DNA of 64,000 nt from Pontiellaceae bacterium. GTDB taxonomy: Bacteria; Verrucomicrobiota; Kiritimatiellia; Kiritimatiellales; Pontiellaceae. The notes beneath the pieces are model-generated. The model worked only from the letters and a program-made list of their open reading frames with translations. It did no database searches and was not told the origin of the DNA. The stretch is from positions 1-64,000 of the forward strand of contig JAFGVP010000088.1 of the NCBI GenBank assembly GCA_016937945.1, written 5' to 3'. Below, one piece after another: positions 1 to 64,000 of this stretch (positions are counted from its first letter, which is position 1; every line of letters starts with the position of its first letter). Position numbers and translations under genes: made by a program.

Positions 1-224
1 CGCCGGCGCAACATTCCGACATAGATGGATCCGCCAGCCAAAGCCAACGTAATGAAAAGCATGCTAAGAATCGTGGCCTTGTTTTTTGCGGAGTGCAGTA
101 CACGGGTTCCGGCAGGTCCAACCATCGAAAAAAACATGCAAACAACATAGAAGGAAAATCCGGCAGAGATCGCCAACGTCGTCTGCAGGGACGATTTTTC
201 CGGTTTTGTCATATCTGGCTCCAT
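1..224 (-). CDS. Partial membrane protein, unknown function
   Basis: This is the N-terminal part of a gene that runs off the left edge. Read on the minus strand it starts MEPDMTKPEKSSLQTTLAIS and stays open to base 1 (about 74 residues). The ATG at 224 is preceded by an AAGGTGG ribosome site six bases away; a second in-frame ATG at 212 lacks one. Two hydrophobic stretches are visible, roughly residues 18-35 and 52-68, separated by a short basic loop, so an inner-membrane protein is likely. I do not recognise the family. It is transcribed away from the gene at 471, with a 246-bp gap between them that holds a long perfect inverted repeat. Confidence 0.55.
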   Translation of the reverse strand, partial: MEPDMTKPEKSSLQTTLAISAGFSFYVVCMFFSMVGPAGTRVLHSAKNKATILSMLFITLALAGGSIYVGMLRR

Positions 225-314
225 ACCCGCCACCTTGTTGTATTAATAAAACACCGCTGAATATAGGCAACCGGACGTTTGATTTAAAGTGAAAACAATC
301 CGGAATAGAGACAA

Positions 315-375
315 CCTGCATCGTTAGCGACTTTCGATTTCAGGGATTAAAACCGAAAGTCGCTAACGATGCAGG
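315..375. repeat. Perfect 22-bp inverted repeat (long hairpin)
   Basis: Arms at 315-336 and 354-375 are exact reverse complements over 22 bp, separated by 17 bp. Beyond one mismatch the stem could extend three more pairs into the loop. It lies between two divergently transcribed genes, so it is not placed to end either one, and neither side shows a clean T-tract. No second copy was noticed in this window. Confidence 0.85.
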
Positions 376-470
376 CTGTATTAAAAATCGATGATTTCTT
401 TGACTTATCCAGCACAACTGAATTAGAAACGTTGGTCATTTTTATCATCTACAATTGAAAGGATAACATC

Positions 471-1241
471 ATGAAGAAAAGCGTACTCCTGCTCGCAATC
501 TGCGGCCTAAGCCTCAGCACCTATGCTGAATGGTATTCGGTCCAGTCCGTAACTTCTTACAACCAGATCGTCGCATCGAAAGCCAATACACCGGCCAATA
601 CGATTAAAATCAGGATCCGAAATCTGGAAAATGTTGAGGACATCCAGTCAAACCGTTCCAAGGTTCTCCTGTCAGGCCAGTCGACGATTCAGCTAGCAAA
701 AGATGCACTGAAGGGACAACTGGTCTGGATTGAAGATCTTATGGAAGAAGGCGACGGATATGTTGCCGACATCTATCTGTCCTATGAGCAAATGGTCCGC
801 GGATATGCGAAACAGCGCATGGTTGGCGGTCAGACAGTCTCGCCGGAGATAAAGGCGATGGTTCAGGATCTCGTCAATAAAATGTTCAGCAGTCTGCGCG
901 ATACCTCATCGATCTATGAAAATGATGCTGAGTTTCTCTCAGCCTACAAGAGAGCTGCTGACATGGTTGGGGCAACCGGCACAAAGAAAAGTTATTTCAC
1001 CTATGATGTCAGCTATACGCATGACTACCTGAAGGGTATCTTCATTTATGAAGCATTGTGCTGGTTTAAGGAAGAGGGACAGTTTCTTCCTGCGGGAATT
1101 CAGGACATGTACATTACATGGCTGTCCCAATACCAGAAGGCGACCGATCAGCGCGCAAAGGGACTTGAAATGAAGATTCGCGACATGACCGTGCGCTACG
1201 AACTCTACAAGGACTTCCTTTTCGACGACCTCGCTGACTAG
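471..1241 (+). CDS. Secreted protein with possible degenerate SNase-like segment
   Basis: A 256-residue protein with a clear Sec signal peptide (MKKSVLLLAICGLSLSTYA, cut before EWYSV). An AAAGGA ribosome site lies about nine bases before the ATG. Residues about 40-110 (IKIRIRNLENVEDIQ, then AKDALKGQLVWIEDL, then GYVADIYLS) follow the order of a staphylococcal-nuclease-type beta barrel, but the catalytic Arg/Glu pattern of active nucleases is not evident; this is a tentative fold guess. The C-terminal half is helical and acidic, ending DDLAD. The gene is convergent with ccoI and their stop codons overlap in a shared CTAG. It may equally be a lineage-specific periplasmic protein of unknown role. 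Confidence 0.7.
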   Translation: MKKSVLLLAICGLSLSTYAEWYSVQSVTSYNQIVASKANTPANTIKIRIRNLENVEDIQSNRSKVLLSGQSTIQLAKDALKGQLVWIEDLMEEGDGYVADIYLSYEQMVRGYAKQRMVGGQTVSPEIKAMVQDLVNKMFSSLRDTSSIYENDAEFLSAYKRAADMVGATGTKKSYFTYDVSYTHDYLKGIFIYEALCWFKEEGQFLPAGIQDMYITWLSQYQKATDQRAKGLEMKIRDMTVRYELYKDFLFDDLAD

Positions 1242-3538
1242 TCGGCACGTCTTTTCAATCCCATCCCGTAGATGGAGTTGAATATGACCACGAGGTTGGA
1301 GAATACCATGCCGACGGCACAGTATTTAGGGGACAACCAGCCGAGTCCGGCAAGCCCCATTCCAACCGCGTTATAGAGAAAGGCCCATCCATAATTGAGG
1401 CGGATTTTCCGCCTCACTTTTTTTTGCATGAAGGGCAAATCGCGCAACCGGCCGATTTCAGGAACCATGAAAACCCCGTCGGCACTCATCTTGGCAGGAA
1501 TCTGACCGGAAAAAACGGCCAAGCCAAGATCCGCCGCCGCCAGCGCCTGCGCATCGTTAATCCCGTCGCCCACCATCATCACCGTTCGCCCCTTCTGCTG
1601 CAGAGCGTCAATTTCTCGTTGTTTATCGCTGCTATCCATCGAACCGTACCGATGCCGGATTCCAAGCTCATCCGCAACCTGCCGCACCACCGACTCGCGA
1701 TCCCCGGAAAAAACATACGGCTCGATGCCATCAGCCTTCAGGTCTGCCACCAGTCCGGCGGCATCATCCCGCACGAGATCGCGCAGCCCGATGATCGCCC
1801 TGCAATGGTCTGCATCGCCAAACAGCACAATGGTCGACTCCTGCATGGACTCAGGAATCGTCACGCCGGCGTACAGGTCGGCACTACCGGCCATGTAGAG
1901 CTCGCCGCCGACTCGCGCAGAAACCACCGTACGCGAAATGGTCCGATCCGTCACCGGTCGGGGAGCTCCGGCTTCGGCCAGTGCCCGGGCGATGGGATGC
2001 TCGATGCCATTTTCAAGCGATGCCAGAATATCCAGATTTGATGAGGCATCCCCATTCAGCCAGACAATTTCATGAATCTCCGGCACACCGCGTGTCAGGG
2101 TTCCGGTCTTGTCAAAAACCACGACCGATGGACGCAGCGCCAGCACGGAACCGTTAAAGATCTGGATGCCCAGCTTTCGCACCCGCTCAATCGCAGACGT
2201 GAGCACCAGCGGCTCGGCAATTCCGAAGGCACACGGGCAGGCAACAATCAGCACGCTCAGCATACGGATAACCGCTTCGTTATGGCCGTTTGTAAACCAG
2301 TTTCCGAGACAGACCGTCAGACTGACAAACAGCACGATCGGCACAAAGACCTGACTGATGCGATCCCCGAACGACAGTTGCTCCTTTCGGGTGTTGAAGG
2401 CTTCGATCGTACTTTCAACAATTCGTTTAATCAGATTGCTGCGCCCGGCGGCCGGAACAGACAATCGGGCATCTTCCGAGAGCAGCCGGGCTCCGGCACC
2501 CACATAGTGTCCCTGCTCCAGCCCGACGCCATGGGATTCGCCTGTAATCAGGCTGAAATCAAACTCGGCAGACTCTAACAGGATTCCGTCCGTCGGAACA
2601 ATTTCCCCCCGAAGCACGCGAAACTCGGATCCCGGCTCCAGCTCGTCGACCGCAACATAATCATCCCGACCGACCCTCGCCTTCTTAGGCAGCTGCCACG
2701 AGAGCGATCCTACCCGCCGACTGAGCTTTTTGTAGAAACTGCCGGAAATCAGGTTACCGGTCTCAATCAGCATCAGCAAAAGGGCGACCACATCAAAATA
2801 GAGCCGCGCGAAATCGCCGGTAACCAACGAATAAACGGAATAGATCCATGCCGCCGTCGTTGAAAGAACCACCAGGCTTTCCATCCTGAACTCCCGAATA
2901 ACAATCTGCCGGAATCCCATGATCATGGTGGTTCGCGCGGCATACAAAGGAACCAGCGTACCGAAAAGCGCAAGAAGCATGGAACAGACTATGCGCATCG
3001 CCAGCGGGACATCCCAGCTCTCGGCGGAATAGACCACAAAGGAAATCATCATGTTATTGAGCGCAAAAAACCATCCGGCCCCGAATCGGAAATAGTCGAA
3101 CCCATCGCGCCGGACCTCGTCGCCCGCATAAAAGCGATAACCGAGCTTTTCAATATTGGCGGCAATATCATCACGTCCGATTTTCATCGGGTCATAAGAA
3201 AGCGTACAGGTTTCCGCAATAAAGTTGAGATTCACCCCGCCTACGCCCGGCAGCTTTCCAAGACTGTTATGAACCAGCCAGGAACACGCCGGACAAACCA
3301 TACCGCCGACAAGAAAACATAGTTCCTGCCCTTGCTCGATGGGCTCGTCGGCGGAATCCCCGGATGCCTCACCACCGGGAAAGACCCCCTCCAACAACTG
3401 AATAATCCGCTCATCGCGCTCAGCGCCCTCCAGTCCCATTTTTCCGACAATGGTATGAACTGCGGCACACCCCGGACAACAGAAATCCCCCTCGCCTCCG
3501 GGAACCTTACGGTTACAGACTATGCAACGATCCGCCAT
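1238..3538 (-). CDS. ccoI: Copper-transporting P1B-type ATPase CcoI/FixI
   Basis: A 766-residue heavy-metal P-type ATPase of the CcoI/FixI branch, which supplies copper for cbb3 oxidase maturation. In order: an N-terminal Cys-rich zinc-ribbon-like segment (CIVC, then CCPGC), an HMA domain with GMVCPAC near residue 80, membrane helices, TGES in the actuator domain, the membrane metal site ACPCAFG near 434, the phosphorylation motif DKTGTLT at 476, the HP motif (GIEHPIARAL) and GDGIND near 657. The reading frame is open upstream, but the N-terminal Cys motif begins right after the ATG at 3538, five bases after the stop of the preceding gene. The added upstream residues look like read-through of that gene, so I chose 3538. 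It is last in a pair with the DsbD_2/SafE-type gene. Confidence 0.93.
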   Translation of the reverse strand: MADRCIVCNRKVPGGEGDFCCPGCAAVHTIVGKMGLEGAERDERIIQLLEGVFPGGEASGDSADEPIEQGQELCFLVGGMVCPACSWLVHNSLGKLPGVGGVNLNFIAETCTLSYDPMKIGRDDIAANIEKLGYRFYAGDEVRRDGFDYFRFGAGWFFALNNMMISFVVYSAESWDVPLAMRIVCSMLLALFGTLVPLYAARTTMIMGFRQIVIREFRMESLVVLSTTAAWIYSVYSLVTGDFARLYFDVVALLLMLIETGNLISGSFYKKLSRRVGSLSWQLPKKARVGRDDYVAVDELEPGSEFRVLRGEIVPTDGILLESAEFDFSLITGESHGVGLEQGHYVGAGARLLSEDARLSVPAAGRSNLIKRIVESTIEAFNTRKEQLSFGDRISQVFVPIVLFVSLTVCLGNWFTNGHNEAVIRMLSVLIVACPCAFGIAEPLVLTSAIERVRKLGIQIFNGSVLALRPSVVVFDKTGTLTRGVPEIHEIVWLNGDASSNLDILASLENGIEHPIARALAEAGAPRPVTDRTISRTVVSARVGGELYMAGSADLYAGVTIPESMQESTIVLFGDADHCRAIIGLRDLVRDDAAGLVADLKADGIEPYVFSGDRESVVRQVADELGIRHRYGSMDSSDKQREIDALQQKGRTVMMVGDGINDAQALAAADLGLAVFSGQIPAKMSADGVFMVPEIGRLRDLPFMQKKVRRKIRLNYGWAFLYNAVGMGLAGLGWLSPKYCAVGMVFSNLVVIFNSIYGMGLKRRAD

Positions 3539-3543
3539 ATCGA

Positions 3544-4236
3544 CTATTCGGCCGGCTGCATTTTGATAATAAATAGCACGACATAAAATACCCCGATGGC
3601 CAGACAGAGCCATGGAAATGCCTTCTCGAAGCGGGTGCCCCACTTTTTATCCAACAGCCGGCCCAATGAAATGCCCAGCTGCATGAAAAAAGTCTGGGTT
3701 ACAACAAAGGCCAGCATAAAAACGCCGCCGAGATACCATGCACCGGAAGCAGCCAAAAAAATGGCAGTCGCATAGGCGGCATAGAGCATGCCGCATGGAA
3801 TCAGAGAAGTACACGCGCCGCCAACCGACAATTTACCCAGTCCGCCACTGAAGAAGCGGGAAAGCCAGCTGCTTTTCGGAGCCCTTAATCCCTTTTTCCG
3901 GAAGGTGTAGATGGCAATGAAAAACATCATGACACCGGGAAAAAGGCAGGACAAAACCGACCCCATCAGCGGGTGCTGCCCCTCCTGACAGCAATAGTGC
4001 GCCGGACCGACACTGAACGAATCATTGAAAAAGGCAACAATGATGCCGAAAATCACTCCGGCAAGCGTATATCCGGCAATTCTTCCAAGATTAAACAGCG
4101 ATAATGCTTTCAGGCTTTTTTCCCGATGGAGCGCACAAACGGACACATGGAGCGGGCCGCACATCGCTAAACAGTGCGGCAAGGCAGCCCACCCGAAGAG
4201 GGTTCCGGCAAGAACAGCAGCAATAATATCCTTCAT
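3544..4236 (-). CDS. Sulfite exporter TauE/SafE (DsbD_2-type) membrane protein, CcoI partner
   Basis: A 230-residue polytopic membrane protein with the family signature PHCLAMCGPLH near the start of the first helix and a second conserved Cys-containing segment (GACTSLIPCGMLYA) mid-protein, about six helices in all. Relatives (DsbD_2/UreH-like, PF13386) commonly sit next to ccoI or ccoG in cbb3 oxidase assembly loci and are thought to move copper or reductant across the membrane. Here it directly precedes ccoI with a five-base gap, supporting that role. No strong ribosome site precedes the ATG at 4236. The function is inferred from family and context. Confidence 0.8.
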   Translation of the reverse strand: MKDIIAAVLAGTLFGWAALPHCLAMCGPLHVSVCALHREKSLKALSLFNLGRIAGYTLAGVIFGIIVAFFNDSFSVGPAHYCCQEGQHPLMGSVLSCLFPGVMMFFIAIYTFRKKGLRAPKSSWLSRFFSGGLGKLSVGGACTSLIPCGMLYAAYATAIFLAASGAWYLGGVFMLAFVVTQTFFMQLGISLGRLLDKKWGTRFEKAFPWLCLAIGVFYVVLFIIKMQPAE

Positions 4237-4266
4237 AGGAATATTATGGTACTATTTCAAGAAATG

Positions 4267-4290
4267 CCATGCAACCCCTGCCTTGCATGG
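4267..4290 (-). terminator. 8-bp perfect hairpin between secreted-protein gene and SafE-like gene
   Basis: CCATGCAA at 4267-4274 pairs with TTGCATGG at 4283-4290 around an 8-base loop. It lies 25 bases past the stop of the secreted-protein gene and 31 bases before the SafE-like gene. On the minus strand it is followed by a weak CATTTCTTG run, so it could be a weak terminator or attenuator. Confidence 0.4.
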
Positions 4291-4314
4291 ATGTTATGCC
4301 GGGTCAACTTCCTG

Positions 4315-5244
4315 TCAGCGACGTTCACGACCGAAGAGCAGGCTAGCTCCGGAGGAATTATCATCCGACGAACCGCCACTGCTGCTACCGCCGTTTGGAT
4401 CATACTCGATTCCAAAGAAGTTGCCCGAATTTGAACCGGAGGGAGTGGCCGGCTTCCTAGGCTCACCGTTGGTAATGAAAGCCAGACTGTCCAGACCGGT
4501 GTGATTTCCGTCAAGATTAATGAACATCAGGCCGGTAATATATCGCCCCTCCGGCGCACGCGCGCCGAAAAAAGTGTCATCTCTGGCTTTGCCGGTGCGA
4601 AAATTGAGATCCGCAATCTGAGCAATAACATCGCCGTTATCAAGCATCACTTTCATTAGCCATTTTGACGCATCGACTGCACCGTTCCGGCCGAGAATGG
4701 TCCCGGCAATCGCCCGCACATGCTCGTTTTCACCAAAGCCGTCCTCTGTAAACGTAAAGTTGAAGGAACTTCTGATGGAGATGCGATCCTTGCCGACCAC
4801 AGACTTGGCAAGGAAACCGCCGCCGTCTACTTCGCCCGGACCGGATATCGGCATGAAAATATTGGTCGCCACCACATCGGTACGGATGTGGTCGATGCTC
4901 TTGACAATCAGTTTCTTCTCGCCTGCAAACTGAGCGGCAAATGTATCGGTCTGCGTTCCCCCCTTAATCAGCGCATTATCAAAGGAAACAACCCCGCCGC
5001 AATTATTTGTAAAAGCCTCAAGAATCTCTGCCCGGAATGAGTCGACATGCAGAATAAGACCGGAATCATCCCCTACCCCGGAACAGTTCTCGGAATAGAA
5101 GGATGCATCGCGATCCGCCACATTGCCCTGCGGTGAGCCGTCATATTCACCGACTACAGGAAATATAGTGATATCAGCAAGAACCGGCCCTGAAAGCACC
5201 ATGGCCGCCACAAATGTATACGTTGAAAAAATCTTTCGCTTCAT
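4315..5244 (-). CDS. Secreted protein of unknown function with Ser/Gly-rich tail
   Basis: A 309-residue secreted protein with a signal peptide (MKRKIFSTYTFVAAMVLSGPVLA). The start at 5244 is supported by GGGGAG eight bases upstream; a longer open frame upstream has no such support. The mature part looks beta-rich, with repeated Asp/Gly patterns and two Cys (SENCSGVG and NNCGGVV) that could form a disulfide. The C-terminus turns into a low-complexity Ser/Gly/Asp stretch and ends SLLFGRERR, superficially like a short sorting tail but without the PEP or hydrophobic helix of PEP-CTERM proteins. It interrupts the oxidase assembly gene group with 171-bp and 78-bp gaps, so it is probably its own transcription unit. 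Family not recognised. Confidence 0.75.
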   Translation of the reverse strand: MKRKIFSTYTFVAAMVLSGPVLADITIFPVVGEYDGSPQGNVADRDASFYSENCSGVGDDSGLILHVDSFRAEILEAFTNNCGGVVSFDNALIKGGTQTDTFAAQFAGEKKLIVKSIDHIRTDVVATNIFMPISGPGEVDGGGFLAKSVVGKDRISIRSSFNFTFTEDGFGENEHVRAIAGTILGRNGAVDASKWLMKVMLDNGDVIAQIADLNFRTGKARDDTFFGARAPEGRYITGLMFINLDGNHTGLDSLAFITNGEPRKPATPSGSNSGNFFGIEYDPNGGSSSGGSSDDNSSGASLLFGRERR

Positions 5245-5364
5245 GAATTTCTCCCCAGAAAACAGATCCGCAATAATGACTCGCCGCCCTTTTATTTCAA
5301 AAAGATTTTTAATAAATATGACTTTCAAAGGACGTACTATACCGAACTTTTTGAAGGGAGGATT

Positions 5365-5413
5365 ATTGCACCGAAAAACAGGTTTTATACCAAGTCACGG
5401 AAACCGGTGCAAT
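5365..5413 (-). terminator. Stem-loop just past the respiratory operon
   Basis: ATTGCACCG at 5365-5373 pairs with CGGTGCAAT at 5405-5413 around a 31-base interior that can itself partly pair (AAAACAGGTTTT). It begins two bases after the stop of the ferredoxin gene at 5416. The place suggests a transcription end or an mRNA-stabilising hairpin; there is no long T-run. Confidence 0.4.
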
Positions 5414-5415
5414 CT

Positions 5416-6171
5416 TCACCGAAAAACTGAATCCTCAACCGACTGGGCATCAATCAGATGAAACAGCGTATTCCCTGCACCCAGCTCAACTTCGCACGCT
5501 TCAGCGCACAGGTTGCAATTGGTACAATCGGTTCCTCGACTCTCAAAACGGGCCCGTAGATTAAAGGGGCACACATTGTCGCATCCACGACAGTTGGTAC
5601 AGGTTTTCTCCGGATTTGAGAACTCCATGTAACGCGTGCGATCCGATTGAAGCAGCATTTGAATCAGGGCATACGGACAACCCCGCTTGCAAAAACTTTC
5701 CTGATAATGCACAAAAAGTCCCAGCAGACCAAGAAAGATGGCTGCGCCGATGCCGATCAGCGCCCGGTGTCCTTCGCCAACCAGCACAACCTGCCGGGAA
5801 ATAGGCAGAAAGAACGAAAGAATCACTTCTGCCAGAAAGAGCGAAAGCACGATCGCCAGTCCCCATACCAACAGCGGGCGCCGGCCCGAATTTCGGTTTC
5901 CAGAAGAATTAACCGTCTCCAGAAACATGTGCATCGGACACATGTGAGAACAGAAAATGCGCCCTTTTTTCATCGAAAGGATGACGACATAAAGCAGAAG
6001 GCCCACGATTGCAAACAATGGGTAGAACATGGTCGACAACCCGAATTCCGCGCCGTACGCCCGAATCGAATCGGTCTCGAAATCAAAGCATAAAAGACGC
6101 AACGGAATGCTGGCCAGCACCAACAGACTGAGTCCCTGAATAATCCGCCGCCGTTTGGTATATTTCGCCAT
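5416..6171 (-). CDS. CcoG/NapH-like polyferredoxin, short form
   Basis: A 251-residue membrane protein with an N-terminal basic segment, about four helices, a CSHMCPMHMFLE motif typical of the NapH/CcoG/RdxA family near residue 90, and two cytoplasmic cluster motifs near the C-terminus (CTNCRGCDNVCP and CTNCNLCAEAC). Full CcoG proteins (around 480 residues) carry a further C-terminal Ig-like domain, which is absent here; length and layout are nearer NapH. As the last gene after ccoN, ccoO and the CcoQ-like gene (27-bp gap), it is best seen as a cbb3 assembly factor, perhaps reducing copper for the active site. The choice between CcoG-like and NapH-like is not settled by sequence alone. Confidence 0.82.
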   Translation of the reverse strand: MAKYTKRRRIIQGLSLLVLASIPLRLLCFDFETDSIRAYGAEFGLSTMFYPLFAIVGLLLYVVILSMKKGRIFCSHMCPMHMFLETVNSSGNRNSGRRPLLVWGLAIVLSLFLAEVILSFFLPISRQVVLVGEGHRALIGIGAAIFLGLLGLFVHYQESFCKRGCPYALIQMLLQSDRTRYMEFSNPEKTCTNCRGCDNVCPFNLRARFESRGTDCTNCNLCAEACEVELGAGNTLFHLIDAQSVEDSVFR

Positions 6172-6198
6172 GTTGCCGAAGGGGTTGATTCAGGGCGC

Positions 6199-6351
6199 TC
6201 AGGGTGCCGAAAAATGCGTCACCAGATAGGTTATACAGATGATCGTCAGGATTATCTCAATCGCGATATTAAACTTTCCGATATCCGCATGCCCCTGCCG
6301 GATTTCCGTCGTGGTCTCCAGCATATCATCTTTATTTTTTTCGTCGCTCAT
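6199..6351 (-). CDS. Small CcoQ-like membrane peptide
   Basis: A 50-residue protein, starting MSDEKNKDDMLETTTEIRQG and ending THFSAP. Residues about 28-45 (NIAIEIILTIICITYLVT) form one membrane helix; the N-terminus is charged and soluble. An AGGAACGGG ribosome site precedes the ATG. It sits 18 bp after ccoO and 27 bp before the ferredoxin gene, the position occupied by ccoQ in classical ccoNOQP operons. CcoQ proteins are tiny single-helix subunits stabilising the oxidase, but sequence similarity is not clear, so the identification rests on place, size and topology. Confidence 0.65.
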   Translation of the reverse strand: MSDEKNKDDMLETTTEIRQGHADIGKFNIAIEIILTIICITYLVTHFSAP

Positions 6352-6369
6352 AACCCGTTCCTCGCCGCG

Positions 6370-6954
6370 TTACTTCTCATAATCATTCAGCGGTACCCCG
6401 TTTTCATCCACCCGCCAGTTTTTGTTCCGGCCCAGGGTCTGGATATAGGCCGTCAAATCCTTGATTTCCTCATCTGAGAGGTAGGCAAAGGAAGGCATGA
6501 TGGAGGCGCGCTCATAGATTCCCTTTCGATTCGGGAACTTTTCACCCATATTGCGCGGATCCTTGAAGTGCGCCCAATGCCATTCGGAGGAATATTTTCC
6601 GCCGACGCGCGCCAGATCCGGCCCGGTCCGCTTGGTTCCAAGGAAATTATCCTTGTCGTTTACATATTCCCACGAATCCGAAACCGCGGCATCCACCAAG
6701 CGCCATCCATAGCGCTTCTGGTCCGATTCAAGGTGCCGGATCTGCTGGGTATGGCAGTAGACACACCCTTCCCGCTTATAGATCTCAATCCCCCGCAGTT
6801 CCTGCTCAGTATATTCATGGAGCGGATACTGCGAAACCTGCATATCCTTGCTGACAAGCGGCGGCACAATGGTGGTAAGCACCGCCCCGATGGCAAAGAG
6901 CACAAAGGCGCCGGTTGCGGTCCAGAGCAAACTTCGTTCGACATTAACTTTCAT
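6370..6954 (-). CDS. ccoO: cbb3-type cytochrome c oxidase subunit II, CcoO
   Basis: A 194-residue membrane-anchored monohaem cytochrome c. An N-terminal helix (residues about 10-33) is followed by a CVYCHTQQ haem-binding site near residue 62 and then the strongly CcoO-like block containing GPDLARVGGKYSSEWH, followed by a WAHFKDPRNM segment. SIMPSFAYLSDEEI supplies the candidate distal Met haem ligand. A GGGGGA ribosome site precedes the ATG, 12 bp after ccoN. It would pass electrons from the periplasmic cytochromes to CcoN. Confidence 0.95.
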   Translation of the reverse strand: MKVNVERSLLWTATGAFVLFAIGAVLTTIVPPLVSKDMQVSQYPLHEYTEQELRGIEIYKREGCVYCHTQQIRHLESDQKRYGWRLVDAAVSDSWEYVNDKDNFLGTKRTGPDLARVGGKYSSEWHWAHFKDPRNMGEKFPNRKGIYERASIMPSFAYLSDEEIKDLTAYIQTLGRNKNWRVDENGVPLNDYEK

Positions 6955-6966
6955 ATTCGAATCCCC

Positions 6967-8334
6967 CTATTCGGCCACGGCGGTTTCTTTTTCGGCGGTT
7001 TCTCCATATTTCCCGAAGAACGTCTGCATGACATTGTAGAGGAACAGGAAGTAGGCCAGGAAAATAAGACCGCCGGTACTGAAGCGCATGATGTGCGCAT
7101 GGCGGATAGCTTCGAGTGTTTCCACGAAGGAGTTTGCCGGGTTGAGCCAGGCATATCCCTGCACGACACCCGAAATCCATAACACGGCAAAAAACGGAAT
7201 ACTTGCCAACGTCATAATCCAGAACTGCAGGTCACCCAGCTTCTCTGAATAGAGCGGCCGGCCGGCCATCTTCGGTGCGACATAATATACGCCGGCCATT
7301 GCATAATAGGAAAAGGCCCCGAACAGCGCCATATGCGCGTGCCCGACCACCCAATCGGTTTTACTGACGATTTCGCTGACCTCCCGGATCGCCTGAAACG
7401 GCCCCTGCAGGCAGGTAAAGATATAATAAACCGTTCCCATCATGAGCAGCTTCGGAATCGGTCCTTTCATGCGCAAACCGCGCGGCGCCGTAGCAAACGT
7501 TCCGAAAAAGTTGGTGATTACCGCCATGACCGGAATGATCAGGCTCCAGGAAAAAATAATGGCGACGGTCTGGAGCCAGTATGGCTGCGGCCCGTGCAGC
7601 ATGTGGTGCGCGCCGGTCCAGACATAGACGAACGAGATTACCCAGAAACCGACCATGCTGAGTTTATGCGAATAGATCGGCGTATCGAGCTGCTTCGGAA
7701 TCAGGTAGTAGGCAATGGCAACTCCCAGAGGGGTGAAAATCAGTCCGACGGCATTATGAACATAGAACCAGATCAGGTTGGCTTCGTTCACGCCCGACAC
7801 CATCGGAAGCTGACTGAACATATTGCCCGTCAGGTAGACAAACGTTGTCCAGATTACCGACCCCAGCGCATACCAGACACTGACATACAGATATTTCACC
7901 CGCCGCGTTGCCACCGTTCCGACCACATTGATCAGGAACAGCACCCAGCACACCGCAATCAGGTAGTCAAACGGCGGCGGAATTTCGCCGTATTCCACAT
8001 TCTTCACGTGTCCCAGTATGATCGCCGCAAAACCGCCAATCACCGTCAGGTTGTATAGAATACCGGTCACGACTCCAAGCTTCTCTGAAAAAAGCCTCGT
8101 ATGCAGGATACGGGGCAGAATCCAGAACAGGATGCCCATATCCGCCTGCAGCAGCCACCCGAAGAGATTGATATTGGTGTGCAGCATCCGCACCCGGGGC
8201 ATCGAGAGATATTCAATCTCCCCCACCGTCGGCACGATAAACTTTAACGCGGTAAGCAGCCCCATCGTCAGCGCCAGCCCGAAATAGAGGCAGGACGCAA
8301 TGACCATCGTTTTTGCAGCTGTGTCTTGTTTCAT
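6967..8334 (-). CDS. ccoN: cbb3-type cytochrome c oxidase catalytic subunit I, CcoN
   Basis: A 455-residue haem-copper oxidase subunit with about 12 helices. Visible active-site features: the low-spin haem His in RMLHTNINLFGW, the Cu-B His in WFYVHNAVGL, the His pair in VYVWTGAHHMLHG with the nearby Tyr that cross-links in cbb3 enzymes, and the haem-ligand pair in VVGHAHMALFGAF. The last motif differs somewhat from proteobacterial CcoN (GHVH), which marks a divergent branch; NorB is less likely given the adjacent CcoO. Its start codon overlaps the stop of the seven-haem cytochrome gene (TAATG), indicating coupled translation. It reduces oxygen to water with proton pumping, normally at low oxygen. 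Confidence 0.93.
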   Translation of the reverse strand: MKQDTAAKTMVIASCLYFGLALTMGLLTALKFIVPTVGEIEYLSMPRVRMLHTNINLFGWLLQADMGILFWILPRILHTRLFSEKLGVVTGILYNLTVIGGFAAIILGHVKNVEYGEIPPPFDYLIAVCWVLFLINVVGTVATRRVKYLYVSVWYALGSVIWTTFVYLTGNMFSQLPMVSGVNEANLIWFYVHNAVGLIFTPLGVAIAYYLIPKQLDTPIYSHKLSMVGFWVISFVYVWTGAHHMLHGPQPYWLQTVAIIFSWSLIIPVMAVITNFFGTFATAPRGLRMKGPIPKLLMMGTVYYIFTCLQGPFQAIREVSEIVSKTDWVVGHAHMALFGAFSYYAMAGVYYVAPKMAGRPLYSEKLGDLQFWIMTLASIPFFAVLWISGVVQGYAWLNPANSFVETLEAIRHAHIMRFSTGGLIFLAYFLFLYNVMQTFFGKYGETAEKETAVAE

Positions 8335-10094
8335 TACTCGGTTCCCTCGGTGGTGTTTGCCCGGATGAAGGCGATGATATCCAGAATAGACTGATCACTG
8401 AGCCGGTCGTCATGATGCGGCATGCCGGTTCCGGCCACGCCCAGAAGAATGGATTCATACAGGCGCTGGTCCGTTACATACGGCTGATTCATGAATTCCT
8501 TGTTAAGCAGGTTTCTCGGCAGCGGATGCACGAGAAAATAGGCATTCGGTCCCTTCCCGTTGGCCAGCTTCCCGTGACAGGAGGTGCAATGACGCTGGAA
8601 AACGTCGTATCCACGCGCCGGATCACCGGCCTCAACCACCACATCCTTGCCGCGGGATTTAAACCGGTCAACATCGCCCGGCTTCGGCAGCGTGACCTGC
8701 ATGCGGACAAACTGATCCGATGCGTCGGCGCTCTTTGATTCAATATATCCGAGCAACGCATCAATCTGGTCGTCGGTCAGGATATCCTTCCACGGCGGCA
8801 TGGCGGTTCCCTTAACGCCGTCCTTGATCGATGTTTTGAAGCGCTCTTCATACGACGCCACAAACTGGTGGCGTGTCAGGTCACGAGGCAGCGGATCCAG
8901 CATCGCGGAAACCGGCCCTCGCCCATCCAGCTTTTCGCCGTGGCAGGAAACGCAGTAGTTTTCAAACAGCTGCTGTCCTGCGGACGCCTGCCTCTCAAAT
9001 CCCAGCGTCGAGAGAAACATAATCAGGCTGTCGAGTTCTGCCGCGTTATAATCCTTAAATGTCGGCATGATGGAATCGGCCACATGTACACGCGAATTCA
9101 CAATATGATCGCGAACATACTGCCGGCCACGGGCCCGGATCGTGTAGGTCAGTTCCGGCCCGACGTTTCCGCCCACCGAGTCTCCTTCTCCATTCTTAAA
9201 TGCGTGACAGTTAATGCAGCCGCCGCGCGCGATCGATCCTTCGTAGGCGACTCCCGCAAACAACGCCCGGCCGGCCTCAACACTCGGCGACTCGATGCGT
9301 GCCACATCCGACACCGGTTTAACGTATCCGATCGGCGCACTCTCTTCCGACCGCAACCGCTCCTTCTGCTGGCCTTTAAGATAGATTGCCAAAGCCTCCA
9401 CCGTCGCTTCATCGTGAATCCAATCAAACTTGGGCATCTTTGTATTGGCCTGGTTTGCCGCCGGCTCAACGATCGATTCCACGAGGTATTCAAAATTAAA
9501 CTTACCGCCGGCATCCGTCAGCTCCGGCGCCTGCGACGACGTAGAAATTCCGGCGATCGTGTGGCAGCCCCAGCATGCTTTTTCAAGGAATAGATCGCGC
9601 CCCTTTTCATATTCCTCGGCGCCGGCCAGCGATCCGCCTTCCATGGCGTGACAACGGTTGCAGTTGGCCTGCGCCTGCTTACCGACCAGCAGCGGCGCCG
9701 GCCAGTCATGGAACTCCCCGTGCGCATCCGCTTTTTTCAGCGCCCGGCCGTTGCCGTCGTGACACACCATACAGCCGATTTCTGCAAAGTTGTGCAGATC
9801 CTTTTCCATTCCGGGAACAATCACCGGATGCGCCGCCAGCGGTTCCTCAAAACCGACAGCATCCGGATTTGACGCTCCGACATGGCAGGACTGGCAGCGG
9901 TCGATCATGTTTCCATTAGGCGTCTTGACATTCACCTGCCTGATCTCAACCGAAAAATCGCCGGCGCCCAGTTGCGCATAATACTGCTTCTGGTATTTGA
10001 CGAAATCCTGATCCATCGACTTAAAGAGTGAAAGACCGAGCACCGCAAATCCGGCAAAAGCCAGCAGCAGCATGATTCCATAATCCTTGATCAT
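8334..10094 (-). CDS. Membrane-anchored seven-haem cytochrome c (possible bc-cbb3 linker)
   Basis: A 586-residue protein with one N-terminal helix (MIKDYGIMLLLAFAGFAVLG) and seven CXXCH sites in order: CQSCH, CMVCH, CNRCH, CWGCH, CINCH, CVSCH, CTSCH. The first three look like a compact multihaem segment. The fourth and fifth are separate cytochrome c-like domains, and the last two form a tandem of class-I domains resembling the C-terminal dihaem part of CcoP. The start at 10094 lies one base after the cytochrome b stop, with GGGGGAGG upstream. Encoded between cytochrome b and CcoN, it could serve both as the cytochrome c1-like acceptor and as a direct donor to the oxidase. The linker role is inference. 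Confidence 0.88.
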   Translation of the reverse strand: MIKDYGIMLLLAFAGFAVLGLSLFKSMDQDFVKYQKQYYAQLGAGDFSVEIRQVNVKTPNGNMIDRCQSCHVGASNPDAVGFEEPLAAHPVIVPGMEKDLHNFAEIGCMVCHDGNGRALKKADAHGEFHDWPAPLLVGKQAQANCNRCHAMEGGSLAGAEEYEKGRDLFLEKACWGCHTIAGISTSSQAPELTDAGGKFNFEYLVESIVEPAANQANTKMPKFDWIHDEATVEALAIYLKGQQKERLRSEESAPIGYVKPVSDVARIESPSVEAGRALFAGVAYEGSIARGGCINCHAFKNGEGDSVGGNVGPELTYTIRARGRQYVRDHIVNSRVHVADSIMPTFKDYNAAELDSLIMFLSTLGFERQASAGQQLFENYCVSCHGEKLDGRGPVSAMLDPLPRDLTRHQFVASYEERFKTSIKDGVKGTAMPPWKDILTDDQIDALLGYIESKSADASDQFVRMQVTLPKPGDVDRFKSRGKDVVVEAGDPARGYDVFQRHCTSCHGKLANGKGPNAYFLVHPLPRNLLNKEFMNQPYVTDQRLYESILLGVAGTGMPHHDDRLSDQSILDIIAFIRANTTEGTE

Positions 10095-10095
10095 C

Positions 10096-11436
10096 TTAGT
10101 GGCCTCCCCCTGCAGCGTGCTCCCACGGATAGACAATGGTCCAGTTTTCGCCCCGGAAATAAACCCCGATGATAATCAGGATAAGCATGAAAACATACAT
10201 GCCGATAAACAGCGCGTTTTCCAGATTGCGCTCCCGGGCGAACCAGACGCCGGGCAGGTTTTTGCGATAAGTACGAGTGAACGTTTCCAGGAAGATTTCG
10301 AGATATGGGAGCACCATAACGCCGCCGGCGAGAATCCCGGGAATCACGATACCGCCGATAAATCCGTCATAACTGGTCAGCTCCTGCAGCCCGAGGAAAT
10401 ACCAGGGCGCCTTTGCCGGATTCGGCGGATGATTCGGATTGGCCGGACCTTCCAGCGGCGCATCAAAGTATACGGAAATAAGACTGAGCACCGCCACGAC
10501 GCCCAACAGCACGATCAGCTCACGGATAATCAGCTTCGGCCAGGCAAACATCATCTGGCTGACCTCTTCGTTCACCTTCGGCTCTTTGCCTTTAACGATC
10601 TCAACCAGCTTATAACTGCGGGCCGACTTAAAGACGGAGTTATTTTTAACGGGTCCGAACTCTTCGTCCGGAATCTGTTTTTCCTTCGAGGTGTCCGCCG
10701 GACGCGCCAGCCCGCCATCTTTGCGAATGCGGAAAAAGTGCACGGCAATCAGGAAACCCATGACAGCGGGAAGAACCGCTACGTGCAGCACATAAAAGCG
10801 GATCAGTGCTTCCGAACCGACTTCGGTATCGCCCAGCAGAATGCCGCGAATCAGTTCTCCGCCGGGTGCATATTTTGCAATTTCCGTTCCGACCTGAACG
10901 CCCCATAGGGCCAGCTGATCCCATGGAAGAAGATAACCGGTATAGGAGAGAAATACTGTCAAGAGGCCGAGAATACAGCCGATCACCCAGTTAAATTCCC
11001 GACCGCCCCGGTGTGCGCCGGCCAGATAGACCCGAAGCATGTGCAGCGCAACAAAAGCCACCATGCCGTGCGCAGCCCATCGATGCATGTTCCGAACAAA
11101 GCCGCCCCAGAAAACGTTGCTTCGCAGGTTGAGCATGCGGGAATAGGCATCCGGCAATCCATCGGCATTGAGCGCGGTTGACGGCACATAGTGGAACATC
11201 AGCAGAATACCGGTCGTGGCAAGAATCAGGAAAAGGTAAAAGGTAATCAGCCCAAGGCCCATCGTGGTCTTGAATTTGACCGACCGCTTGTGAATCTTGA
11301 CCGGCTGAATGTGCAGCAGCACATTGCTGAACATGATTTTTGATTTAGTCAGACCGGTATTATCGAAACGGTGCCGAAAGATCGAATAGTAGATCTTGTT
11401 CCCGAACTCTCTGGCCGTCTGGATTAATTCATTCAT
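10096..11436 (-). CDS. Cytochrome b, b6-type with subunit-IV-like C-terminus
   Basis: A 446-residue quinol-oxidising cytochrome b. Haem ligands are visible as two His pairs: HRWAAHGMVAFVALH (14 apart) and HVAVLPAVMGFLIAVH (15 apart). The 14/15 spacing is the b6 pattern, not mitochondrial bc1. The C-terminal third resembles b6f subunit IV fused on, with a Qo-site-like KAPWYFLGLQEL in place of PEWY, and ends in two more helices. GGGGAAG precedes the ATG. It follows the Rieske gene by 27 bp and forms the core of a quinol:cytochrome c oxidoreductase with the Rieske and multihaem proteins. Confidence 0.93.
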   Translation of the reverse strand: MNELIQTAREFGNKIYYSIFRHRFDNTGLTKSKIMFSNVLLHIQPVKIHKRSVKFKTTMGLGLITFYLFLILATTGILLMFHYVPSTALNADGLPDAYSRMLNLRSNVFWGGFVRNMHRWAAHGMVAFVALHMLRVYLAGAHRGGREFNWVIGCILGLLTVFLSYTGYLLPWDQLALWGVQVGTEIAKYAPGGELIRGILLGDTEVGSEALIRFYVLHVAVLPAVMGFLIAVHFFRIRKDGGLARPADTSKEKQIPDEEFGPVKNNSVFKSARSYKLVEIVKGKEPKVNEEVSQMMFAWPKLIIRELIVLLGVVAVLSLISVYFDAPLEGPANPNHPPNPAKAPWYFLGLQELTSYDGFIGGIVIPGILAGGVMVLPYLEIFLETFTRTYRKNLPGVWFARERNLENALFIGMYVFMLILIIIGVYFRGENWTIVYPWEHAAGGGH

Positions 11437-11463
11437 CTCACTTCCCCCTTGGGTACGAATGGC

Positions 11464-11937
11464 CTAGACAACAGCAAAAAAGGAGTTTTCCGGGAGCGAG
11501 GTTCCGGAATCGATCTCGATCTGGTTTCCAGGAACCCGTTTGACTTCCAGCCAGGGCAGCGTTCGCGGCGCCGGACCACCGACAACAATCCCGTCGGAGT
11601 CATACTGCGACCCATGGCACGGACATTGAAACCCCGTTTCGACCCGGTTTACGGTGCAGCCCAGATGGGTGCATACCAGCGAGATTGCCGCGACTTCCGT
11701 TTCACTCTGCCGTCGCAAAATCACTTTCTGGTCTTCAAAAATCAGCTCGTCTCCGATATCCGGAAGATCCTCCATCGGCACCAGAAACTTTTTCGGGGTT
11801 CCGTAGGAAACAACCGGAAACATATATTTAAAAAGTGCGCCTCCTGTTCCGGCGGCGGCAAGCCCCATCAGGCCGAATGCCGATCCCAGCAGAATCAGCT
11901 CCCGTCGACTTGTTCCCTTCTTTTCTCGCTTTTCCAT
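11464..11937 (-). CDS. Rieske 2Fe-2S protein of the cytochrome bc complex
   Basis: A 157-residue protein. The N-terminus carries a twin-arginine-type motif (SRRELILLG) followed by a hydrophobic helix, as expected for Tat-exported, membrane-anchored Rieske proteins. The cluster ligands are CTHLGC and CPCHGS, with [10 protein letters not shown] after them, the usual C-terminal signature. Its ATG directly abuts the stop of ccoS (TAGATG), with GGAGG inside the end of ccoS as ribosome site. It accepts an electron from quinol at the Qo site and hands it to the haem c protein. Confidence 0.95.
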
Positions 11938-12114
11938 CTACTTTTCGCCTCCATTTGCGGTCGCACTCATTTGGCCCTCCTCCTCGCGGAAGATCACATA
12001 TTTGGCCTCTTCAGGATCGTCGAACTGGCCGTCATTCACCGCCCACCGGAAAAGGGCAAAGAAGATTCCTCCCAGCAGGGTCGTCGTTATCAGCAGTATG
12101 ATCGTCAACACCAT
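11938..12114 (-). CDS. ccoS: cbb3 oxidase maturation protein CcoS
   Basis: A 58-residue single-helix membrane protein. It begins MVLTIILLITTTLLGGIFFA and continues with the CcoS hallmark FRWAVNDGQFDDPEEAKYVI (a Trp-x-x-x-x-Gly-Gln-Phe-Asp-Asp block), then a short acidic tail. GGAGG lies six bases before the ATG. CcoS is required for putting the haem and copper cofactors into CcoN in known systems. Here it is placed at the front of the operon, between the flavoprotein and Rieske genes, rather than beside ccoI. Confidence 0.9.
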   Translation of the reverse strand: MVLTIILLITTTLLGGIFFALFRWAVNDGQFDDPEEAKYVIFREEEGQMSATANGGEK

Positions 12115-12149
12115 GACTTACCTCCATCTCGGCCCGCCCCGCTTCGGGT

Positions 12150-13937
12150 TCAGGCAAAGCAATCCTCAAAACTGTTTTCCGACATCTTGCACGCACCGGT
12201 CGGACACTTCTGCGCACACATTCCGCAACGGATACATTTGAGCGGATCGAACAGCATGACGCTTCCCTCCGCTTCGGCCACTTCCATGCTTCCAAACTCC
12301 TGCTCGGCCAGCACAACCAGATCGTTCCCGCCATCTACACGATCAATGGTCTTCATCGACAGACAGTAGGACGGGCAGACATCCACACAACCGCCGCACA
12401 GAATGCAGATATCCCCTTCGAACGTCGGATGAATATGGCACTCCAGACATCGGGCCGACTGCTTCTTCGCCTCTTCATCCGGATATTCCACGGTCGTATT
12501 GAATTCCGGCTGCTCCGCCGGTTTGACTGAAAGCTCTTCCCGCTCTTCACGCTCCTGATCTACATAGGCCGAACCGCGGTCGTAGCTTTCGATATCCCGG
12601 AAGGTCAGCTTGCGTTTCAATGTTTGCGGCTTTCCGCCGGAGAGATAGGCATGAATTCCCTGCGCGGCCTGACTTCCGGTTGCCACCGCGTTGATGAAGA
12701 GCTTGGGCCCCAAAGCAATGTCGCCGGCAGCAAAAACATTCGGCTTGCTCGTCTGCCAGGTCTCTTCACTGGTGATTGTGACCAGTCCGCGACCATTAAC
12801 CTCAACGCCGCTTCCTTCCAGAAATCCCAGATCAGACATCTGGCCAACCGCAAAAAAGACGGCGTCGCCTTCAATCAGCCGAGTTTCATCCTCCATCTGC
12901 GGAGAAAATTTACCATCCTCATCAAAAACCCTTAGCACCCTGCTCACCAGAAGGCCTTTGATCTTTCCGTTTTCCACGACGATCTCGCGTGGCCCCCAGC
13001 CATCATTAATAACAACGCCTTCGCGTCGCCCGCCCTCGCGTTCATCAACAGATCCGGTCATTTCATTCAGATGCTCGCGCTCCAGACAGGCCAGCTGCAC
13101 TTCCGGAGAACCACACCGAAGGGCCGAACGAGCCACGTCAAAAGCCACGTCACCGCCGCCTATCACAATCGAACGCCTGGAGCTCAGGTCCCACTTTTCG
13201 CGCATGTTGAAATCAAACAGGAACTGCAGCCCGATGTGCGCCTCTTCGTGATCAGCGTTAGGAATTGGAATCTTTCGGCCTCGCGAGAGGCCAACGCCGA
13301 TAAATACAGCGTCATGCTTCGCCTCCAGCTCGGCAAATGTAATATCGCATCCAACATCGATATTGTTTTTCACTTCGATGTTTTTGAACCACTCAATCGA
13401 TGCGATTTCGTTGGCAACAACCTCACGGTTAAGGCGATTGATCGGAACCCCCTGAACCAGCTGTCCGCCGGATTTTTCCCAGCGTTCATAAATCGTAACG
13501 CTGTATCCCAGTCGTGCCAGATCATGGGCGCAGGTATAACCGGCGCATCCGCCTCCGATTACGCCTACAGAACGCCCGTTCAGTTCGGGCTGAAGGGATC
13601 CCGGCGCAATGGAATAACTGAGCGGGGTCTCGAGATCACCAGTTTCCGGCCCGTATTTATCGGTCAGATATCCCTTGATATTGCGAATGACAACGGCCTC
13701 ATCAACATCTGAACGCCGGCACCCTTTCTCACAAGGGGCACCGCAGATCTTTCCGCAGATGGATGCAAAAGGGTTTGTGGCCCGGGAAATGGCGTAAGCC
13801 TCTTTGTATTTACCGGCCACCGTGGCCATAAGATAGCCGCGCGCATCCGTTTTGACGGGGCACGAATTACGGCATTTCACCTCGGCTTCGTAATAGTCGT
13901 CTGTCGGCAGCTCAACCTTGATTTTCTGCTCCGCCAT
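12150..13937 (-). CDS. FAD/NAD(P)-dependent Fe-S oxidoreductase (GltD/NuoF-linked family)
   Basis: A 595-residue protein built like glutamate synthase small-subunit-type flavoproteins. The N-terminal four-helix Fe-S domain has Cys motifs CRNSCPV and CGKICGAPCEKGC. An FAD Rossmann site (GVIGGGCAGYTCA) lies near residue 140, and a second nucleotide fold (SIVIGGGDVAFDVA) near 280. The C-terminus carries a ferredoxin domain with CILCGGCVDVCP and CIRCGMCAQKCP plus an extra CLECH. AGGAGA precedes the ATG at 13937; an upstream in-frame extension lacks this. As first gene of the respiratory operon it may feed electrons from NAD(P)H or a ferredoxin-like partner toward the quinone pool. The substrate is unknown. 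Confidence 0.85.
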   Translation of the reverse strand: MAEQKIKVELPTDDYYEAEVKCRNSCPVKTDARGYLMATVAGKYKEAYAISRATNPFASICGKICGAPCEKGCRRSDVDEAVVIRNIKGYLTDKYGPETGDLETPLSYSIAPGSLQPELNGRSVGVIGGGCAGYTCAHDLARLGYSVTIYERWEKSGGQLVQGVPINRLNREVVANEIASIEWFKNIEVKNNIDVGCDITFAELEAKHDAVFIGVGLSRGRKIPIPNADHEEAHIGLQFLFDFNMREKWDLSSRRSIVIGGGDVAFDVARSALRCGSPEVQLACLEREHLNEMTGSVDEREGGRREGVVINDGWGPREIVVENGKIKGLLVSRVLRVFDEDGKFSPQMEDETRLIEGDAVFFAVGQMSDLGFLEGSGVEVNGRGLVTITSEETWQTSKPNVFAAGDIALGPKLFINAVATGSQAAQGIHAYLSGGKPQTLKRKLTFRDIESYDRGSAYVDQEREEREELSVKPAEQPEFNTTVEYPDEEAKKQSARCLECHIHPTFEGDICILCGGCVDVCPSYCLSMKTIDRVDGGNDLVVLAEQEFGSMEVAEAEGSVMLFDPLKCIRCGMCAQKCPTGACKMSENSFEDCFA

Positions 13938-14283
13938 GATGCCCGGTCTCCTAGCAAGAAACTCTATCCCAATAAATACGCCCGGATTACTCACCTCTCC
14001 AATAGTCGATTTATTACCCAGCCAAGTTTTTATTTCAACCCTAATTTGGTATTTTGATACCGATATCCTCTCGAAGGGTTGAGACGTCAGGTTTTATGGT
14101 TTTGAACATCATGAAATTCATGCAAACTTTTCTCGCAATTCCAACGCATCCCGCCTAGCATTTTAAGTGGATTGGTAACAATCCTTTCCGCGAAGTCGGA
14201 AATGATGTGGTGGATTTCCGGTTTTTGATCCACCCGTTTAGGAAAATCAAGGTTCAGAAGGACCTGTTAGGAGCAATACAGTC
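13938..14283. other. 346-bp divergent intergenic region (respiratory operon / cold-shock gene)
   Basis: No gene is seen. It must carry promoters for the leftward respiratory operon and the rightward cold-shock gene. Visible structure: GGTAT-TTTG-ATACC at 14048-14061, a CATGAA-A-TTCATG palindrome at 14110-14122, and TTTCCG-N6-CGGAAA at 14185-14202. The last lies in the probable long 5' leader of the cold-shock mRNA, where structured leaders are usual. Confidence 0.5.
14110..14122. promoter_or_regulatory. 13-bp palindrome, operator candidate
   Basis: CATGAAATTCATG is a perfect palindrome around a central A, between the divergent respiratory operon and cold-shock gene. The regulator is unknown. 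Confidence 0.35.
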
Positions 14284-14499
14284 ATGCCAGATCAGATCGA
14301 AAGCGGTAGTGTCAAATGGTTCAACGATGAAAAGGGTTATGGATTCATCGCCCGTGAATCAGGAGATGATGTGTTCGTTCATTTCACCGCGATCACCATG
14401 GATGGACGTCGCACCCTCAAAGAGGGGCAGAACGTAACCTTCGAAGTTACTGCAGGCCAGAAAGGCCCACAGGCGGCTAACGTCTGCGTCGTAGACTAA
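14284..14499 (+). CDS. Cold-shock domain protein, CspA family
   Basis: A 71-residue single cold-shock domain. RNP1 is KGYGFIA and RNP2 is VFVHF, preceded by [11 protein letters not shown], the family start; the length is that of CspA proteins (about 70). A GGAG lies about ten bases before the ATG. It binds single-stranded RNA and DNA and melts RNA structure. The long leader with a hairpin at 14185-14202 fits cold-induced post-transcriptional control, and a strong terminator follows at 14532. Confidence 0.95.
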
Positions 14500-14531
14500 T
14501 CCGTCTACCCCAGCAACATCCTGTCTTTATC

Positions 14532-14567
14532 GGCCAAAAGCCTTCGTTTTTGGCCCCTATCTTTTTT
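14532..14567 (+). terminator. Rho-independent terminator of the cold-shock gene
   Basis: GGCCAAAA at 14532-14539 pairs with TTTTGGCC at 14548-14555 around an 8-base loop containing TTCG, followed by CCTATCTTTTTT. It is 33 bases past the stop. Confidence 0.85.
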
Positions 14568-14621
14568 GTCGCAATACAAAAAAGAAAAAAATGTTTTGTA
14601 CTTCCCTGAAAACAGGATGAG

Positions 14622-15113
14622 CTAATCCAGTTCTATGACGGCATCCACCATCCGGTCGCCGTCAAACAGGTATCGCCCTGAGAACGGTCGCCCTTCCAGC
14701 ATGTGCGGAAACCAAGTGGGGTCATCCTCCCACATTCGGTCAAAAGGAAGGTCATCGATACCAAACCAGGCGGGAACAGCTTCATCGGTTTCTGTCGGCT
14801 CGCCGGTATAGCCGGTTGCGGTGTAGACATATCCATGAATGGAGTGTCCGTCGAGAAACTGAAAAAACAGTTCGCCGGCCTTCTCCACTCCCGTCGGATG
14901 AATACACAACTCCTCCTCGGTTTCCCGAATTGCGCATTCTAGAGGTGTTTCTCCCGGCTCCAGCTTTCCGCCCGGACCATTGATCTTTCCCTGACCAAAT
15001 CCTCGCTTTTTATGAATCAGCAGGATTTGACCATCCTGCATGACAAACATAAGCGTCGCGCGGACCACCGGATCCCAGCTGGCCCAGTCAATATCATTTA
15101 CCGTTGCGTACAT
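14622..15113 (-). CDS. Nudix hydrolase, MTH1/NUDT1-like (oxidised nucleotide sanitising)
   Basis: A 163-residue Nudix protein. The Nudix box starts at GGKLEPGETPLECAIRETEEEL and fits G-x5-E-x7-REUxEExxU. Around it the protein follows human MTH1 closely in pattern: KKRGFGQGKINGPGGK before the box, and the C-terminal WFGIDDLPFDRMWEDD then a TWFPHMLEG block. MTH1 hydrolyses 8-oxo-dGTP and 2-OH-dATP; the Trp and the Asp pair that recognise the purine (WEDD) are present. This makes an oxidised-purine triphosphatase likely, more so than other Nudix roles. It is followed 23 bp upstream in transcription order by the first MscS gene. Confidence 0.88.
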   Translation of the reverse strand: MYATVNDIDWASWDPVVRATLMFVMQDGQILLIHKKRGFGQGKINGPGGKLEPGETPLECAIRETEEELCIHPTGVEKAGELFFQFLDGHSIHGYVYTATGYTGEPTETDEAVPAWFGIDDLPFDRMWEDDPTWFPHMLEGRPFSGRYLFDGDRMVDAVIELD

Positions 15114-15136
15114 CTACAGACTCCTTGCCGGCCCGG

Positions 15137-16000
15137 CTATTCACCTTTGTGTTCATAGAGATGAACATCGCGTTGCGGGAACGGAATGGTGATGTCTTCC
15201 GCATCAAACTTTTTCTTGATCGCTTCGGTCACTCCGAAATAGACCGCCCAGTAGTCGGAAGGACGACACCAGGGCCGGACCGCAAAATTGACGCTGCTAT
15301 CGGCCATTTCGGAGACAAAGATATCGGGCGCCGGATTTTCCAGAATACCGGGAACTTCAGCGAGAACGGATTTGATGGCTGCGCGTGCCTTGTCGATATC
15401 ATCGCCATAACTGATTCCTGCAACAATATCGACCCTGCGGGTGTTGTTGGCAGAATAGTTGACTATGTTGTCCGAGGTCATCTTTGCATTCGGAATGATG
15501 GTTTTCCGGTTATCGAGCGTATCAATCACCGTGGTAAAAATCCCGATCTCGCGAACCGTTCCCAGAACACCGCCGGCATCCACGACTTCACCGACACGGA
15601 ACGGCTTGAAAATAATCATCAGCACACCGGCCGCAAAGTTTGAAAGCGATCCCTGCAACGCAAGCCCCACCGCCAGACCGGCAGCACCGAGCACGGCAAT
15701 GAAAGAAGTCGTTTTGACATCGAGCGTTTCCAGTGCGGCAATAATGACAAATACCTGAAGCGCCACATGGGCCAGACTGGCCACAAAGGTGATTAATGTC
15801 TCATCAACCTTGCTGCGATGCATCAGCGAAACAATGACCTTTCGAAGCTGCTTCGAAGCCCACATGCCGATAATAAAGATTGCCACTGCACCAAGCGCCT
15901 TCAGGCCATACTGCACGCCAAGCGATTCGATCGTTTCGACCATATTATTGTACGTTTCCGGAATACCCTGAAATCCCGCGGTCACATTATTCGTTGCCAT
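15137..16000 (-). CDS. Small-conductance mechanosensitive channel, MscS family (copy 1)
   Basis: A 287-residue MscS channel. The ATG at 16000 has a strong AAGGAG seven bases upstream, so I chose it over the longer open frame. Three helices are followed by the pore-helix pattern GAAGLAVGLALQGSLSNFAAGVLMIIFKP, the classical MscS TM3 (Gly/Ala packing, then Q/N hinge), then the beta domain and the alpha/beta cytoplasmic vestibule ending FPQRDVHLYEHKGE. It releases osmolytes upon hypo-osmotic shock. It is about as long as E. coli MscS (286) and closely similar throughout to the neighbouring copy at 16137, suggesting a tandem duplication. Confidence 0.93.
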   Translation of the reverse strand: MATNNVTAGFQGIPETYNNMVETIESLGVQYGLKALGAVAIFIIGMWASKQLRKVIVSLMHRSKVDETLITFVASLAHVALQVFVIIAALETLDVKTTSFIAVLGAAGLAVGLALQGSLSNFAAGVLMIIFKPFRVGEVVDAGGVLGTVREIGIFTTVIDTLDNRKTIIPNAKMTSDNIVNYSANNTRRVDIVAGISYGDDIDKARAAIKSVLAEVPGILENPAPDIFVSEMADSSVNFAVRPWCRPSDYWAVYFGVTEAIKKKFDAEDITIPFPQRDVHLYEHKGE

Positions 16001-16082
16001 TTTAGAACTCCTTCCGCTTTTCACTTAAATTGAGGCCGGAGTATAGGCGCCGCCTCTGCCAAGGCAAACCTTGGAACCAAAC

Positions 16083-16112
16083 AAAAAGCCGGAAGCATTA
16101 CGCCTCCGGCTT
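16083..16112 (-). terminator. Rho-independent terminator of MscS copy 2
   Basis: On the minus strand AAGCCGGAGGC pairs with GCTTCCGGCTT (one G-U) around a TAA-type loop, followed by a T-run. It starts 25 bases past the stop of the 16137 gene, so the two MscS genes are probably transcribed separately. Confidence 0.85.
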
Positions 16113-16136
16113 ATGATTGTTCGAAAAAATGAAAGG

Positions 16137-16946
16137 TTACTCGCCCTTATGCTCGTAGATGTGTACATCACGCTGCGGGAACGGAATGGTGATATCCGCT
16201 TCATCAAACCGCTTCTTGATGGCTTCCATGGTGTCGAAATAAACCCCCCAGTAATCGGCCGGCGCAACCCACGGACGTATGATAAAGTTTACGCTGCTGT
16301 CGGCCATTTCGCTCATGACGACCTGCGGCGCCGGATCCTTCAGGATACGTTCATCCGCCGCAACGATACTGTTGAGGATTTCTTTGGCCTTATCGATATC
16401 ATCGTCATAGCTGATTCCGGCAACGATTTCGATACGACGCGTTCCATTCACATTGAAGTTGGTGATGTTTCCTCCGGTCACACCGGAATTAGGCACGATG
16501 ATCTTTTTGTTATCCGGCGATTTCAGCACCGTCGTGAAGATCCCGATTTCCTCGACGCTTCCGACAGCGCCGCCGGCTTCGACAAAATCACCGATCTTGA
16601 TCGGTTTAAAAATAATCATCAGCACACCCGCCGCAAAATTCGAAAGCGAACCCTGCAGAGCCAGACCGACTGCCAGGCCGGCGGCACCAAGTATCGCAAT
16701 GAACGACGCCGTTTTAACATTCAGTTTTTCCAATGCGGCAATGATGACAAAAGCCTGCATGGCGACATACAGCAGACTGCAGACAAAGGAAATCAGGGTT
16801 GGATCCACCGCCCTCTTCTCCATCAGTTTTGCAATGCCTTTCCTGATCATCCTAGCAGCCCACATACCGATAACCAGAATCAGCAAGGCTGCGATTATTT
16901 TGACTCCGTAATCGACCGCGATCTCCTGCAGTTTTTCCATGTCCAT
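16137..16946 (-). CDS. Small-conductance mechanosensitive channel, MscS family (copy 2)
   Basis: A 269-residue MscS paralogue of the gene at 15137, sharing the TM3 block GAAGLAVGLALQGSLSNFAA and the C-terminal FPQRDVHIYEHKGE. It has a shorter N-terminus (MDMEKLQEIAVDYGVKIIAA). AAGGGAG precedes the ATG. Its own terminator follows at 16083. Divergence is greatest in the N-terminal helix and the vestibule, where gating or ion preference could differ between the copies. Confidence 0.93.
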   Translation of the reverse strand: MDMEKLQEIAVDYGVKIIAALLILVIGMWAARMIRKGIAKLMEKRAVDPTLISFVCSLLYVAMQAFVIIAALEKLNVKTASFIAILGAAGLAVGLALQGSLSNFAAGVLMIIFKPIKIGDFVEAGGAVGSVEEIGIFTTVLKSPDNKKIIVPNSGVTGGNITNFNVNGTRRIEIVAGISYDDDIDKAKEILNSIVAADERILKDPAPQVVMSEMADSSVNFIIRPWVAPADYWGVYFDTMEAIKKRFDEADITIPFPQRDVHIYEHKGE

Positions 16947-17097
16947 TTTTCATCTCCCTTGTTGTTGAATGCAGACATCCTGTTAACGGTCTGGATTATA
17001 GGCTCGCTGGAATTACTGACAAGAATTTAGACCATTTCATAATCGAACATCCCGCCGGTTCGGAATATGTTGTCCACTCATCTATCAGGAGCCGAAC

Positions 17098-17976
17098 ATG
17101 AAGAGGAAAACCGCCGTTCACACATACCTCGCTGCCACGCTATCCGTCCTGCTGCTTCCGTCGGCTGTGTGGGCAAAAAGCTGCCTATGGAAAGCCTCGC
17201 TCGGAGAAAAGACGATATACCTTCAGGGCTCCATTCACTCGCTAAAACCCGAAAACTACCCATTGGCCGAAGCAATCCAACAGGCCTATCAGGAAAGCGA
17301 TACCATTTTTTTCGAGGCCGATATCGGAGAAATGCATACAAAAAAGACTCAGGATCTGTTACTGCAGAAAGCGACCTACCCCTCCGGACACGCCCTGAAA
17401 ACAGAACTCAGTGAGGAAAGCTACCGATTACTCCAGAAAGAGCTCGCTGCTTGCGGCATTTCCGAGACATTGATCCAGAACTACAAACCGTGGTTTGTCA
17501 GCATCATGATTATGGGGAAACGCTTTCAGAACATGGGATTGAATCCCGAACTTGGACTGGACAAGCATCTCTATGAACAGGCAGTCAAGGATGGCAAAAA
17601 AATCGATGCCTTTGAAACCATCGAGTTTCAGTTCAGCCTGTTTGAGTCGCTTTCGGACAACGATGACGATGCCTATACCCGCTACTTCATTAAGGACATG
17701 CAGCAGGGCATGGAAATGCTTCCGGAAATCATCAAGGCATGGACCGAGGGAAACCTGGATAAACTGAACTCCGTCTTCATGGAAGGAATCGAAGAATATC
17801 CTGAAATGTATGATCGTTTCGTCACGCAGCGCAATAAGGCGTGGATGAAAAGAATCGAAGGGATTCCCCCATCCGGGAAACCGGTTATGATTGTGGTCGG
17901 CGCCGCTCACCTTGCCGACAAGGAGGGCCTTGTCGCTCTGTTAAAGGCACGCGGATACACCGTAGAACAGCTGTAA
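17098..17976 (+). CDS. TraB/GumN (Tiki-like) family secreted protein
   Basis: A 292-residue protein with a signal peptide (MKRKTAVHTYLAATLSVLLLPSAVWA). AGGAG is seven bases before the ATG. The TraB/GumN fold is marked by two repeats: GSIHSLKPENYP near residue 44 with FFEADIG near 72, and a C-terminal VVGAAHLADKEGL near 265 with LLKARGYTVEQL at the end. GLDKHLYEQA and RNKAWMKRI are further family blocks. The GSxH, Glu and GxxH residues are those proposed to bind metal in Tiki/TraB proteases. It is likely periplasmic; substrate unknown. It is convergent with exonuclease III, with only 8 bp between stops. Confidence 0.88.
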   Translation: MKRKTAVHTYLAATLSVLLLPSAVWAKSCLWKASLGEKTIYLQGSIHSLKPENYPLAEAIQQAYQESDTIFFEADIGEMHTKKTQDLLLQKATYPSGHALKTELSEESYRLLQKELAACGISETLIQNYKPWFVSIMIMGKRFQNMGLNPELGLDKHLYEQAVKDGKKIDAFETIEFQFSLFESLSDNDDDAYTRYFIKDMQQGMEMLPEIIKAWTEGNLDKLNSVFMEGIEEYPEMYDRFVTQRNKAWMKRIEGIPPSGKPVMIVVGAAHLADKEGLVALLKARGYTVEQL

Positions 17977-17984
17977 ACGTCCGG

Positions 17985-18758
17985 TCAGCCCGCGAAAGTT
18001 GCGATCATAAAGGTATGATCCGACGGTTTTTCCATCCGGCGCGGTTCCAGGTCAATATTGCAGGAAATACTCCGCTGTGCGAGCGGCGGCGTTGCCAGCA
18101 CATAGTCAATGCGCCATCCTAGGTTGCGGTCGATGGCATTCTTTACCCGATAATCAAAAAATGAATAGAGTTCCTCCTCCGGATGATGTTTTCGGAAGAC
18201 GTCCTCAAACCCGAACGAGCAGACATCAAGAAAGGCGTTATGGGCATCTATATGATAACACGGATCATTCCGATGTGATTCGGGATTCGATACATCAATC
18301 GGTTCCACGGCAATATTGATATCGCCGATCCACGCCAACGGCTGTCCGGCATCATATTCCGACTCAAACAGCTTTTTCAGGCGCTTATACCAGCGAAGCT
18401 TATATTGATACATCGCATGATCAATCGCCCGCCCCTGCGGCACATAGGTATTCACCACCGAAACACCATCCACCACGGCACGCACCAGCCGCGTCTCATC
18501 CGCCGGCCCGCCGTCATCAAAACCGAACCGCACCTCCTGTGGCTCATTCCGGCAGATCAGCGCCACGCCGTTGTATGATTTCTCACCTTTAAACACCACA
18601 TGCCAGCCAGCATCTTCGATCGCACCGCACGGAAAATCTTCATCCTGCGCCTTGGTTTCCTGAATCCCGAGCACATCCGGTTGATGCTTTTCCAGCCACT
18701 GCAGAATGATCGGCAGTCGCGATCGGATCGAATTTGCGTTGAACGTTGCAATTTTCAT
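17985..18758 (-). CDS. xth: Exodeoxyribonuclease III
   Basis: A 257-residue EEP-fold nuclease. Motifs in order: ATFNANSIRSR (N at the active site), GIQETKAQD (catalytic Glu), NTYVPQGR (Tyr), WIGDINIAV (Asp-Asn), WRIDYVLATP (Asp) and PSDHTFMIA (catalytic Asp-His). The length is typical for XthA. It cuts 5' of abasic sites in base-excision repair and degrades 3' ends of duplex DNA. It is divergent from the lipoprotein thioredoxin gene at 18837. Confidence 0.95.
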   Translation of the reverse strand: MKIATFNANSIRSRLPIILQWLEKHQPDVLGIQETKAQDEDFPCGAIEDAGWHVVFKGEKSYNGVALICRNEPQEVRFGFDDGGPADETRLVRAVVDGVSVVNTYVPQGRAIDHAMYQYKLRWYKRLKKLFESEYDAGQPLAWIGDINIAVEPIDVSNPESHRNDPCYHIDAHNAFLDVCSFGFEDVFRKHHPEEELYSFFDYRVKNAIDRNLGWRIDYVLATPPLAQRSISCNIDLEPRRMEKPSDHTFMIATFAG

Positions 18759-18836
18759 GGTGTCTCTCTGTTTAAATTAATACAGTACCTTTTATGTATT
18801 ATTTACTCATCAAGTCAAGCGACAGGACGTTTTTCT

Positions 18837-19343
18837 ATGATTAACCGAACCGGCATCCACATTTCAATCCTCTGCATCACCCTGACCCTGTTGTTCGGAT
18901 GCAGTCCGGCGCCGCCACAGGGAAAACCGGCATCGCCGGCTGAAATCCGGGCAAAAATCGATACCTCAAAGGATCGACTGCTCATGGTTCACGTCTGGGC
19001 AACGTGGTGCGATCCATGCCGTGATGAATTTCCAGAACTGCTGAAAGCGTACCGGAAGACGCACCCGCTCGGACTCGAAATGATGCTCGTATCTGCTGAT
19101 GATCCAACCGATCCGGCAACCGTAAATGAATTTTTACAGGAACACAAATCACCCATGAACAGCCTGATAACTACGGAACTTGACCAAAACTTTATCGAAA
19201 CCCTATCTCCCGCATGGCAGGGCGCGCTGCCGGCCACCTTCTTCTACGATTCCGAAGGAAACCTGCTCGAAGAGTGGCAGGGCCGGCGAACCTATGCAGA
19301 CTATGTCGCAACCATAGAACGGCTGTTAAAAGAAAAGGAGTAG
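18837..19343 (+). CDS. TlpA-like thioredoxin lipoprotein
   Basis: A 168-residue lipoprotein. The lipobox LLFGC lies near residue 22 (mature Cys followed by SPAPPQGKP). The thioredoxin-fold TlpA/ResA domain has the active site WATWCDPCRDEFPELL near residue 60 and a cis-Pro region (GALPATFFYD). AGGA lies about nine bases before the ATG at 18837; the open frame extends upstream across the xth promoter region but shows no start signal. It is probably a periplasm-facing dithiol reductase, relevant to cytochrome c maturation. It is co-transcribed with the thioredoxin-like gene four bases downstream. Confidence 0.87.
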   Translation: MINRTGIHISILCITLTLLFGCSPAPPQGKPASPAEIRAKIDTSKDRLLMVHVWATWCDPCRDEFPELLKAYRKTHPLGLEMMLVSADDPTDPATVNEFLQEHKSPMNSLITTELDQNFIETLSPAWQGALPATFFYDSEGNLLEEWQGRRTYADYVATIERLLKEKE

Positions 19344-19347
19344 TCAC

Positions 19348-19944
19348 ATGAAGAAGTATCACATTGCTTACGCGGCCATGCTCTCCCTGCTGGGAACGGC
19401 CCTGACCGCGCCGGCGATCGAACTGGGCGAAAGTCTGGTCGATACCGAGGTGTCCATGCAGAATATTGATGGAAGCATGGTCACGATAGATTCGGCAAAG
19501 GGTGAAAAAGGCACCCTGGTTATATTCACCTGCAATCACTGTCCATTCGTAATGGCGTGGCAGAAGGAAATGGCACAGATCGGCAACGAATACCTGAAAA
19601 AAGGCGTTGGAGTCATCTTTATCAATTCCAACGACCCCGCCGCCAAGGGTGACAGCTTTGAAGGCATGCAGGCGTTGGCCAAGGCGGAAGGATACACATT
19701 TCCTTATGCCGTAGACGCCACATCGGAAATTGCCAAGCATTACGGTGCCGCCAAAACGCCGGATGTTTTCCTTTTCGATGCCGCCGGAAAATTGGCCTAC
19801 AAAGGTGCGGTAAGTGAAGGCGGCCGCGCTCCGAAGGAAGGTGGTGAGCCCTATCTGAAAAACGCGCTTGATGCGTTGCTCGCGGACAAACCGATCCCTA
19901 CTCCCACTACCAAGGCTGTAGGCTGCTCGATCAAGTTCCGCTGA
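19348..19944 (+). CDS. Secreted thioredoxin-fold (redoxin) protein
   Basis: A 198-residue protein with a signal peptide (MKKYHIAYAAMLSLLGTALTAPA) and an AhpC/TSA-redoxin fold: LVIFTCNHCPFVMAWQKEM gives a CxxCP active site near residue 57, and a cis-Pro loop follows (AAKTPDVFLFD). This CNHCPF group is known as thioredoxin family / redoxin-domain proteins of unclear substrate, some periplasmic. GGAG precedes the ATG. It follows the TlpA-like gene by four bases and ends at a strong terminator at 19968, so the two form a periplasmic thiol-redox operon. Confidence 0.87.
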   Translation: MKKYHIAYAAMLSLLGTALTAPAIELGESLVDTEVSMQNIDGSMVTIDSAKGEKGTLVIFTCNHCPFVMAWQKEMAQIGNEYLKKGVGVIFINSNDPAAKGDSFEGMQALAKAEGYTFPYAVDATSEIAKHYGAAKTPDVFLFDAAGKLAYKGAVSEGGRAPKEGGEPYLKNALDALLADKPIPTPTTKAVGCSIKFR

Positions 19945-19967
19945 TACAAACCGGCGAACGAAGAACG

Positions 19968-20004
19968 AGGCCGGCAGGTTGTATACCTGCCGGCCTTATC
20001 TTTT
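19968..20004 (+). terminator. Rho-independent terminator after the redoxin pair
   Basis: A 12-bp perfect stem (19968-19979 with 19985-19996, sequence AGGCCGGCAGGT) with a 5-base loop, followed by TATCTTTTA. It starts 23 bases past the stop. Confidence 0.88.
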
Positions 20005-20111
20005 ACCCTGTCGAAAGGGTTGAACTGCCCCCGTGAATCGCCCATAAAAGGAGCGTCATTTCCAATCGGTTGGAAAGGTATGGAGAAACACGCAGTACGG
20101 AATCCGTTCTT

Positions 20112-21770
20112 ATGAACAACGAAGAAGTTAAAACGACCAATTTCATTCACGACATCATTGACGCCGATCTATCTTCCGGTAAACGGACCGAAGTGGTCAC
20201 CCGTTTCCCGCCTGAACCAAACGGCTACCTGCACATCGGGCACGCCAAGGCGATCTATCTCGATTTCGGAACGGCCGAAAAATACAACGGGCGCTGCCAC
20301 CTGCGATTCGACGACACCAACCCGGAAGCTGAAGACATTGAATACGTCAACGCCATTCAGGAAGACATTAAGTGGCTTGGTTATGACTGGGGCGAACACC
20401 TCTACTGGGCGTCTGACTATTTCGACACGATGTATGACTATGCCGTCCGGCTCATCAAAAAGGGAAAAGCCTACGTCTGCGAACTCACAAAAGAAGAGTT
20501 CAAGGATCACCGAGGAATTCCGACCGAGCCAGGCAAGGAACCGCCCGGACGTACCCGTTCGATGGAGGAAAATCTCGACCTCTTTGAACGCATGAAGAAC
20601 GGCGAGTTTGAAGATGGAACCTACACGCTGCGAGCCCGGATCGACATGACGTCCCCGAACCTGCACATGCGTGATCCCGCCATTTACCGCATCAAGAAAG
20701 CACATCACCACAACACCGGTGACAAGTGGTGCATCTATCCGATGTATGACTTTGCGCACTGTATCGAAGACTCGATCGAAGGCGTTACCCACTCTATGTG
20801 CACCATGGAATTCGAGGTTCACCGCCCGCTCTACGACTGGATACTGGAAGAGCTCGAAGTCTTTCAGTCGCATCAGTATGAATTTTCCAAACTGAATCTC
20901 ACCTATATCGTACTCAGCAAGCGTCGTCTCCTCCAGCTGGTCAACGAAGGCCGCGTCAGCGGCTGGGATGATCCGCGCATGCCGACCCTCTGCGGAATGC
21001 GCCGGCGCGGCTTTACCCCTGAGGCCATCAAAAAACTCTGCTCCGTCGTGGGTTGCACCAAGTTTGAAGGCATTACGGAAATCGAACTGTTCGAAAGTAT
21101 TGTCCGCGACGACCTGAACGAAAATTCACTGCGCGCCATGGCCGTTGTCGATCCCATCAAGGTGATCATTGAAAACTATCCCGAGGATCAGGTCGACGAA
21201 TTTGAAATTCCGAATCACCCGCAGAAGGAAGAGCTTGGAACCCGCCAGGTTCCATTCAGCCGGGAACTCTGGATCGAGCGCGATGACTACATGGATGACG
21301 CTCCCAATAAATTCAAGGGTTTCACGATCGGTCGAGAAGTCCGCCTGCGCGGGGCTTATCTCGCCACCTGCAATGAAGTGATCAAGGATGCCGATGGCAA
21401 GGTTCTGGAACTGCGCTGCTCTTACGACCCCGAAACCAAAGGCGGAAGCGCGCCGGACGGACGAAAAGTCCGCAGTACGATTCACTGGGTTTCCGCAAAA
21501 CATGCTGTCGATGCAGAGGTCCGTCTTTATGACCGGCTCTACACCGTAGAAAACCCGCTGGGCGACAAAGAAAAGGATTTCAAGGACTTCCTGAATCCTG
21601 AATCACTCGAAGTGATCACCGCCAAGCTTGAGCCGATGCTCGCCACGGTGGAACCGGGTACGCGCTTCCAGTTTGAACGAGTCGGCTACTTCTGTGCCGA
21701 CAAAGATCACTCGTCTGAACAGCCGATCTTCAACCGGACGCTTACCCTGCGTGCCCCGCGTAAGCTCTAG
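20112..21770 (+). CDS. glnS: Glutaminyl-tRNA synthetase
   Basis: A 552-residue class-I synthetase, E. coli GlnRS length being 554. FPPEPNGYLHIGHAK holds the HIGH motif near residue 31, YIVLSKRRLL is the KMSKS-type loop (here VLSKR), and the CP1 block with the acceptor-stem contact is present, followed by the beta-barrel anticodon domain ending in EQPIFNRTLTLRAPRK. I chose ATG 20112 because MNNEEVKTTNFI aligns with the start of known GlnRS. An earlier TTG at 20070 gives 14 extra residues, with a GGAG 16 bases upstream. It charges tRNA-Gln directly; many bacteria lack it and use the amidotransferase route. A hairpin at 21793 follows. Confidence 0.95.
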   Translation: MNNEEVKTTNFIHDIIDADLSSGKRTEVVTRFPPEPNGYLHIGHAKAIYLDFGTAEKYNGRCHLRFDDTNPEAEDIEYVNAIQEDIKWLGYDWGEHLYWASDYFDTMYDYAVRLIKKGKAYVCELTKEEFKDHRGIPTEPGKEPPGRTRSMEENLDLFERMKNGEFEDGTYTLRARIDMTSPNLHMRDPAIYRIKKAHHHNTGDKWCIYPMYDFAHCIEDSIEGVTHSMCTMEFEVHRPLYDWILEELEVFQSHQYEFSKLNLTYIVLSKRRLLQLVNEGRVSGWDDPRMPTLCGMRRRGFTPEAIKKLCSVVGCTKFEGITEIELFESIVRDDLNENSLRAMAVVDPIKVIIENYPEDQVDEFEIPNHPQKEELGTRQVPFSRELWIERDDYMDDAPNKFKGFTIGREVRLRGAYLATCNEVIKDADGKVLELRCSYDPETKGGSAPDGRKVRSTIHWVSAKHAVDAEVRLYDRLYTVENPLGDKEKDFKDFLNPESLEVITAKLEPMLATVEPGTRFQFERVGYFCADKDHSSEQPIFNRTLTLRAPRKL

Positions 21771-21792
21771 CTGATCTACATTACAACATACG

Positions 21793-21821
21793 GGCTATGT
21801 CATTTCTGAAATGCCATAGCC
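21793..21821. terminator. Hairpin between convergent glnS and the FGE-like gene
   Basis: GGCTATG-T-CATTTC (21793-21806) pairs with GAAATG-C-CATAGCC (21808-21821) with one mismatch and a one-base formal loop, so a few base pairs open in practice. It is placed to end both converging transcripts, but T-runs are weak. Confidence 0.6.
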
Positions 21822-21855
21822 TATTGATGGATTGTAAACATTCTTACCCATCGGA

Positions 21856-24030
21856 TCAGGGATTAACTTCCGGAGGAAGATCCACGCGAATCCGATAAAA
21901 GCGGCATCCTGTGGCGGCGGAATCTTCATAACTCTGAAGCTTTCCGTTACCCACGAAACCGGCGAGCAGCTTCCAATCAATCGGGTAGAGAGAATCACTG
22001 TATTCTATGAAGTAGAGACGGTCCGAGGCCGTCCAGCATGAGATAGTGACCGTTCCGCCGGCATCGCCCGCAACGCTGAAGTCTAAGTTTGAATCCGGAT
22101 CAATTGGACTGGATCCCAGCCACAGTTCTTCAAGATTCGTGTAGCCGTCATGATCCGGATCTTCATTTGGATATGCAGACGTTGCTGTTCCGAAATAGGC
22201 CGCCTCCCAATCATTTGGAAGTTCATCGCCATCACTGTCAACTGAGGGTTGCCAGATGTAGGTTTCTGCAATGGTCGATTCAACGAGGAGACGGTATGCA
22301 CGACTCGATACGTCGGTGCTGTCCTCTACTTCAACGATCGCCCCTGATCCCGTGAAGGACTGCAGATCCCTCCAGTCGCCGACCAAGAGTGACTCTCGGT
22401 ATTGAATACGATATGAACACCCGACGGCGGTCTGACAGGAGAGCAGGACCGTTCCATTCGTTGTCGCTGAAATTGCAAGATCAATATTGGAAATCGCGTT
22501 GGTCGGATCCGTACCCAGCCAGAACTCTTCCTGATTAGAGTAGCCGTCGCCATCCGAATCGCCCGATGCCACCATACCGGTCGTCGTACCGGAATACACC
22601 AGTTCCCAGTCATTCGGCAAATCATCATCATCGTTATCGGGCAGCCAGTGCCAGACAATGGTTGACGCCGTTTCCGTCAATGGAATGAGGCCGGTACTGC
22701 TGGTTGTTCCACTTGCAGCAATGGAGCCGGAACCGGTCCACCCCTTCAGAATATAAACTGTACCAGAAATATTAACAGATGCCTCTGCCGAACATTCAAC
22801 CGAGGAGCCCCATGCGTAGATATAGAGCCCCTCATCCGGAACCGTGGATGCTATGTCGGAAATGACCGCCAAGGTATAATCACGCGCATCCACCAGCGTC
22901 GTAGCCGATCCGGAAACCGATGTACCGGCATTCCGAACGGTTCGTATTCCGATATAGATTGAAGAATTGACCGGCAAATCTGCAAAGCTGTTACCACAAC
23001 GGGCCTGGTCTGCGCCATGCAGCCAACTGCCCCCTCTGAAGATTCGGTTGGTACCGCCGACATCCGTATCCCAGCACCACTCCCACACGTTGCCGATAAT
23101 TTCGTACAGCCCGTAATGGTTGGGCGCAAAAGATCCAGCCGGAAGTGTGAGAGGCCAATCCATTCCGGTATCAGGATGAAAGCCGCGGGTTGCACTCTGA
23201 TCATATCCAAGAGACGATGAACTGAAATAATTAGCATCGTCATGCGTCAGTGCATCCCCCTGAGGAAAACGCGTCGAAGCCCCGGCGCGGGCGGCATATT
23301 CCCACTCTTCACTGGTCGGCAAACGATAGCCCTCTGCACCAAGATCCCAATCCGGGCGATCCGTGCCGGTTCGGTAAGGAATACCGTCAACGGTATATGA
23401 GGGAGTCAATCCTTCCATTTCACTGCGCGCATTGCACCACTTAACGCTATCGTGCCAGCTCACAGCGGTAATGGGATGCCCGTTCGTCACCGCAATTCCC
23501 TGATTATCAAAATCATACCCGTTTGCGATCGCCCATTGATAAACGGAATTCCACATATCAAGAGTAACTTCTGACTGATCCATGTAGAGACTGTTGGTTG
23601 ACGTTAGAGAAAAGGCCCCATAGTCTGGATCGATTCCTGACTGAGTCCCCGAAGGGATGACCACCATTCCCGGCACCGGAGATGGCGTGGAACCATCTTC
23701 ATCAGCAGCGATTACCCAGAAAGTCAGCCCCTCTGAGCTGGATCCATTCCAGTCGGCGCCGGCATCCCAGACAATCGACCGATCGATTCCGGTCGCGATA
23801 TCTGAACCGACATCCCCGGTCAGACTGGAAAGCAGAACTTCATCACCGCCGTCGTAGGCGAGCAGCGAGACAGATACGGCATTCGTGATATCACTTGAAA
23901 TATCATAGCTTATGGTCACCAGCTTTGTGCCGGGCAACTGCTCTGCCATCATGTTATCCACGGTGACTACCGCGTAAGACGTCACACTGCAAAGAAGCAA
24001 CCAAACCACAAGCATCCATCTCGTTTTCAT
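21856..24030 (-). CDS. Secreted FGE/SUMF1-like protein with TSP3-like calcium loops
   Basis: A 724-residue secreted protein, last gene of the giant-protein operon. Signal peptide MKTRWMLVVWLLLCSVTSYA; AAGGAAG five bases before the ATG. A beta-rich N-terminal domain (about 25-125) precedes the FGE-sulfatase fold (about 125-390: EVTLDMWNSVYQWA, RLPTSEEWEYAARAG, GNVWEWCWD, RGGSWLHGADQARC). The usual first active-site Cys of formylglycine-generating enzymes (GGSxxC) is absent, so a binding role is more likely than sulfatase activation. Two DSDGDGYSNQEEFWLGTDP-type Ca-binding loops follow, each leading into a shared module with Tyr/Trp at fixed places and ending FYRIRVDLP. The 25-bp gap to the subtilase is the only junction without overlap. 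Confidence 0.82.
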   Translation of the reverse strand: MKTRWMLVVWLLLCSVTSYAVVTVDNMMAEQLPGTKLVTISYDISSDITNAVSVSLLAYDGGDEVLLSSLTGDVGSDIATGIDRSIVWDAGADWNGSSSEGLTFWVIAADEDGSTPSPVPGMVVIPSGTQSGIDPDYGAFSLTSTNSLYMDQSEVTLDMWNSVYQWAIANGYDFDNQGIAVTNGHPITAVSWHDSVKWCNARSEMEGLTPSYTVDGIPYRTGTDRPDWDLGAEGYRLPTSEEWEYAARAGASTRFPQGDALTHDDANYFSSSSLGYDQSATRGFHPDTGMDWPLTLPAGSFAPNHYGLYEIIGNVWEWCWDTDVGGTNRIFRGGSWLHGADQARCGNSFADLPVNSSIYIGIRTVRNAGTSVSGSATTLVDARDYTLAVISDIASTVPDEGLYIYAWGSSVECSAEASVNISGTVYILKGWTGSGSIAASGTTSSTGLIPLTETASTIVWHWLPDNDDDDLPNDWELVYSGTTTGMVASGDSDGDGYSNQEEFWLGTDPTNAISNIDLAISATTNGTVLLSCQTAVGCSYRIQYRESLLVGDWRDLQSFTGSGAIVEVEDSTDVSSRAYRLLVESTIAETYIWQPSVDSDGDELPNDWEAAYFGTATSAYPNEDPDHDGYTNLEELWLGSSPIDPDSNLDFSVAGDAGGTVTISCWTASDRLYFIEYSDSLYPIDWKLLAGFVGNGKLQSYEDSAATGCRFYRIRVDLPPEVNP

Positions 24031-24055
24031 TGTTCTTCCTTCGTTAAACATTCCT

Positions 24056-25465
24056 TCACTCCGATTCCGGAGTTACAACAATCCTGTAGAACGCTGCATC
24101 CGCGGCTGGCTGCAGCTGGAATTCCAACATCGTTCCATTGGTCTGCGTTGATGCGGAAACCGATGTCCAAACGGATAGATCCAAGCCAACAGATTCCTGC
24201 AGTTCGTATCTGATTCCCGGATGAATCTGTGTAGACACAACCAGATTTGACGGCGTAGCCTCCGTCACCTGCGGCCCAAAACCGTCAACAAGTCCGCTCA
24301 GTGCAGCCGCAAGCCAGGTCGCCTGTCCAAAATCAATCCGGCCCCAGCCATAACCCGGGTCCCACCCCGGATCGCCAAGATCAACCGCCGTGGTTTGCAG
24401 GATGGCGATTGCCTCGTCAGCAGACAGCAATGGATTGATTGAAAAGAGCGCCGCAAAAACCCCCGAGACCAAGGGGGTTGCATAGCTGGTTCCACTTCCG
24501 GAAACATAGCCAAGGGCTGATGTGGAATAGACCGATTTTCCGGGTGCCGCAAAATCGATGTGCGGGCCATAATGGGATTGCAGGACATCATTCTGGTCGG
24601 TCATGGAAACCGCAATAATGTAGGGCTGATTGGCATAATCAAGCAGTCCGTTTCCGTTTACGCCCGCCATGACTACCACACCATCAACGGTATCCCGCAC
24701 ATATTTTGCAGCCAGATTGAGCGTTTCGCTGTAGGCTCCATCCCAGCTGACGTTCACGACGCGCACCCCATGATCAGCACACCAACGAATGGCGGCATCC
24801 AGCTCACTCACCGTTGTGCTGGTCCCGCTGGTATTCTGCACAGGAATGATCGAACAGTTGGCCGCACCGGAAATCCCGATTCCATTGTCCAGCACGGCTG
24901 CCGCCATACCTGCCGACATGCTGGCATGATCATCAGAACCGGCCACCACCGTAACCTCCTGCTGCACATTCCATCCATTCACGGCGTTGGCCGCAAGGTC
25001 CGGATGAGCAGGATTGAACGGAAGATCAACAATCGCAATGATGACACCCGCATCACCGGTTCCCCACTCCCACGCCTGTGCACTGCCGATCATCTCATGA
25101 TGCCATTGATTGCCGTTCAGCGGATCGTTGGGCTCATACTGGCGCATCAGAACACGGTCTTTTTCAACAAATTCAACATCCTTGCGCCGGGCCAGCACAG
25201 CAATGGCCTTATCTGTATCCGCCGGAGCAACCAGCAGTCCGCGCACCCGGTCCTGCTGCCGGAACTTGATCAGAACCTCGCCGGAAGACTCCTCGCATGA
25301 CTGAGTGTGGACAGACTGACGATGATGAGCCCGCAATTGTCCAAGACTCATGGTCCGTTGCAACAGATCCGGATGTTCCAGTTCTGTCAGGCTCAGCGCG
25401 CCGGCCTCAGCCCCGGCACAGAGGCCGAGCAGGCAGACCATACAGTTCGTTACCCATCGTTTCAT
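24056..25465 (-). CDS. Secreted subtilase (S8) with altered Asp and His motifs
   Basis: A 469-residue protein with a signal peptide (MKRWVTNCMVCLLGLCAGAEA). An inhibitor-I9-like propeptide segment (VLIKFRQQDR ... DVEFVEKDRVL) is followed by the S8 domain. The catalytic Ser motif GSGTSYATPLVSG is intact and the oxyanion Asn appears in VVMAGVNGNG. The Asp motif reads IAIVDLPFNPAHPDL (DTG replaced by DLP) and the His motif reads DDHASMSAGMAAA (HGT replaced by HAS), so the triad residues remain but the flanking glycines are lost. Activity may be altered. It ends with the shared module (YELQESVGLDLSVW ... AAFYRIVV). The start overlaps the previous gene's stop (ATGA). Confidence 0.87.
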   Translation of the reverse strand: MKRWVTNCMVCLLGLCAGAEAGALSLTELEHPDLLQRTMSLGQLRAHHRQSVHTQSCEESSGEVLIKFRQQDRVRGLLVAPADTDKAIAVLARRKDVEFVEKDRVLMRQYEPNDPLNGNQWHHEMIGSAQAWEWGTGDAGVIIAIVDLPFNPAHPDLAANAVNGWNVQQEVTVVAGSDDHASMSAGMAAAVLDNGIGISGAANCSIIPVQNTSGTSTTVSELDAAIRWCADHGVRVVNVSWDGAYSETLNLAAKYVRDTVDGVVVMAGVNGNGLLDYANQPYIIAVSMTDQNDVLQSHYGPHIDFAAPGKSVYSTSALGYVSGSGTSYATPLVSGVFAALFSINPLLSADEAIAILQTTAVDLGDPGWDPGYGWGRIDFGQATWLAAALSGLVDGFGPQVTEATPSNLVVSTQIHPGIRYELQESVGLDLSVWTSVSASTQTNGTMLEFQLQPAADAAFYRIVVTPESE

Positions 25466-27087
25466 TTTTGTTCCACGGATATTCTGTAAAACACCGGTTG
25501 CCCTGCGGGAGCCGCCGGCTCACGGAAAATATTAAATGGCGGCGTCGCATTCAGGTTACCGGAAATCTGGTAGAAACCTTCAGTCAGGCTGGTTGCCCTC
25601 CACACCTTGTAGACCCGGCCGGAGACACTGGGCCATGCCAGCACCATGCCGCCGGTGCCCACATCCTTTTCCATGAGGAGCAGGAGCACCTCAGAGGCAT
25701 TCGTCGGCGAGGTACCGGCCACCCATTCCTCCCACGTCAGCATGCCGTCATGATCATGGTCAAGCAGTCCTGCGGTCTCCCACGTGTTGGTGAAGCCCTG
25801 ATCATAAAACCATCGTTGCGGGACACCGTTGGCATCAAAGTTTTCAGCAAACAGGGCAAAGATGGAACGAGGCCGATCCATGGGAACCTGAATCTGGTTA
25901 TTCGTTGCGGTGGTTCCGACAACATCCCCGGTCCACTCATCCACATGGTAGAACATGTCCGGAAGGCCCGTGATGGTTACGACATCCCCGGCATCCACCC
26001 ATTGGTCAGGCTCATCAACCAGACCATAGGAGCCGGAACCGGTATCCAGCCAATAGCGGGTATTCCACTCCCATGTCAACAGCATGTTGTTGGTCAGCGT
26101 GATCGACACGACCGAACCGGTACCGGAGGAGGTATCGATTCCCGTCAGCGTCCAGCCGGCAAACGAGTGTTCGGTCGTTCCATCCGACGTGAACGTATTG
26201 GTTACCATGCAGCTCACCACGGTTCCGTATGTATTGGTGTACACACCGGGCGGAGGTTGCGACAGTCCGGCAATCGACCGGATATCCAGAACAATAAACT
26301 CATAATCCGCCATCATACCTACGTTCGCCATCGCCACTTCCACCGCGTTTGAATAGCCCACGCTGAACGATGCGGTCAGCTCCGGATGGCTTGCCGGCCC
26401 ATAAAGCGTAACCTCGAATTCAGGCAGGCCGTTGTTGGCCATATTGACATGAGAGCTCGCAGAAAACAGGCTGCTCAGGTCAAAATATAGTTCCGCGCCG
26501 GACACCCCATCCCCGACAAACGAGGCAATCGGCCCGCTGGCACCGGCAGCTGTCAACACCCCGATCGCACCATCGGTCGTTGGAAGGAATGCGGTGGGAT
26601 CCAGCTGAATCAGCAACTGGCGCGACTCAAGCACGAAATCATTTTCCAGCTCGGTGGACACCGACAGCAAACCGTTGGTCGGCCACACAGCCGACCCGGT
26701 GCTGTTGGTGGCATGCACCCGGTAATAGTAGGTGGTCATCGGTTCGCACCCACTGATCCGGTGCAGGGCCAAACCTTTATCATTCGCCGCACTTCGAAGA
26801 GCCCGTTGATCGGCGCGCTGATAATAATTGGTCGAGATTGCAGGATCTCCCGTCTGTATCGGCGAGCGTTCCATGCCGACGGAACCCGAAAGACTGGTTG
26901 TGCCGGCCGCATCGGCATACACCTCAACCCAGGTTCCGGCCGGCTCGGTTGTACGAACCACCAGATCAAACTGAGAAGGTGTGGCATTGGCCGGAATACA
27001 CAGATCAATCTGCGGTGCAGCAGTAGCGCCTGATGCCAGCATCAATCCGGCGGCAAGAGCCATTCCATGATATTGCATTCTACTCAT
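25462..27087 (-). CDS. Secreted protein with InlB-like segment and calcium loop, unknown role
   Basis: A 541-residue protein. GGAGG lies six bases before the ATG at 27087; the start overlaps the rhodanese stop by eight bases. The signal peptide runs from MQYHGMALAAGLMLASGATA. An FN3-like N-terminal part has the words LHRISGCEPMTTYYYRVHATN; a middle domain (about 180-290) resembles a cadherin/cohesin-like beta sandwich. InlB-type segments follow (TLTNNMLLTWEWNTRYWLD, then ITGLPDMFYHVDEWTG). One EF-hand/dockerin-like loop (LDHDHDGMLTWEEWVAG) precedes the C-terminal module ending PVFYRISVEQ, also found in the next two genes. I cannot name a function; a secreted surface component is likely. Confidence 0.75.
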   Translation of the reverse strand: MSRMQYHGMALAAGLMLASGATAAPQIDLCIPANATPSQFDLVVRTTEPAGTWVEVYADAAGTTSLSGSVGMERSPIQTGDPAISTNYYQRADQRALRSAANDKGLALHRISGCEPMTTYYYRVHATNSTGSAVWPTNGLLSVSTELENDFVLESRQLLIQLDPTAFLPTTDGAIGVLTAAGASGPIASFVGDGVSGAELYFDLSSLFSASSHVNMANNGLPEFEVTLYGPASHPELTASFSVGYSNAVEVAMANVGMMADYEFIVLDIRSIAGLSQPPPGVYTNTYGTVVSCMVTNTFTSDGTTEHSFAGWTLTGIDTSSGTGSVVSITLTNNMLLTWEWNTRYWLDTGSGSYGLVDEPDQWVDAGDVVTITGLPDMFYHVDEWTGDVVGTTATNNQIQVPMDRPRSIFALFAENFDANGVPQRWFYDQGFTNTWETAGLLDHDHDGMLTWEEWVAGTSPTNASEVLLLLMEKDVGTGGMVLAWPSVSGRVYKVWRATSLTEGFYQISGNLNATPPFNIFREPAAPAGQPVFYRISVEQK

Positions 27088-27925
27088 CGTCAACCTCCAC
27101 CGTCTCCGCTCCCATGCCCATGCGCATCAGGCCGGGAGCCCCCCTGCGCTTGAGAATCTCTTCGCCTCCTGCAAGAATGACCACCCGTTTGATTCCATTA
27201 GCCTTGAGGATGCGTGCTGTTTTCTCAGCGGCACCATCTCCATTATCGATAAGGATCATGACCGGCACCGGCGGCGGATCAGCCATCCGGCCAAGGCCGC
27301 CCTCACCGGTCTCCGGACGGTTGACGACACCACTGACGTCAAACGGTGAGGTCACGACCGATCGACCGGGGAAAACTTCCGAGAGCGATGTGAGCGGCTC
27401 CGGCGCCGCCGGCTCGCCCTGACGGGTAAGCTTCCCCTCTTCGGGTTCCGGCGCCGTACGCAAATCAACAAGTACAGCATCGGCCGCATCCAGCTGTGTC
27501 AGATCCTGATAGGATATGTAGGCCGGCTTTTCCGCCGTGAACCCGATCGGCTGTGTCGTGGATCCCCGCGCCATCTCCCACGCGGCATAACCGCCCTCCA
27601 GGGCCTCGGCTTGGATACCGCTCTTTTCGTTGAGCAATTGTACTGCCTGATTGATCTTCTCGGTACCGAGGCCACTGTCATACACCACGACACGCCCCAG
27701 CGGCGGGAGCTTTTTCAGGGCCAGAACGCGCGCGGGAATATTGATCGCATTCGGAATATGACCCGACTGGTAAAAACCTTCCGGACGGATATCAATCACG
27801 GTTACCGGCTCTCCGGCATCCATCAGGTCCTTCAGCCCCGTTGGAGTAGCCGCCCAGCTGCTGATCACACCCAGTGCCGCCATTGCGGCACAGACTACCC
27901 GTGTATTTGTCATAATCGCCTTCAT
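27080..27925 (-). CDS. Secreted double rhodanese-like protein without catalytic Cys
   Basis: A 281-residue protein. GGAGACC lies eight bases before the ATG at 27925, which overlaps the stop of the TolB-like gene (ATGA). Signal peptide MKAIMTNTRVVCAAMAALGVISSWA. Two rhodanese-like halves: one at about 30-130 (VIDIRPEGFYQSGHIPNAIN, then VVVYDSGLGTEKINQAVQLL) and one at about 140-270 (AVLVDLRTAPEP, then MILIDNGDGAAEKTARIL). In both, the position of the active-site Cys (CxxGxR after the fourth strand) is occupied by Ser/Gly or Asn/Gly, so neither half should transfer sulfur. The retained GHIPNAINIP box argues for a folded, possibly protein-binding domain. Confidence 0.8.
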   Translation of the reverse strand: MKAIMTNTRVVCAAMAALGVISSWAATPTGLKDLMDAGEPVTVIDIRPEGFYQSGHIPNAINIPARVLALKKLPPLGRVVVYDSGLGTEKINQAVQLLNEKSGIQAEALEGGYAAWEMARGSTTQPIGFTAEKPAYISYQDLTQLDAADAVLVDLRTAPEPEEGKLTRQGEPAAPEPLTSLSEVFPGRSVVTSPFDVSGVVNRPETGEGGLGRMADPPPVPVMILIDNGDGAAEKTARILKANGIKRVVILAGGEEILKRRGAPGLMRMGMGAETVEVDDE

Positions 27926-30900
27926 TGTTTCGGTCTCCAATCATTTACGGCCTGTGTCATATCCATCAACAGCACGGCGGATGAAGGAACAGCAAAGTCA
28001 TATCCCAGCAACTGACCATTCCGCACTTCGGTGGCAAACCAGCGGCCGGATGCCGGATCAAGCATGCGCATTGCGCGCACATTGGAAAGTCCCATCCCGC
28101 GGATCAGCTCATGGGCGGTGCAGGGTTGAGGGACGTCAGTCAGGCTTACCACATTTACGCCGACACTCAGGTCCACGGGTGCTGATGAAGCGACCCCCAT
28201 GTCTGCCACATAGGCATCCCCGAAGCGCACCCACAGGAAGTCGCCTTCCACCAGTGCAAAATTATCGCCACCCGGCGCACCTTCACTCCAGGTTGCCGTC
28301 TCTTTCACCACGGCAGGTACGATGGAGCTGTAGCGACTGACTTCCGTGATGCCGACCGCAGCATGCCAGCGCTCCAGCAGGGTGTAGGCATCCGCCGCCT
28401 GATCAGCCAACGATTGCGTCACAGGCAATGCATTGAGATTGCGGAAGACCGCCTGCACGGCCGGCAGTTCCGCACTCATGATCGCACCGTTTTCCAACCA
28501 GGTCAGTTTGCGACCATTTACCGACTGGAAGGTCTTTGCGGTTTCGGAACGGGTCAGCGGAATAGATGCAAGATTGGATAGATGGATCAGCCGCAGGTTA
28601 AAGATGCCCGGACCGATTGAATCCTCCTGACAGCAGACCCAGCTGCCATCCAGGAACGGACGCGCTTCATCCTCCGGCGTGGCGGTAATCCTGACTTCGC
28701 TCTCACGCAGCAGGTCATAGCCGTAAACATCCACCTGCGAGTGGCGGTTGTCCTGCCACACGATCCACTGGTTCTGCAGCACCGGATGATACTGCCCGTA
28801 AATATTATCGGTGACACGGAACCAGGTATCCTCCTCTAGATCCATAAAGTAAATTTCACCCGGCCCGGAATCCCGCCAATCGGCCCAGACCACGCGGCCG
28901 GCATCTATATCAGGATTCAGCTGATCCTCCGGACCGGGAAGAAGGACAACTGCCCCCCCGCCCTCTACCAGATTGATCGCTTTCAACTGCCATGGATCAT
29001 TCGGCTGACTGGTCAGCTTTGATTGAAAGACAATCCATGGCCAGTCGATGTCCGGGTTGACTTCATCACGCCCCAGCGAGGCGGTTACCTGCACCACCGC
29101 GCCCGTACTGTTGAGGTCTGCCATATAGAGATCCCAGCTGCCGTCACTGCGGCGCCCCTGCCATACGGCATAATGACCATCGGTCTTCGGATTTTTCTGC
29201 GTCAGCGTACCATCCGTAAGCTGTCGCGGGGCGGCATTGCTCTCCAGCATGTCGCGGGCATAAATCTCGCTGGACCCATCGCTCTGATCCTGCCAGACAA
29301 TCCAGCGTCCGCGGGCATACGGGCTGGCAGGGCCACGATCTGCAGTTGCAATCGATTCGCCCTCTGCATAGAGGTCTTCCACCTCCACCAGCATGGTGGC
29401 AAAGTTGGTCTGCGACAGCTCGTTGACCATCGTAAGCCGTACGGTATACCACCCGGGCAGCACGTCGGATCCATTTTCATTCTTTCCGTCCCAGATCCAT
29501 TCCTGCACGTTTGTTCCGATATCCGAAAAAGAAACGGAGCGGACAAGAGCGGATGCGGCATAGTCATGTCCGTACAGCGGATCCACCAACCAGGTCACCG
29601 CATGCGTTTCATTGGTATCTTCAAGGCTGCCGCCGATCTGACCGCGCACCTCGACCATATGCATGCCGGGATCCAGTTTTTCAACCTCCAAGGGCGTGGA
29701 TACAGGCGCAATCGCTCGGAAGTAATCATCATCAATTGTCCAGCGGTAATCGGTAACCCCTGCCCCGCCGACAAACAGCTGTGCGGCATCCAACCGGGTC
29801 GGCGTGGCCGGAACTCCGGCAACCTGCACAGGATTCACCGAAGAGTCGACTTCCCAAAATGCACTCACAGCTTTCGATACACCCGGATAGCTTCCGCGCT
29901 GCGGGCGTCCGAGAATATCCACCCGATGTATGCCGTCTGCAAGTCCGGAGAGTTCGATCGGCTGGGCAACCATGCGTTCGGCAGACCAGCTGCCACCGTC
30001 GAGACGATACTTGTAATAGTCAACATATTCACCGCCGGCATACAGCGTTGCCGTATCCAGTGCATTGGGCGAACACGGAACATTACTGACCGTCGTCCAA
30101 GGGACAATACCGCGGAAGATATCCACCTTCGCATCGGTCATCAATGCACTGCCGGATGCCTCGAACGAAATGCGAGTCGATCCGGGCCGGATGGATAGCG
30201 CATCACCGGTCAGCAGCACACTCTCCACATCCTTGGAAAACTGCTGTACGGCCGGAAATGCCCCGTTGACCACTAGGGTGACTTCATTGGTATTTTCCCG
30301 ATTACCCATGGAGTCGGTGGCAAAAAACGCCAGATCATATACGCCGGATTCCCGCAACGTAAACGGATAGGCCGGCTGGAACGGCGCATTGGTCAGTGAA
30401 TAGACAATGCTGACCGGATTATCGTCCGTCGAAAGGAAAAATATCTGGGTCTCGTCGGTAATGTAGTGAGTATCGCCGACTCCGACTTCAACACCGGCAA
30501 ATTCAATGGTCGTGACCGGCGCATTGGTATCATCCGGAATATCTCCGTAATAGACCATGTAGTCATTCGTCCCCAGATTACAAAGATCGAAAATGTGCAG
30601 GTACGAGAGTTTGGCATTATCACTTTCGCGGTAGCGTATACTGGTCCAGTAGTTGTTGGTATTGATTACCTTGCCGTCATCGCGCACCACCGAACTGATG
30701 GGCAGCTTGGCCTGCTGAGGATCATCCACCCGCAGGTAGCACCAGTCCGTGCGGTCAGAATCAACCACAACCAGTTCCCTGCCCGGGCCGGGCTTCGGAC
30801 CGATTTCCGCGTTGGCCAGATAGTTTACCGGAAGGATCTGCCCTTCACTCTCATACAATGCATCGGGAATCCGGTTGATATCGCGATCGGTGTCCGCAAG

Positions 30901-31926
30901 GAAGTCCAGAATATCATCGCGACCGGCCTGGTCGTTCAGGACTTCATTGGCAATGAAGTGCGCAACCAGATTGGTAATCAGCGAGGTTTCCTCGCCGCCG
31001 AACTCCGGCGCATGGGTATATGTGGCATTGAATTCCACAAACTCACCGGAGAGCGTGGTGATCATGTCCCACGCTGCCTTGCGCGCGGTTCCCGGTTCCA
31101 GATCGCCAATATTGACCGTCAGGCTGGAACGGTCCAGCGGAGAGTCCATCACTCGGACTCCCAGCAGGCGGGGAACCAGCAGCAGGTGCTGCAGATTTTC
31201 AACAATACGCGGCTGTTCGGACCGGATCATGACATTGTGTGCCTGTCCGTAACCGACATTGCGGACCAGAACGCCGAGAATAAACGGGACCGGCGCCTCG
31301 ACGGTTTCCGTAAACGGATCATCCCCCTGTACATCCCTCGGCTGGAAATAGGTGATATCCAGCAACGGCTGCGGTTGAACGGTAATCATGTCCGGCACGG
31401 CAAACAGGACATCGTCCGGAAAATATTCGCCCTGAAACTTGGCTGAGAGGTTACAGCCGATACGGTAGCGTTTACCCGCCGGATCCTGTCCCCCCGCCCC
31501 GGGCTTTGGAATAATAAACCACCGCACAACCGCCTTCTGCGTCGGGGCAATGATTCCCGTACCATTGATGGCATTGATGTTTTCCAGTTCCGGCGCCCGC
31601 ACAAAAAACCAATCCGATGCATTGTTTTCCTCTCCGTCTTCAATCGACGGATCGGTAAAACTGAGCGACGCACTGAAATCGGTAATCGAATCCACTCCGT
31701 CATTATTCGTGACTTCAAGCGTGGCAAGAAAACCGATGCGTTCGAGCGAGAGTTCCTGAAGGATCTCGATTTTCACCCGCGAACAGACGCCCTGGAACTG
31801 CTGCTGCGCAATACCGGTTACCGGCAACAGCATGCATACGGCGGCCCAGAGCAGTCCGGCCGAGTATCGAATCCTATGTTCTGCCTTCATATCCACCGTC
31901 CCATTCCTGTAAAAATATCGAATCAT
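27922..31926 (-). CDS. Large secreted protein with TolB-like propeller and Ig-type domains
   Basis: A 1334-residue protein. Its ATG overlaps the stop of the giant gene (ATGA) with GGAGG seven bases upstream; a second ATG at 31890 would give a shorter leader. Signal peptide hydrophobic core LLWAAVCMLLPVTGIAQ. The N-terminal half holds beta-sandwich domains with CARDB-like wording. Near residues 800-870 is an FlgD-like Ig domain (WIWDGKNENGSDVLPGWYTVRL). About 890-1190 holds around six TolB/WD40-type repeats with the word IVWQDxRxG followed by Y and DL, for example WIVWQDNRHSQVDVYGYDLL. The C-terminal region (GVNVVSLTDVP ... MLDPASGRWFA) resembles the terminal module of many secreted PVC proteins. 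Likely binds partners at the surface. Confidence 0.78.
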   Translation of the reverse strand: MIRYFYRNGTVDMKAEHRIRYSAGLLWAAVCMLLPVTGIAQQQFQGVCSRVKIEILQELSLERIGFLATLEVTNNDGVDSITDFSASLSFTDPSIEDGEENNASDWFFVRAPELENINAINGTGIIAPTQKAVVRWFIIPKPGAGGQDPAGKRYRIGCNLSAKFQGEYFPDDVLFAVPDMITVQPQPLLDITYFQPRDVQGDDPFTETVEAPVPFILGVLVRNVGYGQAHNVMIRSEQPRIVENLQHLLLVPRLLGVRVMDSPLDRSSLTVNIGDLEPGTARKAAWDMITTLSGEFVEFNATYTHAPEFGGEETSLITNLVAHFIANEVLNDQAGRDDILDFLADTDRDINRIPDALYESEGQILPVNYLANAEIGPKPGPGRELVVVDSDRTDWCYLRVDDPQQAKLPISSVVRDDGKVINTNNYWTSIRYRESDNAKLSYLHIFDLCNLGTNDYMVYYGDIPDDTNAPVTTIEFAGVEVGVGDTHYITDETQIFFLSTDDNPVSIVYSLTNAPFQPAYPFTLRESGVYDLAFFATDSMGNRENTNEVTLVVNGAFPAVQQFSKDVESVLLTGDALSIRPGSTRISFEASGSALMTDAKVDIFRGIVPWTTVSNVPCSPNALDTATLYAGGEYVDYYKYRLDGGSWSAERMVAQPIELSGLADGIHRVDILGRPQRGSYPGVSKAVSAFWEVDSSVNPVQVAGVPATPTRLDAAQLFVGGAGVTDYRWTIDDDYFRAIAPVSTPLEVEKLDPGMHMVEVRGQIGGSLEDTNETHAVTWLVDPLYGHDYAASALVRSVSFSDIGTNVQEWIWDGKNENGSDVLPGWYTVRLTMVNELSQTNFATMLVEVEDLYAEGESIATADRGPASPYARGRWIVWQDQSDGSSEIYARDMLESNAAPRQLTDGTLTQKNPKTDGHYAVWQGRRSDGSWDLYMADLNSTGAVVQVTASLGRDEVNPDIDWPWIVFQSKLTSQPNDPWQLKAINLVEGGGAVVLLPGPEDQLNPDIDAGRVVWADWRDSGPGEIYFMDLEEDTWFRVTDNIYGQYHPVLQNQWIVWQDNRHSQVDVYGYDLLRESEVRITATPEDEARPFLDGSWVCCQEDSIGPGIFNLRLIHLSNLASIPLTRSETAKTFQSVNGRKLTWLENGAIMSAELPAVQAVFRNLNALPVTQSLADQAADAYTLLERWHAAVGITEVSRYSSIVPAVVKETATWSEGAPGGDNFALVEGDFLWVRFGDAYVADMGVASSAPVDLSVGVNVVSLTDVPQPCTAHELIRGMGLSNVRAMRMLDPASGRWFATEVRNGQLLGYDFAVPSSAVLLMDMTQAVNDWRPKQ

Positions 31927-34900
31927 GGCGCCACCTCCATGTTTTGAAGCGGGCCCTCAGAGGGCGCCCACCATCCGCACCGATCGTGTACCAGCACCCC
32001 TTCGGCAAACATGGCCGTATCACCGCTCAGGCGAATCGAAATAAACGGTCGGCTCTCTTCGACGGAGGTAGCGGCTACGATTTCCACGCGTCGTCCGCTG
32101 TTGCTGATGACGGCATCGCCCGCCTTGACGTTCCGCGCGGCAGTCCAGCCGTGACCATCAATCCATATCCGATGTTCATCCGTTACCGACAGGGTCTGTT
32201 CCTGATCATCTTCAAACTCAAAGACAACCCAGTGCGTTCCGACTCCGCGAGTGATTTCAGCCACTTCCGCCGTCTCGTGATCTTCCAGACCACTGCGCAC
32301 GCGATCACCCACAGCCAACAGCCGGGCCTCAATCCGTCGGCCGTCTTCGAGCAGGATCGATGTTCCGGGATCAAGACATTCCGGTGTGCCGGTTCCATAG
32401 CCTGTTCCCCCGCTATTGGCCGGACCGCCCCCATTTCCTCCTCCGCTGTCACCGCTGCCCTCGAAAGCACATCCGATCATGACGGCAAGCTCAAGAACCC
32501 CCGGAGGCAGGGGCGAGCCCTTCCATTTATGAATCTCCATCAGCACACTTACGGCGGCATTGGCCGTGGCGGCATCCAACGAGTTTGCACACTGATACTG
32601 GCCGGCCAGGCGGTTGATCAGATTCTCGAGGTTTTTGCCGAAATTGGTAATGGCACCCAGCATGTCATACACGCAGCTGCCCCACGATTGACGCTGAGCC
32701 TGGCTATCGCCCTCCACATCACCGTAGTAGGTAACCACCACCGGGATTTGCACTTCCTGGAACGGATCAAGCCGCGGAAGATATTCCACCAGCGGAATCA
32801 TGGATCCCCAGCTGAATTCCTGCTTAGTGATCTTCAGATCATTCAAGGCAATCAGGCCGTGATTTTTCACCGTGATATTAAACTGGACCTGGAATCCTGC
32901 GTCCACATCCTGGAAGCGCTGCCACGCCGGCGTCACCACCATCACCGGAGCAGGAACATGGGTTTCGAAGGTCTGCTCAATCACAATCTCGTAGCGGTCC
33001 GTAAACGGAACCGGCACCACGGTAAAGTTCACCGTCACCACATTTTTCGTGAGACGGGTGGAGATTTCCGCAACCTGATCAGGGATCACGTCAACCGAAC
33101 CGGCCTGCGTCGTATGGCCCGGAGCAGAGACCTGCCAATACCACAGCCCTTCCTGCAGATTTTCCACCATGACAATACCGTTGGTCCCGGTAGTGACCAC
33201 TTCGTGCTCGGTTCCCAACAGACCATTGCGCAGGCGCAGGGATGCTCCCGGAACCGGGATACTCAGCGTGTTTTGCACAAACAGCTGGATATCCCCCTTG
33301 TCTGCCGAACTGACCGTTGCATAGAGCGGCACGTTGAAGGTGGCCGGATGGTTGGTTCCGCTTATCACGAACACATCGCTGTACCGATCCATCGGCTGGT
33401 CTTCTGGCGGGGCATAGACCACATCAAAGGTATTCGAGGCCCCGACAGGAAGATCCGGTAGGTGGTACAGTCCGTCCACGCCGGCCAGCAGGGTCGGGAA
33501 GATCCAGTCGAGTGTGGCGGCCGGCGCCATGGTAACACCTTCATAGTCGCGTACGCCGCGGTTAACGATCGTTACCGTTCGGGTAACCAGCTGTCCGCGG
33601 TTAACGGTTACATCCACGTAACCCGACGCCGGCGAAACAACATCTACCACCGGAACGGCGTCAAGCAGCGTAAGGTTGGCGGTAAAGGTATCCGCCGCTC
33701 CTTCATCCGCAGCAAAACGGATTTCAATCACCGCGTTGTCCGGCGCACTGATCTCTGCCTGCAGTTCAACCGGGAAGGTGATCCGTTCATTCGGACCGAT
33801 GGACTGTCCGTTCGTCCACATGGGCGTTGCCGTCACGGTAGCAATATCGATCTCGTTGGTACCATCCATCCGGTAAGCGCGGACGGATGCATTCAAGCCG
33901 TTCAACGTCAGCTCTCCCGGATTGATCAGGTTGAGGCTGAAGGTGTAGAGATCATTTTTCGACATTCGGATATCACCATACCGCGGCAGCACGAAGAGGC
34001 GATGGATCGATACCGTGTTCTGGTCAATCCGGTCGACCATATCCGGATGCGCGGCCCAGATCGTCAGCTCACCGGCAATACCGGCCGGTACATCATACGT
34101 AAAGGAATAGGAGCCGGTTCCATCCGTGGTCACCTCTTCGTTCCACTGATGGCTGCCCATGGCGAATCCGATCCGCAGCGGGGTATCCGGCAGCGGCGCA
34201 TTATCCGAACGACGCCGAGCCTGCCCGGTAATGAGAATCTGCTCATCATTGGCATAGCCGTCCTTATCTGTCGCGGAAGTCCCGTAATAGTCCGTCAGGG
34301 AAAGACCGATTCTGGCCGTGCCGCTGATGGGGCCGGACACCTGTTCTTCTGCGCTTCCCAGAGCGTGGTAGACCGCATCGACGCCGGCCTCAACCGTCAT
34401 CGACCCGGCTGATGCCAGAGAGTTGGGAACCAGGATATCCTGAAGCAAGACATCGACATATCCTCCAGCGTCCACCGTGACATATCCACGGCCGTCCGAC
34501 GCATATTTCAGTCCGGGAACGGTTCCCTGGAACCGGCCGGATGAGAGCTCATCGCCCAGCGCATTCTGGATGGAGAGATAGACATCGCCCGGCTGTCCGC
34601 CGCCGTTCCGGAACAGCACCACATCCATATCCGCCTGGCCGCGATTGTGCACACGCGCCTTAAAGTCGGCCAGAGTACCGGCCAGCGGCGTATTGGTTGT
34701 CGTGATAGAAACCATCTGCACCGGAACCCTTGCACCTTCGAAGGTAAAGAGGCGCTGATAGATCACCTGCGCGCCGGACGCATTCGGCGTCTGCATCATC
34801 CGGACACGGACACTCTGAATCTGGGCGCTGGCCATCGAAGCCATCGGCACATCGGTGGTCAACGTTGCATTGGCCGAAACCGAGTTGGTGACCGGGGTAT

Positions 34901-37900
34901 CGACCGTGACGGCCGTCGCACCGGAATAGGTTCGCCGCAACTCAACGCTTTCAGCAGGGAATGCCTCCGCCAGAGTCCGGTTTTCGACAGACACGCTGTA
35001 TTCGTCGAAATAATAGAGCACCGGCACCCCGCCATCGGAAGCATTGATCTCCAGACCCAGCTCGAGGCGATAGACATTCGCGATTCGGCCGGGACCTTCC
35101 TGACCAAGGCTGTCGACACTTCGCAGTTCATACTCAACCAGTGAGTTACCCGTATAACTGCTATCCTGATAACTCTCGCCGGTCAGCGGAGCCGTGTTCA
35201 GCTTGATTCCGTTTCGATAGAGATTGACGCCAACGATCGACGCATCCCCACGGGTCCAACTCAGGGCGGGCGCCTGACCATACTGCATCAGGATCTCGAA
35301 ATTCGCTACCGCCGGAACCAGCATCACAAACTCGTTGGTTTCGCTGTAGGCCTCGTTGCCCAGCCAGTCGGCCGAAGCTACTTGATAGACCGAGCTTCCG
35401 CGTGGCGGATAATCGTTGATCGGCGTCGGCACATAGGGACTGCCGATCTTCGTTCCGTTCCGATAGACATTGTAGCGAAGAGGTGCCTCTCCCTCTTCCG
35501 GCGCCGTCCAGGTAACCTGCACACCGGAAGCCTGCAGCTGTACCACCAGATTGCTCGGCTCATTCGGAGGCGTGCGGTCGGATATTTCCGTGTAGACCTG
35601 ACTCAACCCGCTCTCTGAACCACGCCGTTCGGCGGATACCGCATAACGGTAGAATCCGTCGGCCGGAGGAAGATCGAGATAAATGTTGGTATCGATTCCC
35701 GAAAGCACCTTGGTTATCGGTGTTCCACTGTCGCCGGGCATGCGATAGAGATTGTAGCTATCTGCATTATCCACCGGATACCAGGCCAGTTCAACTTTGC
35801 CGCCCTTCAGCGCCACCGGATTCAGCAGATTGGGCGCGGCCGGCGCTGACGGTAGCGCCGTGTTGTAGATTTCAAGGGAAGCGCCGGAAAGCACGGTCGT
35901 GCCGACGTTATCCAGAGCATCGGACACGTTCAGCAGTAAGGTACAGAAGCCGCTTCCCATCAGCGGACTCAGCTGGGCCGTACCGACCCAGTTGGTACCG
36001 CTTCCGGACATCACGACATTAATCGTGGCACCGGCCGGCGGATCGAGCTGAACCAAAGGAACCGTTCCCGGCTTGGGCGCTTCAGTCAGGGTGAGGTTGA
36101 CCTGCAGGGCCGTATTGCTGAGCACCTGAACCGGAGCAACCGGAATCGTTTCAATCCTGCCGCTTGGCGGAGCTGTATCAATGACCAGATCCACGCCTTC
36201 GGGCGCACCGCTGAAGACATTGCCGTAAAGATCACTGGCAGACATGCGCACCTGGGCAAGCCCCGAACGCGTGAGACTGGTGATATTAAAGTCGGCCTCA
36301 AAAGTATTCGGTGCCGTGTTCGAAACAACCAGCGGAGTAGGCCCCGTGGCGCCATAAGGCAGCACCAGCAGATCGGGCGCACCGGACAGCGGTTCACTGG
36401 AGGTAAGAACCATATGAAGCGGCCCCGTACCAACCGGTGAGGACTGATCATACCCGATGGTGAAAGCAGGTGGCGTCGTGTCATAATCCCCCTCAACGAG
36501 ATTGGAAAGATCACTTGCATTACCGGCGCCGTCGTAACCGACCACCCCCAAATAATAGTGTCCGTCAGCAAAACCGAGCAGATGGTATTCCGTTACATTG
36601 ACCACCGTACCGGTGTATGATGCTTCAGCCGCGGTCGAGAAGGGAGCCGTATCCCAATAGACCTGGAAGCTGGTGGGAGACTCCCCACTGGCCGCCAGAG
36701 TCCAGGTCAGGCTCATGCCCTGCAACGGATCGAACACCGTCGGATCCAGCACGACCGCTTCCGGGGCTCCGGTATCCCGGATAACCGTACGCGACGCCGA
36801 TGCCGCACTGCCCAGCGTATCGAATGCTTCGGCCACCAGCACATTGTTTCCTTCCAGCAACGGTACACTCATTGAGAAGGCACCATTTGCATCTGCCACG
36901 GTTTCTCCCATGGCCGCTCCGCTCCGACGCACCCTTATGCCGATATGCGGCTCAGCGGTTCCCTCGACCGTAACCGACGCATCGGCCGTAACACTGCCGT
37001 TGACAGGCACGGTGATTACCGGAACCGGCGGAGGTTCGGGCGAAACCAGCACATTAAACTCGCTCACGGAAAATTCACCATGCGGATCACGAGCCAACAG
37101 CTTGACGCGGTGGGTTCCAAGCGTTTCAGCACGAATATCCCAGCGGACGCTCAGACCGGCAGCGTTGGTGGAAGCGACCAGCACATCATCCACATAGAAT
37201 TCGAGGCCAGCAATGCCCAATGGCGAGCTTGCCGAACCCGTTACCATCTTCGGACGTTCCAGCACCTGTCCTTCCGAAAGGTTGAATGACTGGATCGTCG
37301 GCCCATCCGTCACATAGTTGATCGGAACGGCAATCGGGGTATTCGTTTCGCCGTTGACGTTTCGATACTGGACATACAGTGTCTTGCTGCCGCCGCCATC
37401 CGAGAGCAATACCGAATTGGTAAAGACAAAGTCCTCGAAGAAGACATTGTTAAAGGTTGAATCCTCGCTGACACGGAACGATTCAGCCACGCGGCAGGCA
37501 TACTTCATCCGGACCATCCTCGCACCGACATCGCGAATGCCGTCATAGGTATCTGCGGCCGGCGTAATCAGCGGCTCCGTCGTCAGGAACGGCAGGTAGT
37601 CCACACTGCCGATCAGTCCCGAAAGAACCTCAACCTCATTCATGGATCCCCACCAAACCTGGGGTGCATACAGTGCATTGGCACCGCCCGAAAGGGCATT
37701 TGTTCCGTTGTTCACAACGATCGACTGACTCAGCATCAACTGGGCGGCATCCAGCTGCTGAAGACCGATCGTATTGAACTGCGCCAGCAGGTTGGACGTT
37801 ACCAGCGCCGCATCGCCCTCAAGCGAAAGGCCGACCGGATCATTGAACAGGACGGACAGCGCATCCACTCCGGGATCGCATCCATCAATCCACAGCCCGG

Positions 37901-40900
37901 CACCGTACTGAATCCACACATGGGTCAGCTGGGAGCCGTCAGCTCCTGCTCCGAGAACAATACCGGACCAGTCGCCCGGTGCCGGAGCCGCTTCAACCGA
38001 GGTAAAGACAATCGGATTGAATACCGTACCGACGGCCGACAGCGTACCCTGCTCCACATACAAACCGGCACCGTTATGGAAGCGTAGCGTCACACCCGGA
38101 TCAATCGTCAGTGTTGCGTTATTGGTCACGATGATATCACGATAGATATCGAACAGCGCACCGGGTGCACCGCCCGTTCCGATCAACAGGTTTTCATCGA
38201 TAATACCGCCGTAAGGATCCTTCCAGAGGACCGTCGACACAAGCGGCTCAAACTCCCCGAGACGGTTGTACGCCACGACCGCAAAATAGTGATCTGCACT
38301 CCGATCGAGGTTCTCAACCAGCAGGGACTTCGTGGATGCCGGAAGTATCGTATACGGCGTCAGTACTGTGACATCACTGAAATCAACCGATTCATGATAG
38401 ACCATGAATCCTTCCAGCCCCAGCAGTCCGGCGGTGTTATAGCCCGTCCACGACAGGTTGACGGCATCTGCGCCGATAGAAGTCGTTCCCGGAATGATCG
38501 GCGGCGGCAGGCTGCTGTCAACCTGTACCGCCAGACTGGTGACCGCCGGATCACGGTTGCCCGCCAGGTCCACCGCGGCCACGGCAACATGGTACGGTGT
38601 ATCCAGCTGAATACCGTTGATGGTTCCGATAGTGGCACCGGCACCGACAAAGCCGATCGGAGCCAGACCTTCGACGCTTGTGAAACTGCTGCCGGAACGA
38701 TACAGGCGATACCCGTATAGATCCGATGGAGGCGTATAATCACCCCACCCCAACGTCACGGAGGTCGCATTGGAAGCAATCAGTGAGAAGGCAGGATTGT
38801 CCGGCGGAGTTGCATTCACTTCCACGGACGCGGCATTGGTGGGCGCAATAGCACTGCCATACAGATCCATCACCTGCGAAACCACGATGCCGTAATCGCC
38901 GTCATCACCTGCACTGAATGGTATCGGCCGCAGGCTGAACGTATCGTTTGCTACATACGTGGATTCCCAGATCCCGTTGCTGGCTGCATTGAAACTCATG
39001 GCCGGCTGTACGTCGTTGGTAAAGATGACCAGCGGCGGTGTGTTCGTCTTCATGGTTCGGTCAAACACAATATCCACGGTAAAGTTTGTGGTGGCCGGAA
39101 CCGGGTCATTCAGATTACGCACAACGCGCTTTACCTGCGGCACGAGTGACTGCGCGGTATAGCGTGCGACGACATTCATGTTCGAAGGCTGTAGCGTTGT
39201 AAAGGTATTGAGATAGGCGTTGGTATACGCCAGATGCGCATTGTTAAGCTTGAACTGCTGGAAGATGTAGCGGTTCGGCCCATTGGTCGTCATCACAGGC
39301 GCCTCAAAGAGAGCACTGGTACCGTTGGTATAGAATCCCGCACCGGAGACGGCAGTGACACCGGCCGGATCGGAGGCGGTTACCACCGAATGGTAGGGAT
39401 TCAACTCCTTGAAGTAAGCCGTCAGCGTATGATTTCCATAAACGACATTGGTCACCGTAACCGACGTACCCCGATTAACAGCCCCCTCCTGCCAGCGATC
39501 AAAACCGTAGCCGGGATTCGGATAGGCCCGCATCACGCTGGTAGCACCATAGTTGAATGTACCGGCACCGGTCACGGACCCACCTGCGGCAGGAACCCTT
39601 ATGGCACTGATAGTAAACTGCGGCAAACCGAAGTAGGCCGTCAGATTGACGTTGCGGGTCAGCAGGAATGAATACTCAGCCGAAGCACTACGGAATGTGC
39701 TGTATTCCTTCCAGTTCTGGAATGCATACGGCAGCGCATTCGTATTCACCGTTGCGCTGACATTAACGATCGTTCCGGCGGGGTAATGTCCCCCACCGCT
39801 CACGGAACCGCCGGCCACAGGACTGGACGTAAGCGTCACATTATAATAGTTCATGACCTGCGCAATGGCGGACGCGCTGTTCTGTTCGGCTGAAGCATGG
39901 CTGATTCCATCATGCTCGTAGTAGCTGTTGCCATAATCCGTGGTGACGACGATCTGATGGTTCACCGCCTGCACGGTGGTGTAATCCACTGAGTGCGGCA
40001 CGACCGCATCAACGGTCAACGGTCCGCCCACCGGAATATCCTGATGATACAGCTCTGCTCCGTTATCCGCACGCAGAATGCGCAGCCGTTCGGTAACCGC
40101 ACCGCCGGTCGAGGCGGTGCCGCGGTTGGCGCTGTCCCATGTAATATGAAGAACCTGTCCAACCTCGTTGCTGCCGCTGACCTGCAGGTTTTCCACCTTG
40201 AGGTCAGGATACGCAGCGAGCGCAACCGGGAAGGTCGCCGCTGAAGCGGATATATTGTCCCCTTCAAACAGGCGTTCATTCACCAGGTCACCAAAGTCGG
40301 TGTACACCACAATGTAGAAATCACCGCTCACTCCGTCCGGAAGCGTTACGGTCGTCTGATTGGTATAGGCACCGCCAACTTCGAGGTTGCCGATATGTGC
40401 GATGGTTGCCAATGCATAATCGTCGCTATCGCCCATCACCTTGTTGGAAGAGAGCACAACGCGATCGAACCACGACCCTTCCGCTGTTGGAGCAGAACCG
40501 GTGTTGCGAATGATGTAGGAAAGCAGCACGGCATCGCCGCTCTGGATACCCGCCCCTGAAGGCGGACTGACCAGCGAAACCTGCAGATTGGGAATCACGA
40601 CCGCCGCTGTCGGAAGCACTTCCACATCGACGACATAATCCTTGCCCAGGCCGCCAGTGTTCACACCGGAACGGACCGCAACGTAATAGGTGTTGCTGGC
40701 CGTAATGCGCACTTCTGCCGAGCCATCGCCCGAGGAACCTTCTTCCTCCTGGTACTGTCCGCTGCTGTTGTAGACGCTGACCACCGGAACCAGCCCGGAA
40801 TCATCCGGCACACGGACTCCGACGAGAATGGTCTGGTCATTCGTTACCGAACCGATCGCATAGTAATCGTTGTCAGCCACATAGCTCACATAACCACCGA

Positions 40901-43900
40901 TGCTGCCGACCGAATTGCTCGGTCCAGTATCCATCACCAACGCATTGGCTGTGCCGATAGAGCCGTTGTCCTCGGCTTCAAGCGGCAACGGATCAGAAGC
41001 CGCCATCACATGGATGTCGTATTCGCCGCGATAATCATCGTAAGCACTCACACGAACAAAGTAAGTTCCATCCTGCGGGATGACGACCGGTGCGGTCTGA
41101 CCGCGCTCATCATAATATGGCGTAATGAATTCCGCCATGATCGTGTCATTGGTGTCAACCAGTCGGAAGCGAAGCCGATGATAGGTGCCGTGACTAGGAC
41201 TGTCGGCCCCGACAATAACGGTATCGTTGGAAGACGCAGTAAAACTGAAGTAATCCACATCACTGGTATTGAGCAATGCACCGCGCGCCGTACCGCCGCG
41301 CAGACCATACAGTTCATCATCCATCGCCATAGGTGTCGCCGTGGCAACAGATCCGTTTTCACGTCCTTCAAAAATAGTGCCGTCGATATCACTCATCGTA
41401 AAGGTGCGCACATAAGGTGCCGGCAGACCGTTGGCCAGAATATCCTTGAGGGCCGTTCCAATCGTCAAACGCATCAGCCCCGGCTGTAGCGGCGGCTGGC
41501 TGATGGACATCGTGATGCTCGAACCGCCGGAATAGGCTCCGGGTACCAGCGGGTAGATTTCATCATCCGCAGTATCAAGCTGTCCGTCCGGGCCTGCGCT
41601 GATCAGCTCATAATTGGCCGGATCGGTGGCCGCCGAAGCTTCCATCGCTTCTGAGAAACCGATCGTGAACGATGAAATGATTGCAGTGGATTCCACGCCT
41701 TCCGCAGGCAGCGATACACTGGTGATCTCGGGCGGAGTGGAGTCGGACAGCGTCAGGTTGAGCAGGTACTGCGCATCCAGTCCGCGCGTCGAAGCGGCAT
41801 CGGAAACGCGTGCATAGAAGTTTCCGTTGGTCGCCGTGACGTGCACCAGGTTGGTGGCGGGAGAAAGAACAGCCGCCTGCCCCTGAGGGCCATAGATGGT
41901 CAACGTCGCTGACAGCGTGCTGCTGGCAGGCCACTCGATTCCTAGGTTGATCGTGGTGCCGATACCCAGGTTCCCGAGCTGGAAGTAGTCGCCCGAGGTA
42001 TCGTTGCCCTGAATAAATCCGGCCATCTGTGCAGAACGCATTCCGGACTGGAGTACATAGGCAGGCGCATCCGCATTGCCGGTACTGTTGTTATCCTCAG
42101 ACTCAAACTGTCTGGGCGGCGCAATCGTGGTCAGGCGGAAACGGTATTCCCCGTAGTAGCCGTCATAAGGCTGCACCGTCATCAGGTAACGCCCGCCCAT
42201 CGGAAGCGTCACAGGCGGCGACTGCCCATAGCCATAGTATTCACCGACATAATTCATAAGCTGCACACCGTCGGGGCGGTAGATAATCCAGCGCTGGCGC
42301 GAATAGGTTGGGAAGCCGGGAATTTCAATCGCCAGTCTCAACTGGTCGCCGGCCACTCCTTCAAAGGTCCAGCAGTCCACATCCGAACCATCATGCATTG
42401 TTCCCCGGCCATGCTGCGTGCGCACGGCATCATCTGCCGAATCACTTGCCAACATGGAGGCCGTATCGGGAGACAGGATATGCAGCGTGTTGTCATAGTA
42501 ATTTGCAACCGCCAGCTCCACCCCCGGCAGTCCGTCAAAATCCCCGGCCAGCAGGCATACAGGACCGTCGCCGGCGGAAGAAACCTGAGGAACCGAAAAC
42601 TGTCCATACCCGTCGCCAAACAGAATGCTGACAGAATCGCTGTTCTGGTTGGCCGTCATCAGGTCTACGACCGTATCGCCGTCGATATCCTGGACATTCA
42701 TCCACGGACCATCCCCGACCCAGATGTTCATGGCCGGAGCAAACAGTGCTCCTCCAGCACCCAGCAGTATGCTGACATCATCGGAACTGAAGTTACCGCA
42801 TGCCAGGTCTGTCAGTCCGTCCAGGTTAAGGTCCGCCGCAACAATCATGCGGGGCTCATCGCCGACCGGCAGGTTGGTGACGGCTGTAAACGTTCCGTCC
42901 CCGATCCCATGGAACAGAGCGACCGTATCGGCATAACGAAGGGCCGTTACAACATCGTTGGTTCCATCCTGATTAAAATCGAGAACTGCCACATCGAATG
43001 GGCCGTCGCCAGCATAAACCGGGGTCACGGAAGCAAATGTACCATCACCATTGCCAAGCAGGATACCGATCGTGTCGGCATTCTGGTTGGCAACGACCAG
43101 ATCGGAGAAGCCGTCGTTATTCAGGTCAGCAATCGCCACATTGCGAGCTCCATCACCTGAATAGAAGGTTCCTGAGACTGCAAACCCACCGGAGCCATCC
43201 CCCAGCAGTACGGTTACCGAATCGCCGCTCTGGTTGGCCACGGCCAGGTCAGGATGACTGTCGCCATCAATCATACCCACCGCCACGCCGGTCGGCCCGG
43301 AGCCGACAGCGACATTGGTACTGGCCGAGAACGTTGAATCCCCGTTGCCCAGCATAACGGAAACGGAATCAGATCCATAATTGACCACGACCAGGTCGGT
43401 ATGTGCATCACCGTTGAACATGCCCGATGCAAGACTGATCGGATTCACGCCGGTCGCAAGGATCTGTTCCGAGGAATAGGTCCCGTCAAACATATTGGTG
43501 AAAACCAGATTGAGATTATCCGCACGGCTTCCCACATTATTGCTTCGCGACTCAAACAGATAGCCATCGAGGCCCGCGATACTGAATGTATTGGTGTACG
43601 GCGACAGCGGCGTGCCGCTGCGGTCAAGTACACCGTCAGTGGCCATGAAGCGCAGTAGATCGGGCTGCAGCGGCCCATCGGTGATATCAAACGAAGCGGT
43701 GAGCCCGCTGCTGTAACTGATGGACAGCGCGTAGGTGGAATCATCGCCGTTACCGAAGATGTCGTCGGCACCGGCGGAGCGGAGCTCAAAATTTCCGGCG
43801 TCGGTTACGGTAGACACTTCCATCTCTTCAGAGAAGGTCACGCTGAACCGATCAATAATCGTGCTGTTGGTACTGCCGGCTGACGGCAGTGTATCCCCGG

Positions 43901-46900
43901 TAACCACCGGCATGGTGGTATCGAAGGACGACAGGTGCAGGATGTACTGGCTCTTGACATCATCAAAGCCAAAGCCTGAGCCGACACGGACATAGTAGGT
44001 CCCGCTGCTTTCCGTGGTATATTCAACACTCGTCTGAGTTGCACTGTAGGGACCGCCCGCATTGGTGGCGATCATTGCATCGCCATACAGGGTTCCATCG
44101 TTTCCGCTACCGGACAGATCCGTCACATCGCCGTTAAAGTTCCAGTAACCGACCAACCCGCTTTCCGCGCCGGTTAACGCATGAGTGCGGACATCATTGA
44201 TCTCCGACGGCAACAGCGGTCGATCCCAGATGCGCAGTTCATCGATCCAGCCGTTGAGCCAGCGAGCATGGCCGACCCCCATGCGGGCAAAGGGATCCAT
44301 GACATCCTGGAATACCGCATCATTGCGAGATGTGCGCAGTACGCCGTTGACATACATACGCATAGAGGTATCACCCCACGTCAGCGCAATGTGCGTCCAT
44401 TCATAGGGCGGAATGGAACCCGATGACGGATTAAAGGTGATATCCTGATAACTCGATCCGTTCCCGATGCGGTTATAGAAGGTGTTATCGGTATAGGCAA
44501 ACATGGCGATCCAGTCCGACCAGTTTTCGCTGGCGGAATCGTGGGTCTGCCAGAAACCCCAATCGTACGATTCGCGCGGGAAGACCCATCCTTCTACCGT
44601 GCCGCCGCGCGGATTAAAGTTGGTCGTGGAGGTCAGCACATAGTCGGCATCTCCATCAAAATTAACAACGCTGGCCGTCCCGGTAGGTGACTGGTAGACC
44701 AGATTCCCGCCGGGATCCACTATATTGAGATACGGCATCATATTGTGGAACGAAGGCAGCTCGATCGAGGCCTGAATCACCGTGCCGGAGGCTAGATTGC
44801 CGAGACTGTAATAGTCGTATCCGGAATTGTAGAGGGAGAAGCCGGCCACTCGGGCTTCCTGTCGGCCGCCGCTCAGTGAAAGCACAGGCACATCGGCGGC
44901 ACCGGTGCTGTCGTTGGCTTCGGATTCAGCCTGCAATGAAGGCCGCGCAAGCTGCACCGCCACCTTATATTCTCCGCGATAGGCGTGATACTGCATTACA
45001 CGCACCGTATACCGTCCGGTAACCGGCAGGCTCAGCGGAGCCGACTGCCCATACCCGCCGTAATAATTGCCATAGAAGGTCGTGAGGGTACCGCCGTCCG
45101 GCCGATAGACATCCAGTCGAAGCTGATTGGCATTCAAATAATTCTGAATGCTGATTGCAACCGTCGCAATATCACCCGCCTCGGCGCTGAAACTCCAATA
45201 GTCATAATCGGAGTCGGTAGCAATGTTACCCAGTCCGAAGCTGGAGAACAGACCGCTTCCGGGCGGATCTTCCGTTAGCGATTCACGCGGAGTGCCAAGC
45301 AGGAGACTGACCGTACTGCTGCTATAGTCTGCCACGGCAAAGTCGGGCAGCCCATCCTCGTTAAAGTCACCAAAGACCTGATCAATCGGGTAGGATCCCA
45401 CGGCATAACTGGAAACATGATCGAACGAGCCATTGCCGTCCTGCTCCATGATTGCGAGTCGATGGGCATAGTGAAGTGCGCAGGCCAGATCGAGCCGGCC
45501 ATCGCCCGTAAAATCGGCCACCGTGATGTCGCCCCAGGGCGCATCCCCGATCGTCCAGCTACCGGCATTCGTAAAGGCACCGCCACCGAGGCCGCGGAAG
45601 AGCGTGACATTGTCGCTGCTGAAGTTTGCCACCACGATATCGGGAACCAGATCCTGGTTTATATCGGCAACAACAATGCCGCGCGGATCACTGCCCGCCG
45701 CATAGCTCACGGCCGGCTGCAAACTGCCGTCGCCATTGCCAAAGAGTACGCACATGGTATTGGCATTGTTGTTTGCAACGGTCACATCATTGGTGCCATC
45801 GCCGTCGAGGTCGTCCACGAAAATTCCAAACGGACCGTCACCGCAGGACTGCGCCAAAGGCGTTGCGAAGCTACCGTCGCCGCTTCCCAGCAGGATGCTA
45901 ACGGAATCGGCATATTCGTTACAGATGGCCAGATCCATCTCCCCGTCATTGTTCATATCGGCAATGGAAATATCGCGTGGTGCATCACCGACATACTGGT
46001 TGGTCTTCCAGACGAAGGCTCCGGCGCCATCGCCGAGCAGAATCGAAACGGTATCGGCATAGTAGTTGACTACAGCCAGGTCAAGATTGTCATCGCCGTC
46101 AAGCAGGCCGACTTCCAGTCCGACCGGTCCGTCTCCAACCGTAATATTGGTAGATAAAACAAAACCGCCGTCACCGTCACCCAGCAGGATACTCACGTGA
46201 TCGGAACTGAGGTTGGCCGTGGCCAGATCATCATGTCCGTCTCCGTTGAAATCTTCCCGTGCGACGGCATAGGGATTGGCGCCCACTCCGACGGAACCGT
46301 TAGCGATCAGCGATCCGGATTCTTCGCCGGGAATCACAGTACCGAGCGATGTCGCGGTTGCACCCGATTCGTTATCACGGCTTTCCAACGTGAAATCTTC
46401 AGGCGCCGCGATCGAGAACGTGCGCACATAATTTGCGTTCATCGGATTACCGGAACGATCCAGCAGCGAAGTCAGGGCGGTAAAACGCACAGCCCCGGAC
46501 TGAAGAGGGCCATCGGATACGAGATAGGTTGCCTGCAGGCCACTGGTATAGGTCGGAAGCACGGTGTATATTTCGTCGTCTGCCGTATCGAGCAGTCCGT
46601 CAAGTCCAGCAGAACGCAGTTCATAGCTTGCGGAACTGTTCACGGAATCCGCGTCCATTTCCTCGGAGAATGTCATGCTGAAGCGGTCAAGAACCGCCAT
46701 TGAATTGGTTCCGTCGATCGGCAGGGTCAGCTGCGTGATAGAGGGCGGCACGCCATCCTGAAGGGAAACATCAAGCACATACTGACGCATCAGGTCGCCC
46801 TGCTCGAGTGCATCACGAACACGAACATAGTAGATGCCGCTGTTCGTCGTAGTATACTGGAACGTTGTCGGATAACTGGAAGGATTACCGGGATCGCTGA

Positions 46901-49900
46901 TTATATCGGACGGCACAATGTGGCTGTTGCCGAACAGCGACAGATCGTTCCCCTGCGCCGTCAGATCATCGGCCGTGCCATCTTCAAAGTTCCAGTATCC
47001 GACGAGGCCTGATTCGGAGCCTGCAAGACCGGATGCAAGGTCCGACAGAATCTGGGACTGACTGCGCACGGCGTTCCAGATAGCGATTTCATCGATATCA
47101 CCAAGGAATGACTGGCTGGTCTGGAAACTGCCGGCCAACGCATCCTGTTCCTGTCCAATCACGAATGCCCCGCCCTGTACCATGTTATAGGCGGTGCGGA
47201 AATTGGCATTGGAGTGCACAAGTGTTCCGTTCCGATAAATGAGGCTCGTTCCGGTTACGCCGTCCCACGTCCACGCAACATGATTCCATCGTCCATTGTT
47301 GGCCGCGACACCGGAGTTGTAGGATGAACCGCCGAGGTAGGGATCAAAACTGCGGTAATCAAACAGGATCAGTTCATTATACTGTCCTGACCGTGCATAC
47401 GAGATCGGGGTTCCGTCTTTGCTCGTATCGGAACTTCTCATCCAGAACTCGGCCGTGAATGCAGTCGTGGGGAAATTGGTGATCGGATTAACGATCGCAT
47501 AATCCGCGTCCGTTCCGCCCAGACGCAAAACGAGGTTCGAGGTAAATGCCGCCGGCTGACCGGAGGGATCGATCATATCGACTTCCGGTATCAGCTCACT
47601 GCTTTCCGGCATGGTCAATGTAACATTCACCACCGTTCCCGACGTCAGGTTGCCGAGACTGTAGTAGTCGCCGGCGCCGTCGACCGCAGTCCCGATGTAT
47701 CCGACCACCGAAGCTGCAAGACCGTTGCTGCTTACGTCAAAACTAAGCAGGTCCGCCGCACCTACACTGTTGTTGTCTTCACTCTCCATCTGACCCGATG
47801 TCGGAACTTTACTTACGCGAACCCGGTACTCCTGCCAGTAGCTGTAATTGTAGTAAACCATCATGGCATAACGCCCGGTTTCCGGCAGGGTGATCGGAGG
47901 CGACTGTCCATAGCCGGACGAATTGGCGGAATAAGTTCCAAGATCAGCACCGGTGGACGACACCAGACGATAACGAAGACCGCTGTTGCCCGGGTTGCCG
48001 GGCACCTCGATGGCCATCACAATCTTGTCGCCGGCCACGCCGCTGAAGCCCCAGTAATCATAATCGGACGAGCTGGTAATGTTGCCGCGCCCCTGTCCGA
48101 AACGGAGCCCGCTTCCTTCCGGGTCCTCCGGCAGTATGATTTCCGCGTTGGCACCGTAGGTATAAACCTGATCATAATAGGGATTGACGACCGCAAGGTC
48201 ATCGATCATGTCACCGGTAAAATCACCCACCGCTATGGAATAGGGATAATAGTTTATCGTGAATTCGTGACTGGAAAAGGCGTAGGTTCCATCGCCCTGA
48301 TTATTAAAGAAATTGAGCCGGTAACCGTCATGTGAAGCCGTTGCGATTTCCGGAAATCCGTCGTCATTCAGGTCGAGCAGTTCGACATCGACCGGACCAT
48401 TGCAGCCGGCATAGTTGGTGACTGTCGCAAAGGTGCCGTCCCCGATTCCCATGAGAATCGCGATGTTGTCCGCATAGTAATTACCGACAACAAGATCAAC
48501 GGTTCCATCATCGTTAACGTCTCCGGCCTTGATACAGCGGGGACCGTCGCCGACCGGATAGGCAGCAGGGGCGGAAAACGTTCCGTCGCCGTTGTTGAGA
48601 TAAACAGACACATTATCAGATGAAAGGTTGGCCACGGCGACATCCAGATGTGCATCGCCATCCAGATAAGCCAGGGATACCTCCTCTGGACTGGTTCCGG
48701 TCGGAATGTTGGTGGATGTGACGAAATTGCCGGCGCCGTCACCCTTATAGATTCGGAGCGTACTGCTGTTATAATGAATCACGGCAAGATCGGTAAATGT
48801 GTCGCCGTCCAGATCGCCCGCTTTGATATCGTAGGGTGCATCGGCGGCCGCCAGGGTTGTCGGCGGCAGGAAGGTGCCGTCACCCTGCCCCATATAAACC
48901 ATGATGGAGTCAGCATATTCATTGGCAACGGCGAGGTCCAGGACGGCATCACCGTTAAAATGACCGAGGACGGCCTGACGTGGCCCGTCACCTGCGGCGA
49001 TGTTGGTGGCCACCGTAAAGGTGCCCAGTTCGTTCCCGAAAAGGATGGTAAGGGAGTCGGAATTAAAGTTGCAGGTGATCAGGTCAGCATGCAGATCGCC
49101 GTTGAGATCGGCTGTGATTACGTCCAGCGGATTATCGCCTACGCCGATCGTCTGCATATGCGATACAGAACCGTCGGCAACACTGTCCACCGTTCCTAAC
49201 GGTGTAGCAAGTGTCATGTTTCCATTGCTGCGGTTTTCATGCGTGAAGAGCGGAATGTTTTCGAGCCGGAATTCGCGGGCATAAGTCGATGAAATCGGGT
49301 TGCCGACCCGATCCTTAATATTGGTCGTTGCTGTGAAACGATACGTGCGATCAGGCTGAAGCGGCCCATCGGTGATGGAGAACGAAGCGGTAAGCGTATT
49401 GGCGGAATAGCTGGGCAGCAACGAATACACCTCATCATCACCGTTTCCAAATATGGCATCTTCGCCTGATGCGACCAGTTGCCAGGAGGCGGGATCCGTC
49501 ACGGAGGCAACATCCATGTATTCAGGAAAATTAACCGAGAACCGGTCGATGACCACCGTATTGGTGCTCCCTTCCGATGGGAGCGTATCGGATATGATGC
49601 CGGGCAGGCCGCTGTCCAGAATAAGGAAATCGACAATATATTGAGACAGCGTGTCATAAACGGACGAATTAACTTTGAGGTAAAGTACCGCATTGGTCGC
49701 TACATCATAATTAAAGACCGGTGTATTCGTGGCAAGCAGCACGGTACCGTCTGCCGTTTGCACCTCAAAATTTACATTACCCGAATTCAACGTGCTTCCA
49801 TCGGGGAAGCGGACGTTGACCGACATGGCATTTCCGGAGGATAGGTGGCCGAGATTGTAATAGTCGGCATTCTTTTCCAGTGCGCCGGCGATCCTGTTTT

Positions 49901-51260
49901 TCAGTGCGGGGGCATCGACTTCCCAACTGAGCGCATCGGCCTGCCCTGTGTTGTTGTTGTCTTCCGTTTCCAGAAAGCGCCCGCGCGCAAGGTCAAGTCG
50001 CAGGGTATAGGATGCCGGCGGCTGCCGTTCATAGTAAGGATCAAGCTGCAGATAGTATGTTCCGGCTGAAGGAATCACATAATCCTGCAAACGGGTAAAG
50101 TCGGTCCAGTTGTTGGGCGCCGAAAGCTGGGACCCACTGGCATTGAGTAAACGGATGTAAGGATTTACATCGCTTCGGCTGACCTGGACGAACGCGGTTA
50201 TCCGGTCGCCGGGTTCGGCATAAAAGGCCCAATAGTCGTCATCAGTCAAAGAAGAGAAGGTGCCGTAACCGGTCGCCGTGAAGAAACCGCTATCGGTTGG
50301 ACTTTCCTGAAGACTGAGATGATCCGCCCCCACCAGGCTCCCGTTATCGAGTCCTTCGATCGGTCCCGTAATGGCAAAGATATGAGCGAAGGGATCAATC
50401 GGGGCATCCACACTGTCCAGCAGGTTGGTGGTAGTGGAAAATCGATAGTTTCCGGGCTGTAACGGAATGTTGTTGCCGATGATCAGCGTAACGGTCTTGC
50501 CTCCGCTGTAGGATGGAATCAGGGTGTAGACAGCGTCGTCCGCAGTATCGAAGGAACCGTCGACGCCGGCGCCGAGCAGTTCATAACTATCCGCGCTGTT
50601 TGCTGCAGTGGTCGACAGGTTCCGAATGGCCGTCACGGTAAACCATTCAATAGGTTCACTCGCGATCCCGCTCGGAAGGGAGGTCCCGGCGATGGTGGTG
50701 GCCGACATAGTCTGTACGCGTATGTTGTCGATCCCCCACGATTCATCGCTGAGCGACTGCAGCCCCGTACCATAAAATGAAAACGGCACCGCGTTGGATG
50801 ATGGCGAAAAAACTATTTCCACATTGCGATAGATGGAGTCTAGATAGGAGAAATTGAATCCATATTGCGCGGGACCAAGGTCCGGCGGATCGGGATAGGT
50901 CTGACTGGTCGCATCATAGTGAAAGGAGTGGCTGAATACGTTCGAACTGCCGAGATCCACATTAAACGTATCGGCACCACCGTCCCATGAATCAATAATG
51001 TAGAGGTCAAAAAACAGGCTGTACTGTTCCGATACCGTCAGGTTGCTTACCGTCAAGGTCTGCGTGCTGTTCCCAAATCGTCCACTGAACGTCGTGAACG
51101 GATCAGGCACCGAACTTTCGAGAACGGCCTGAGACCACTCAGTACCAATACCGCCTTCAAAGTCGTTTGTATATAGAACGTAACCCGATGCGATGCCGCC
51201 AGCCGTGAATAGGCAAAAGATGACCATCAGACGAATGGAATAACTGAAATGCAAACTCAT
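31923..51260 (-). CDS. Giant secreted modular protein with C-terminal Hint domain
   Basis: About 6445 residues, first gene of the operon. AGGAGAA precedes ATG 51260. Signal peptide (FSYSIRLMVIFCLFTAGGIA), then an N-terminal jelly-roll-like domain. Next come modules in repeated order: SbsA-type Ig (starting near 50700, 49592, 46732, 43897, 41718), three seven-blade FG-GAP propellers, paired PPC-type domains (SDYDYWGFSGVAGD) and two LamG domains. Between about 41 and 33 kb lie two CARDB domains, InlB-like repeats (about 39850-39140), FN3-like domains, a parallel-beta-helix-like stretch (about 38200-37560), bacterial Ig-like domains and a carboxypeptidase-regulatory-like domain (about 33290-33030). 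A Gly-rich linker leads into a Hint domain from Cys at 32378. It is probably an exported adhesin or scaffold. Base composition is like its neighbours. Confidence 0.9.
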   Translation of the reverse strand: MSLHFSYSIRLMVIFCLFTAGGIASGYVLYTNDFEGGIGTEWSQAVLESSVPDPFTTFSGRFGNSTQTLTVSNLTVSEQYSLFFDLYIIDSWDGGADTFNVDLGSSNVFSHSFHYDATSQTYPDPPDLGPAQYGFNFSYLDSIYRNVEIVFSPSSNAVPFSFYGTGLQSLSDESWGIDNIRVQTMSATTIAGTSLPSGIASEPIEWFTVTAIRNLSTTAANSADSYELLGAGVDGSFDTADDAVYTLIPSYSGGKTVTLIIGNNIPLQPGNYRFSTTTNLLDSVDAPIDPFAHIFAITGPIEGLDNGSLVGADHLSLQESPTDSGFFTATGYGTFSSLTDDDYWAFYAEPGDRITAFVQVSRSDVNPYIRLLNASGSQLSAPNNWTDFTRLQDYVIPSAGTYYLQLDPYYERQPPASYTLRLDLARGRFLETEDNNNTGQADALSWEVDAPALKNRIAGALEKNADYYNLGHLSSGNAMSVNVRFPDGSTLNSGNVNFEVQTADGTVLLATNTPVFNYDVATNAVLYLKVNSSVYDTLSQYIVDFLILDSGLPGIISDTLPSEGSTNTVVIDRFSVNFPEYMDVASVTDPASWQLVASGEDAIFGNGDDEVYSLLPSYSANTLTASFSITDGPLQPDRTYRFTATTNIKDRVGNPISSTYAREFRLENIPLFTHENRSNGNMTLATPLGTVDSVADGSVSHMQTIGVGDNPLDVITADLNGDLHADLITCNFNSDSLTILFGNELGTFTVATNIAAGDGPRQAVLGHFNGDAVLDLAVANEYADSIMVYMGQGDGTFLPPTTLAAADAPYDIKAGDLDGDTFTDLAVIHYNSSTLRIYKGDGAGNFVTSTNIPTGTSPEEVSLAYLDGDAHLDVAVANLSSDNVSVYLNNGDGTFSAPAAYPVGDGPRCIKAGDVNDDGTVDLVVGNYYADNIAILMGIGDGTFATVTNYAGCNGPVDVELLDLNDDGFPEIATASHDGYRLNFFNNQGDGTYAFSSHEFTINYYPYSIAVGDFTGDMIDDLAVVNPYYDQVYTYGANAEIILPEDPEGSGLRFGQGRGNITSSSDYDYWGFSGVAGDKIVMAIEVPGNPGNSGLRYRLVSSTGADLGTYSANSSGYGQSPPITLPETGRYAMMVYYNYSYWQEYRVRVSKVPTSGQMESEDNNSVGAADLLSFDVSSNGLAASVVGYIGTAVDGAGDYYSLGNLTSGTVVNVTLTMPESSELIPEVDMIDPSGQPAAFTSNLVLRLGGTDADYAIVNPITNFPTTAFTAEFWMRSSDTSKDGTPISYARSGQYNELILFDYRSFDPYLGGSSYNSGVAANNGRWNHVAWTWDGVTGTSLIYRNGTLVHSNANFRTAYNMVQGGAFVIGQEQDALAGSFQTSQSFLGDIDEIAIWNAVRSQSQILSDLASGLAGSESGLVGYWNFEDGTADDLTAQGNDLSLFGNSHIVPSDIISDPGNPSSYPTTFQYTTTNSGIYYVRVRDALEQGDLMRQYVLDVSLQDGVPPSITQLTLPIDGTNSMAVLDRFSMTFSEEMDADSVNSSASYELRSAGLDGLLDTADDEIYTVLPTYTSGLQATYLVSDGPLQSGAVRFTALTSLLDRSGNPMNANYVRTFSIAAPEDFTLESRDNESGATATSLGTVIPGEESGSLIANGSVGVGANPYAVAREDFNGDGHDDLATANLSSDHVSILLGDGDGGFVLSTNITVGDGPVGLEVGLLDGDDNLDLAVVNYYADTVSILLGDGAGAFVWKTNQYVGDAPRDISIADMNNDGEMDLAICNEYADSVSILLGSGDGSFATPLAQSCGDGPFGIFVDDLDGDGTNDVTVANNNANTMCVLFGNGDGSLQPAVSYAAGSDPRGIVVADINQDLVPDIVVANFSSDNVTLFRGLGGGAFTNAGSWTIGDAPWGDITVADFTGDGRLDLACALHYAHRLAIMEQDGNGSFDHVSSYAVGSYPIDQVFGDFNEDGLPDFAVADYSSSTVSLLLGTPRESLTEDPPGSGLFSSFGLGNIATDSDYDYWSFSAEAGDIATVAISIQNYLNANQLRLDVYRPDGGTLTTFYGNYYGGYGQSAPLSLPVTGRYTVRVMQYHAYRGEYKVAVQLARPSLQAESEANDSTGAADVPVLSLSGGRQEARVAGFSLYNSGYDYYSLGNLASGTVIQASIELPSFHNMMPYLNIVDPGGNLVYQSPTGTASVVNFDGDADYVLTSTTNFNPRGGTVEGWVFPRESYDWGFWQTHDSASENWSDWIAMFAYTDNTFYNRIGNGSSYQDITFNPSSGSIPPYEWTHIALTWGDTSMRMYVNGVLRTSRNDAVFQDVMDPFARMGVGHARWLNGWIDELRIWDRPLLPSEINDVRTHALTGAESGLVGYWNFNGDVTDLSGSGNDGTLYGDAMIATNAGGPYSATQTSVEYTTESSGTYYVRVGSGFGFDDVKSQYILHLSSFDTTMPVVTGDTLPSAGSTNSTIIDRFSVTFSEEMEVSTVTDAGNFELRSAGADDIFGNGDDSTYALSISYSSGLTASFDITDGPLQPDLLRFMATDGVLDRSGTPLSPYTNTFSIAGLDGYLFESRSNNVGSRADNLNLVFTNMFDGTYSSEQILATGVNPISLASGMFNGDAHTDLVVVNYGSDSVSVMLGNGDSTFSASTNVAVGSGPTGVAVGMIDGDSHPDLAVANQSGDSVTVLLGDGSGGFAVSGTFYSGDGARNVAIADLNNDGFSDLVVANQNADTIGILLGNGDGTFASVTPVYAGDGPFDVAVLDFNQDGTNDVVTALRYADTVALFHGIGDGTFTAVTNLPVGDEPRMIVAADLNLDGLTDLACGNFSSDDVSILLGAGGALFAPAMNIWVGDGPWMNVQDIDGDTVVDLMTANQNSDSVSILFGDGYGQFSVPQVSSAGDGPVCLLAGDFDGLPGVELAVANYYDNTLHILSPDTASMLASDSADDAVRTQHGRGTMHDGSDVDCWTFEGVAGDQLRLAIEIPGFPTYSRQRWIIYRPDGVQLMNYVGEYYGYGQSPPVTLPMGGRYLMTVQPYDGYYGEYRFRLTTIAPPRQFESEDNNSTGNADAPAYVLQSGMRSAQMAGFIQGNDTSGDYFQLGNLGIGTTINLGIEWPASSTLSATLTIYGPQGQAAVLSPATNLVHVTATNGNFYARVSDAASTRGLDAQYLLNLTLSDSTPPEITSVSLPAEGVESTAIISSFTIGFSEAMEASAATDPANYELISAGPDGQLDTADDEIYPLVPGAYSGGSSITMSISQPPLQPGLMRLTIGTALKDILANGLPAPYVRTFTMSDIDGTIFEGRENGSVATATPMAMDDELYGLRGGTARGALLNTSDVDYFSFTASSNDTVIVGADSPSHGTYHRLRFRLVDTNDTIMAEFITPYYDERGQTAPVVIPQDGTYFVRVSAYDDYRGEYDIHVMAASDPLPLEAEDNGSIGTANALVMDTGPSNSVGSIGGYVSYVADNDYYAIGSVTNDQTILVGVRVPDDSGLVPVVSVYNSSGQYQEEEGSSGDGSAEVRITASNTYYVAVRSGVNTGGLGKDYVVDVEVLPTAAVVIPNLQVSLVSPPSGAGIQSGDAVLLSYIIRNTGSAPTAEGSWFDRVVLSSNKVMGDSDDYALATIAHIGNLEVGGAYTNQTTVTLPDGVSGDFYIVVYTDFGDLVNERLFEGDNISASAATFPVALAAYPDLKVENLQVSGSNEVGQVLHITWDSANRGTASTGGAVTERLRILRADNGAELYHQDIPVGGPLTVDAVVPHSVDYTTVQAVNHQIVVTTDYGNSYYEHDGISHASAEQNSASAIAQVMNYYNVTLTSSPVAGGSVSGGGHYPAGTIVNVSATVNTNALPYAFQNWKEYSTFRSASAEYSFLLTRNVNLTAYFGLPQFTISAIRVPAAGGSVTGAGTFNYGATSVMRAYPNPGYGFDRWQEGAVNRGTSVTVTNVVYGNHTLTAYFKELNPYHSVVTASDPAGVTAVSGAGFYTNGTSALFEAPVMTTNGPNRYIFQQFKLNNAHLAYTNAYLNTFTTLQPSNMNVVARYTAQSLVPQVKRVVRNLNDPVPATTNFTVDIVFDRTMKTNTPPLVIFTNDVQPAMSFNAASNGIWESTYVANDTFSLRPIPFSAGDDGDYGIVVSQVMDLYGSAIAPTNAASVEVNATPPDNPAFSLIASNATSVTLGWGDYTPPSDLYGYRLYRSGSSFTSVEGLAPIGFVGAGATIGTINGIQLDTPYHVAVAAVDLAGNRDPAVTSLAVQVDSSLPPPIIPGTTSIGADAVNLSWTGYNTAGLLGLEGFMVYHESVDFSDVTVLTPYTILPASTKSLLVENLDRSADHYFAVVAYNRLGEFEPLVSTVLWKDPYGGIIDENLLIGTGGAPGALFDIYRDIIVTNNATLTIDPGVTLRFHNGAGLYVEQGTLSAVGTVFNPIVFTSVEAAPAPGDWSGIVLGAGADGSQLTHVWIQYGAGLWIDGCDPGVDALSVLFNDPVGLSLEGDAALVTSNLLAQFNTIGLQQLDAAQLMLSQSIVVNNGTNALSGGANALYAPQVWWGSMNEVEVLSGLIGSVDYLPFLTTEPLITPAADTYDGIRDVGARMVRMKYACRVAESFRVSEDSTFNNVFFEDFVFTNSVLLSDGGGSKTLYVQYRNVNGETNTPIAVPINYVTDGPTIQSFNLSEGQVLERPKMVTGSASSPLGIAGLEFYVDDVLVASTNAAGLSVRWDIRAETLGTHRVKLLARDPHGEFSVSEFNVLVSPEPPPVPVITVPVNGSVTADASVTVEGTAEPHIGIRVRRSGAAMGETVADANGAFSMSVPLLEGNNVLVAEAFDTLGSAASASRTVIRDTGAPEAVVLDPTVFDPLQGMSLTWTLAASGESPTSFQVYWDTAPFSTAAEASYTGTVVNVTEYHLLGFADGHYYLGVVGYDGAGNASDLSNLVEGDYDTTPPAFTIGYDQSSPVGTGPLHMVLTSSEPLSGAPDLLVLPYGATGPTPLVVSNTAPNTFEADFNITSLTRSGLAQVRMSASDLYGNVFSGAPEGVDLVIDTAPPSGRIETIPVAPVQVLSNTALQVNLTLTEAPKPGTVPLVQLDPPAGATINVVMSGSGTNWVGTAQLSPLMGSGFCTLLLNVSDALDNVGTTVLSGASLEIYNTALPSAPAAPNLLNPVALKGGKVELAWYPVDNADSYNLYRMPGDSGTPITKVLSGIDTNIYLDLPPADGFYRYAVSAERRGSESGLSQVYTEISDRTPPNEPSNLVVQLQASGVQVTWTAPEEGEAPLRYNVYRNGTKIGSPYVPTPINDYPPRGSSVYQVASADWLGNEAYSETNEFVMLVPAVANFEILMQYGQAPALSWTRGDASIVGVNLYRNGIKLNTAPLTGESYQDSSYTGNSLVEYELRSVDSLGQEGPGRIANVYRLELGLEINASDGGVPVLYYFDEYSVSVENRTLAEAFPAESVELRRTYSGATAVTVDTPVTNSVSANATLTTDVPMASMASAQIQSVRVRMMQTPNASGAQVIYQRLFTFEGARVPVQMVSITTTNTPLAGTLADFKARVHNRGQADMDVVLFRNGGGQPGDVYLSIQNALGDELSSGRFQGTVPGLKYASDGRGYVTVDAGGYVDVLLQDILVPNSLASAGSMTVEAGVDAVYHALGSAEEQVSGPISGTARIGLSLTDYYGTSATDKDGYANDEQILITGQARRRSDNAPLPDTPLRIGFAMGSHQWNEEVTTDGTGSYSFTYDVPAGIAGELTIWAAHPDMVDRIDQNTVSIHRLFVLPRYGDIRMSKNDLYTFSLNLINPGELTLNGLNASVRAYRMDGTNEIDIATVTATPMWTNGQSIGPNERITFPVELQAEISAPDNAVIEIRFAADEGAADTFTANLTLLDAVPVVDVVSPASGYVDVTVNRGQLVTRTVTIVNRGVRDYEGVTMAPAATLDWIFPTLLAGVDGLYHLPDLPVGASNTFDVVYAPPEDQPMDRYSDVFVISGTNHPATFNVPLYATVSSADKGDIQLFVQNTLSIPVPGASLRLRNGLLGTEHEVVTTGTNGIVMVENLQEGLWYWQVSAPGHTTQAGSVDVIPDQVAEISTRLTKNVVTVNFTVVPVPFTDRYEIVIEQTFETHVPAPVMVVTPAWQRFQDVDAGFQVQFNITVKNHGLIALNDLKITKQEFSWGSMIPLVEYLPRLDPFQEVQIPVVVTYYGDVEGDSQAQRQSWGSCVYDMLGAITNFGKNLENLINRLAGQYQCANSLDAATANAAVSVLMEIHKWKGSPLPPGVLELAVMIGCAFEGSGDSGGGNGGGPANSGGTGYGTGTPECLDPGTSILLEDGRRIEARLLAVGDRVRSGLEDHETAEVAEITRGVGTHWVVFEFEDDQEQTLSVTDEHRIWIDGHGWTAARNVKAGDAVISNSGRRVEIVAATSVEESRPFISIRLSGDTAMFAEGVLVHDRCGWWAPSEGPLQNMEVAP
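31945..32378 (-). other. Hint (Hedgehog/intein-type) self-processing domain at the giant protein's C-terminus
   Basis: Codons from 32378 down to about 31970 encode a Hint fold. It opens ECLDPGTSILLEDGR (nucleophile Cys after a Gly/Ser-rich linker), followed by VGDRVRSG, block B SVTDEHRIWIDG with the conserved T-x-x-H, and ends VLVHDRCGWW, where HN of inteins is HD. Only about 15 residues follow, so there is no true C-extein or toxin. This points to N-S acyl shift and C-terminal release or attachment rather than splicing. The assignment is by motif, not by search. Confidence 0.75.
41719..43897 (-). repeat. Giant-protein super-repeat unit 3 (no LamG)
   Basis: About 2.18 kb. SbsA-Ig (DTLPSAGSTNSTIIDRFSV), propeller at 43456-42475, then a PPC pair directly followed by the fourth internal SbsA-Ig at 41718. 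The LamG present in units 1 and 2 is missing, which accounts for the shorter length. Confidence 0.78.
42475..43456 (-). repeat. FG-GAP seven-bladed propeller 3
   Basis: Seven repeats opening GVNPISLASGMFNGDAHTDL, about 141 bp per blade. The last blade (LLAGDFDGLPGVELAVAN) has a lengthened, less acidic loop. Confidence 0.78.
43898..46732 (-). repeat. Giant-protein super-repeat unit 2
   Basis: About 2.84 kb, the same module order as unit 1. The SbsA-Ig opens LTLPIDGTNSMAVLDRFSM, then a propeller at 46295-45300, a PPC pair and LamG at about 44665-44090 (WTHIALTWGDTSMRMYVNG). It is diverged at the DNA level but clearly parallel in protein. Confidence 0.8.
45300..46295 (-). repeat. FG-GAP seven-bladed propeller 2
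   Basis: Seven repeats (for example DFNGDGHDDLATANLSSD, VSILLG, then GDGPVGLEVG) at about 141 bp per blade. The Asp-rich loops D-x-D/N-G-D/x-x-x-D-L are kept in all blades. Confidence 0.8.
46733..49592 (-). repeat. Giant-protein super-repeat unit 1 (SbsA-Ig, propeller, PPC pair, LamG)
   Basis: About 2.86 kb. Opens with an SbsA-type Ig domain (DTLPSEGSTNTVVIDRFSV), then a seven-blade FG-GAP propeller, two PPC-type domains and a LamG domain (about 47540-46930) with the word WNHVAWTWDG. Unit 2 repeats the same order, so the two arose by internal duplication. Confidence 0.8.
48160..49150 (-). repeat. FG-GAP seven-bladed propeller 1
   Basis: Seven repeats of about 47 residues, each with a calcium loop like DLNGDLHADL and the word VAN or equivalent plus a closing ILFG-type strand. 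Seven blades is the integrin-alpha-like number, so a complete closed propeller is expected. Confidence 0.8.
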
Positions 51261-51367
51261 GACATTCTCCTCCCGTAAATGCCTGTCACACGGCAAGATT
51301 CAGACATTAAGATATCTTCAACCACTGCATACACTTCCGCCGTTGACACGAAATCCTTATAACGACG

Positions 51368-51390
51368 AATTATAAATATCGCAAGATATT
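51368..51390. promoter_or_regulatory. AT-rich control region with direct and inverted repeats
   Basis: In the 219-bp gap between the giant operon (minus) and the DUF1573-like gene (plus). AATATC-GCAA-GATATT (51375-51390) is an inverted repeat; AATTATAA occurs at 51368 and again at 51391, 23 bp apart. The stretch also carries TATAAT-like hexamers on the minus strand suited to a -10 for the giant operon. Exact promoters cannot be fixed by eye. Confidence 0.45.
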
Positions 51391-51447
51391 AATTATAAGC
51401 ATATTATGCTGGATATTCCGCGCAACAAAGCGTACCCTGCGGTAAAT

Positions 51448-51466
51448 TATTACAATCACTGTAATA
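51448..51466. promoter_or_regulatory. Palindromic operator candidate upstream of the DUF1573-like gene
   Basis: TATTACA-ATCAC-TGTAATA: 7-bp arms and a 5-bp spacer, ending 13 bases before ATG 51480. Such dyads are typical of dimeric repressor sites, and at this place one would block the rightward gene. Confidence 0.4.
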
Positions 51467-51479
51467 TTGTAAGCATTTT

Positions 51480-52496
51480 ATGTATTTAACAATCTTTTCT
51501 CCTCTGATTACCTGCCCATGGCAGAGCCGCATACGAGCGACGATTCTTCTGGCACTCGTCCTGCCGCTTTATCAGGCAACGGGAGGAGCGGACCTTGTAA
51601 TCCTGCCGTCGCAGGAAGTAAATCTGGGAACCTTCCCGGCCGAAGCTGCGCAGACTGCATCCTTTACGGTATCCAATAGCACGGACCGTGTCATTCGGCT
51701 CAGAAGTCCGGAATCCTGCTGTGCAATGATCGAGCCGGTCCTGTTTGGCAATGAAATCATGCCCGGAAAATGCATCCCGCTCGATGTGCTGATCGAACCC
51801 GGAAGTCTCACGGGCCCGTTCCGCAAATCATTCGCACTTAAATCGCATCACACCGCAGCCTCCCCAATCACCTTGTGGATCAGCGGAACGGCCGAACCCG
51901 CCATATTCCTTCCGACATCCCACCTATTGGCGGGATGGACCGAGCAAGGAAAACCATGGTCTACGAATATGACGATAAAGGTTCGATCGGATATGACCGG
52001 AAAATTACAGGCGGACACACGCTCGAACATCGGCCTTAAAACCGAGGTCAAAGGAAGCTCAAATTCCACCTACACATTGTACTTCGACGCACCGGCCCAT
52101 CAGGCACCGACCAACTGGTATGGTACGGTCACCCTCTCCGTCACCGGCACCAACGGCGCGGCTTCCTGCCAGGTGCAGCTTGATGGCTGCATCGGCGGCA
52201 GCCTGCTTCCTCAGGCCCAAAAGCTGACCCTCACCAAAAATCAGTCCAGCATATCATTTAATCTGGCGCGAAAGTATCCGTCCCCACCGCCGGCCGTCCC
52301 GGCCGCACTCACCATCAACAATGCACACGTGCAAATCAAGGATGCGCCATCTTCTCAAACGGGAATGAGCAGGATCACCCTCGTATTCGACAACATCTTT
52401 CTGGAGCAGCTGCAGCAGGAAGTCCGGATTCCGCTCCGGCTTCAGGCCGCAGACTGCACCCCCGCCCCTATTATCATCGAATATCTGTCCCGATAG
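51480..52496 (+). CDS. Secreted DUF1573-like (ASH/MSP-fold) protein
   Basis: A 338-residue protein with a long signal peptide (hydrophobic core ATILLALVLPLYQATGGA). Then comes a DUF1573-type segment: VNLGTFPAEAAQTASFTVSN, then CCAMIEPVL, where the Cys pair and the strand pattern fit the family; a second beta-sandwich follows. DUF1573 proteins are secreted Ig-like proteins common in Bacteroidetes and PVC bacteria, of unknown role. No clear ribosome site precedes the ATG, so the start is uncertain. It is divergent from the giant operon across an AT-rich region with dyad symmetry, so shared control is possible. Confidence 0.7.
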   Translation: MYLTIFSPLITCPWQSRIRATILLALVLPLYQATGGADLVILPSQEVNLGTFPAEAAQTASFTVSNSTDRVIRLRSPESCCAMIEPVLFGNEIMPGKCIPLDVLIEPGSLTGPFRKSFALKSHHTAASPITLWISGTAEPAIFLPTSHLLAGWTEQGKPWSTNMTIKVRSDMTGKLQADTRSNIGLKTEVKGSSNSTYTLYFDAPAHQAPTNWYGTVTLSVTGTNGAASCQVQLDGCIGGSLLPQAQKLTLTKNQSSISFNLARKYPSPPPAVPAALTINNAHVQIKDAPSSQTGMSRITLVFDNIFLEQLQQEVRIPLRLQAADCTPAPIIIEYLSR

Positions 52497-52647
52497 CCGA
52501 TTCCAATCTGGAGTTTCGCGCCACGATCCATTCCGCCCTTTCTTGATCAAAGATATCCTCTGCAGAAAATGCATAAATATGGACGAAGCCGATCTCCATC
52601 AGTCGGAACTGCAATTCAGGACTACCTGAGACCGAAAAGCCTTAGCG
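52497..52647. other. 151-bp gap between convergent genes
   Basis: I see no gene, tRNA or strong hairpin here. Confidence 0.5.
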
Positions 52648-53655
52648 TTACAATCCAATCAGGCCGCGTAGCTCGACGATCAGCTGCATGGCCGCGGACG
52701 ATTGCATGAAAGCGATGAGCAGCAATAGATAAAGGGCGATGGCAAACAGCGTTTCATACAGCTTGGGCGGTTGCTCCCATGCCCGATCCCAAACCTCCCG
52801 CAAAAGCGTCGAAACGGAAATTACATTTGGAAGTTCAAAAACAGACAAAGAGAATTCCATCCGCTTGATCATCCGGACCGAGTATTGGCCGGACTCCAAA
52901 TCAGTTGATCCTTCACGGCGAAGGCGAACGATCATTTCTGCCATGTTATCGCATTTCTTCAAACCGACAAACATGGCAGCACCGTAAAACATCAGAAAAA
53001 TCATGCAGAAGGGAAACCTGCCGGACTCATGCTCTGAATAGGATACCATACACGACGAAACAAACAGCACGGCGCCCACGGTCCCGAGATAAAACATTTC
53101 CAGTTTTGGAAAGCGCACAAATAACAGGTGCTCAATAACGATATACCCATCAAACGGCTTAAGCGGCAGCAGGTTTAATCCGGAAAACAGATAGAGGCTG
53201 CGGGATAACGAAATCAGAAAAGCCGAATCAACAGACAGTCCATAGATTCCCAGACATGAAGCGGCCAGAATCCCCGCAGCAATACCGCCAAGAGCGACCG
53301 CCGCTTTCCGACCTGCTGATGAATCTTCTTTCGCCCAGCTGACCGGTCCCGGCAGCGCAAACGATAACTTTACCCTGGACCAACCAACCAGCACCATGCT
53401 CAGCCAAAGCCCCGCTTCATGAACGGCATACGTAAATACCAACGACCAGAAACCGCCAAGGTTTGCTCCCAAAACGCTGAATGCGACAAATAGAATACCG
53501 AACAGCAACCGCGAAAGGTTCTGCTCTATGCGGTCCGGAGACGCCGTTTTAGAGGCCATGAGCTCAATCAGCTCCGGAATCGAGTAATAACTTCCGGACA
53601 AACGCAATGATCCTCCACCGGGACGACTCTCGTTCTCTGAAGTTAAATGACTCAT
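52648..53655 (-). CDS. Site-2-protease-like (M50) membrane protein, metal site degenerate
   Basis: A 335-residue membrane protein with about six to eight helices. A site-2-protease architecture is suggested by HEAGLWLS near residue 99, where the first His-Glu of HExxH is kept but the second His is Leu. LNLLPLKPFDGYIVIEHL near 177 matches the third-ligand N-x-x-P-x-x-P-x-DG motif with its Asp. Loss of one His argues against a normal zinc protease. The cytosolic linker (about 245-300) is not a recognised domain. It is three bases after mvaD, so it is co-transcribed. Alternatively it is an uncharacterised membrane protein that converged on these words. Confidence 0.6.
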   Translation of the reverse strand: MSHLTSENESRPGGGSLRLSGSYYSIPELIELMASKTASPDRIEQNLSRLLFGILFVAFSVLGANLGGFWSLVFTYAVHEAGLWLSMVLVGWSRVKLSFALPGPVSWAKEDSSAGRKAAVALGGIAAGILAASCLGIYGLSVDSAFLISLSRSLYLFSGLNLLPLKPFDGYIVIEHLLFVRFPKLEMFYLGTVGAVLFVSSCMVSYSEHESGRFPFCMIFLMFYGAAMFVGLKKCDNMAEMIVRLRREGSTDLESGQYSVRMIKRMEFSLSVFELPNVISVSTLLREVWDRAWEQPPKLYETLFAIALYLLLLIAFMQSSAAMQLIVELRGLIGL

Positions 53656-53658
53656 TAC

Positions 53659-54654
53659 TTAATCGAACGGACGGATAACCTGCAGGTTCGGGAATGCGGC
53701 GCAGACGTCCTGCTCGTTATCGGCAAGAAAGAGCAGCTTAATATTGGGGCCGGCATCAATGGTCAGATAAATCTCCAGCCCGTTGGAGCGAACCCGCTGA
53801 ACCTTGTGAATCTGCTCAATGCTTTCCGGCATCAGATAGAGCAGCGGCGGCCAGGCAGACAGCATGGTGGCATGCATGGAGAGTGCGTTGCGTTCGGCGG
53901 TTTTACCCAGCAGCCGGAAGTCCCGGGAGGCGATCGAGTCGCGTATGGCAACAAGATCGGCGCCGGCCTGAGCCGGCCAGCTTTCATACAGCGCAGAGGT
54001 TTCCACCGTACGGTTCATGCCGTCACGTGATCCCACCGGCTTTGCCGAAGCGGTGAGTTCCAGAACCCCGATGCGGAATTCCGGCCATTCATAATCCAGA
54101 CGGTGTGCATAAGAATCCGTTCCATCCGTCAGACAGCCGGCATGCCACAGAACAAATCCTTCAAAAACCGAGCGGGATGCGCTTCCACTTCCCATACGTG
54201 CCAGCATGGAAAGTTCGCGACGCCCGAGATTCCACCCGGCCAACTGATCAAGTGCCAACACGAGAGCAGCAAATCCAGAGGCCGACGAGGCCAGTCCGGC
54301 GGCGGTCGGAATATTGTTTTCGGTAATGACTTCAAAGCAGGGATCTCCCAGCGCCGGACGAAAGAGATTCAGAAAACCCTGAACCCGCAGCGCGAAGGAT
54401 GATTCGGCATCCAGCTCTGCGCCGTTTAGCACCACGCGATCAACATCACTGACTCGGATGCTCGTTCGGGTTCCGAGCTTTCCCAGAGAAATTGACAGAC
54501 TGGAATTGATCGGAAGATTGAGCGAGGCATCGCGTTTACCCCAGTATTTACAGAGTGCTATGTTCGATGGAGCAAACGCCTCTCCGGTCGTTTTCAGGGC
54601 GGCAGAAGTATTCGCGAGAATTTTTTCAACAAATTGGGATTGTATGTCGTCCAT
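53659..54654 (-). CDS. mvaD: Diphosphomevalonate decarboxylase
   Basis: A 331-residue GHMP-family enzyme. NIALCKYWGKRD near residue 33 is the MvaD signature, NIPTAAGLASSASGFAAL is the ATP-binding glycine-rich loop, MGSGSASRSVFEGFVLWHAG follows as in yeast MvaD, and the catalytic Asp occurs in TIDAGPNIKLL. AAGGAATTC precedes ATG 54654; the upstream open frame is rejected. It makes isopentenyl diphosphate from mevalonate diphosphate, so this organism should use at least part of a mevalonate pathway. The start is only 45 bp from the divergent carboxypeptidase gene. Confidence 0.93.
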   Translation of the reverse strand: MDDIQSQFVEKILANTSAALKTTGEAFAPSNIALCKYWGKRDASLNLPINSSLSISLGKLGTRTSIRVSDVDRVVLNGAELDAESSFALRVQGFLNLFRPALGDPCFEVITENNIPTAAGLASSASGFAALVLALDQLAGWNLGRRELSMLARMGSGSASRSVFEGFVLWHAGCLTDGTDSYAHRLDYEWPEFRIGVLELTASAKPVGSRDGMNRTVETSALYESWPAQAGADLVAIRDSIASRDFRLLGKTAERNALSMHATMLSAWPPLLYLMPESIEQIHKVQRVRSNGLEIYLTIDAGPNIKLLFLADNEQDVCAAFPNLQVIRPFD

Positions 54655-54699
54655 GAATTCCTTGTGATTCGGAGCTTTTAGAAATTGGTACATTGTCAC

Positions 54700-55797
54700 A
54701 TGAAGAAAATCAACGTCCTAGTCATCGCCGTCGTTCTCATCGCCATTCATTTATTGGTGCTTGCCGCACTCGTTGGCAGAAAAGATAAAACTGAAGTCCC
54801 GCCGAAAGAACACTCAACGGCCCGGCAGGAAAATCCGGCCAAAGAACCGGAACTTGCACCGGATTTTGAGGTTCCTGAACTCCGGATTCCGGCACCCTCC
54901 GTTGAGGAAACCACGGTCACGACAGCTTCCCCGCCCCCCTCGCCGGGCATCGCAACCCCTGGCAGTATTCCGGGAACCATTCGGTCCGACCGACCGGAAA
55001 GCCGCACCACAAAAACCTACCCCAAACTGGTGGGAAATCCGTATCAAAGCATGATCGTAGTGGATGCAAAAACCGGGCGCATTCTCGCCGAATCGCGTGC
55101 TACGGCATATGCCTATCCGGCCAGTGTTACTAAAATGATGACCATGTTGATTGTGCTCGAACAGATTGATGCCGGAAGAATCGCACTGACCGACACGGTC
55201 CGCATTACCGATGAAGTGGCGCAGATCGGCGGCTCCCAGATATGGCTGGACCCACGCGAAACCAACTTTACGGTAAATGACCTTTTGTATGCGCTGATGG
55301 TGCACTCCGCAAACGATGCCGCACGCGCTCTGGCACTTCATGTGGCCGGCAGCAAGGATGCCTTCGTGGAGATGATGAATCAAAAGGCCGGAGAACTTGG
55401 CATGAATTCGACGGTGTATCACTCGGATCATGGACTGCCGCCGCCGGATGGGGCACAGCCGGACATCAGCACAGCCTACGATATTGCGATCCTGAGCCTT
55501 GCTCTTTTGCGACACCCGGAAACCCTGCACTATACTGAAACCGAATTAAAGTATCTGCGGGATGGAAAAACCATGCTGGCCACGCGCAATGCGCTGATCA
55601 AGCGGGTTGACGGCTATCCGGGATGTGACGGACTGAAAACCGGTTACCACGGAATGGGTGGATGGTCACTGGCAGCGACGGCAGAACACAACGGAAACCG
55701 TGTGATTGCTATCGCTTTGGGATGTCCCGACAAGCAGACGCGAAACAGCACTGTTCGCAAACTGCTCGATCTGGGATTTTCGAAGCTTAATAACTAG
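54700..55797 (+). CDS. D-alanyl-D-alanine carboxypeptidase (PBP5/6 type)
   Basis: A 365-residue membrane-anchored serine peptidase. An N-terminal helix (residues 5-25) and a long Pro/Glu-rich linker lead to the S11 domain. Active-site motifs: S142-VTK145, SAN at 203-205, KTG at 313-315. The domain ends GFSKLNN, without the C-terminal beta domain and amphipathic helix of E. coli PBP5. It trims peptidoglycan stem pentapeptides. Two starts are possible: ATG 54700, or TTG 54685 with GGAG ten bases upstream; I kept the ATG. The stop converges on the CII-like gene six bases away. Confidence 0.92.
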   Translation: MKKINVLVIAVVLIAIHLLVLAALVGRKDKTEVPPKEHSTARQENPAKEPELAPDFEVPELRIPAPSVEETTVTTASPPPSPGIATPGSIPGTIRSDRPESRTTKTYPKLVGNPYQSMIVVDAKTGRILAESRATAYAYPASVTKMMTMLIVLEQIDAGRIALTDTVRITDEVAQIGGSQIWLDPRETNFTVNDLLYALMVHSANDAARALALHVAGSKDAFVEMMNQKAGELGMNSTVYHSDHGLPPPDGAQPDISTAYDIAILSLALLRHPETLHYTETELKYLRDGKTMLATRNALIKRVDGYPGCDGLKTGYHGMGGWSLAATAEHNGNRVIAIALGCPDKQTRNSTVRKLLDLGFSKLNN

Positions 55798-55803
55798 GCT
55801 GTC

Positions 55804-56256
55804 TTATTCGTAAAGTCCCTTTTCACAGGAAGCAACAAAGCTCTCGGCGGATGACTTGAGCTTCTCCCATTCCGTGCGAATACTCTGAGCCTCTTTCAGA
55901 TCAATCACTCCGTCGTTTTCGATGCTTTCGGTCAGCACATCGAGAAGCTCCGAAAATTCCCGCACAATCCGGCGCGTCATGTGCAGTAGCGGGATGGCAT
56001 CGATATCTTCCCTGACGGCGTTGGCGACGTAATAGCCGTCCGCCTGGTTGCACAGCCAGCGGATCGGCCCCGTATCTCCGGTGAGTTCATAAAGACGGGC
56101 CAAGCGGTCCAGCGGATTGTCGGCTCCGCTGCAGTCGTCTGTTCCGGTAGGCTGACACCACTTATAAATGAGCGATGTCGACAAGCCGAGATCAGAGGCG
56201 ACGGATTTAACGCCGAGATCACTGACCGATTTTTTAAGTACTTCATATGAATCCAT
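55804..56256 (-). CDS. Phage regulatory CII-like helix-turn-helix protein
   Basis: A 150-residue protein. The N-terminus (MDSYEVLKKSVSDLGVKSVASDLGLSTSLIYKWCQP) is a helix-turn-helix. The middle (NPLDRLARLYELTGDTGPIRWLCNQADGYYV) is the signature of the phage regulatory CII / DUF family common in PVC genomes. The C-terminal part is helical (MTRRIVREFSELLDVLTESIENDG ... EWEKLKSSAESF). AAAGGGGA precedes ATG 56256. No other phage gene is near, so it is likely a domesticated regulator. Targets unknown. Confidence 0.8.
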   Translation of the reverse strand: MDSYEVLKKSVSDLGVKSVASDLGLSTSLIYKWCQPTGTDDCSGADNPLDRLARLYELTGDTGPIRWLCNQADGYYVANAVREDIDAIPLLHMTRRIVREFSELLDVLTESIENDGVIDLKEAQSIRTEWEKLKSSAESFVASCEKGLYE

Positions 56257-56469
56257 GATAATTCCCCTTTCAGACACTCCTTTGTACAGGAAGATGCATG
56301 CTCTGCACATTGCAAATATCGCGGCGGATTATAGTAACGGGCAAAGGTGATTTCGAATTCATCCACACACCAAAACCACACGTCAGCGGACTTGACCTAA
56401 ACGGGGTTCCATGCGTATTGTCCCGTTCTTTTATCCCGCGAGGGTCTAAATACAGGAGATAAACGATTT
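56257..56469. other. 213-bp divergent gap before trigger factor
   Basis: It carries divergent promoters for the CII-like gene and the tig-clpPX group. No other structure stands out. Confidence 0.4.
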
Positions 56470-57765
56470 ATGAATGTTTCAGTGAAGGATGCCGGCGCGT
56501 GCCGCAAGACCATGACCATTGAGATCCCGGCCGACAAAATTGCCGAAGAACGCAAGGAAACGCTTAAGGCATATGCCAAATACGCGAATATTCCCGGATT
56601 CCGCAAAGGCAAGGCCCCGGCCCACGTAGTAGCCAAGAAATATGCAAAGGACATCGATCAGGATATTCAGGAGCGCGTCCTGCCCAAGTACTATCAGGAA
56701 GCCCTGATGGAAACGGAACTTAAAGTCGTTAACGTGGTCGACGCCACAGAGGTTGAACTCAAAGATGGCGAACCTGTTTCTTTTGACGTCACAGTGGATG
56801 TCGAACCCGAATTCAAGCTTCCGGAATACACCGGCATTCCGGTAAAGGAAGAGAAGATCGAAGTAAGCGATGCCCAGATCCAGGAACAGGTGGATGCCAT
56901 CCTGAACCAGCACGCGAACTATGAGGAAGTCGAAGGCAAAGCCGTTGCTGAAGGCGACATGGCCCAACTGACCTACGAAGCCACGGTTGACGGAACCCCG
57001 CTTAAGGAAGCCATTCCGGAAGCAAAGGGAATCGGCTCCGGCGCCGGATACTGGGTGTCGGCCGATGAGTATGCCTTCATTCCCGGCATGGGACAGGCCA
57101 TCCTCGGACTGAATCAGGGCGACAAAAAAGAAGTTGAAGTTACCTTCCCAGAAGAGTTTATGGTCAAGGAACTGGCCGGCATCAAGGCACTCTACAGCAT
57201 TGAAGTGACCGGTGTGCGCGAACGCCGCCTGCCGGAGCTGAACGAAGAGTTCTGCAAGAGCCTGCAGGTTGAATCCGAAGAAGACCTGCGCGAAAAGATC
57301 CGGGAACAGCTTCAGATTCAGGCCGACAACGCCACACTGGGTATGAAGCACGAACAGATCGTTGGATATCTGCTGAAAGAAACCACTCTCGAAGTTCCGG
57401 AAAGCATTGTTCAGCAGCAGACTCGCAATATGATGTATGATATTGCACAACGCCGCATGATGGCTGGTGCCACGCAGGAGCAGATTGCAGAACAGCAGCA
57501 GGAGATTCTTCAGGAAGCACAGGACCAGGCACTCGAAAACGTCAAGCTGCGTTACATTGGCCTGGGAATTGCTTCAGAACTGGAGCTGGATGCCTCGGCA
57601 AACGAGATTGACGAAGAAATCGCAACGATGGCCATTCGCCAGCGCAAAGATGCGCGCGAACTCCGCAAGGAGATGGAGAAAAATGGAACCATTGGCAGCG
57701 TGGGCGAACAGATCCGTTTCAACAAGGCGCTCGACTACATGGTTGAGAAGGCCAAGATCAAGTAG
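56470..57765 (+). CDS. tig: Trigger factor
   Basis: A 431-residue ribosome-associated chaperone. The N-terminal ribosome-binding domain has the GFRKGKAP loop near residue 44. The PPIase (FKBP-like) domain is about 150-240, with GMGQAILGLNQGDKKEV. The C-terminal helical arms follow. AGGAG is nine bases before the ATG. Length is that of E. coli TF (432). The usual tig-clpP-clpX order is kept here. It ends 106 bp before clpP, with a hairpin in between. Confidence 0.95.
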   Translation: MNVSVKDAGACRKTMTIEIPADKIAEERKETLKAYAKYANIPGFRKGKAPAHVVAKKYAKDIDQDIQERVLPKYYQEALMETELKVVNVVDATEVELKDGEPVSFDVTVDVEPEFKLPEYTGIPVKEEKIEVSDAQIQEQVDAILNQHANYEEVEGKAVAEGDMAQLTYEATVDGTPLKEAIPEAKGIGSGAGYWVSADEYAFIPGMGQAILGLNQGDKKEVEVTFPEEFMVKELAGIKALYSIEVTGVRERRLPELNEEFCKSLQVESEEDLREKIREQLQIQADNATLGMKHEQIVGYLLKETTLEVPESIVQQQTRNMMYDIAQRRMMAGATQEQIAEQQQEILQEAQDQALENVKLRYIGLGIASELELDASANEIDEEIATMAIRQRKDARELRKEMEKNGTIGSVGEQIRFNKALDYMVEKAKIK

Positions 57766-57799
57766 GCTTCCGGATACAGCCTGAATTGGCAGGATGAGT

Positions 57800-57841
57800 G
57801 GATTATTGAATTGATGGCGGACGCTATTGATTCAATAATCC
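57800..57841. repeat. 12-bp perfect inverted repeat between tig and clpP
   Basis: GGATTATTGAAT at 57800-57811 pairs with ATTCAATAATCC at 57830-57841; G-U pairs can lengthen the stem inward. It starts 35 bases after tig. It is followed by CCTATCTTT, so a partial terminator that sets clpPX against tig levels is possible. Confidence 0.65.
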
Positions 57842-57871
57842 CCTATCTTTAAATCCAAACAAAGGATCGAA

Positions 57872-58471
57872 ATGAACGAACAGGCCCAAATGCTCGTACC
57901 GATGGTTGTTGAACAGACCGGGCGCGGAGAGCGCTCTTACGACATCTATTCCCGTCTTCTTAAAGAGCGTATCATTTTTCTGGGAACCCAGATCGATGAT
58001 ACCGTCGCAAATCTGGTTATCGCCCAGCTGCTTTTCCTGCAGAGTGAAGACCCTGAAAAGGATATCAGCCTGTATATTAACTCCCCGGGCGGCGTTGTAA
58101 CCGCCGGATTGGCCATCTACGACACCATGCAGTTCCTCAAGTGCGACATCACGACGTATTGTGTGGGGCAGGCCGCCAGCATGGGAGCAGTTCTTCTGGC
58201 CGCCGGCGCCAAGGGAAAGCGCTATGCCCTCCCTAACGCCCGGATCATGATCCATCAGCCGCTCGGAGGCGCGCAAGGTCAGGCCACGGACATCAATATT
58301 CAGGCGCAGGAAATCATGCGTATCAAGCAGATTCTGAATGGCATTCTGTCCTCGCATTCCGGACGCGCTCTCGAAGATCTGGAACGGGACACAGATCGAG
58401 ATAATTTTATGTCAGCCACACAGGCCGCTGCATATGGTCTGGTCGACGAAGTGATTTCCCACGCTAAATAA
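57872..58471 (+). CDS. clpP: ATP-dependent Clp protease proteolytic subunit
   Basis: A 199-residue serine protease. The triad is Ser103 (GQAASMGAV), His128 ([10 protein letters not shown]) and Asp177 (TDRDNFM). The SPGG block forms the oxyanion region. The N-terminal [20 protein letters not shown] is the usual start. AAAGGA precedes the ATG. It forms the tetradecameric barrel fed by ClpX, whose gene follows 11 bp later, so the pair is co-transcribed. Confidence 0.96.
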
Positions 58472-58482
58472 AGAGGTTTCTC

Positions 58483-59745
58483 ATGGCGGATAAACACAGT
58501 ACACCGGAATGCTCTTTCTGCGGAAAGAGTGAAAAGGAAGTGAAACGGCTCATAGCGGGACCGGGCGTGTTTATCTGCGATGAATGCGTCGGTTTATGCG
58601 ATGCCCTGCTAGGGCATCAGCTGGCGAGTCATTCCGAGGAACCGCTGACATCCCAGGAAATCGGCGTGCTCAGTCCGCACGAAATCAAACAGAAACTCGA
58701 CGATTATGTAGTCGGGCAGGACACCGCAAAGAAGGTACTGGCCGTTGCAGTGCATAACCACTACAAACGCATGTTTGCCAAGCTGGATGAAGACGGCGTC
58801 GAAATTGATAAGAGCAACGTGCTTCTGATCGGCCCCACCGGCAGCGGAAAAACCCTGCTGGCAAAGACTCTCGCACGCTCACTGAACGTGCCGTACGCCA
58901 TTACGGATGCGACGACGGTCACGGAAGCCGGCTACGTAGGCGAAGACGTTGAAAACATTCTGCTTCAACTGATTCAGGCCGCGGACTTTGATATTGACCG
59001 TGCCCAGCGCGGCATCATCTATATTGATGAAATCGATAAAATCGGGCGCCGGACGGACAATGTTTCGCTGACGCGCGACGTGTCCGGAGAAGGTGTGCAG
59101 CAGGCACTGCTCAAGATTATCGAAGGCACCGTGGCCCGCGTACCGCCGAAGGGTGGTCGGAAGCATCCTCAGCAGGAATATCTTGAGCTCGACACCTCCA
59201 ACATTCTCTTTGTCTGCGGAGGCGCATTTGTCGGTATTGAAGACATCATAAAAAAACGCGTGGACAAGAAGCAGATTGGTTTCAGCAATACATCCGAGAA
59301 GGAAGATTCGGCCGCATTTGTATCCATGAATGTCGAGTCCGAAGACCTGCTTAAGTTTGGTCTCATTCCAGAATTTATCGGTCGTCTCCCCGTGGTCACC
59401 CGTCTGGAAGAACTGACCGAAGACGAACTGATCCGCATCCTTACCGAACCCAAAAATGCGATCGTTAAACAGTACAAAAAACTGCTTTCCATGGATGGTG
59501 TGGAACTGGAATTCGAAGAGGACGCACTCCGGGCATTGGCATCGATGGCCATCAAGCGCAAAACCGGTGCTCGCGGTCTGCGCGCAATTATTGAACACCT
59601 GATGCTTGACATCATGTATGAGATTCCGATGCGCAGTGATGTCTCGCACTGCATCATCACCCGGGATATGGTCGAAAACGGGCTGCACCCATTGACAGGT
59701 CTCACTTCTGAGTCCCCCTCTGATGAGCAGAAAAAATCCGCATAG
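58483..59745 (+). CDS. clpX: ATP-dependent Clp protease ATP-binding subunit ClpX
   Basis: A 420-residue AAA+ unfoldase. The zinc-binding domain has Cys10, Cys13, Cys32 and Cys35. Walker A is GPTGSGKT at 117-124 and Walker B is IIYIDEIDK at 178-186. The pore loop GYVGED lies in between, and sensor/arginine regions near GRLPVVTRL and [10 protein letters not shown]. It hands unfolded proteins to ClpP. No terminator was clear before the next gene 115 bp downstream. Confidence 0.96.
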
Positions 59746-59860
59746 ATCCGACTCCGAAGCGAGGATATCCTACAGCTTTCAGAATTATCCCTAAACGTTT
59801 GCTCGTGAAAGGCGTCTATAGGACGTAACAATCGCGGCACTGCGCAGACAGGAATAATGC

Positions 59861-60625
59861 ATGAAACGAAGATCATTCATCGGAGCATTGATGACGATGC
59901 CGATCCTGAACAGACTGGCTCTCGGTGCAGATGAAGAAGAGAAGCCGCAACTGACGGCCATCAGGCCAGGAGAAAAGCTTCGCTATAGTCTTGGCTGGCA
60001 GTTTGTGGTGGCCGGGCACGCTATAACAGAGGTTCTTCCGGACACGATCGTTGATGGAAGAACGGTTCGAAACTTCCGGATGACCGCAAAAACAACCAAG
60101 GCGATTGATTTGGTTTACAAGGTTCGCGACACCCTCACTTCATCCGCAGAATATGATGTCCACCGCTCTCTCGGGTATAAAAAAAGACAGCGGGAAGGCG
60201 ACACCCAGCGGGACGAAACCGTCGACTTTGACTGGCAGAAAAACGAGGCGTACTACCACGAAGCCATCAGCGACAAAAAACAGACCACACCGGTTCTGGA
60301 AAACACGCTGGATCCCCTGTCTGCCTTCTACTTTGTGCGAAACCAGAAGTTTGAGGTAGGCAGCGTCATTAAAGGGCCGTTGACAGACGGCAAGCGCTGC
60401 AAAATTGCGGAGATCCGCGTGGTTAGACGTGAAAAGATCAAGGTCAACGGAAAGCGTTACGACACCTATAAGCTGATTCCTGATATCAAGGATGTCGGCG
60501 GGGTATTCAAGAAGAGCGACGATGCAAAAATCGAGATCTGGGTTACGGCGGACTACACTCACACTCCGGTACTGATGAAGAGCAAAGTGGCCGTCGGCAG
60601 CTTCCGGGCAGAACTCGAACACTGA
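59861..60625 (+). CDS. Secreted DUF3108 family protein
   Basis: A 254-residue protein with an N-terminal export signal (MKRRSFIGALMTMPILNRLALGA) that has a Tat-like RRSFIG start. The DUF3108 (PF11306) beta barrel follows: LRYSLGWQFVVAGHA, then AKTTKAIDLVYKVRDTLTS, then LDPLSAFYFVRNQ, and WVTADYTHTPVLMKSKVAVGSF. AGGA lies close before the ATG. Family members are thought to sit in the periplasm or outer membrane and may bind polysaccharide or lipid; function unknown. It is convergent with the STAS-like gene, nine bases apart. Confidence 0.88.
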   Translation: MKRRSFIGALMTMPILNRLALGADEEEKPQLTAIRPGEKLRYSLGWQFVVAGHAITEVLPDTIVDGRTVRNFRMTAKTTKAIDLVYKVRDTLTSSAEYDVHRSLGYKKRQREGDTQRDETVDFDWQKNEAYYHEAISDKKQTTPVLENTLDPLSAFYFVRNQKFEVGSVIKGPLTDGKRCKIAEIRVVRREKIKVNGKRYDTYKLIPDIKDVGGVFKKSDDAKIEIWVTADYTHTPVLMKSKVAVGSFRAELEH

Positions 60626-60634
60626 TTCAGCGAA

Positions 60635-60994
60635 TTAAAGATGCTCCAGCGCCTCTTCCAGCGTCTTACACGTCACCACGCTCACACCGCTGTCATAATG
60701 AAAACAGGACATAATCGTTAGCCCGAAATCATGAAGCGGATTGGCAACAATACGAATCACCTTACCAACCTTCCGGGCATTGCAAAAATCCATGATTTCC
60801 TGAACACCTCGCTTGGCGTCCTTATCGATATCGGTGAGCGTCGTCATATCGCATAAAACAGAAAAACCGTCCTGGACCTCGCCGATCCGATCCTTAATCT
60901 CGTTTAGAATTGCTCGCGATTGCGCCTCATCAAGCCGCTTCGTAAACGTAATGTGAATGCGATTCTTAGGGGAATCTACCTCCAGCAAATACAC
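60635..60994 (-). CDS. SpoIIAA/STAS-like domain protein
   Basis: A 119-residue single-domain protein with alternating strands and helices: IHITFTKRLDEAQSRAIL, FSVLCDMTTLTDIDKDAK, KVGKVIRIVANPLHDFGL and VSVVTCKTLEEALEHL. This order matches SpoIIAA-like/STAS folds (PF11964), where a Ser/Thr may be a phosphorylation site (here the Thr-rich DMTTLTD). No membrane segment. It lies 21 bp after dsbD on the same strand, so co-transcription is likely. Partner kinase not seen in this window. Confidence 0.65.
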   Translation of the reverse strand: MYLLEVDSPKNRIHITFTKRLDEAQSRAILNEIKDRIGEVQDGFSVLCDMTTLTDIDKDAKRGVQEIMDFCNARKVGKVIRIVANPLHDFGLTIMSCFHYDSGVSVVTCKTLEEALEHL

Positions 60995-61015
60995 CGTAAT
61001 TCCTCGGTTAGCGTC

Positions 61016-62641
61016 TTACTTAGCTGATTCTGAAGGATCTTCCTGCGGGGATAACACGATGAATGTCGGAAGACCCTGAACCTCGAAATAATCCATAACA
61101 GCTTTAGTAGAGGGGGACCCGGATAGCTCGTTGGCTATGTATTTGATGAAGATATAATCCTTCAGGCGGGTTTTAACCATCTCATCTTTGAACGTTGTCC
61201 GATCCATTTTTTTACAGTTTTTGCAGGAACTCGCCCAGAAATCGATGAAGACAGGGCGTCCCTCCTCTGCCGCCAGCCTCAGGGTATCGGCCAGTCCAGC
61301 ATTGGTGCTTCCATCGACCACCACATGCCCCTCTTCATGCATTTCCTCAATATCAACGGCACTGAAGAACTGATAGCTTAAATGACCGTAATAGAGGGCG
61401 AAAAGTATAATTCCGATGCCAAACCCATACTTCACATAAACCATCCACTTTCCAGGTTTGGGAAGAAACGAGAGTCCGGCACCGGCAAACGGCCAGGGAA
61501 GCGCCATACCGAAACCCAGCACGAACGGAAGCAACAACCCCGCAGCATTACTGGCCTCATAGATATTAGCCGAAAGAAGCAGTACGGCAATCACCACCGG
61601 TGCCACACAGGCTCCTGCCAGCAAAGCAGCAACCGCTCCCATGGAGAGCGCCAGCAGAAAACTGCCGGACTGCTGTCCGCTCCCTGACCCGATACGGGAC
61701 TGGAATCGGGAAAAGTCGATGTGAATCACATCGAACATCGCTAGGGCAAGTACCACGAAAACGAGAGCAATCGCCAGATTAAACCAAGGATTGGCCTGAA
61801 TCGTCCCGAAGCGAGAACCCGTCAGAACAACAATCACTCCGAGAAGCCCGTACGCCAGCGCCATTCCCGCCCCATAGGTGGCACCAAGCGCAAATCCCCG
61901 CCCCTTTGAGCCGGCCTGGGCGCCGGCGCCGATCACCGCCAGATTAACCGGAATCATGGGAAGTACGCAGGGAGTCAGATTTAAAGCCAGTCCGCCGATC
62001 AGAATGAAAAGCAATGTGGCAATCAGTCCCCGCTCCCGCACAAAAGCCACAGGATCGTTCAGAAAAAGATGGAAGGCATTGGGTTTCTTCACCTCAAGCC
62101 CGGTCTCGGCCTGATCAAGAAACGAAATAAAATCGGATGCGCCAAGATACCCGACGGCATTCCCCGTGACATCAAACGATGCTACGTCTGCCTGCCAGTC
62201 AATCACGCCGGAAGACGGCGCAACCGCGACGGCCCCTCCCGTCACCGATTCTTCGGCAAGCTGCAGGACTTTGGATTGAGGAAGAAAACAGACCTCATCA
62301 TTACACCCCTGATAGGCCACCATCACCTTACCGGCGCCACCGGGCTTCGGCACCCATTTAAACTCCGCCGAAAATGAGGCATCATACACGCCCTTCTCAT
62401 GACCGCTGTTGGGATCCATGAACGGGGACGGTTCAGGAAGATGGATCGCCTGTTGCTGATTTCCCTTTCCATCAGTAACTTCAAAGCTTTCGGCATATAG
62501 GTAGTGACCGGGAGGAACCTCGACCTTGATTGTTACAACATCCTTGTCCATCGACAAATCCACATTGAATGGATCCATGAATTGACCGCGGGAAGAGAGG
62601 GAGAGAACAAAAAATACAAATGCGAAAATGGTTTTTCTCAT
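61016..62641 (-). CDS. dsbD: Thiol:disulfide interchange protein DsbD
   Basis: A 541-residue transmembrane reductant carrier. Signal peptide MRKTIFAFVFFVLSLSSRG. The N-terminal alpha domain has the redox pair in AYQGCNDEVCFLP near residue 115. The eight-helix core carries LTPCVLPMIPV and GACVAPVV, the two Cys that pass electrons. The C-terminal thioredoxin domain has FWASSCKNCKKMD near residue 470. The Cys set for the three-step relay is complete. It keeps periplasmic proteins such as the TlpA-like lipoproteins and CcoG-type assembly factors reduced. The end (QEDPSESAK) is short but not truncated within the fold. Confidence 0.93.
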   Translation of the reverse strand: MRKTIFAFVFFVLSLSSRGQFMDPFNVDLSMDKDVVTIKVEVPPGHYLYAESFEVTDGKGNQQQAIHLPEPSPFMDPNSGHEKGVYDASFSAEFKWVPKPGGAGKVMVAYQGCNDEVCFLPQSKVLQLAEESVTGGAVAVAPSSGVIDWQADVASFDVTGNAVGYLGASDFISFLDQAETGLEVKKPNAFHLFLNDPVAFVRERGLIATLLFILIGGLALNLTPCVLPMIPVNLAVIGAGAQAGSKGRGFALGATYGAGMALAYGLLGVIVVLTGSRFGTIQANPWFNLAIALVFVVLALAMFDVIHIDFSRFQSRIGSGSGQQSGSFLLALSMGAVAALLAGACVAPVVIAVLLLSANIYEASNAAGLLLPFVLGFGMALPWPFAGAGLSFLPKPGKWMVYVKYGFGIGIILFALYYGHLSYQFFSAVDIEEMHEEGHVVVDGSTNAGLADTLRLAAEEGRPVFIDFWASSCKNCKKMDRTTFKDEMVKTRLKDYIFIKYIANELSGSPSTKAVMDYFEVQGLPTFIVLSPQEDPSESAK

Positions 62642-62717
62642 GTCAGGATTCCTAGGTTAATGTTTCCTTCGACACAGCCGTGACTCTATAGTTCAACGAA
62701 GAGTGGGTAAATTAAAT

Positions 62718-64000
62718 ATGCACGGAATAGATCAGCAGAAAACAGCCGCCATCGAAATTATCACCGTCCTGCAGCGCGCCGGACACGAAGCATTTCTTGC
62801 CGGAGGCTGCGTCAGGGACGAGTTGTTGGACCGGCCTCCAAAGGATTATGACGTGGCCACGAGTGCTCCGCCCGATGCGGTCGAAGGCCTCTTTCCGAAG
62901 ACACTTGCCATCGGCAAAGCTTTCGGTGTTATTGCGGTCATCTGCGGCGACACAACTATCGAGGTAGCAACGTTCCGTAAAGAGGTTGGAAGCAGAGATG
63001 GTCGCCACCCGGACGCAATTGAGTTCTGTGCAGCCAAAGAGGATGCCTTACGTCGAGACTTCACGATCAACGGCATGTTTCAGGACCCGCTCAACGACAA
63101 GCTCTACGACTATGTCGGCGGCCTCGAGGATTTGGAGCAAAAGCGCATCGCCGCGATTGGCAACCCGAGAGAACGTTTCAAAGAAGATCACCTGCGGATG
63201 CTTCGTGCCCTGCGATTTGCCCACACGCTGGAGTTTGCAATTGAGGGAAACACCGACGACGCTATCAAGGAACTGGCGCCGAGAATAAAGCGGGTCAGCG
63301 CCGAACGAATTGAGCAGGAACTGACGCGCACGCTGACGGAAAGCCGAAAGCCCGGCGATGCCCTTCGTCATCTCTACCAGTGCGGCCTGCTCGAACAGAT
63401 CCTCCCGGAAATGATCCCAATGATCGGACAGGAACAACCGCCGCAATTCCACCCTGAAGGAGATGTGTTTGAACACACGGTGCTGATGCTGAATCTCATG
63501 AAAGAAGCTCCCGAGACGCCGGCATACACGCCGCGCGAACTGGCATTCACCGTCCTGCTTCACGATGTCGGGAAACCGCAGACAGCCCGCATCGGCAAAG
63601 GAACGGATGGGAAACCGCGCATCCGGTTCGACGGCCACGCCGATGTCAGCGCAAAAATGGCGGAACAGATTCTGGTCAGACTGAAATTCCCGACAAGGGA
63701 ACGGAGGCACATTGTAGATGCGATACGCGGCCATATGCGTTTCATGGATATCCAGAACATGCGCAACGCCACATTGCGGCGTATGATCGGGGCAGAAACA
63801 TTCGACCTCGAACTTGAACTTCACCGGCTTGACTGCCTGGGTTCACACGCAATGCTCGACAACTATGATTTTCTTCAGAGCTATCTGGAAGGGATGACCA
63901 ATGAACCGATCATGCCGGAGCCGTGGATTAACGGGCACGATCTTATTGCCATGAATATTCGTGAAGGACAACTGATCGGACGTATTCTTCGCGAGGCATA
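62718..64000 (+). CDS. CCA-adding enzyme / tRNA nucleotidyltransferase with HD domain (3' end cut by window)
   Basis: At least 427 residues. It starts MHGIDQQKTAAIEIITVLQR. The head domain has the GGCVRDELL motif and the catalytic carboxylates in KDYDVATSAP. The RRDFTINGM (here LRRDFTINGMF) and ERFKEDHLRMLRALRFAH helices bind the tRNA acceptor. An HD-type domain follows (EHTVLMLNLM, then LLHDVGKPQTA, then GHADVSAKM). The C-terminal PWINGHDLIAM block is close to the window end, so only a few residues are missing. Poly(A) polymerase cannot be excluded by sequence, though the length and HD fit the bacterial CCA type. No strong ribosome site (GAAGAGTGGG) is seen. Confidence 0.92.
   Translation, partial: MHGIDQQKTAAIEIITVLQRAGHEAFLAGGCVRDELLDRPPKDYDVATSAPPDAVEGLFPKTLAIGKAFGVIAVICGDTTIEVATFRKEVGSRDGRHPDAIEFCAAKEDALRRDFTINGMFQDPLNDKLYDYVGGLEDLEQKRIAAIGNPRERFKEDHLRMLRALRFAHTLEFAIEGNTDDAIKELAPRIKRVSAERIEQELTRTLTESRKPGDALRHLYQCGLLEQILPEMIPMIGQEQPPQFHPEGDVFEHTVLMLNLMKEAPETPAYTPRELAFTVLLHDVGKPQTARIGKGTDGKPRIRFDGHADVSAKMAEQILVRLKFPTRERRHIVDAIRGHMRFMDIQNMRNATLRRMIGAETFDLELELHRLDCLGSHAMLDNYDFLQSYLEGMTNEPIMPEPWINGHDLIAMNIREGQLIGRILREA

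Follow-up and report, generated by a model that had tools for sequence, protein, structure and literature searches.

A conserved gene set for a giant, predicted exported, Hint-ended protein in a Pontiellaceae-like genome and its apparent kinship to RHS polymorphic-toxin carriers

Analysis of the window (the whole stretch of 64,000 nucleotides under study, from a Pontiellaceae-like Kiritimatiellota genome) revealed six minus-strand genes with overlapping or tight junctions (21856-51260), here designated A to F. We favour, with moderate confidence, the reading that they belong to a conserved extracellular giant-scaffold system akin to the RHS polymorphic-toxin carriers, in which an autoprocessing Hint domain would stand at the payload position instead of an RHS/toxin tip. 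This reading builds on the A-B-C-D order, on the coupling of A to B, on the fold and residues of the Hint domain, which has no C-terminal Asn and is followed by no recognised toxin, and on the pairing of one module of A with one of B. For giant proteins found in Kiritimatiellota and in Verrucomicrobiota, most of which have no known role, it provides a connection to a defined, conserved gene set as well as to the carriers of RHS toxins.

Judging by their sequences, the six genes form a translationally coupled operon for predicted exported proteins (Table 1). ATGA overlaps are present at A/B, B/C and D/E and an 8-bp overlap at C/D, the same junctions listed in the first-pass annotation, which had described six minus-strand genes with gaps of at most 25 bp; the E/F gap is indeed 4 bp, or 25 bp with the alternative start of F (ATG at 24030). 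The start of B is ambiguous, with a possible one 36 nt downstream, as are those of C and D, for which upstream TTGs are present. The N-termini of A-F look Sec-signal-like, by eye only, in keeping with the export signals earlier ascribed to all products. Over positions 21000-32500 promoter-like matches numbered 2 (7.9 in shuffles) and terminator-like matches 3 (9.3 in shuffles), both below the shuffled expectation; strong internal promoters or terminators had been put forward as a possible refutation of the operon. The region upstream of A holds a single promoter-like match (51473-51446), no more frequent than expected by chance; the pattern search found no terminator-type match 3' of F.

Table 1. 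Features of the operon and its surroundings, in window coordinates.
Feature	Position	Strand	Description
Gene A	31923-51260	-	6445-aa giant, predicted exported; homologues in other genomes
Gene B	27922-31926	-	1334 aa, predicted exported; conserved N-terminal module and TolB-like propeller
Gene C	27080-27925	-	Predicted exported tandem rhodanese-like protein without active-site Cys
Gene D	25462-27087	-	Predicted exported InlB-like / calcium-loop-type protein
Gene E	24056-25465	-	469-aa subtilase, triad positions kept; lineage-specific
Gene F	21856-24051	-	731-aa FGE-like protein with TSP3-type repeats; lineage-specific
DUF1573 gene	51480-52496	+	Divergent from A; probable associated part
A residues 1-3180 (approximate)	41721-51260	-	Repeated Big_5 / FG-GAP / PPC / LamG units; less conserved half
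A core module, residues 5201-6182	32715-35660	-	Common to RHS-type and fused giants
Hint domain of A, Cys6295-Cys6428	31977-32378	-	Block-B His6363; Asp6426 replaces C-terminal Asn
GGAGGT ribosome-binding site of B	31933-31938	-	Inside the 3' end of the A coding sequence
B N-terminal module, residues 28-490	30457-31845	-	No Pfam, NCBIfam or PDB sequence match; predicted all-beta

The search for B covered 288 genomes from the class, and the neighbourhoods of the matches were then read. Two genomes of the same genus (G157 and G108) carry all six genes in the same order and a third (G161) carries A-E over two contigs, with F absent beside E, so that the order proposed for checking in the first-pass annotation is found entire in two congeners and for five genes in another, and the refuting case named there, an order conserved nowhere among relatives, did not arise; a 4.7-kb contig of G209 runs from the 3' part of A through B into the beginning of C. 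In two genomes of other families (G186 and G136) A-B-C-D is followed by a DUF1573 gene, with no E or F. Scanning GTDB with the alignment of B yielded 36 loci, 22 of which (L050-L071) constitute class I, with a full-length or contig-cut B and A upstream. Their hosts are Kiritimatiellota, Opitutales, Puniceicoccaceae, Haloferula, Verrucomicrobia subdivision 3 and MAGs labelled Lentisphaerae, together with four MAGs labelled Deltaproteobacteria, Deferrisomatales or unnamed. Of the class I loci whose flanking sequence is long enough for the gene in question, all (20/20) carry C and all (18/18) carry D. The comparison loci are mostly MAGs, and all counts are of loci, 24 of them distinct, five of the nine genomes read first being duplicates of scan records. 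In other families the A homologues resemble that of the window chiefly beyond residue 3180 or so. ORFs on the reverse strand that in some loci occupy the site of C (e.g. G235 20520-21509) were discarded as shadow ORFs, C itself lying on the other strand. Because the order recurs in other genomes the arrangement is more than chance, and the conserved unit is A-B-C-D, with E and F as lineage-specific extras. Within the genus the B module was found in only 6 of 28 genomes (in five of the six in operon form), which indicates that the system is dispensable.

The fixed set of six genes proposed earlier is therefore rejected, as E and F vary; paired, they were seen in no genus but that of the window. 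That set also left out the divergent DUF1573 gene next to A, which has the same placement in G157 and G108. A narrower reading, in which only A-D are one system and E, F and DUF1573 are chance neighbours at a genus-level locus, would fit the lack of E and F in other families and the abundance of such genes in the window's genome (6 places for S8 and 9 for FGE). We consider it rather unlikely, since E adjoins D in the four genus members where it is seen and F is present in three, D and E overlap in the window, and DUF1573 genes occupy only 4 sites of the genome and turn up again next to the system in another order. The DUF1573 genes of the f31/f2 group are no more than possible orthologues of that in the window, and E and F themselves may be passengers. 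A glutamyl/glutaminyl-tRNA synthetase gene lies beside the operon (20070-21770) and its counterpart in G157 (88% identity) about 6 kb away, so the position of the locus is partly shared.

At the junction between A and B the stop codon of A overlaps the start of B as ATGA in 21 of the 24 loci and as GTGA in the other three, where the start of B is taken to be that GTG. At most of these loci a GGAGG-type site lies in the last codons of A. The C-terminus of A reads EVAP in the window's genus and KGGA(Q/R) in the f31/f2 group, and both endings encode GGAGGT a few bases 5' of the B start; the ribosome-binding site of B thus accounts for the conservation of the last residues of A.

In class I the C-terminal region of A is composed of a segment with two invariant Cys, usually a Gly-rich linker, the Hint domain and a short tail. 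Pfam PT-HINT is above its cut-off in L066 (8.6e-15) and L058 (5.4e-12), and the window's Hint taken alone is below it (4.8e-4). The profile of the Hint alignment matches BIL domains and 8w20 (1e-15 to 1e-18), and the structural model of the domain, with pLDDT >90 over most of its length, retrieved BIL2, the gp41-1 intein and Hedgehog with Foldseek. Cys1 (C6295), the block-B His (H6363) and three further Cys are invariant in 22/22 full-length rows, the rows outside the window's genus being 22-31% identical. C6428, among these invariant Cys, lies two residues past the position of the C-terminal Asn, which is occupied by D, H or Q in 24/24 rows. In the accepted chemistry of Hint domains, Cys1 and the block-B His permit an N-S acyl shift and, on the N-terminal side, cleavage or transfer, and loss of the Asn blocks splicing. 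The Hint of A was accordingly rejected as a splicing intein; it retains the residues for N-terminal cleavage, a reaction that is predicted on the strength of those residues. The domain resembles the BIL and Hedgehog Hint domains in fold, Cys1 and block-B His, and differs from them in that it ends a 6445-residue protein, has lost the C-terminal Asn and bears the invariant Cys beyond it.

Other PT-HINT proteins of the phylum were used as controls; of these, L140 and L143 retain VHN and extend for 120-140 residues beyond the matched part. The terminal Cys is also seen in the L140 motif (VHNDC), and may be a leftover of this ordinary PT-HINT motif. Three exported-looking proteins from other families of the phylum (L144, L145 and L147) represent a tandem-Hint family, with a Hint ending in VHNKGCF followed by a second Hint-like start, and another short-tailed Hint without VHN is found in a different family of the class (L142).

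The alignment of the B N-terminal module comprised 34 rows, and the module, predicted to be mostly beta, is present in 26 of the 388 genomes of the phylum sample. The search for a known fold gave weak integrin matches only (E 4.5e-4, TM 0.16), and none is claimed. Three arrangements of A core and B module were found. In class I they are placed in coupled genes, with Hint. In class II, found in gammaproteobacteria, the A core is accompanied by RHS repeats, either within its own ORF or in the one that follows, and then by the B module, and the Kangiella-type loci add rhodanese-like and transglutaminase-like genes. In class III (G151, G157 C4, G066, G144, G344, G448, G457 and L084) both are part of one polypeptide that contains only the second half of the A core. 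As both Hint and RHS are lacking in these fused relatives, the Hint is not needed for the pairing of core and B module, and by the Rosetta-stone argument their fusion suggests that the two act together. The B-module tree places class I and class II in distinct groups, each of them supported.

Comparison of two RHS proteins from Cellvibrio gave 64-82% identity for the late core and about 20% for the tip, the conserved core and divergent tip being the pattern of polymorphic toxins. The class II RHS ORFs of L072, L073, L082 and L085 close with C-x-C ends (CECSQ, CGCN, CVCSR and CECKI) preceded by differing tips, and the class II rhodanese-like proteins likewise have a Cys near the C-terminus. Runs of small ORFs are located between the RHS and B-module genes (L085:5943-9742 and L082:8279-9607), as immunity genes would be; two small ORFs (L085:5943-6389 and L072:9229-9648) gave no Pfam match.

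The link to RHS toxin carriers, provided by the core and B-module homologues that accompany RHS proteins, was absent from the first-pass annotation. RHS is present in these homologous class II loci, and Pfam gave no RHS match in A itself. HINT and RHS toxins have been covered by Zhang et al. 2012 (PMC3482391), in whose searched text rhodanese, CARDB and FG-GAP are not mentioned. Compared with the RHS/YD-repeat polymorphic toxin systems (PMC3482391), A is likewise a large multi-domain carrier, predicted to be exported and with a C-terminal Hint of the PT-HINT type, and homologues of its core and of the B module sit with variable-tip RHS proteins; unlike those systems, it is devoid of RHS repeats, of a toxin after the Hint and of the Hint Asn, no immunity gene was seen, and B, C and D are conserved partners. 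The PT-HINT-type domain and the homologues found alongside variable-tip RHS proteins would also suit a strict polymorphic toxin system, with A as carrier and a toxin tip that is short, that escapes recognition or that comes from elsewhere by exchange. However, no toxin domain was recognised after the Hint in class I A proteins, whose short tails are conserved within groups and not variable, the Asn used to release a C-terminal payload is missing, and the A/B overlap at all 24 loci leaves no room for an immunity gene, all of which makes this explanation distinctly unlikely. As the toxin, RHS and Asn features are lacking, the system is not called a member of the RHS polymorphic-toxin carriers, to which it is related via its modules.

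The domain content of A comprises Pfam matches to FG-GAP, LamG, PPC, Big_5, fn3 and CARDB, as well as glucodextranase-type domains, with internal repeats in the N-terminal half. The propeller repeats of B match TIGR04275 (96.6 bits, cut-off 85), D is InlB-like (1.3e-7), E matches Peptidase_S8 (1.8e-30), with the Asp/His/Ser triad positions kept in four genus sequences, and F matches FGE-sulfatase (1.4e-32). C is like the rhodanese superfamily in that its domain 1 matches Pfam Rhodanese (4e-16), and unlike it in being predicted exported, tandem and without the active-site Cys, which is absent in 16/16 aligned rows; the second domain shows a D-x-(G/A)-D-G type loop in most class I rows. The earlier description of C as a Cys-less rhodanese is thus right for the active-site loops but not for the whole protein, which holds one Cys in the signal region.

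The LamG, PPC, FG-GAP and glucodextranase-type domains might alternatively denote a plain polysaccharide-degradation or cellulosome-like surface complex, in which A would be a scaffold adhering to algal glycans and the Hint an inactive, decayed remnant. Relatives that degrade marine polysaccharides (Pontiella, PMC10880615) and the giant surface proteins reported in the superphylum (PMC12057145) lend weight to this proposal, against which stand the lack of any catalytic glycan-degrading domain in A-F in the domain searches and the invariance of Cys1 and the block-B His across such divergent rows, which argues against decay. On balance it appears unlikely.

The flexible part of the locus contains an S8 protease in L054, a trypsin-like protease in L055 and, in L056, L063 and L066, proteins encoded between C and D that show an HExxHxxGxxD (metzincin-like) motif, recognised by eye. 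In L052 a cyclophilin takes this place, and in L053 and L065 no same-direction gene does. The recurrence of unrelated protease families in this part renders the protease partner of the earlier model plausible, and the adhesin or scaffold reading of that model fits the domains of A; the Hint, without its C-terminal Asn, is not expected to splice.

In the giant-scaffold system that we favour, all operon products would be exported and the B N-terminal module would bind the A core while both are being made, with the repeat-rich N-terminal half of A possibly binding a surface or glycan. The Hint could form a thioester at Cys6295, as in the Hedgehog-like N-terminal half-reaction, which would then either free the C-terminus of A or link A to a nucleophile on the cell surface. 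C and D may be non-catalytic binding or assembly parts, and a locus-specific protease, here the subtilase E, may mature the complex. The purpose would most likely be adhesion to, or contact with, polysaccharide particles or other cells. Cys6295 offers a testable catalytic step in a natural Hint without the C-terminal half-reaction.

Giant surface proteins of the PVC group (e.g. Ca. Menyafoubacter, PMC12057145) are very long and extracellular, with adhesive and carbohydrate-related domains. A is comparable to them in length, in such domains and in its superphylum, and differs from them in ending with a Hint and in being encoded within a conserved set of coupled genes. The literature search, in which subscription papers and preprints were thinly covered, returned no description of this gene set, and a paper on lipocone proteins yielded no matching system. 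A link to S-layers (PMC13274458) was discarded, the words RHS, rhodanese and transglutaminase being unrelated rows of a mutation table.

The analysis also highlights two protein modules, the A core and the B N-terminal module, the latter without a Pfam or NCBIfam family. As a speculative extension, which we hold to be improbable, the two could be an undescribed docking pair of a widespread extracellular platform with exchangeable ends, namely an RHS toxin shell, a Hint that serves for autoprocessing, or direct fusion; where the end is a Hint, this half-Hint would covalently attach the giant to the cell surface, as a bacterial counterpart of Hedgehog-type C-terminal attachment. The window's genome has no second B-module match, and two RHS-repeat ORFs of about 2,200 aa are located elsewhere in it (G000:C38 and G000:C66, loci L086-L093). 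Four B-module matches are gathered in a single genome at G344:C1:4681420-5217842 (L129, L130 and L114), two of them in open frames of >9,400 residues.
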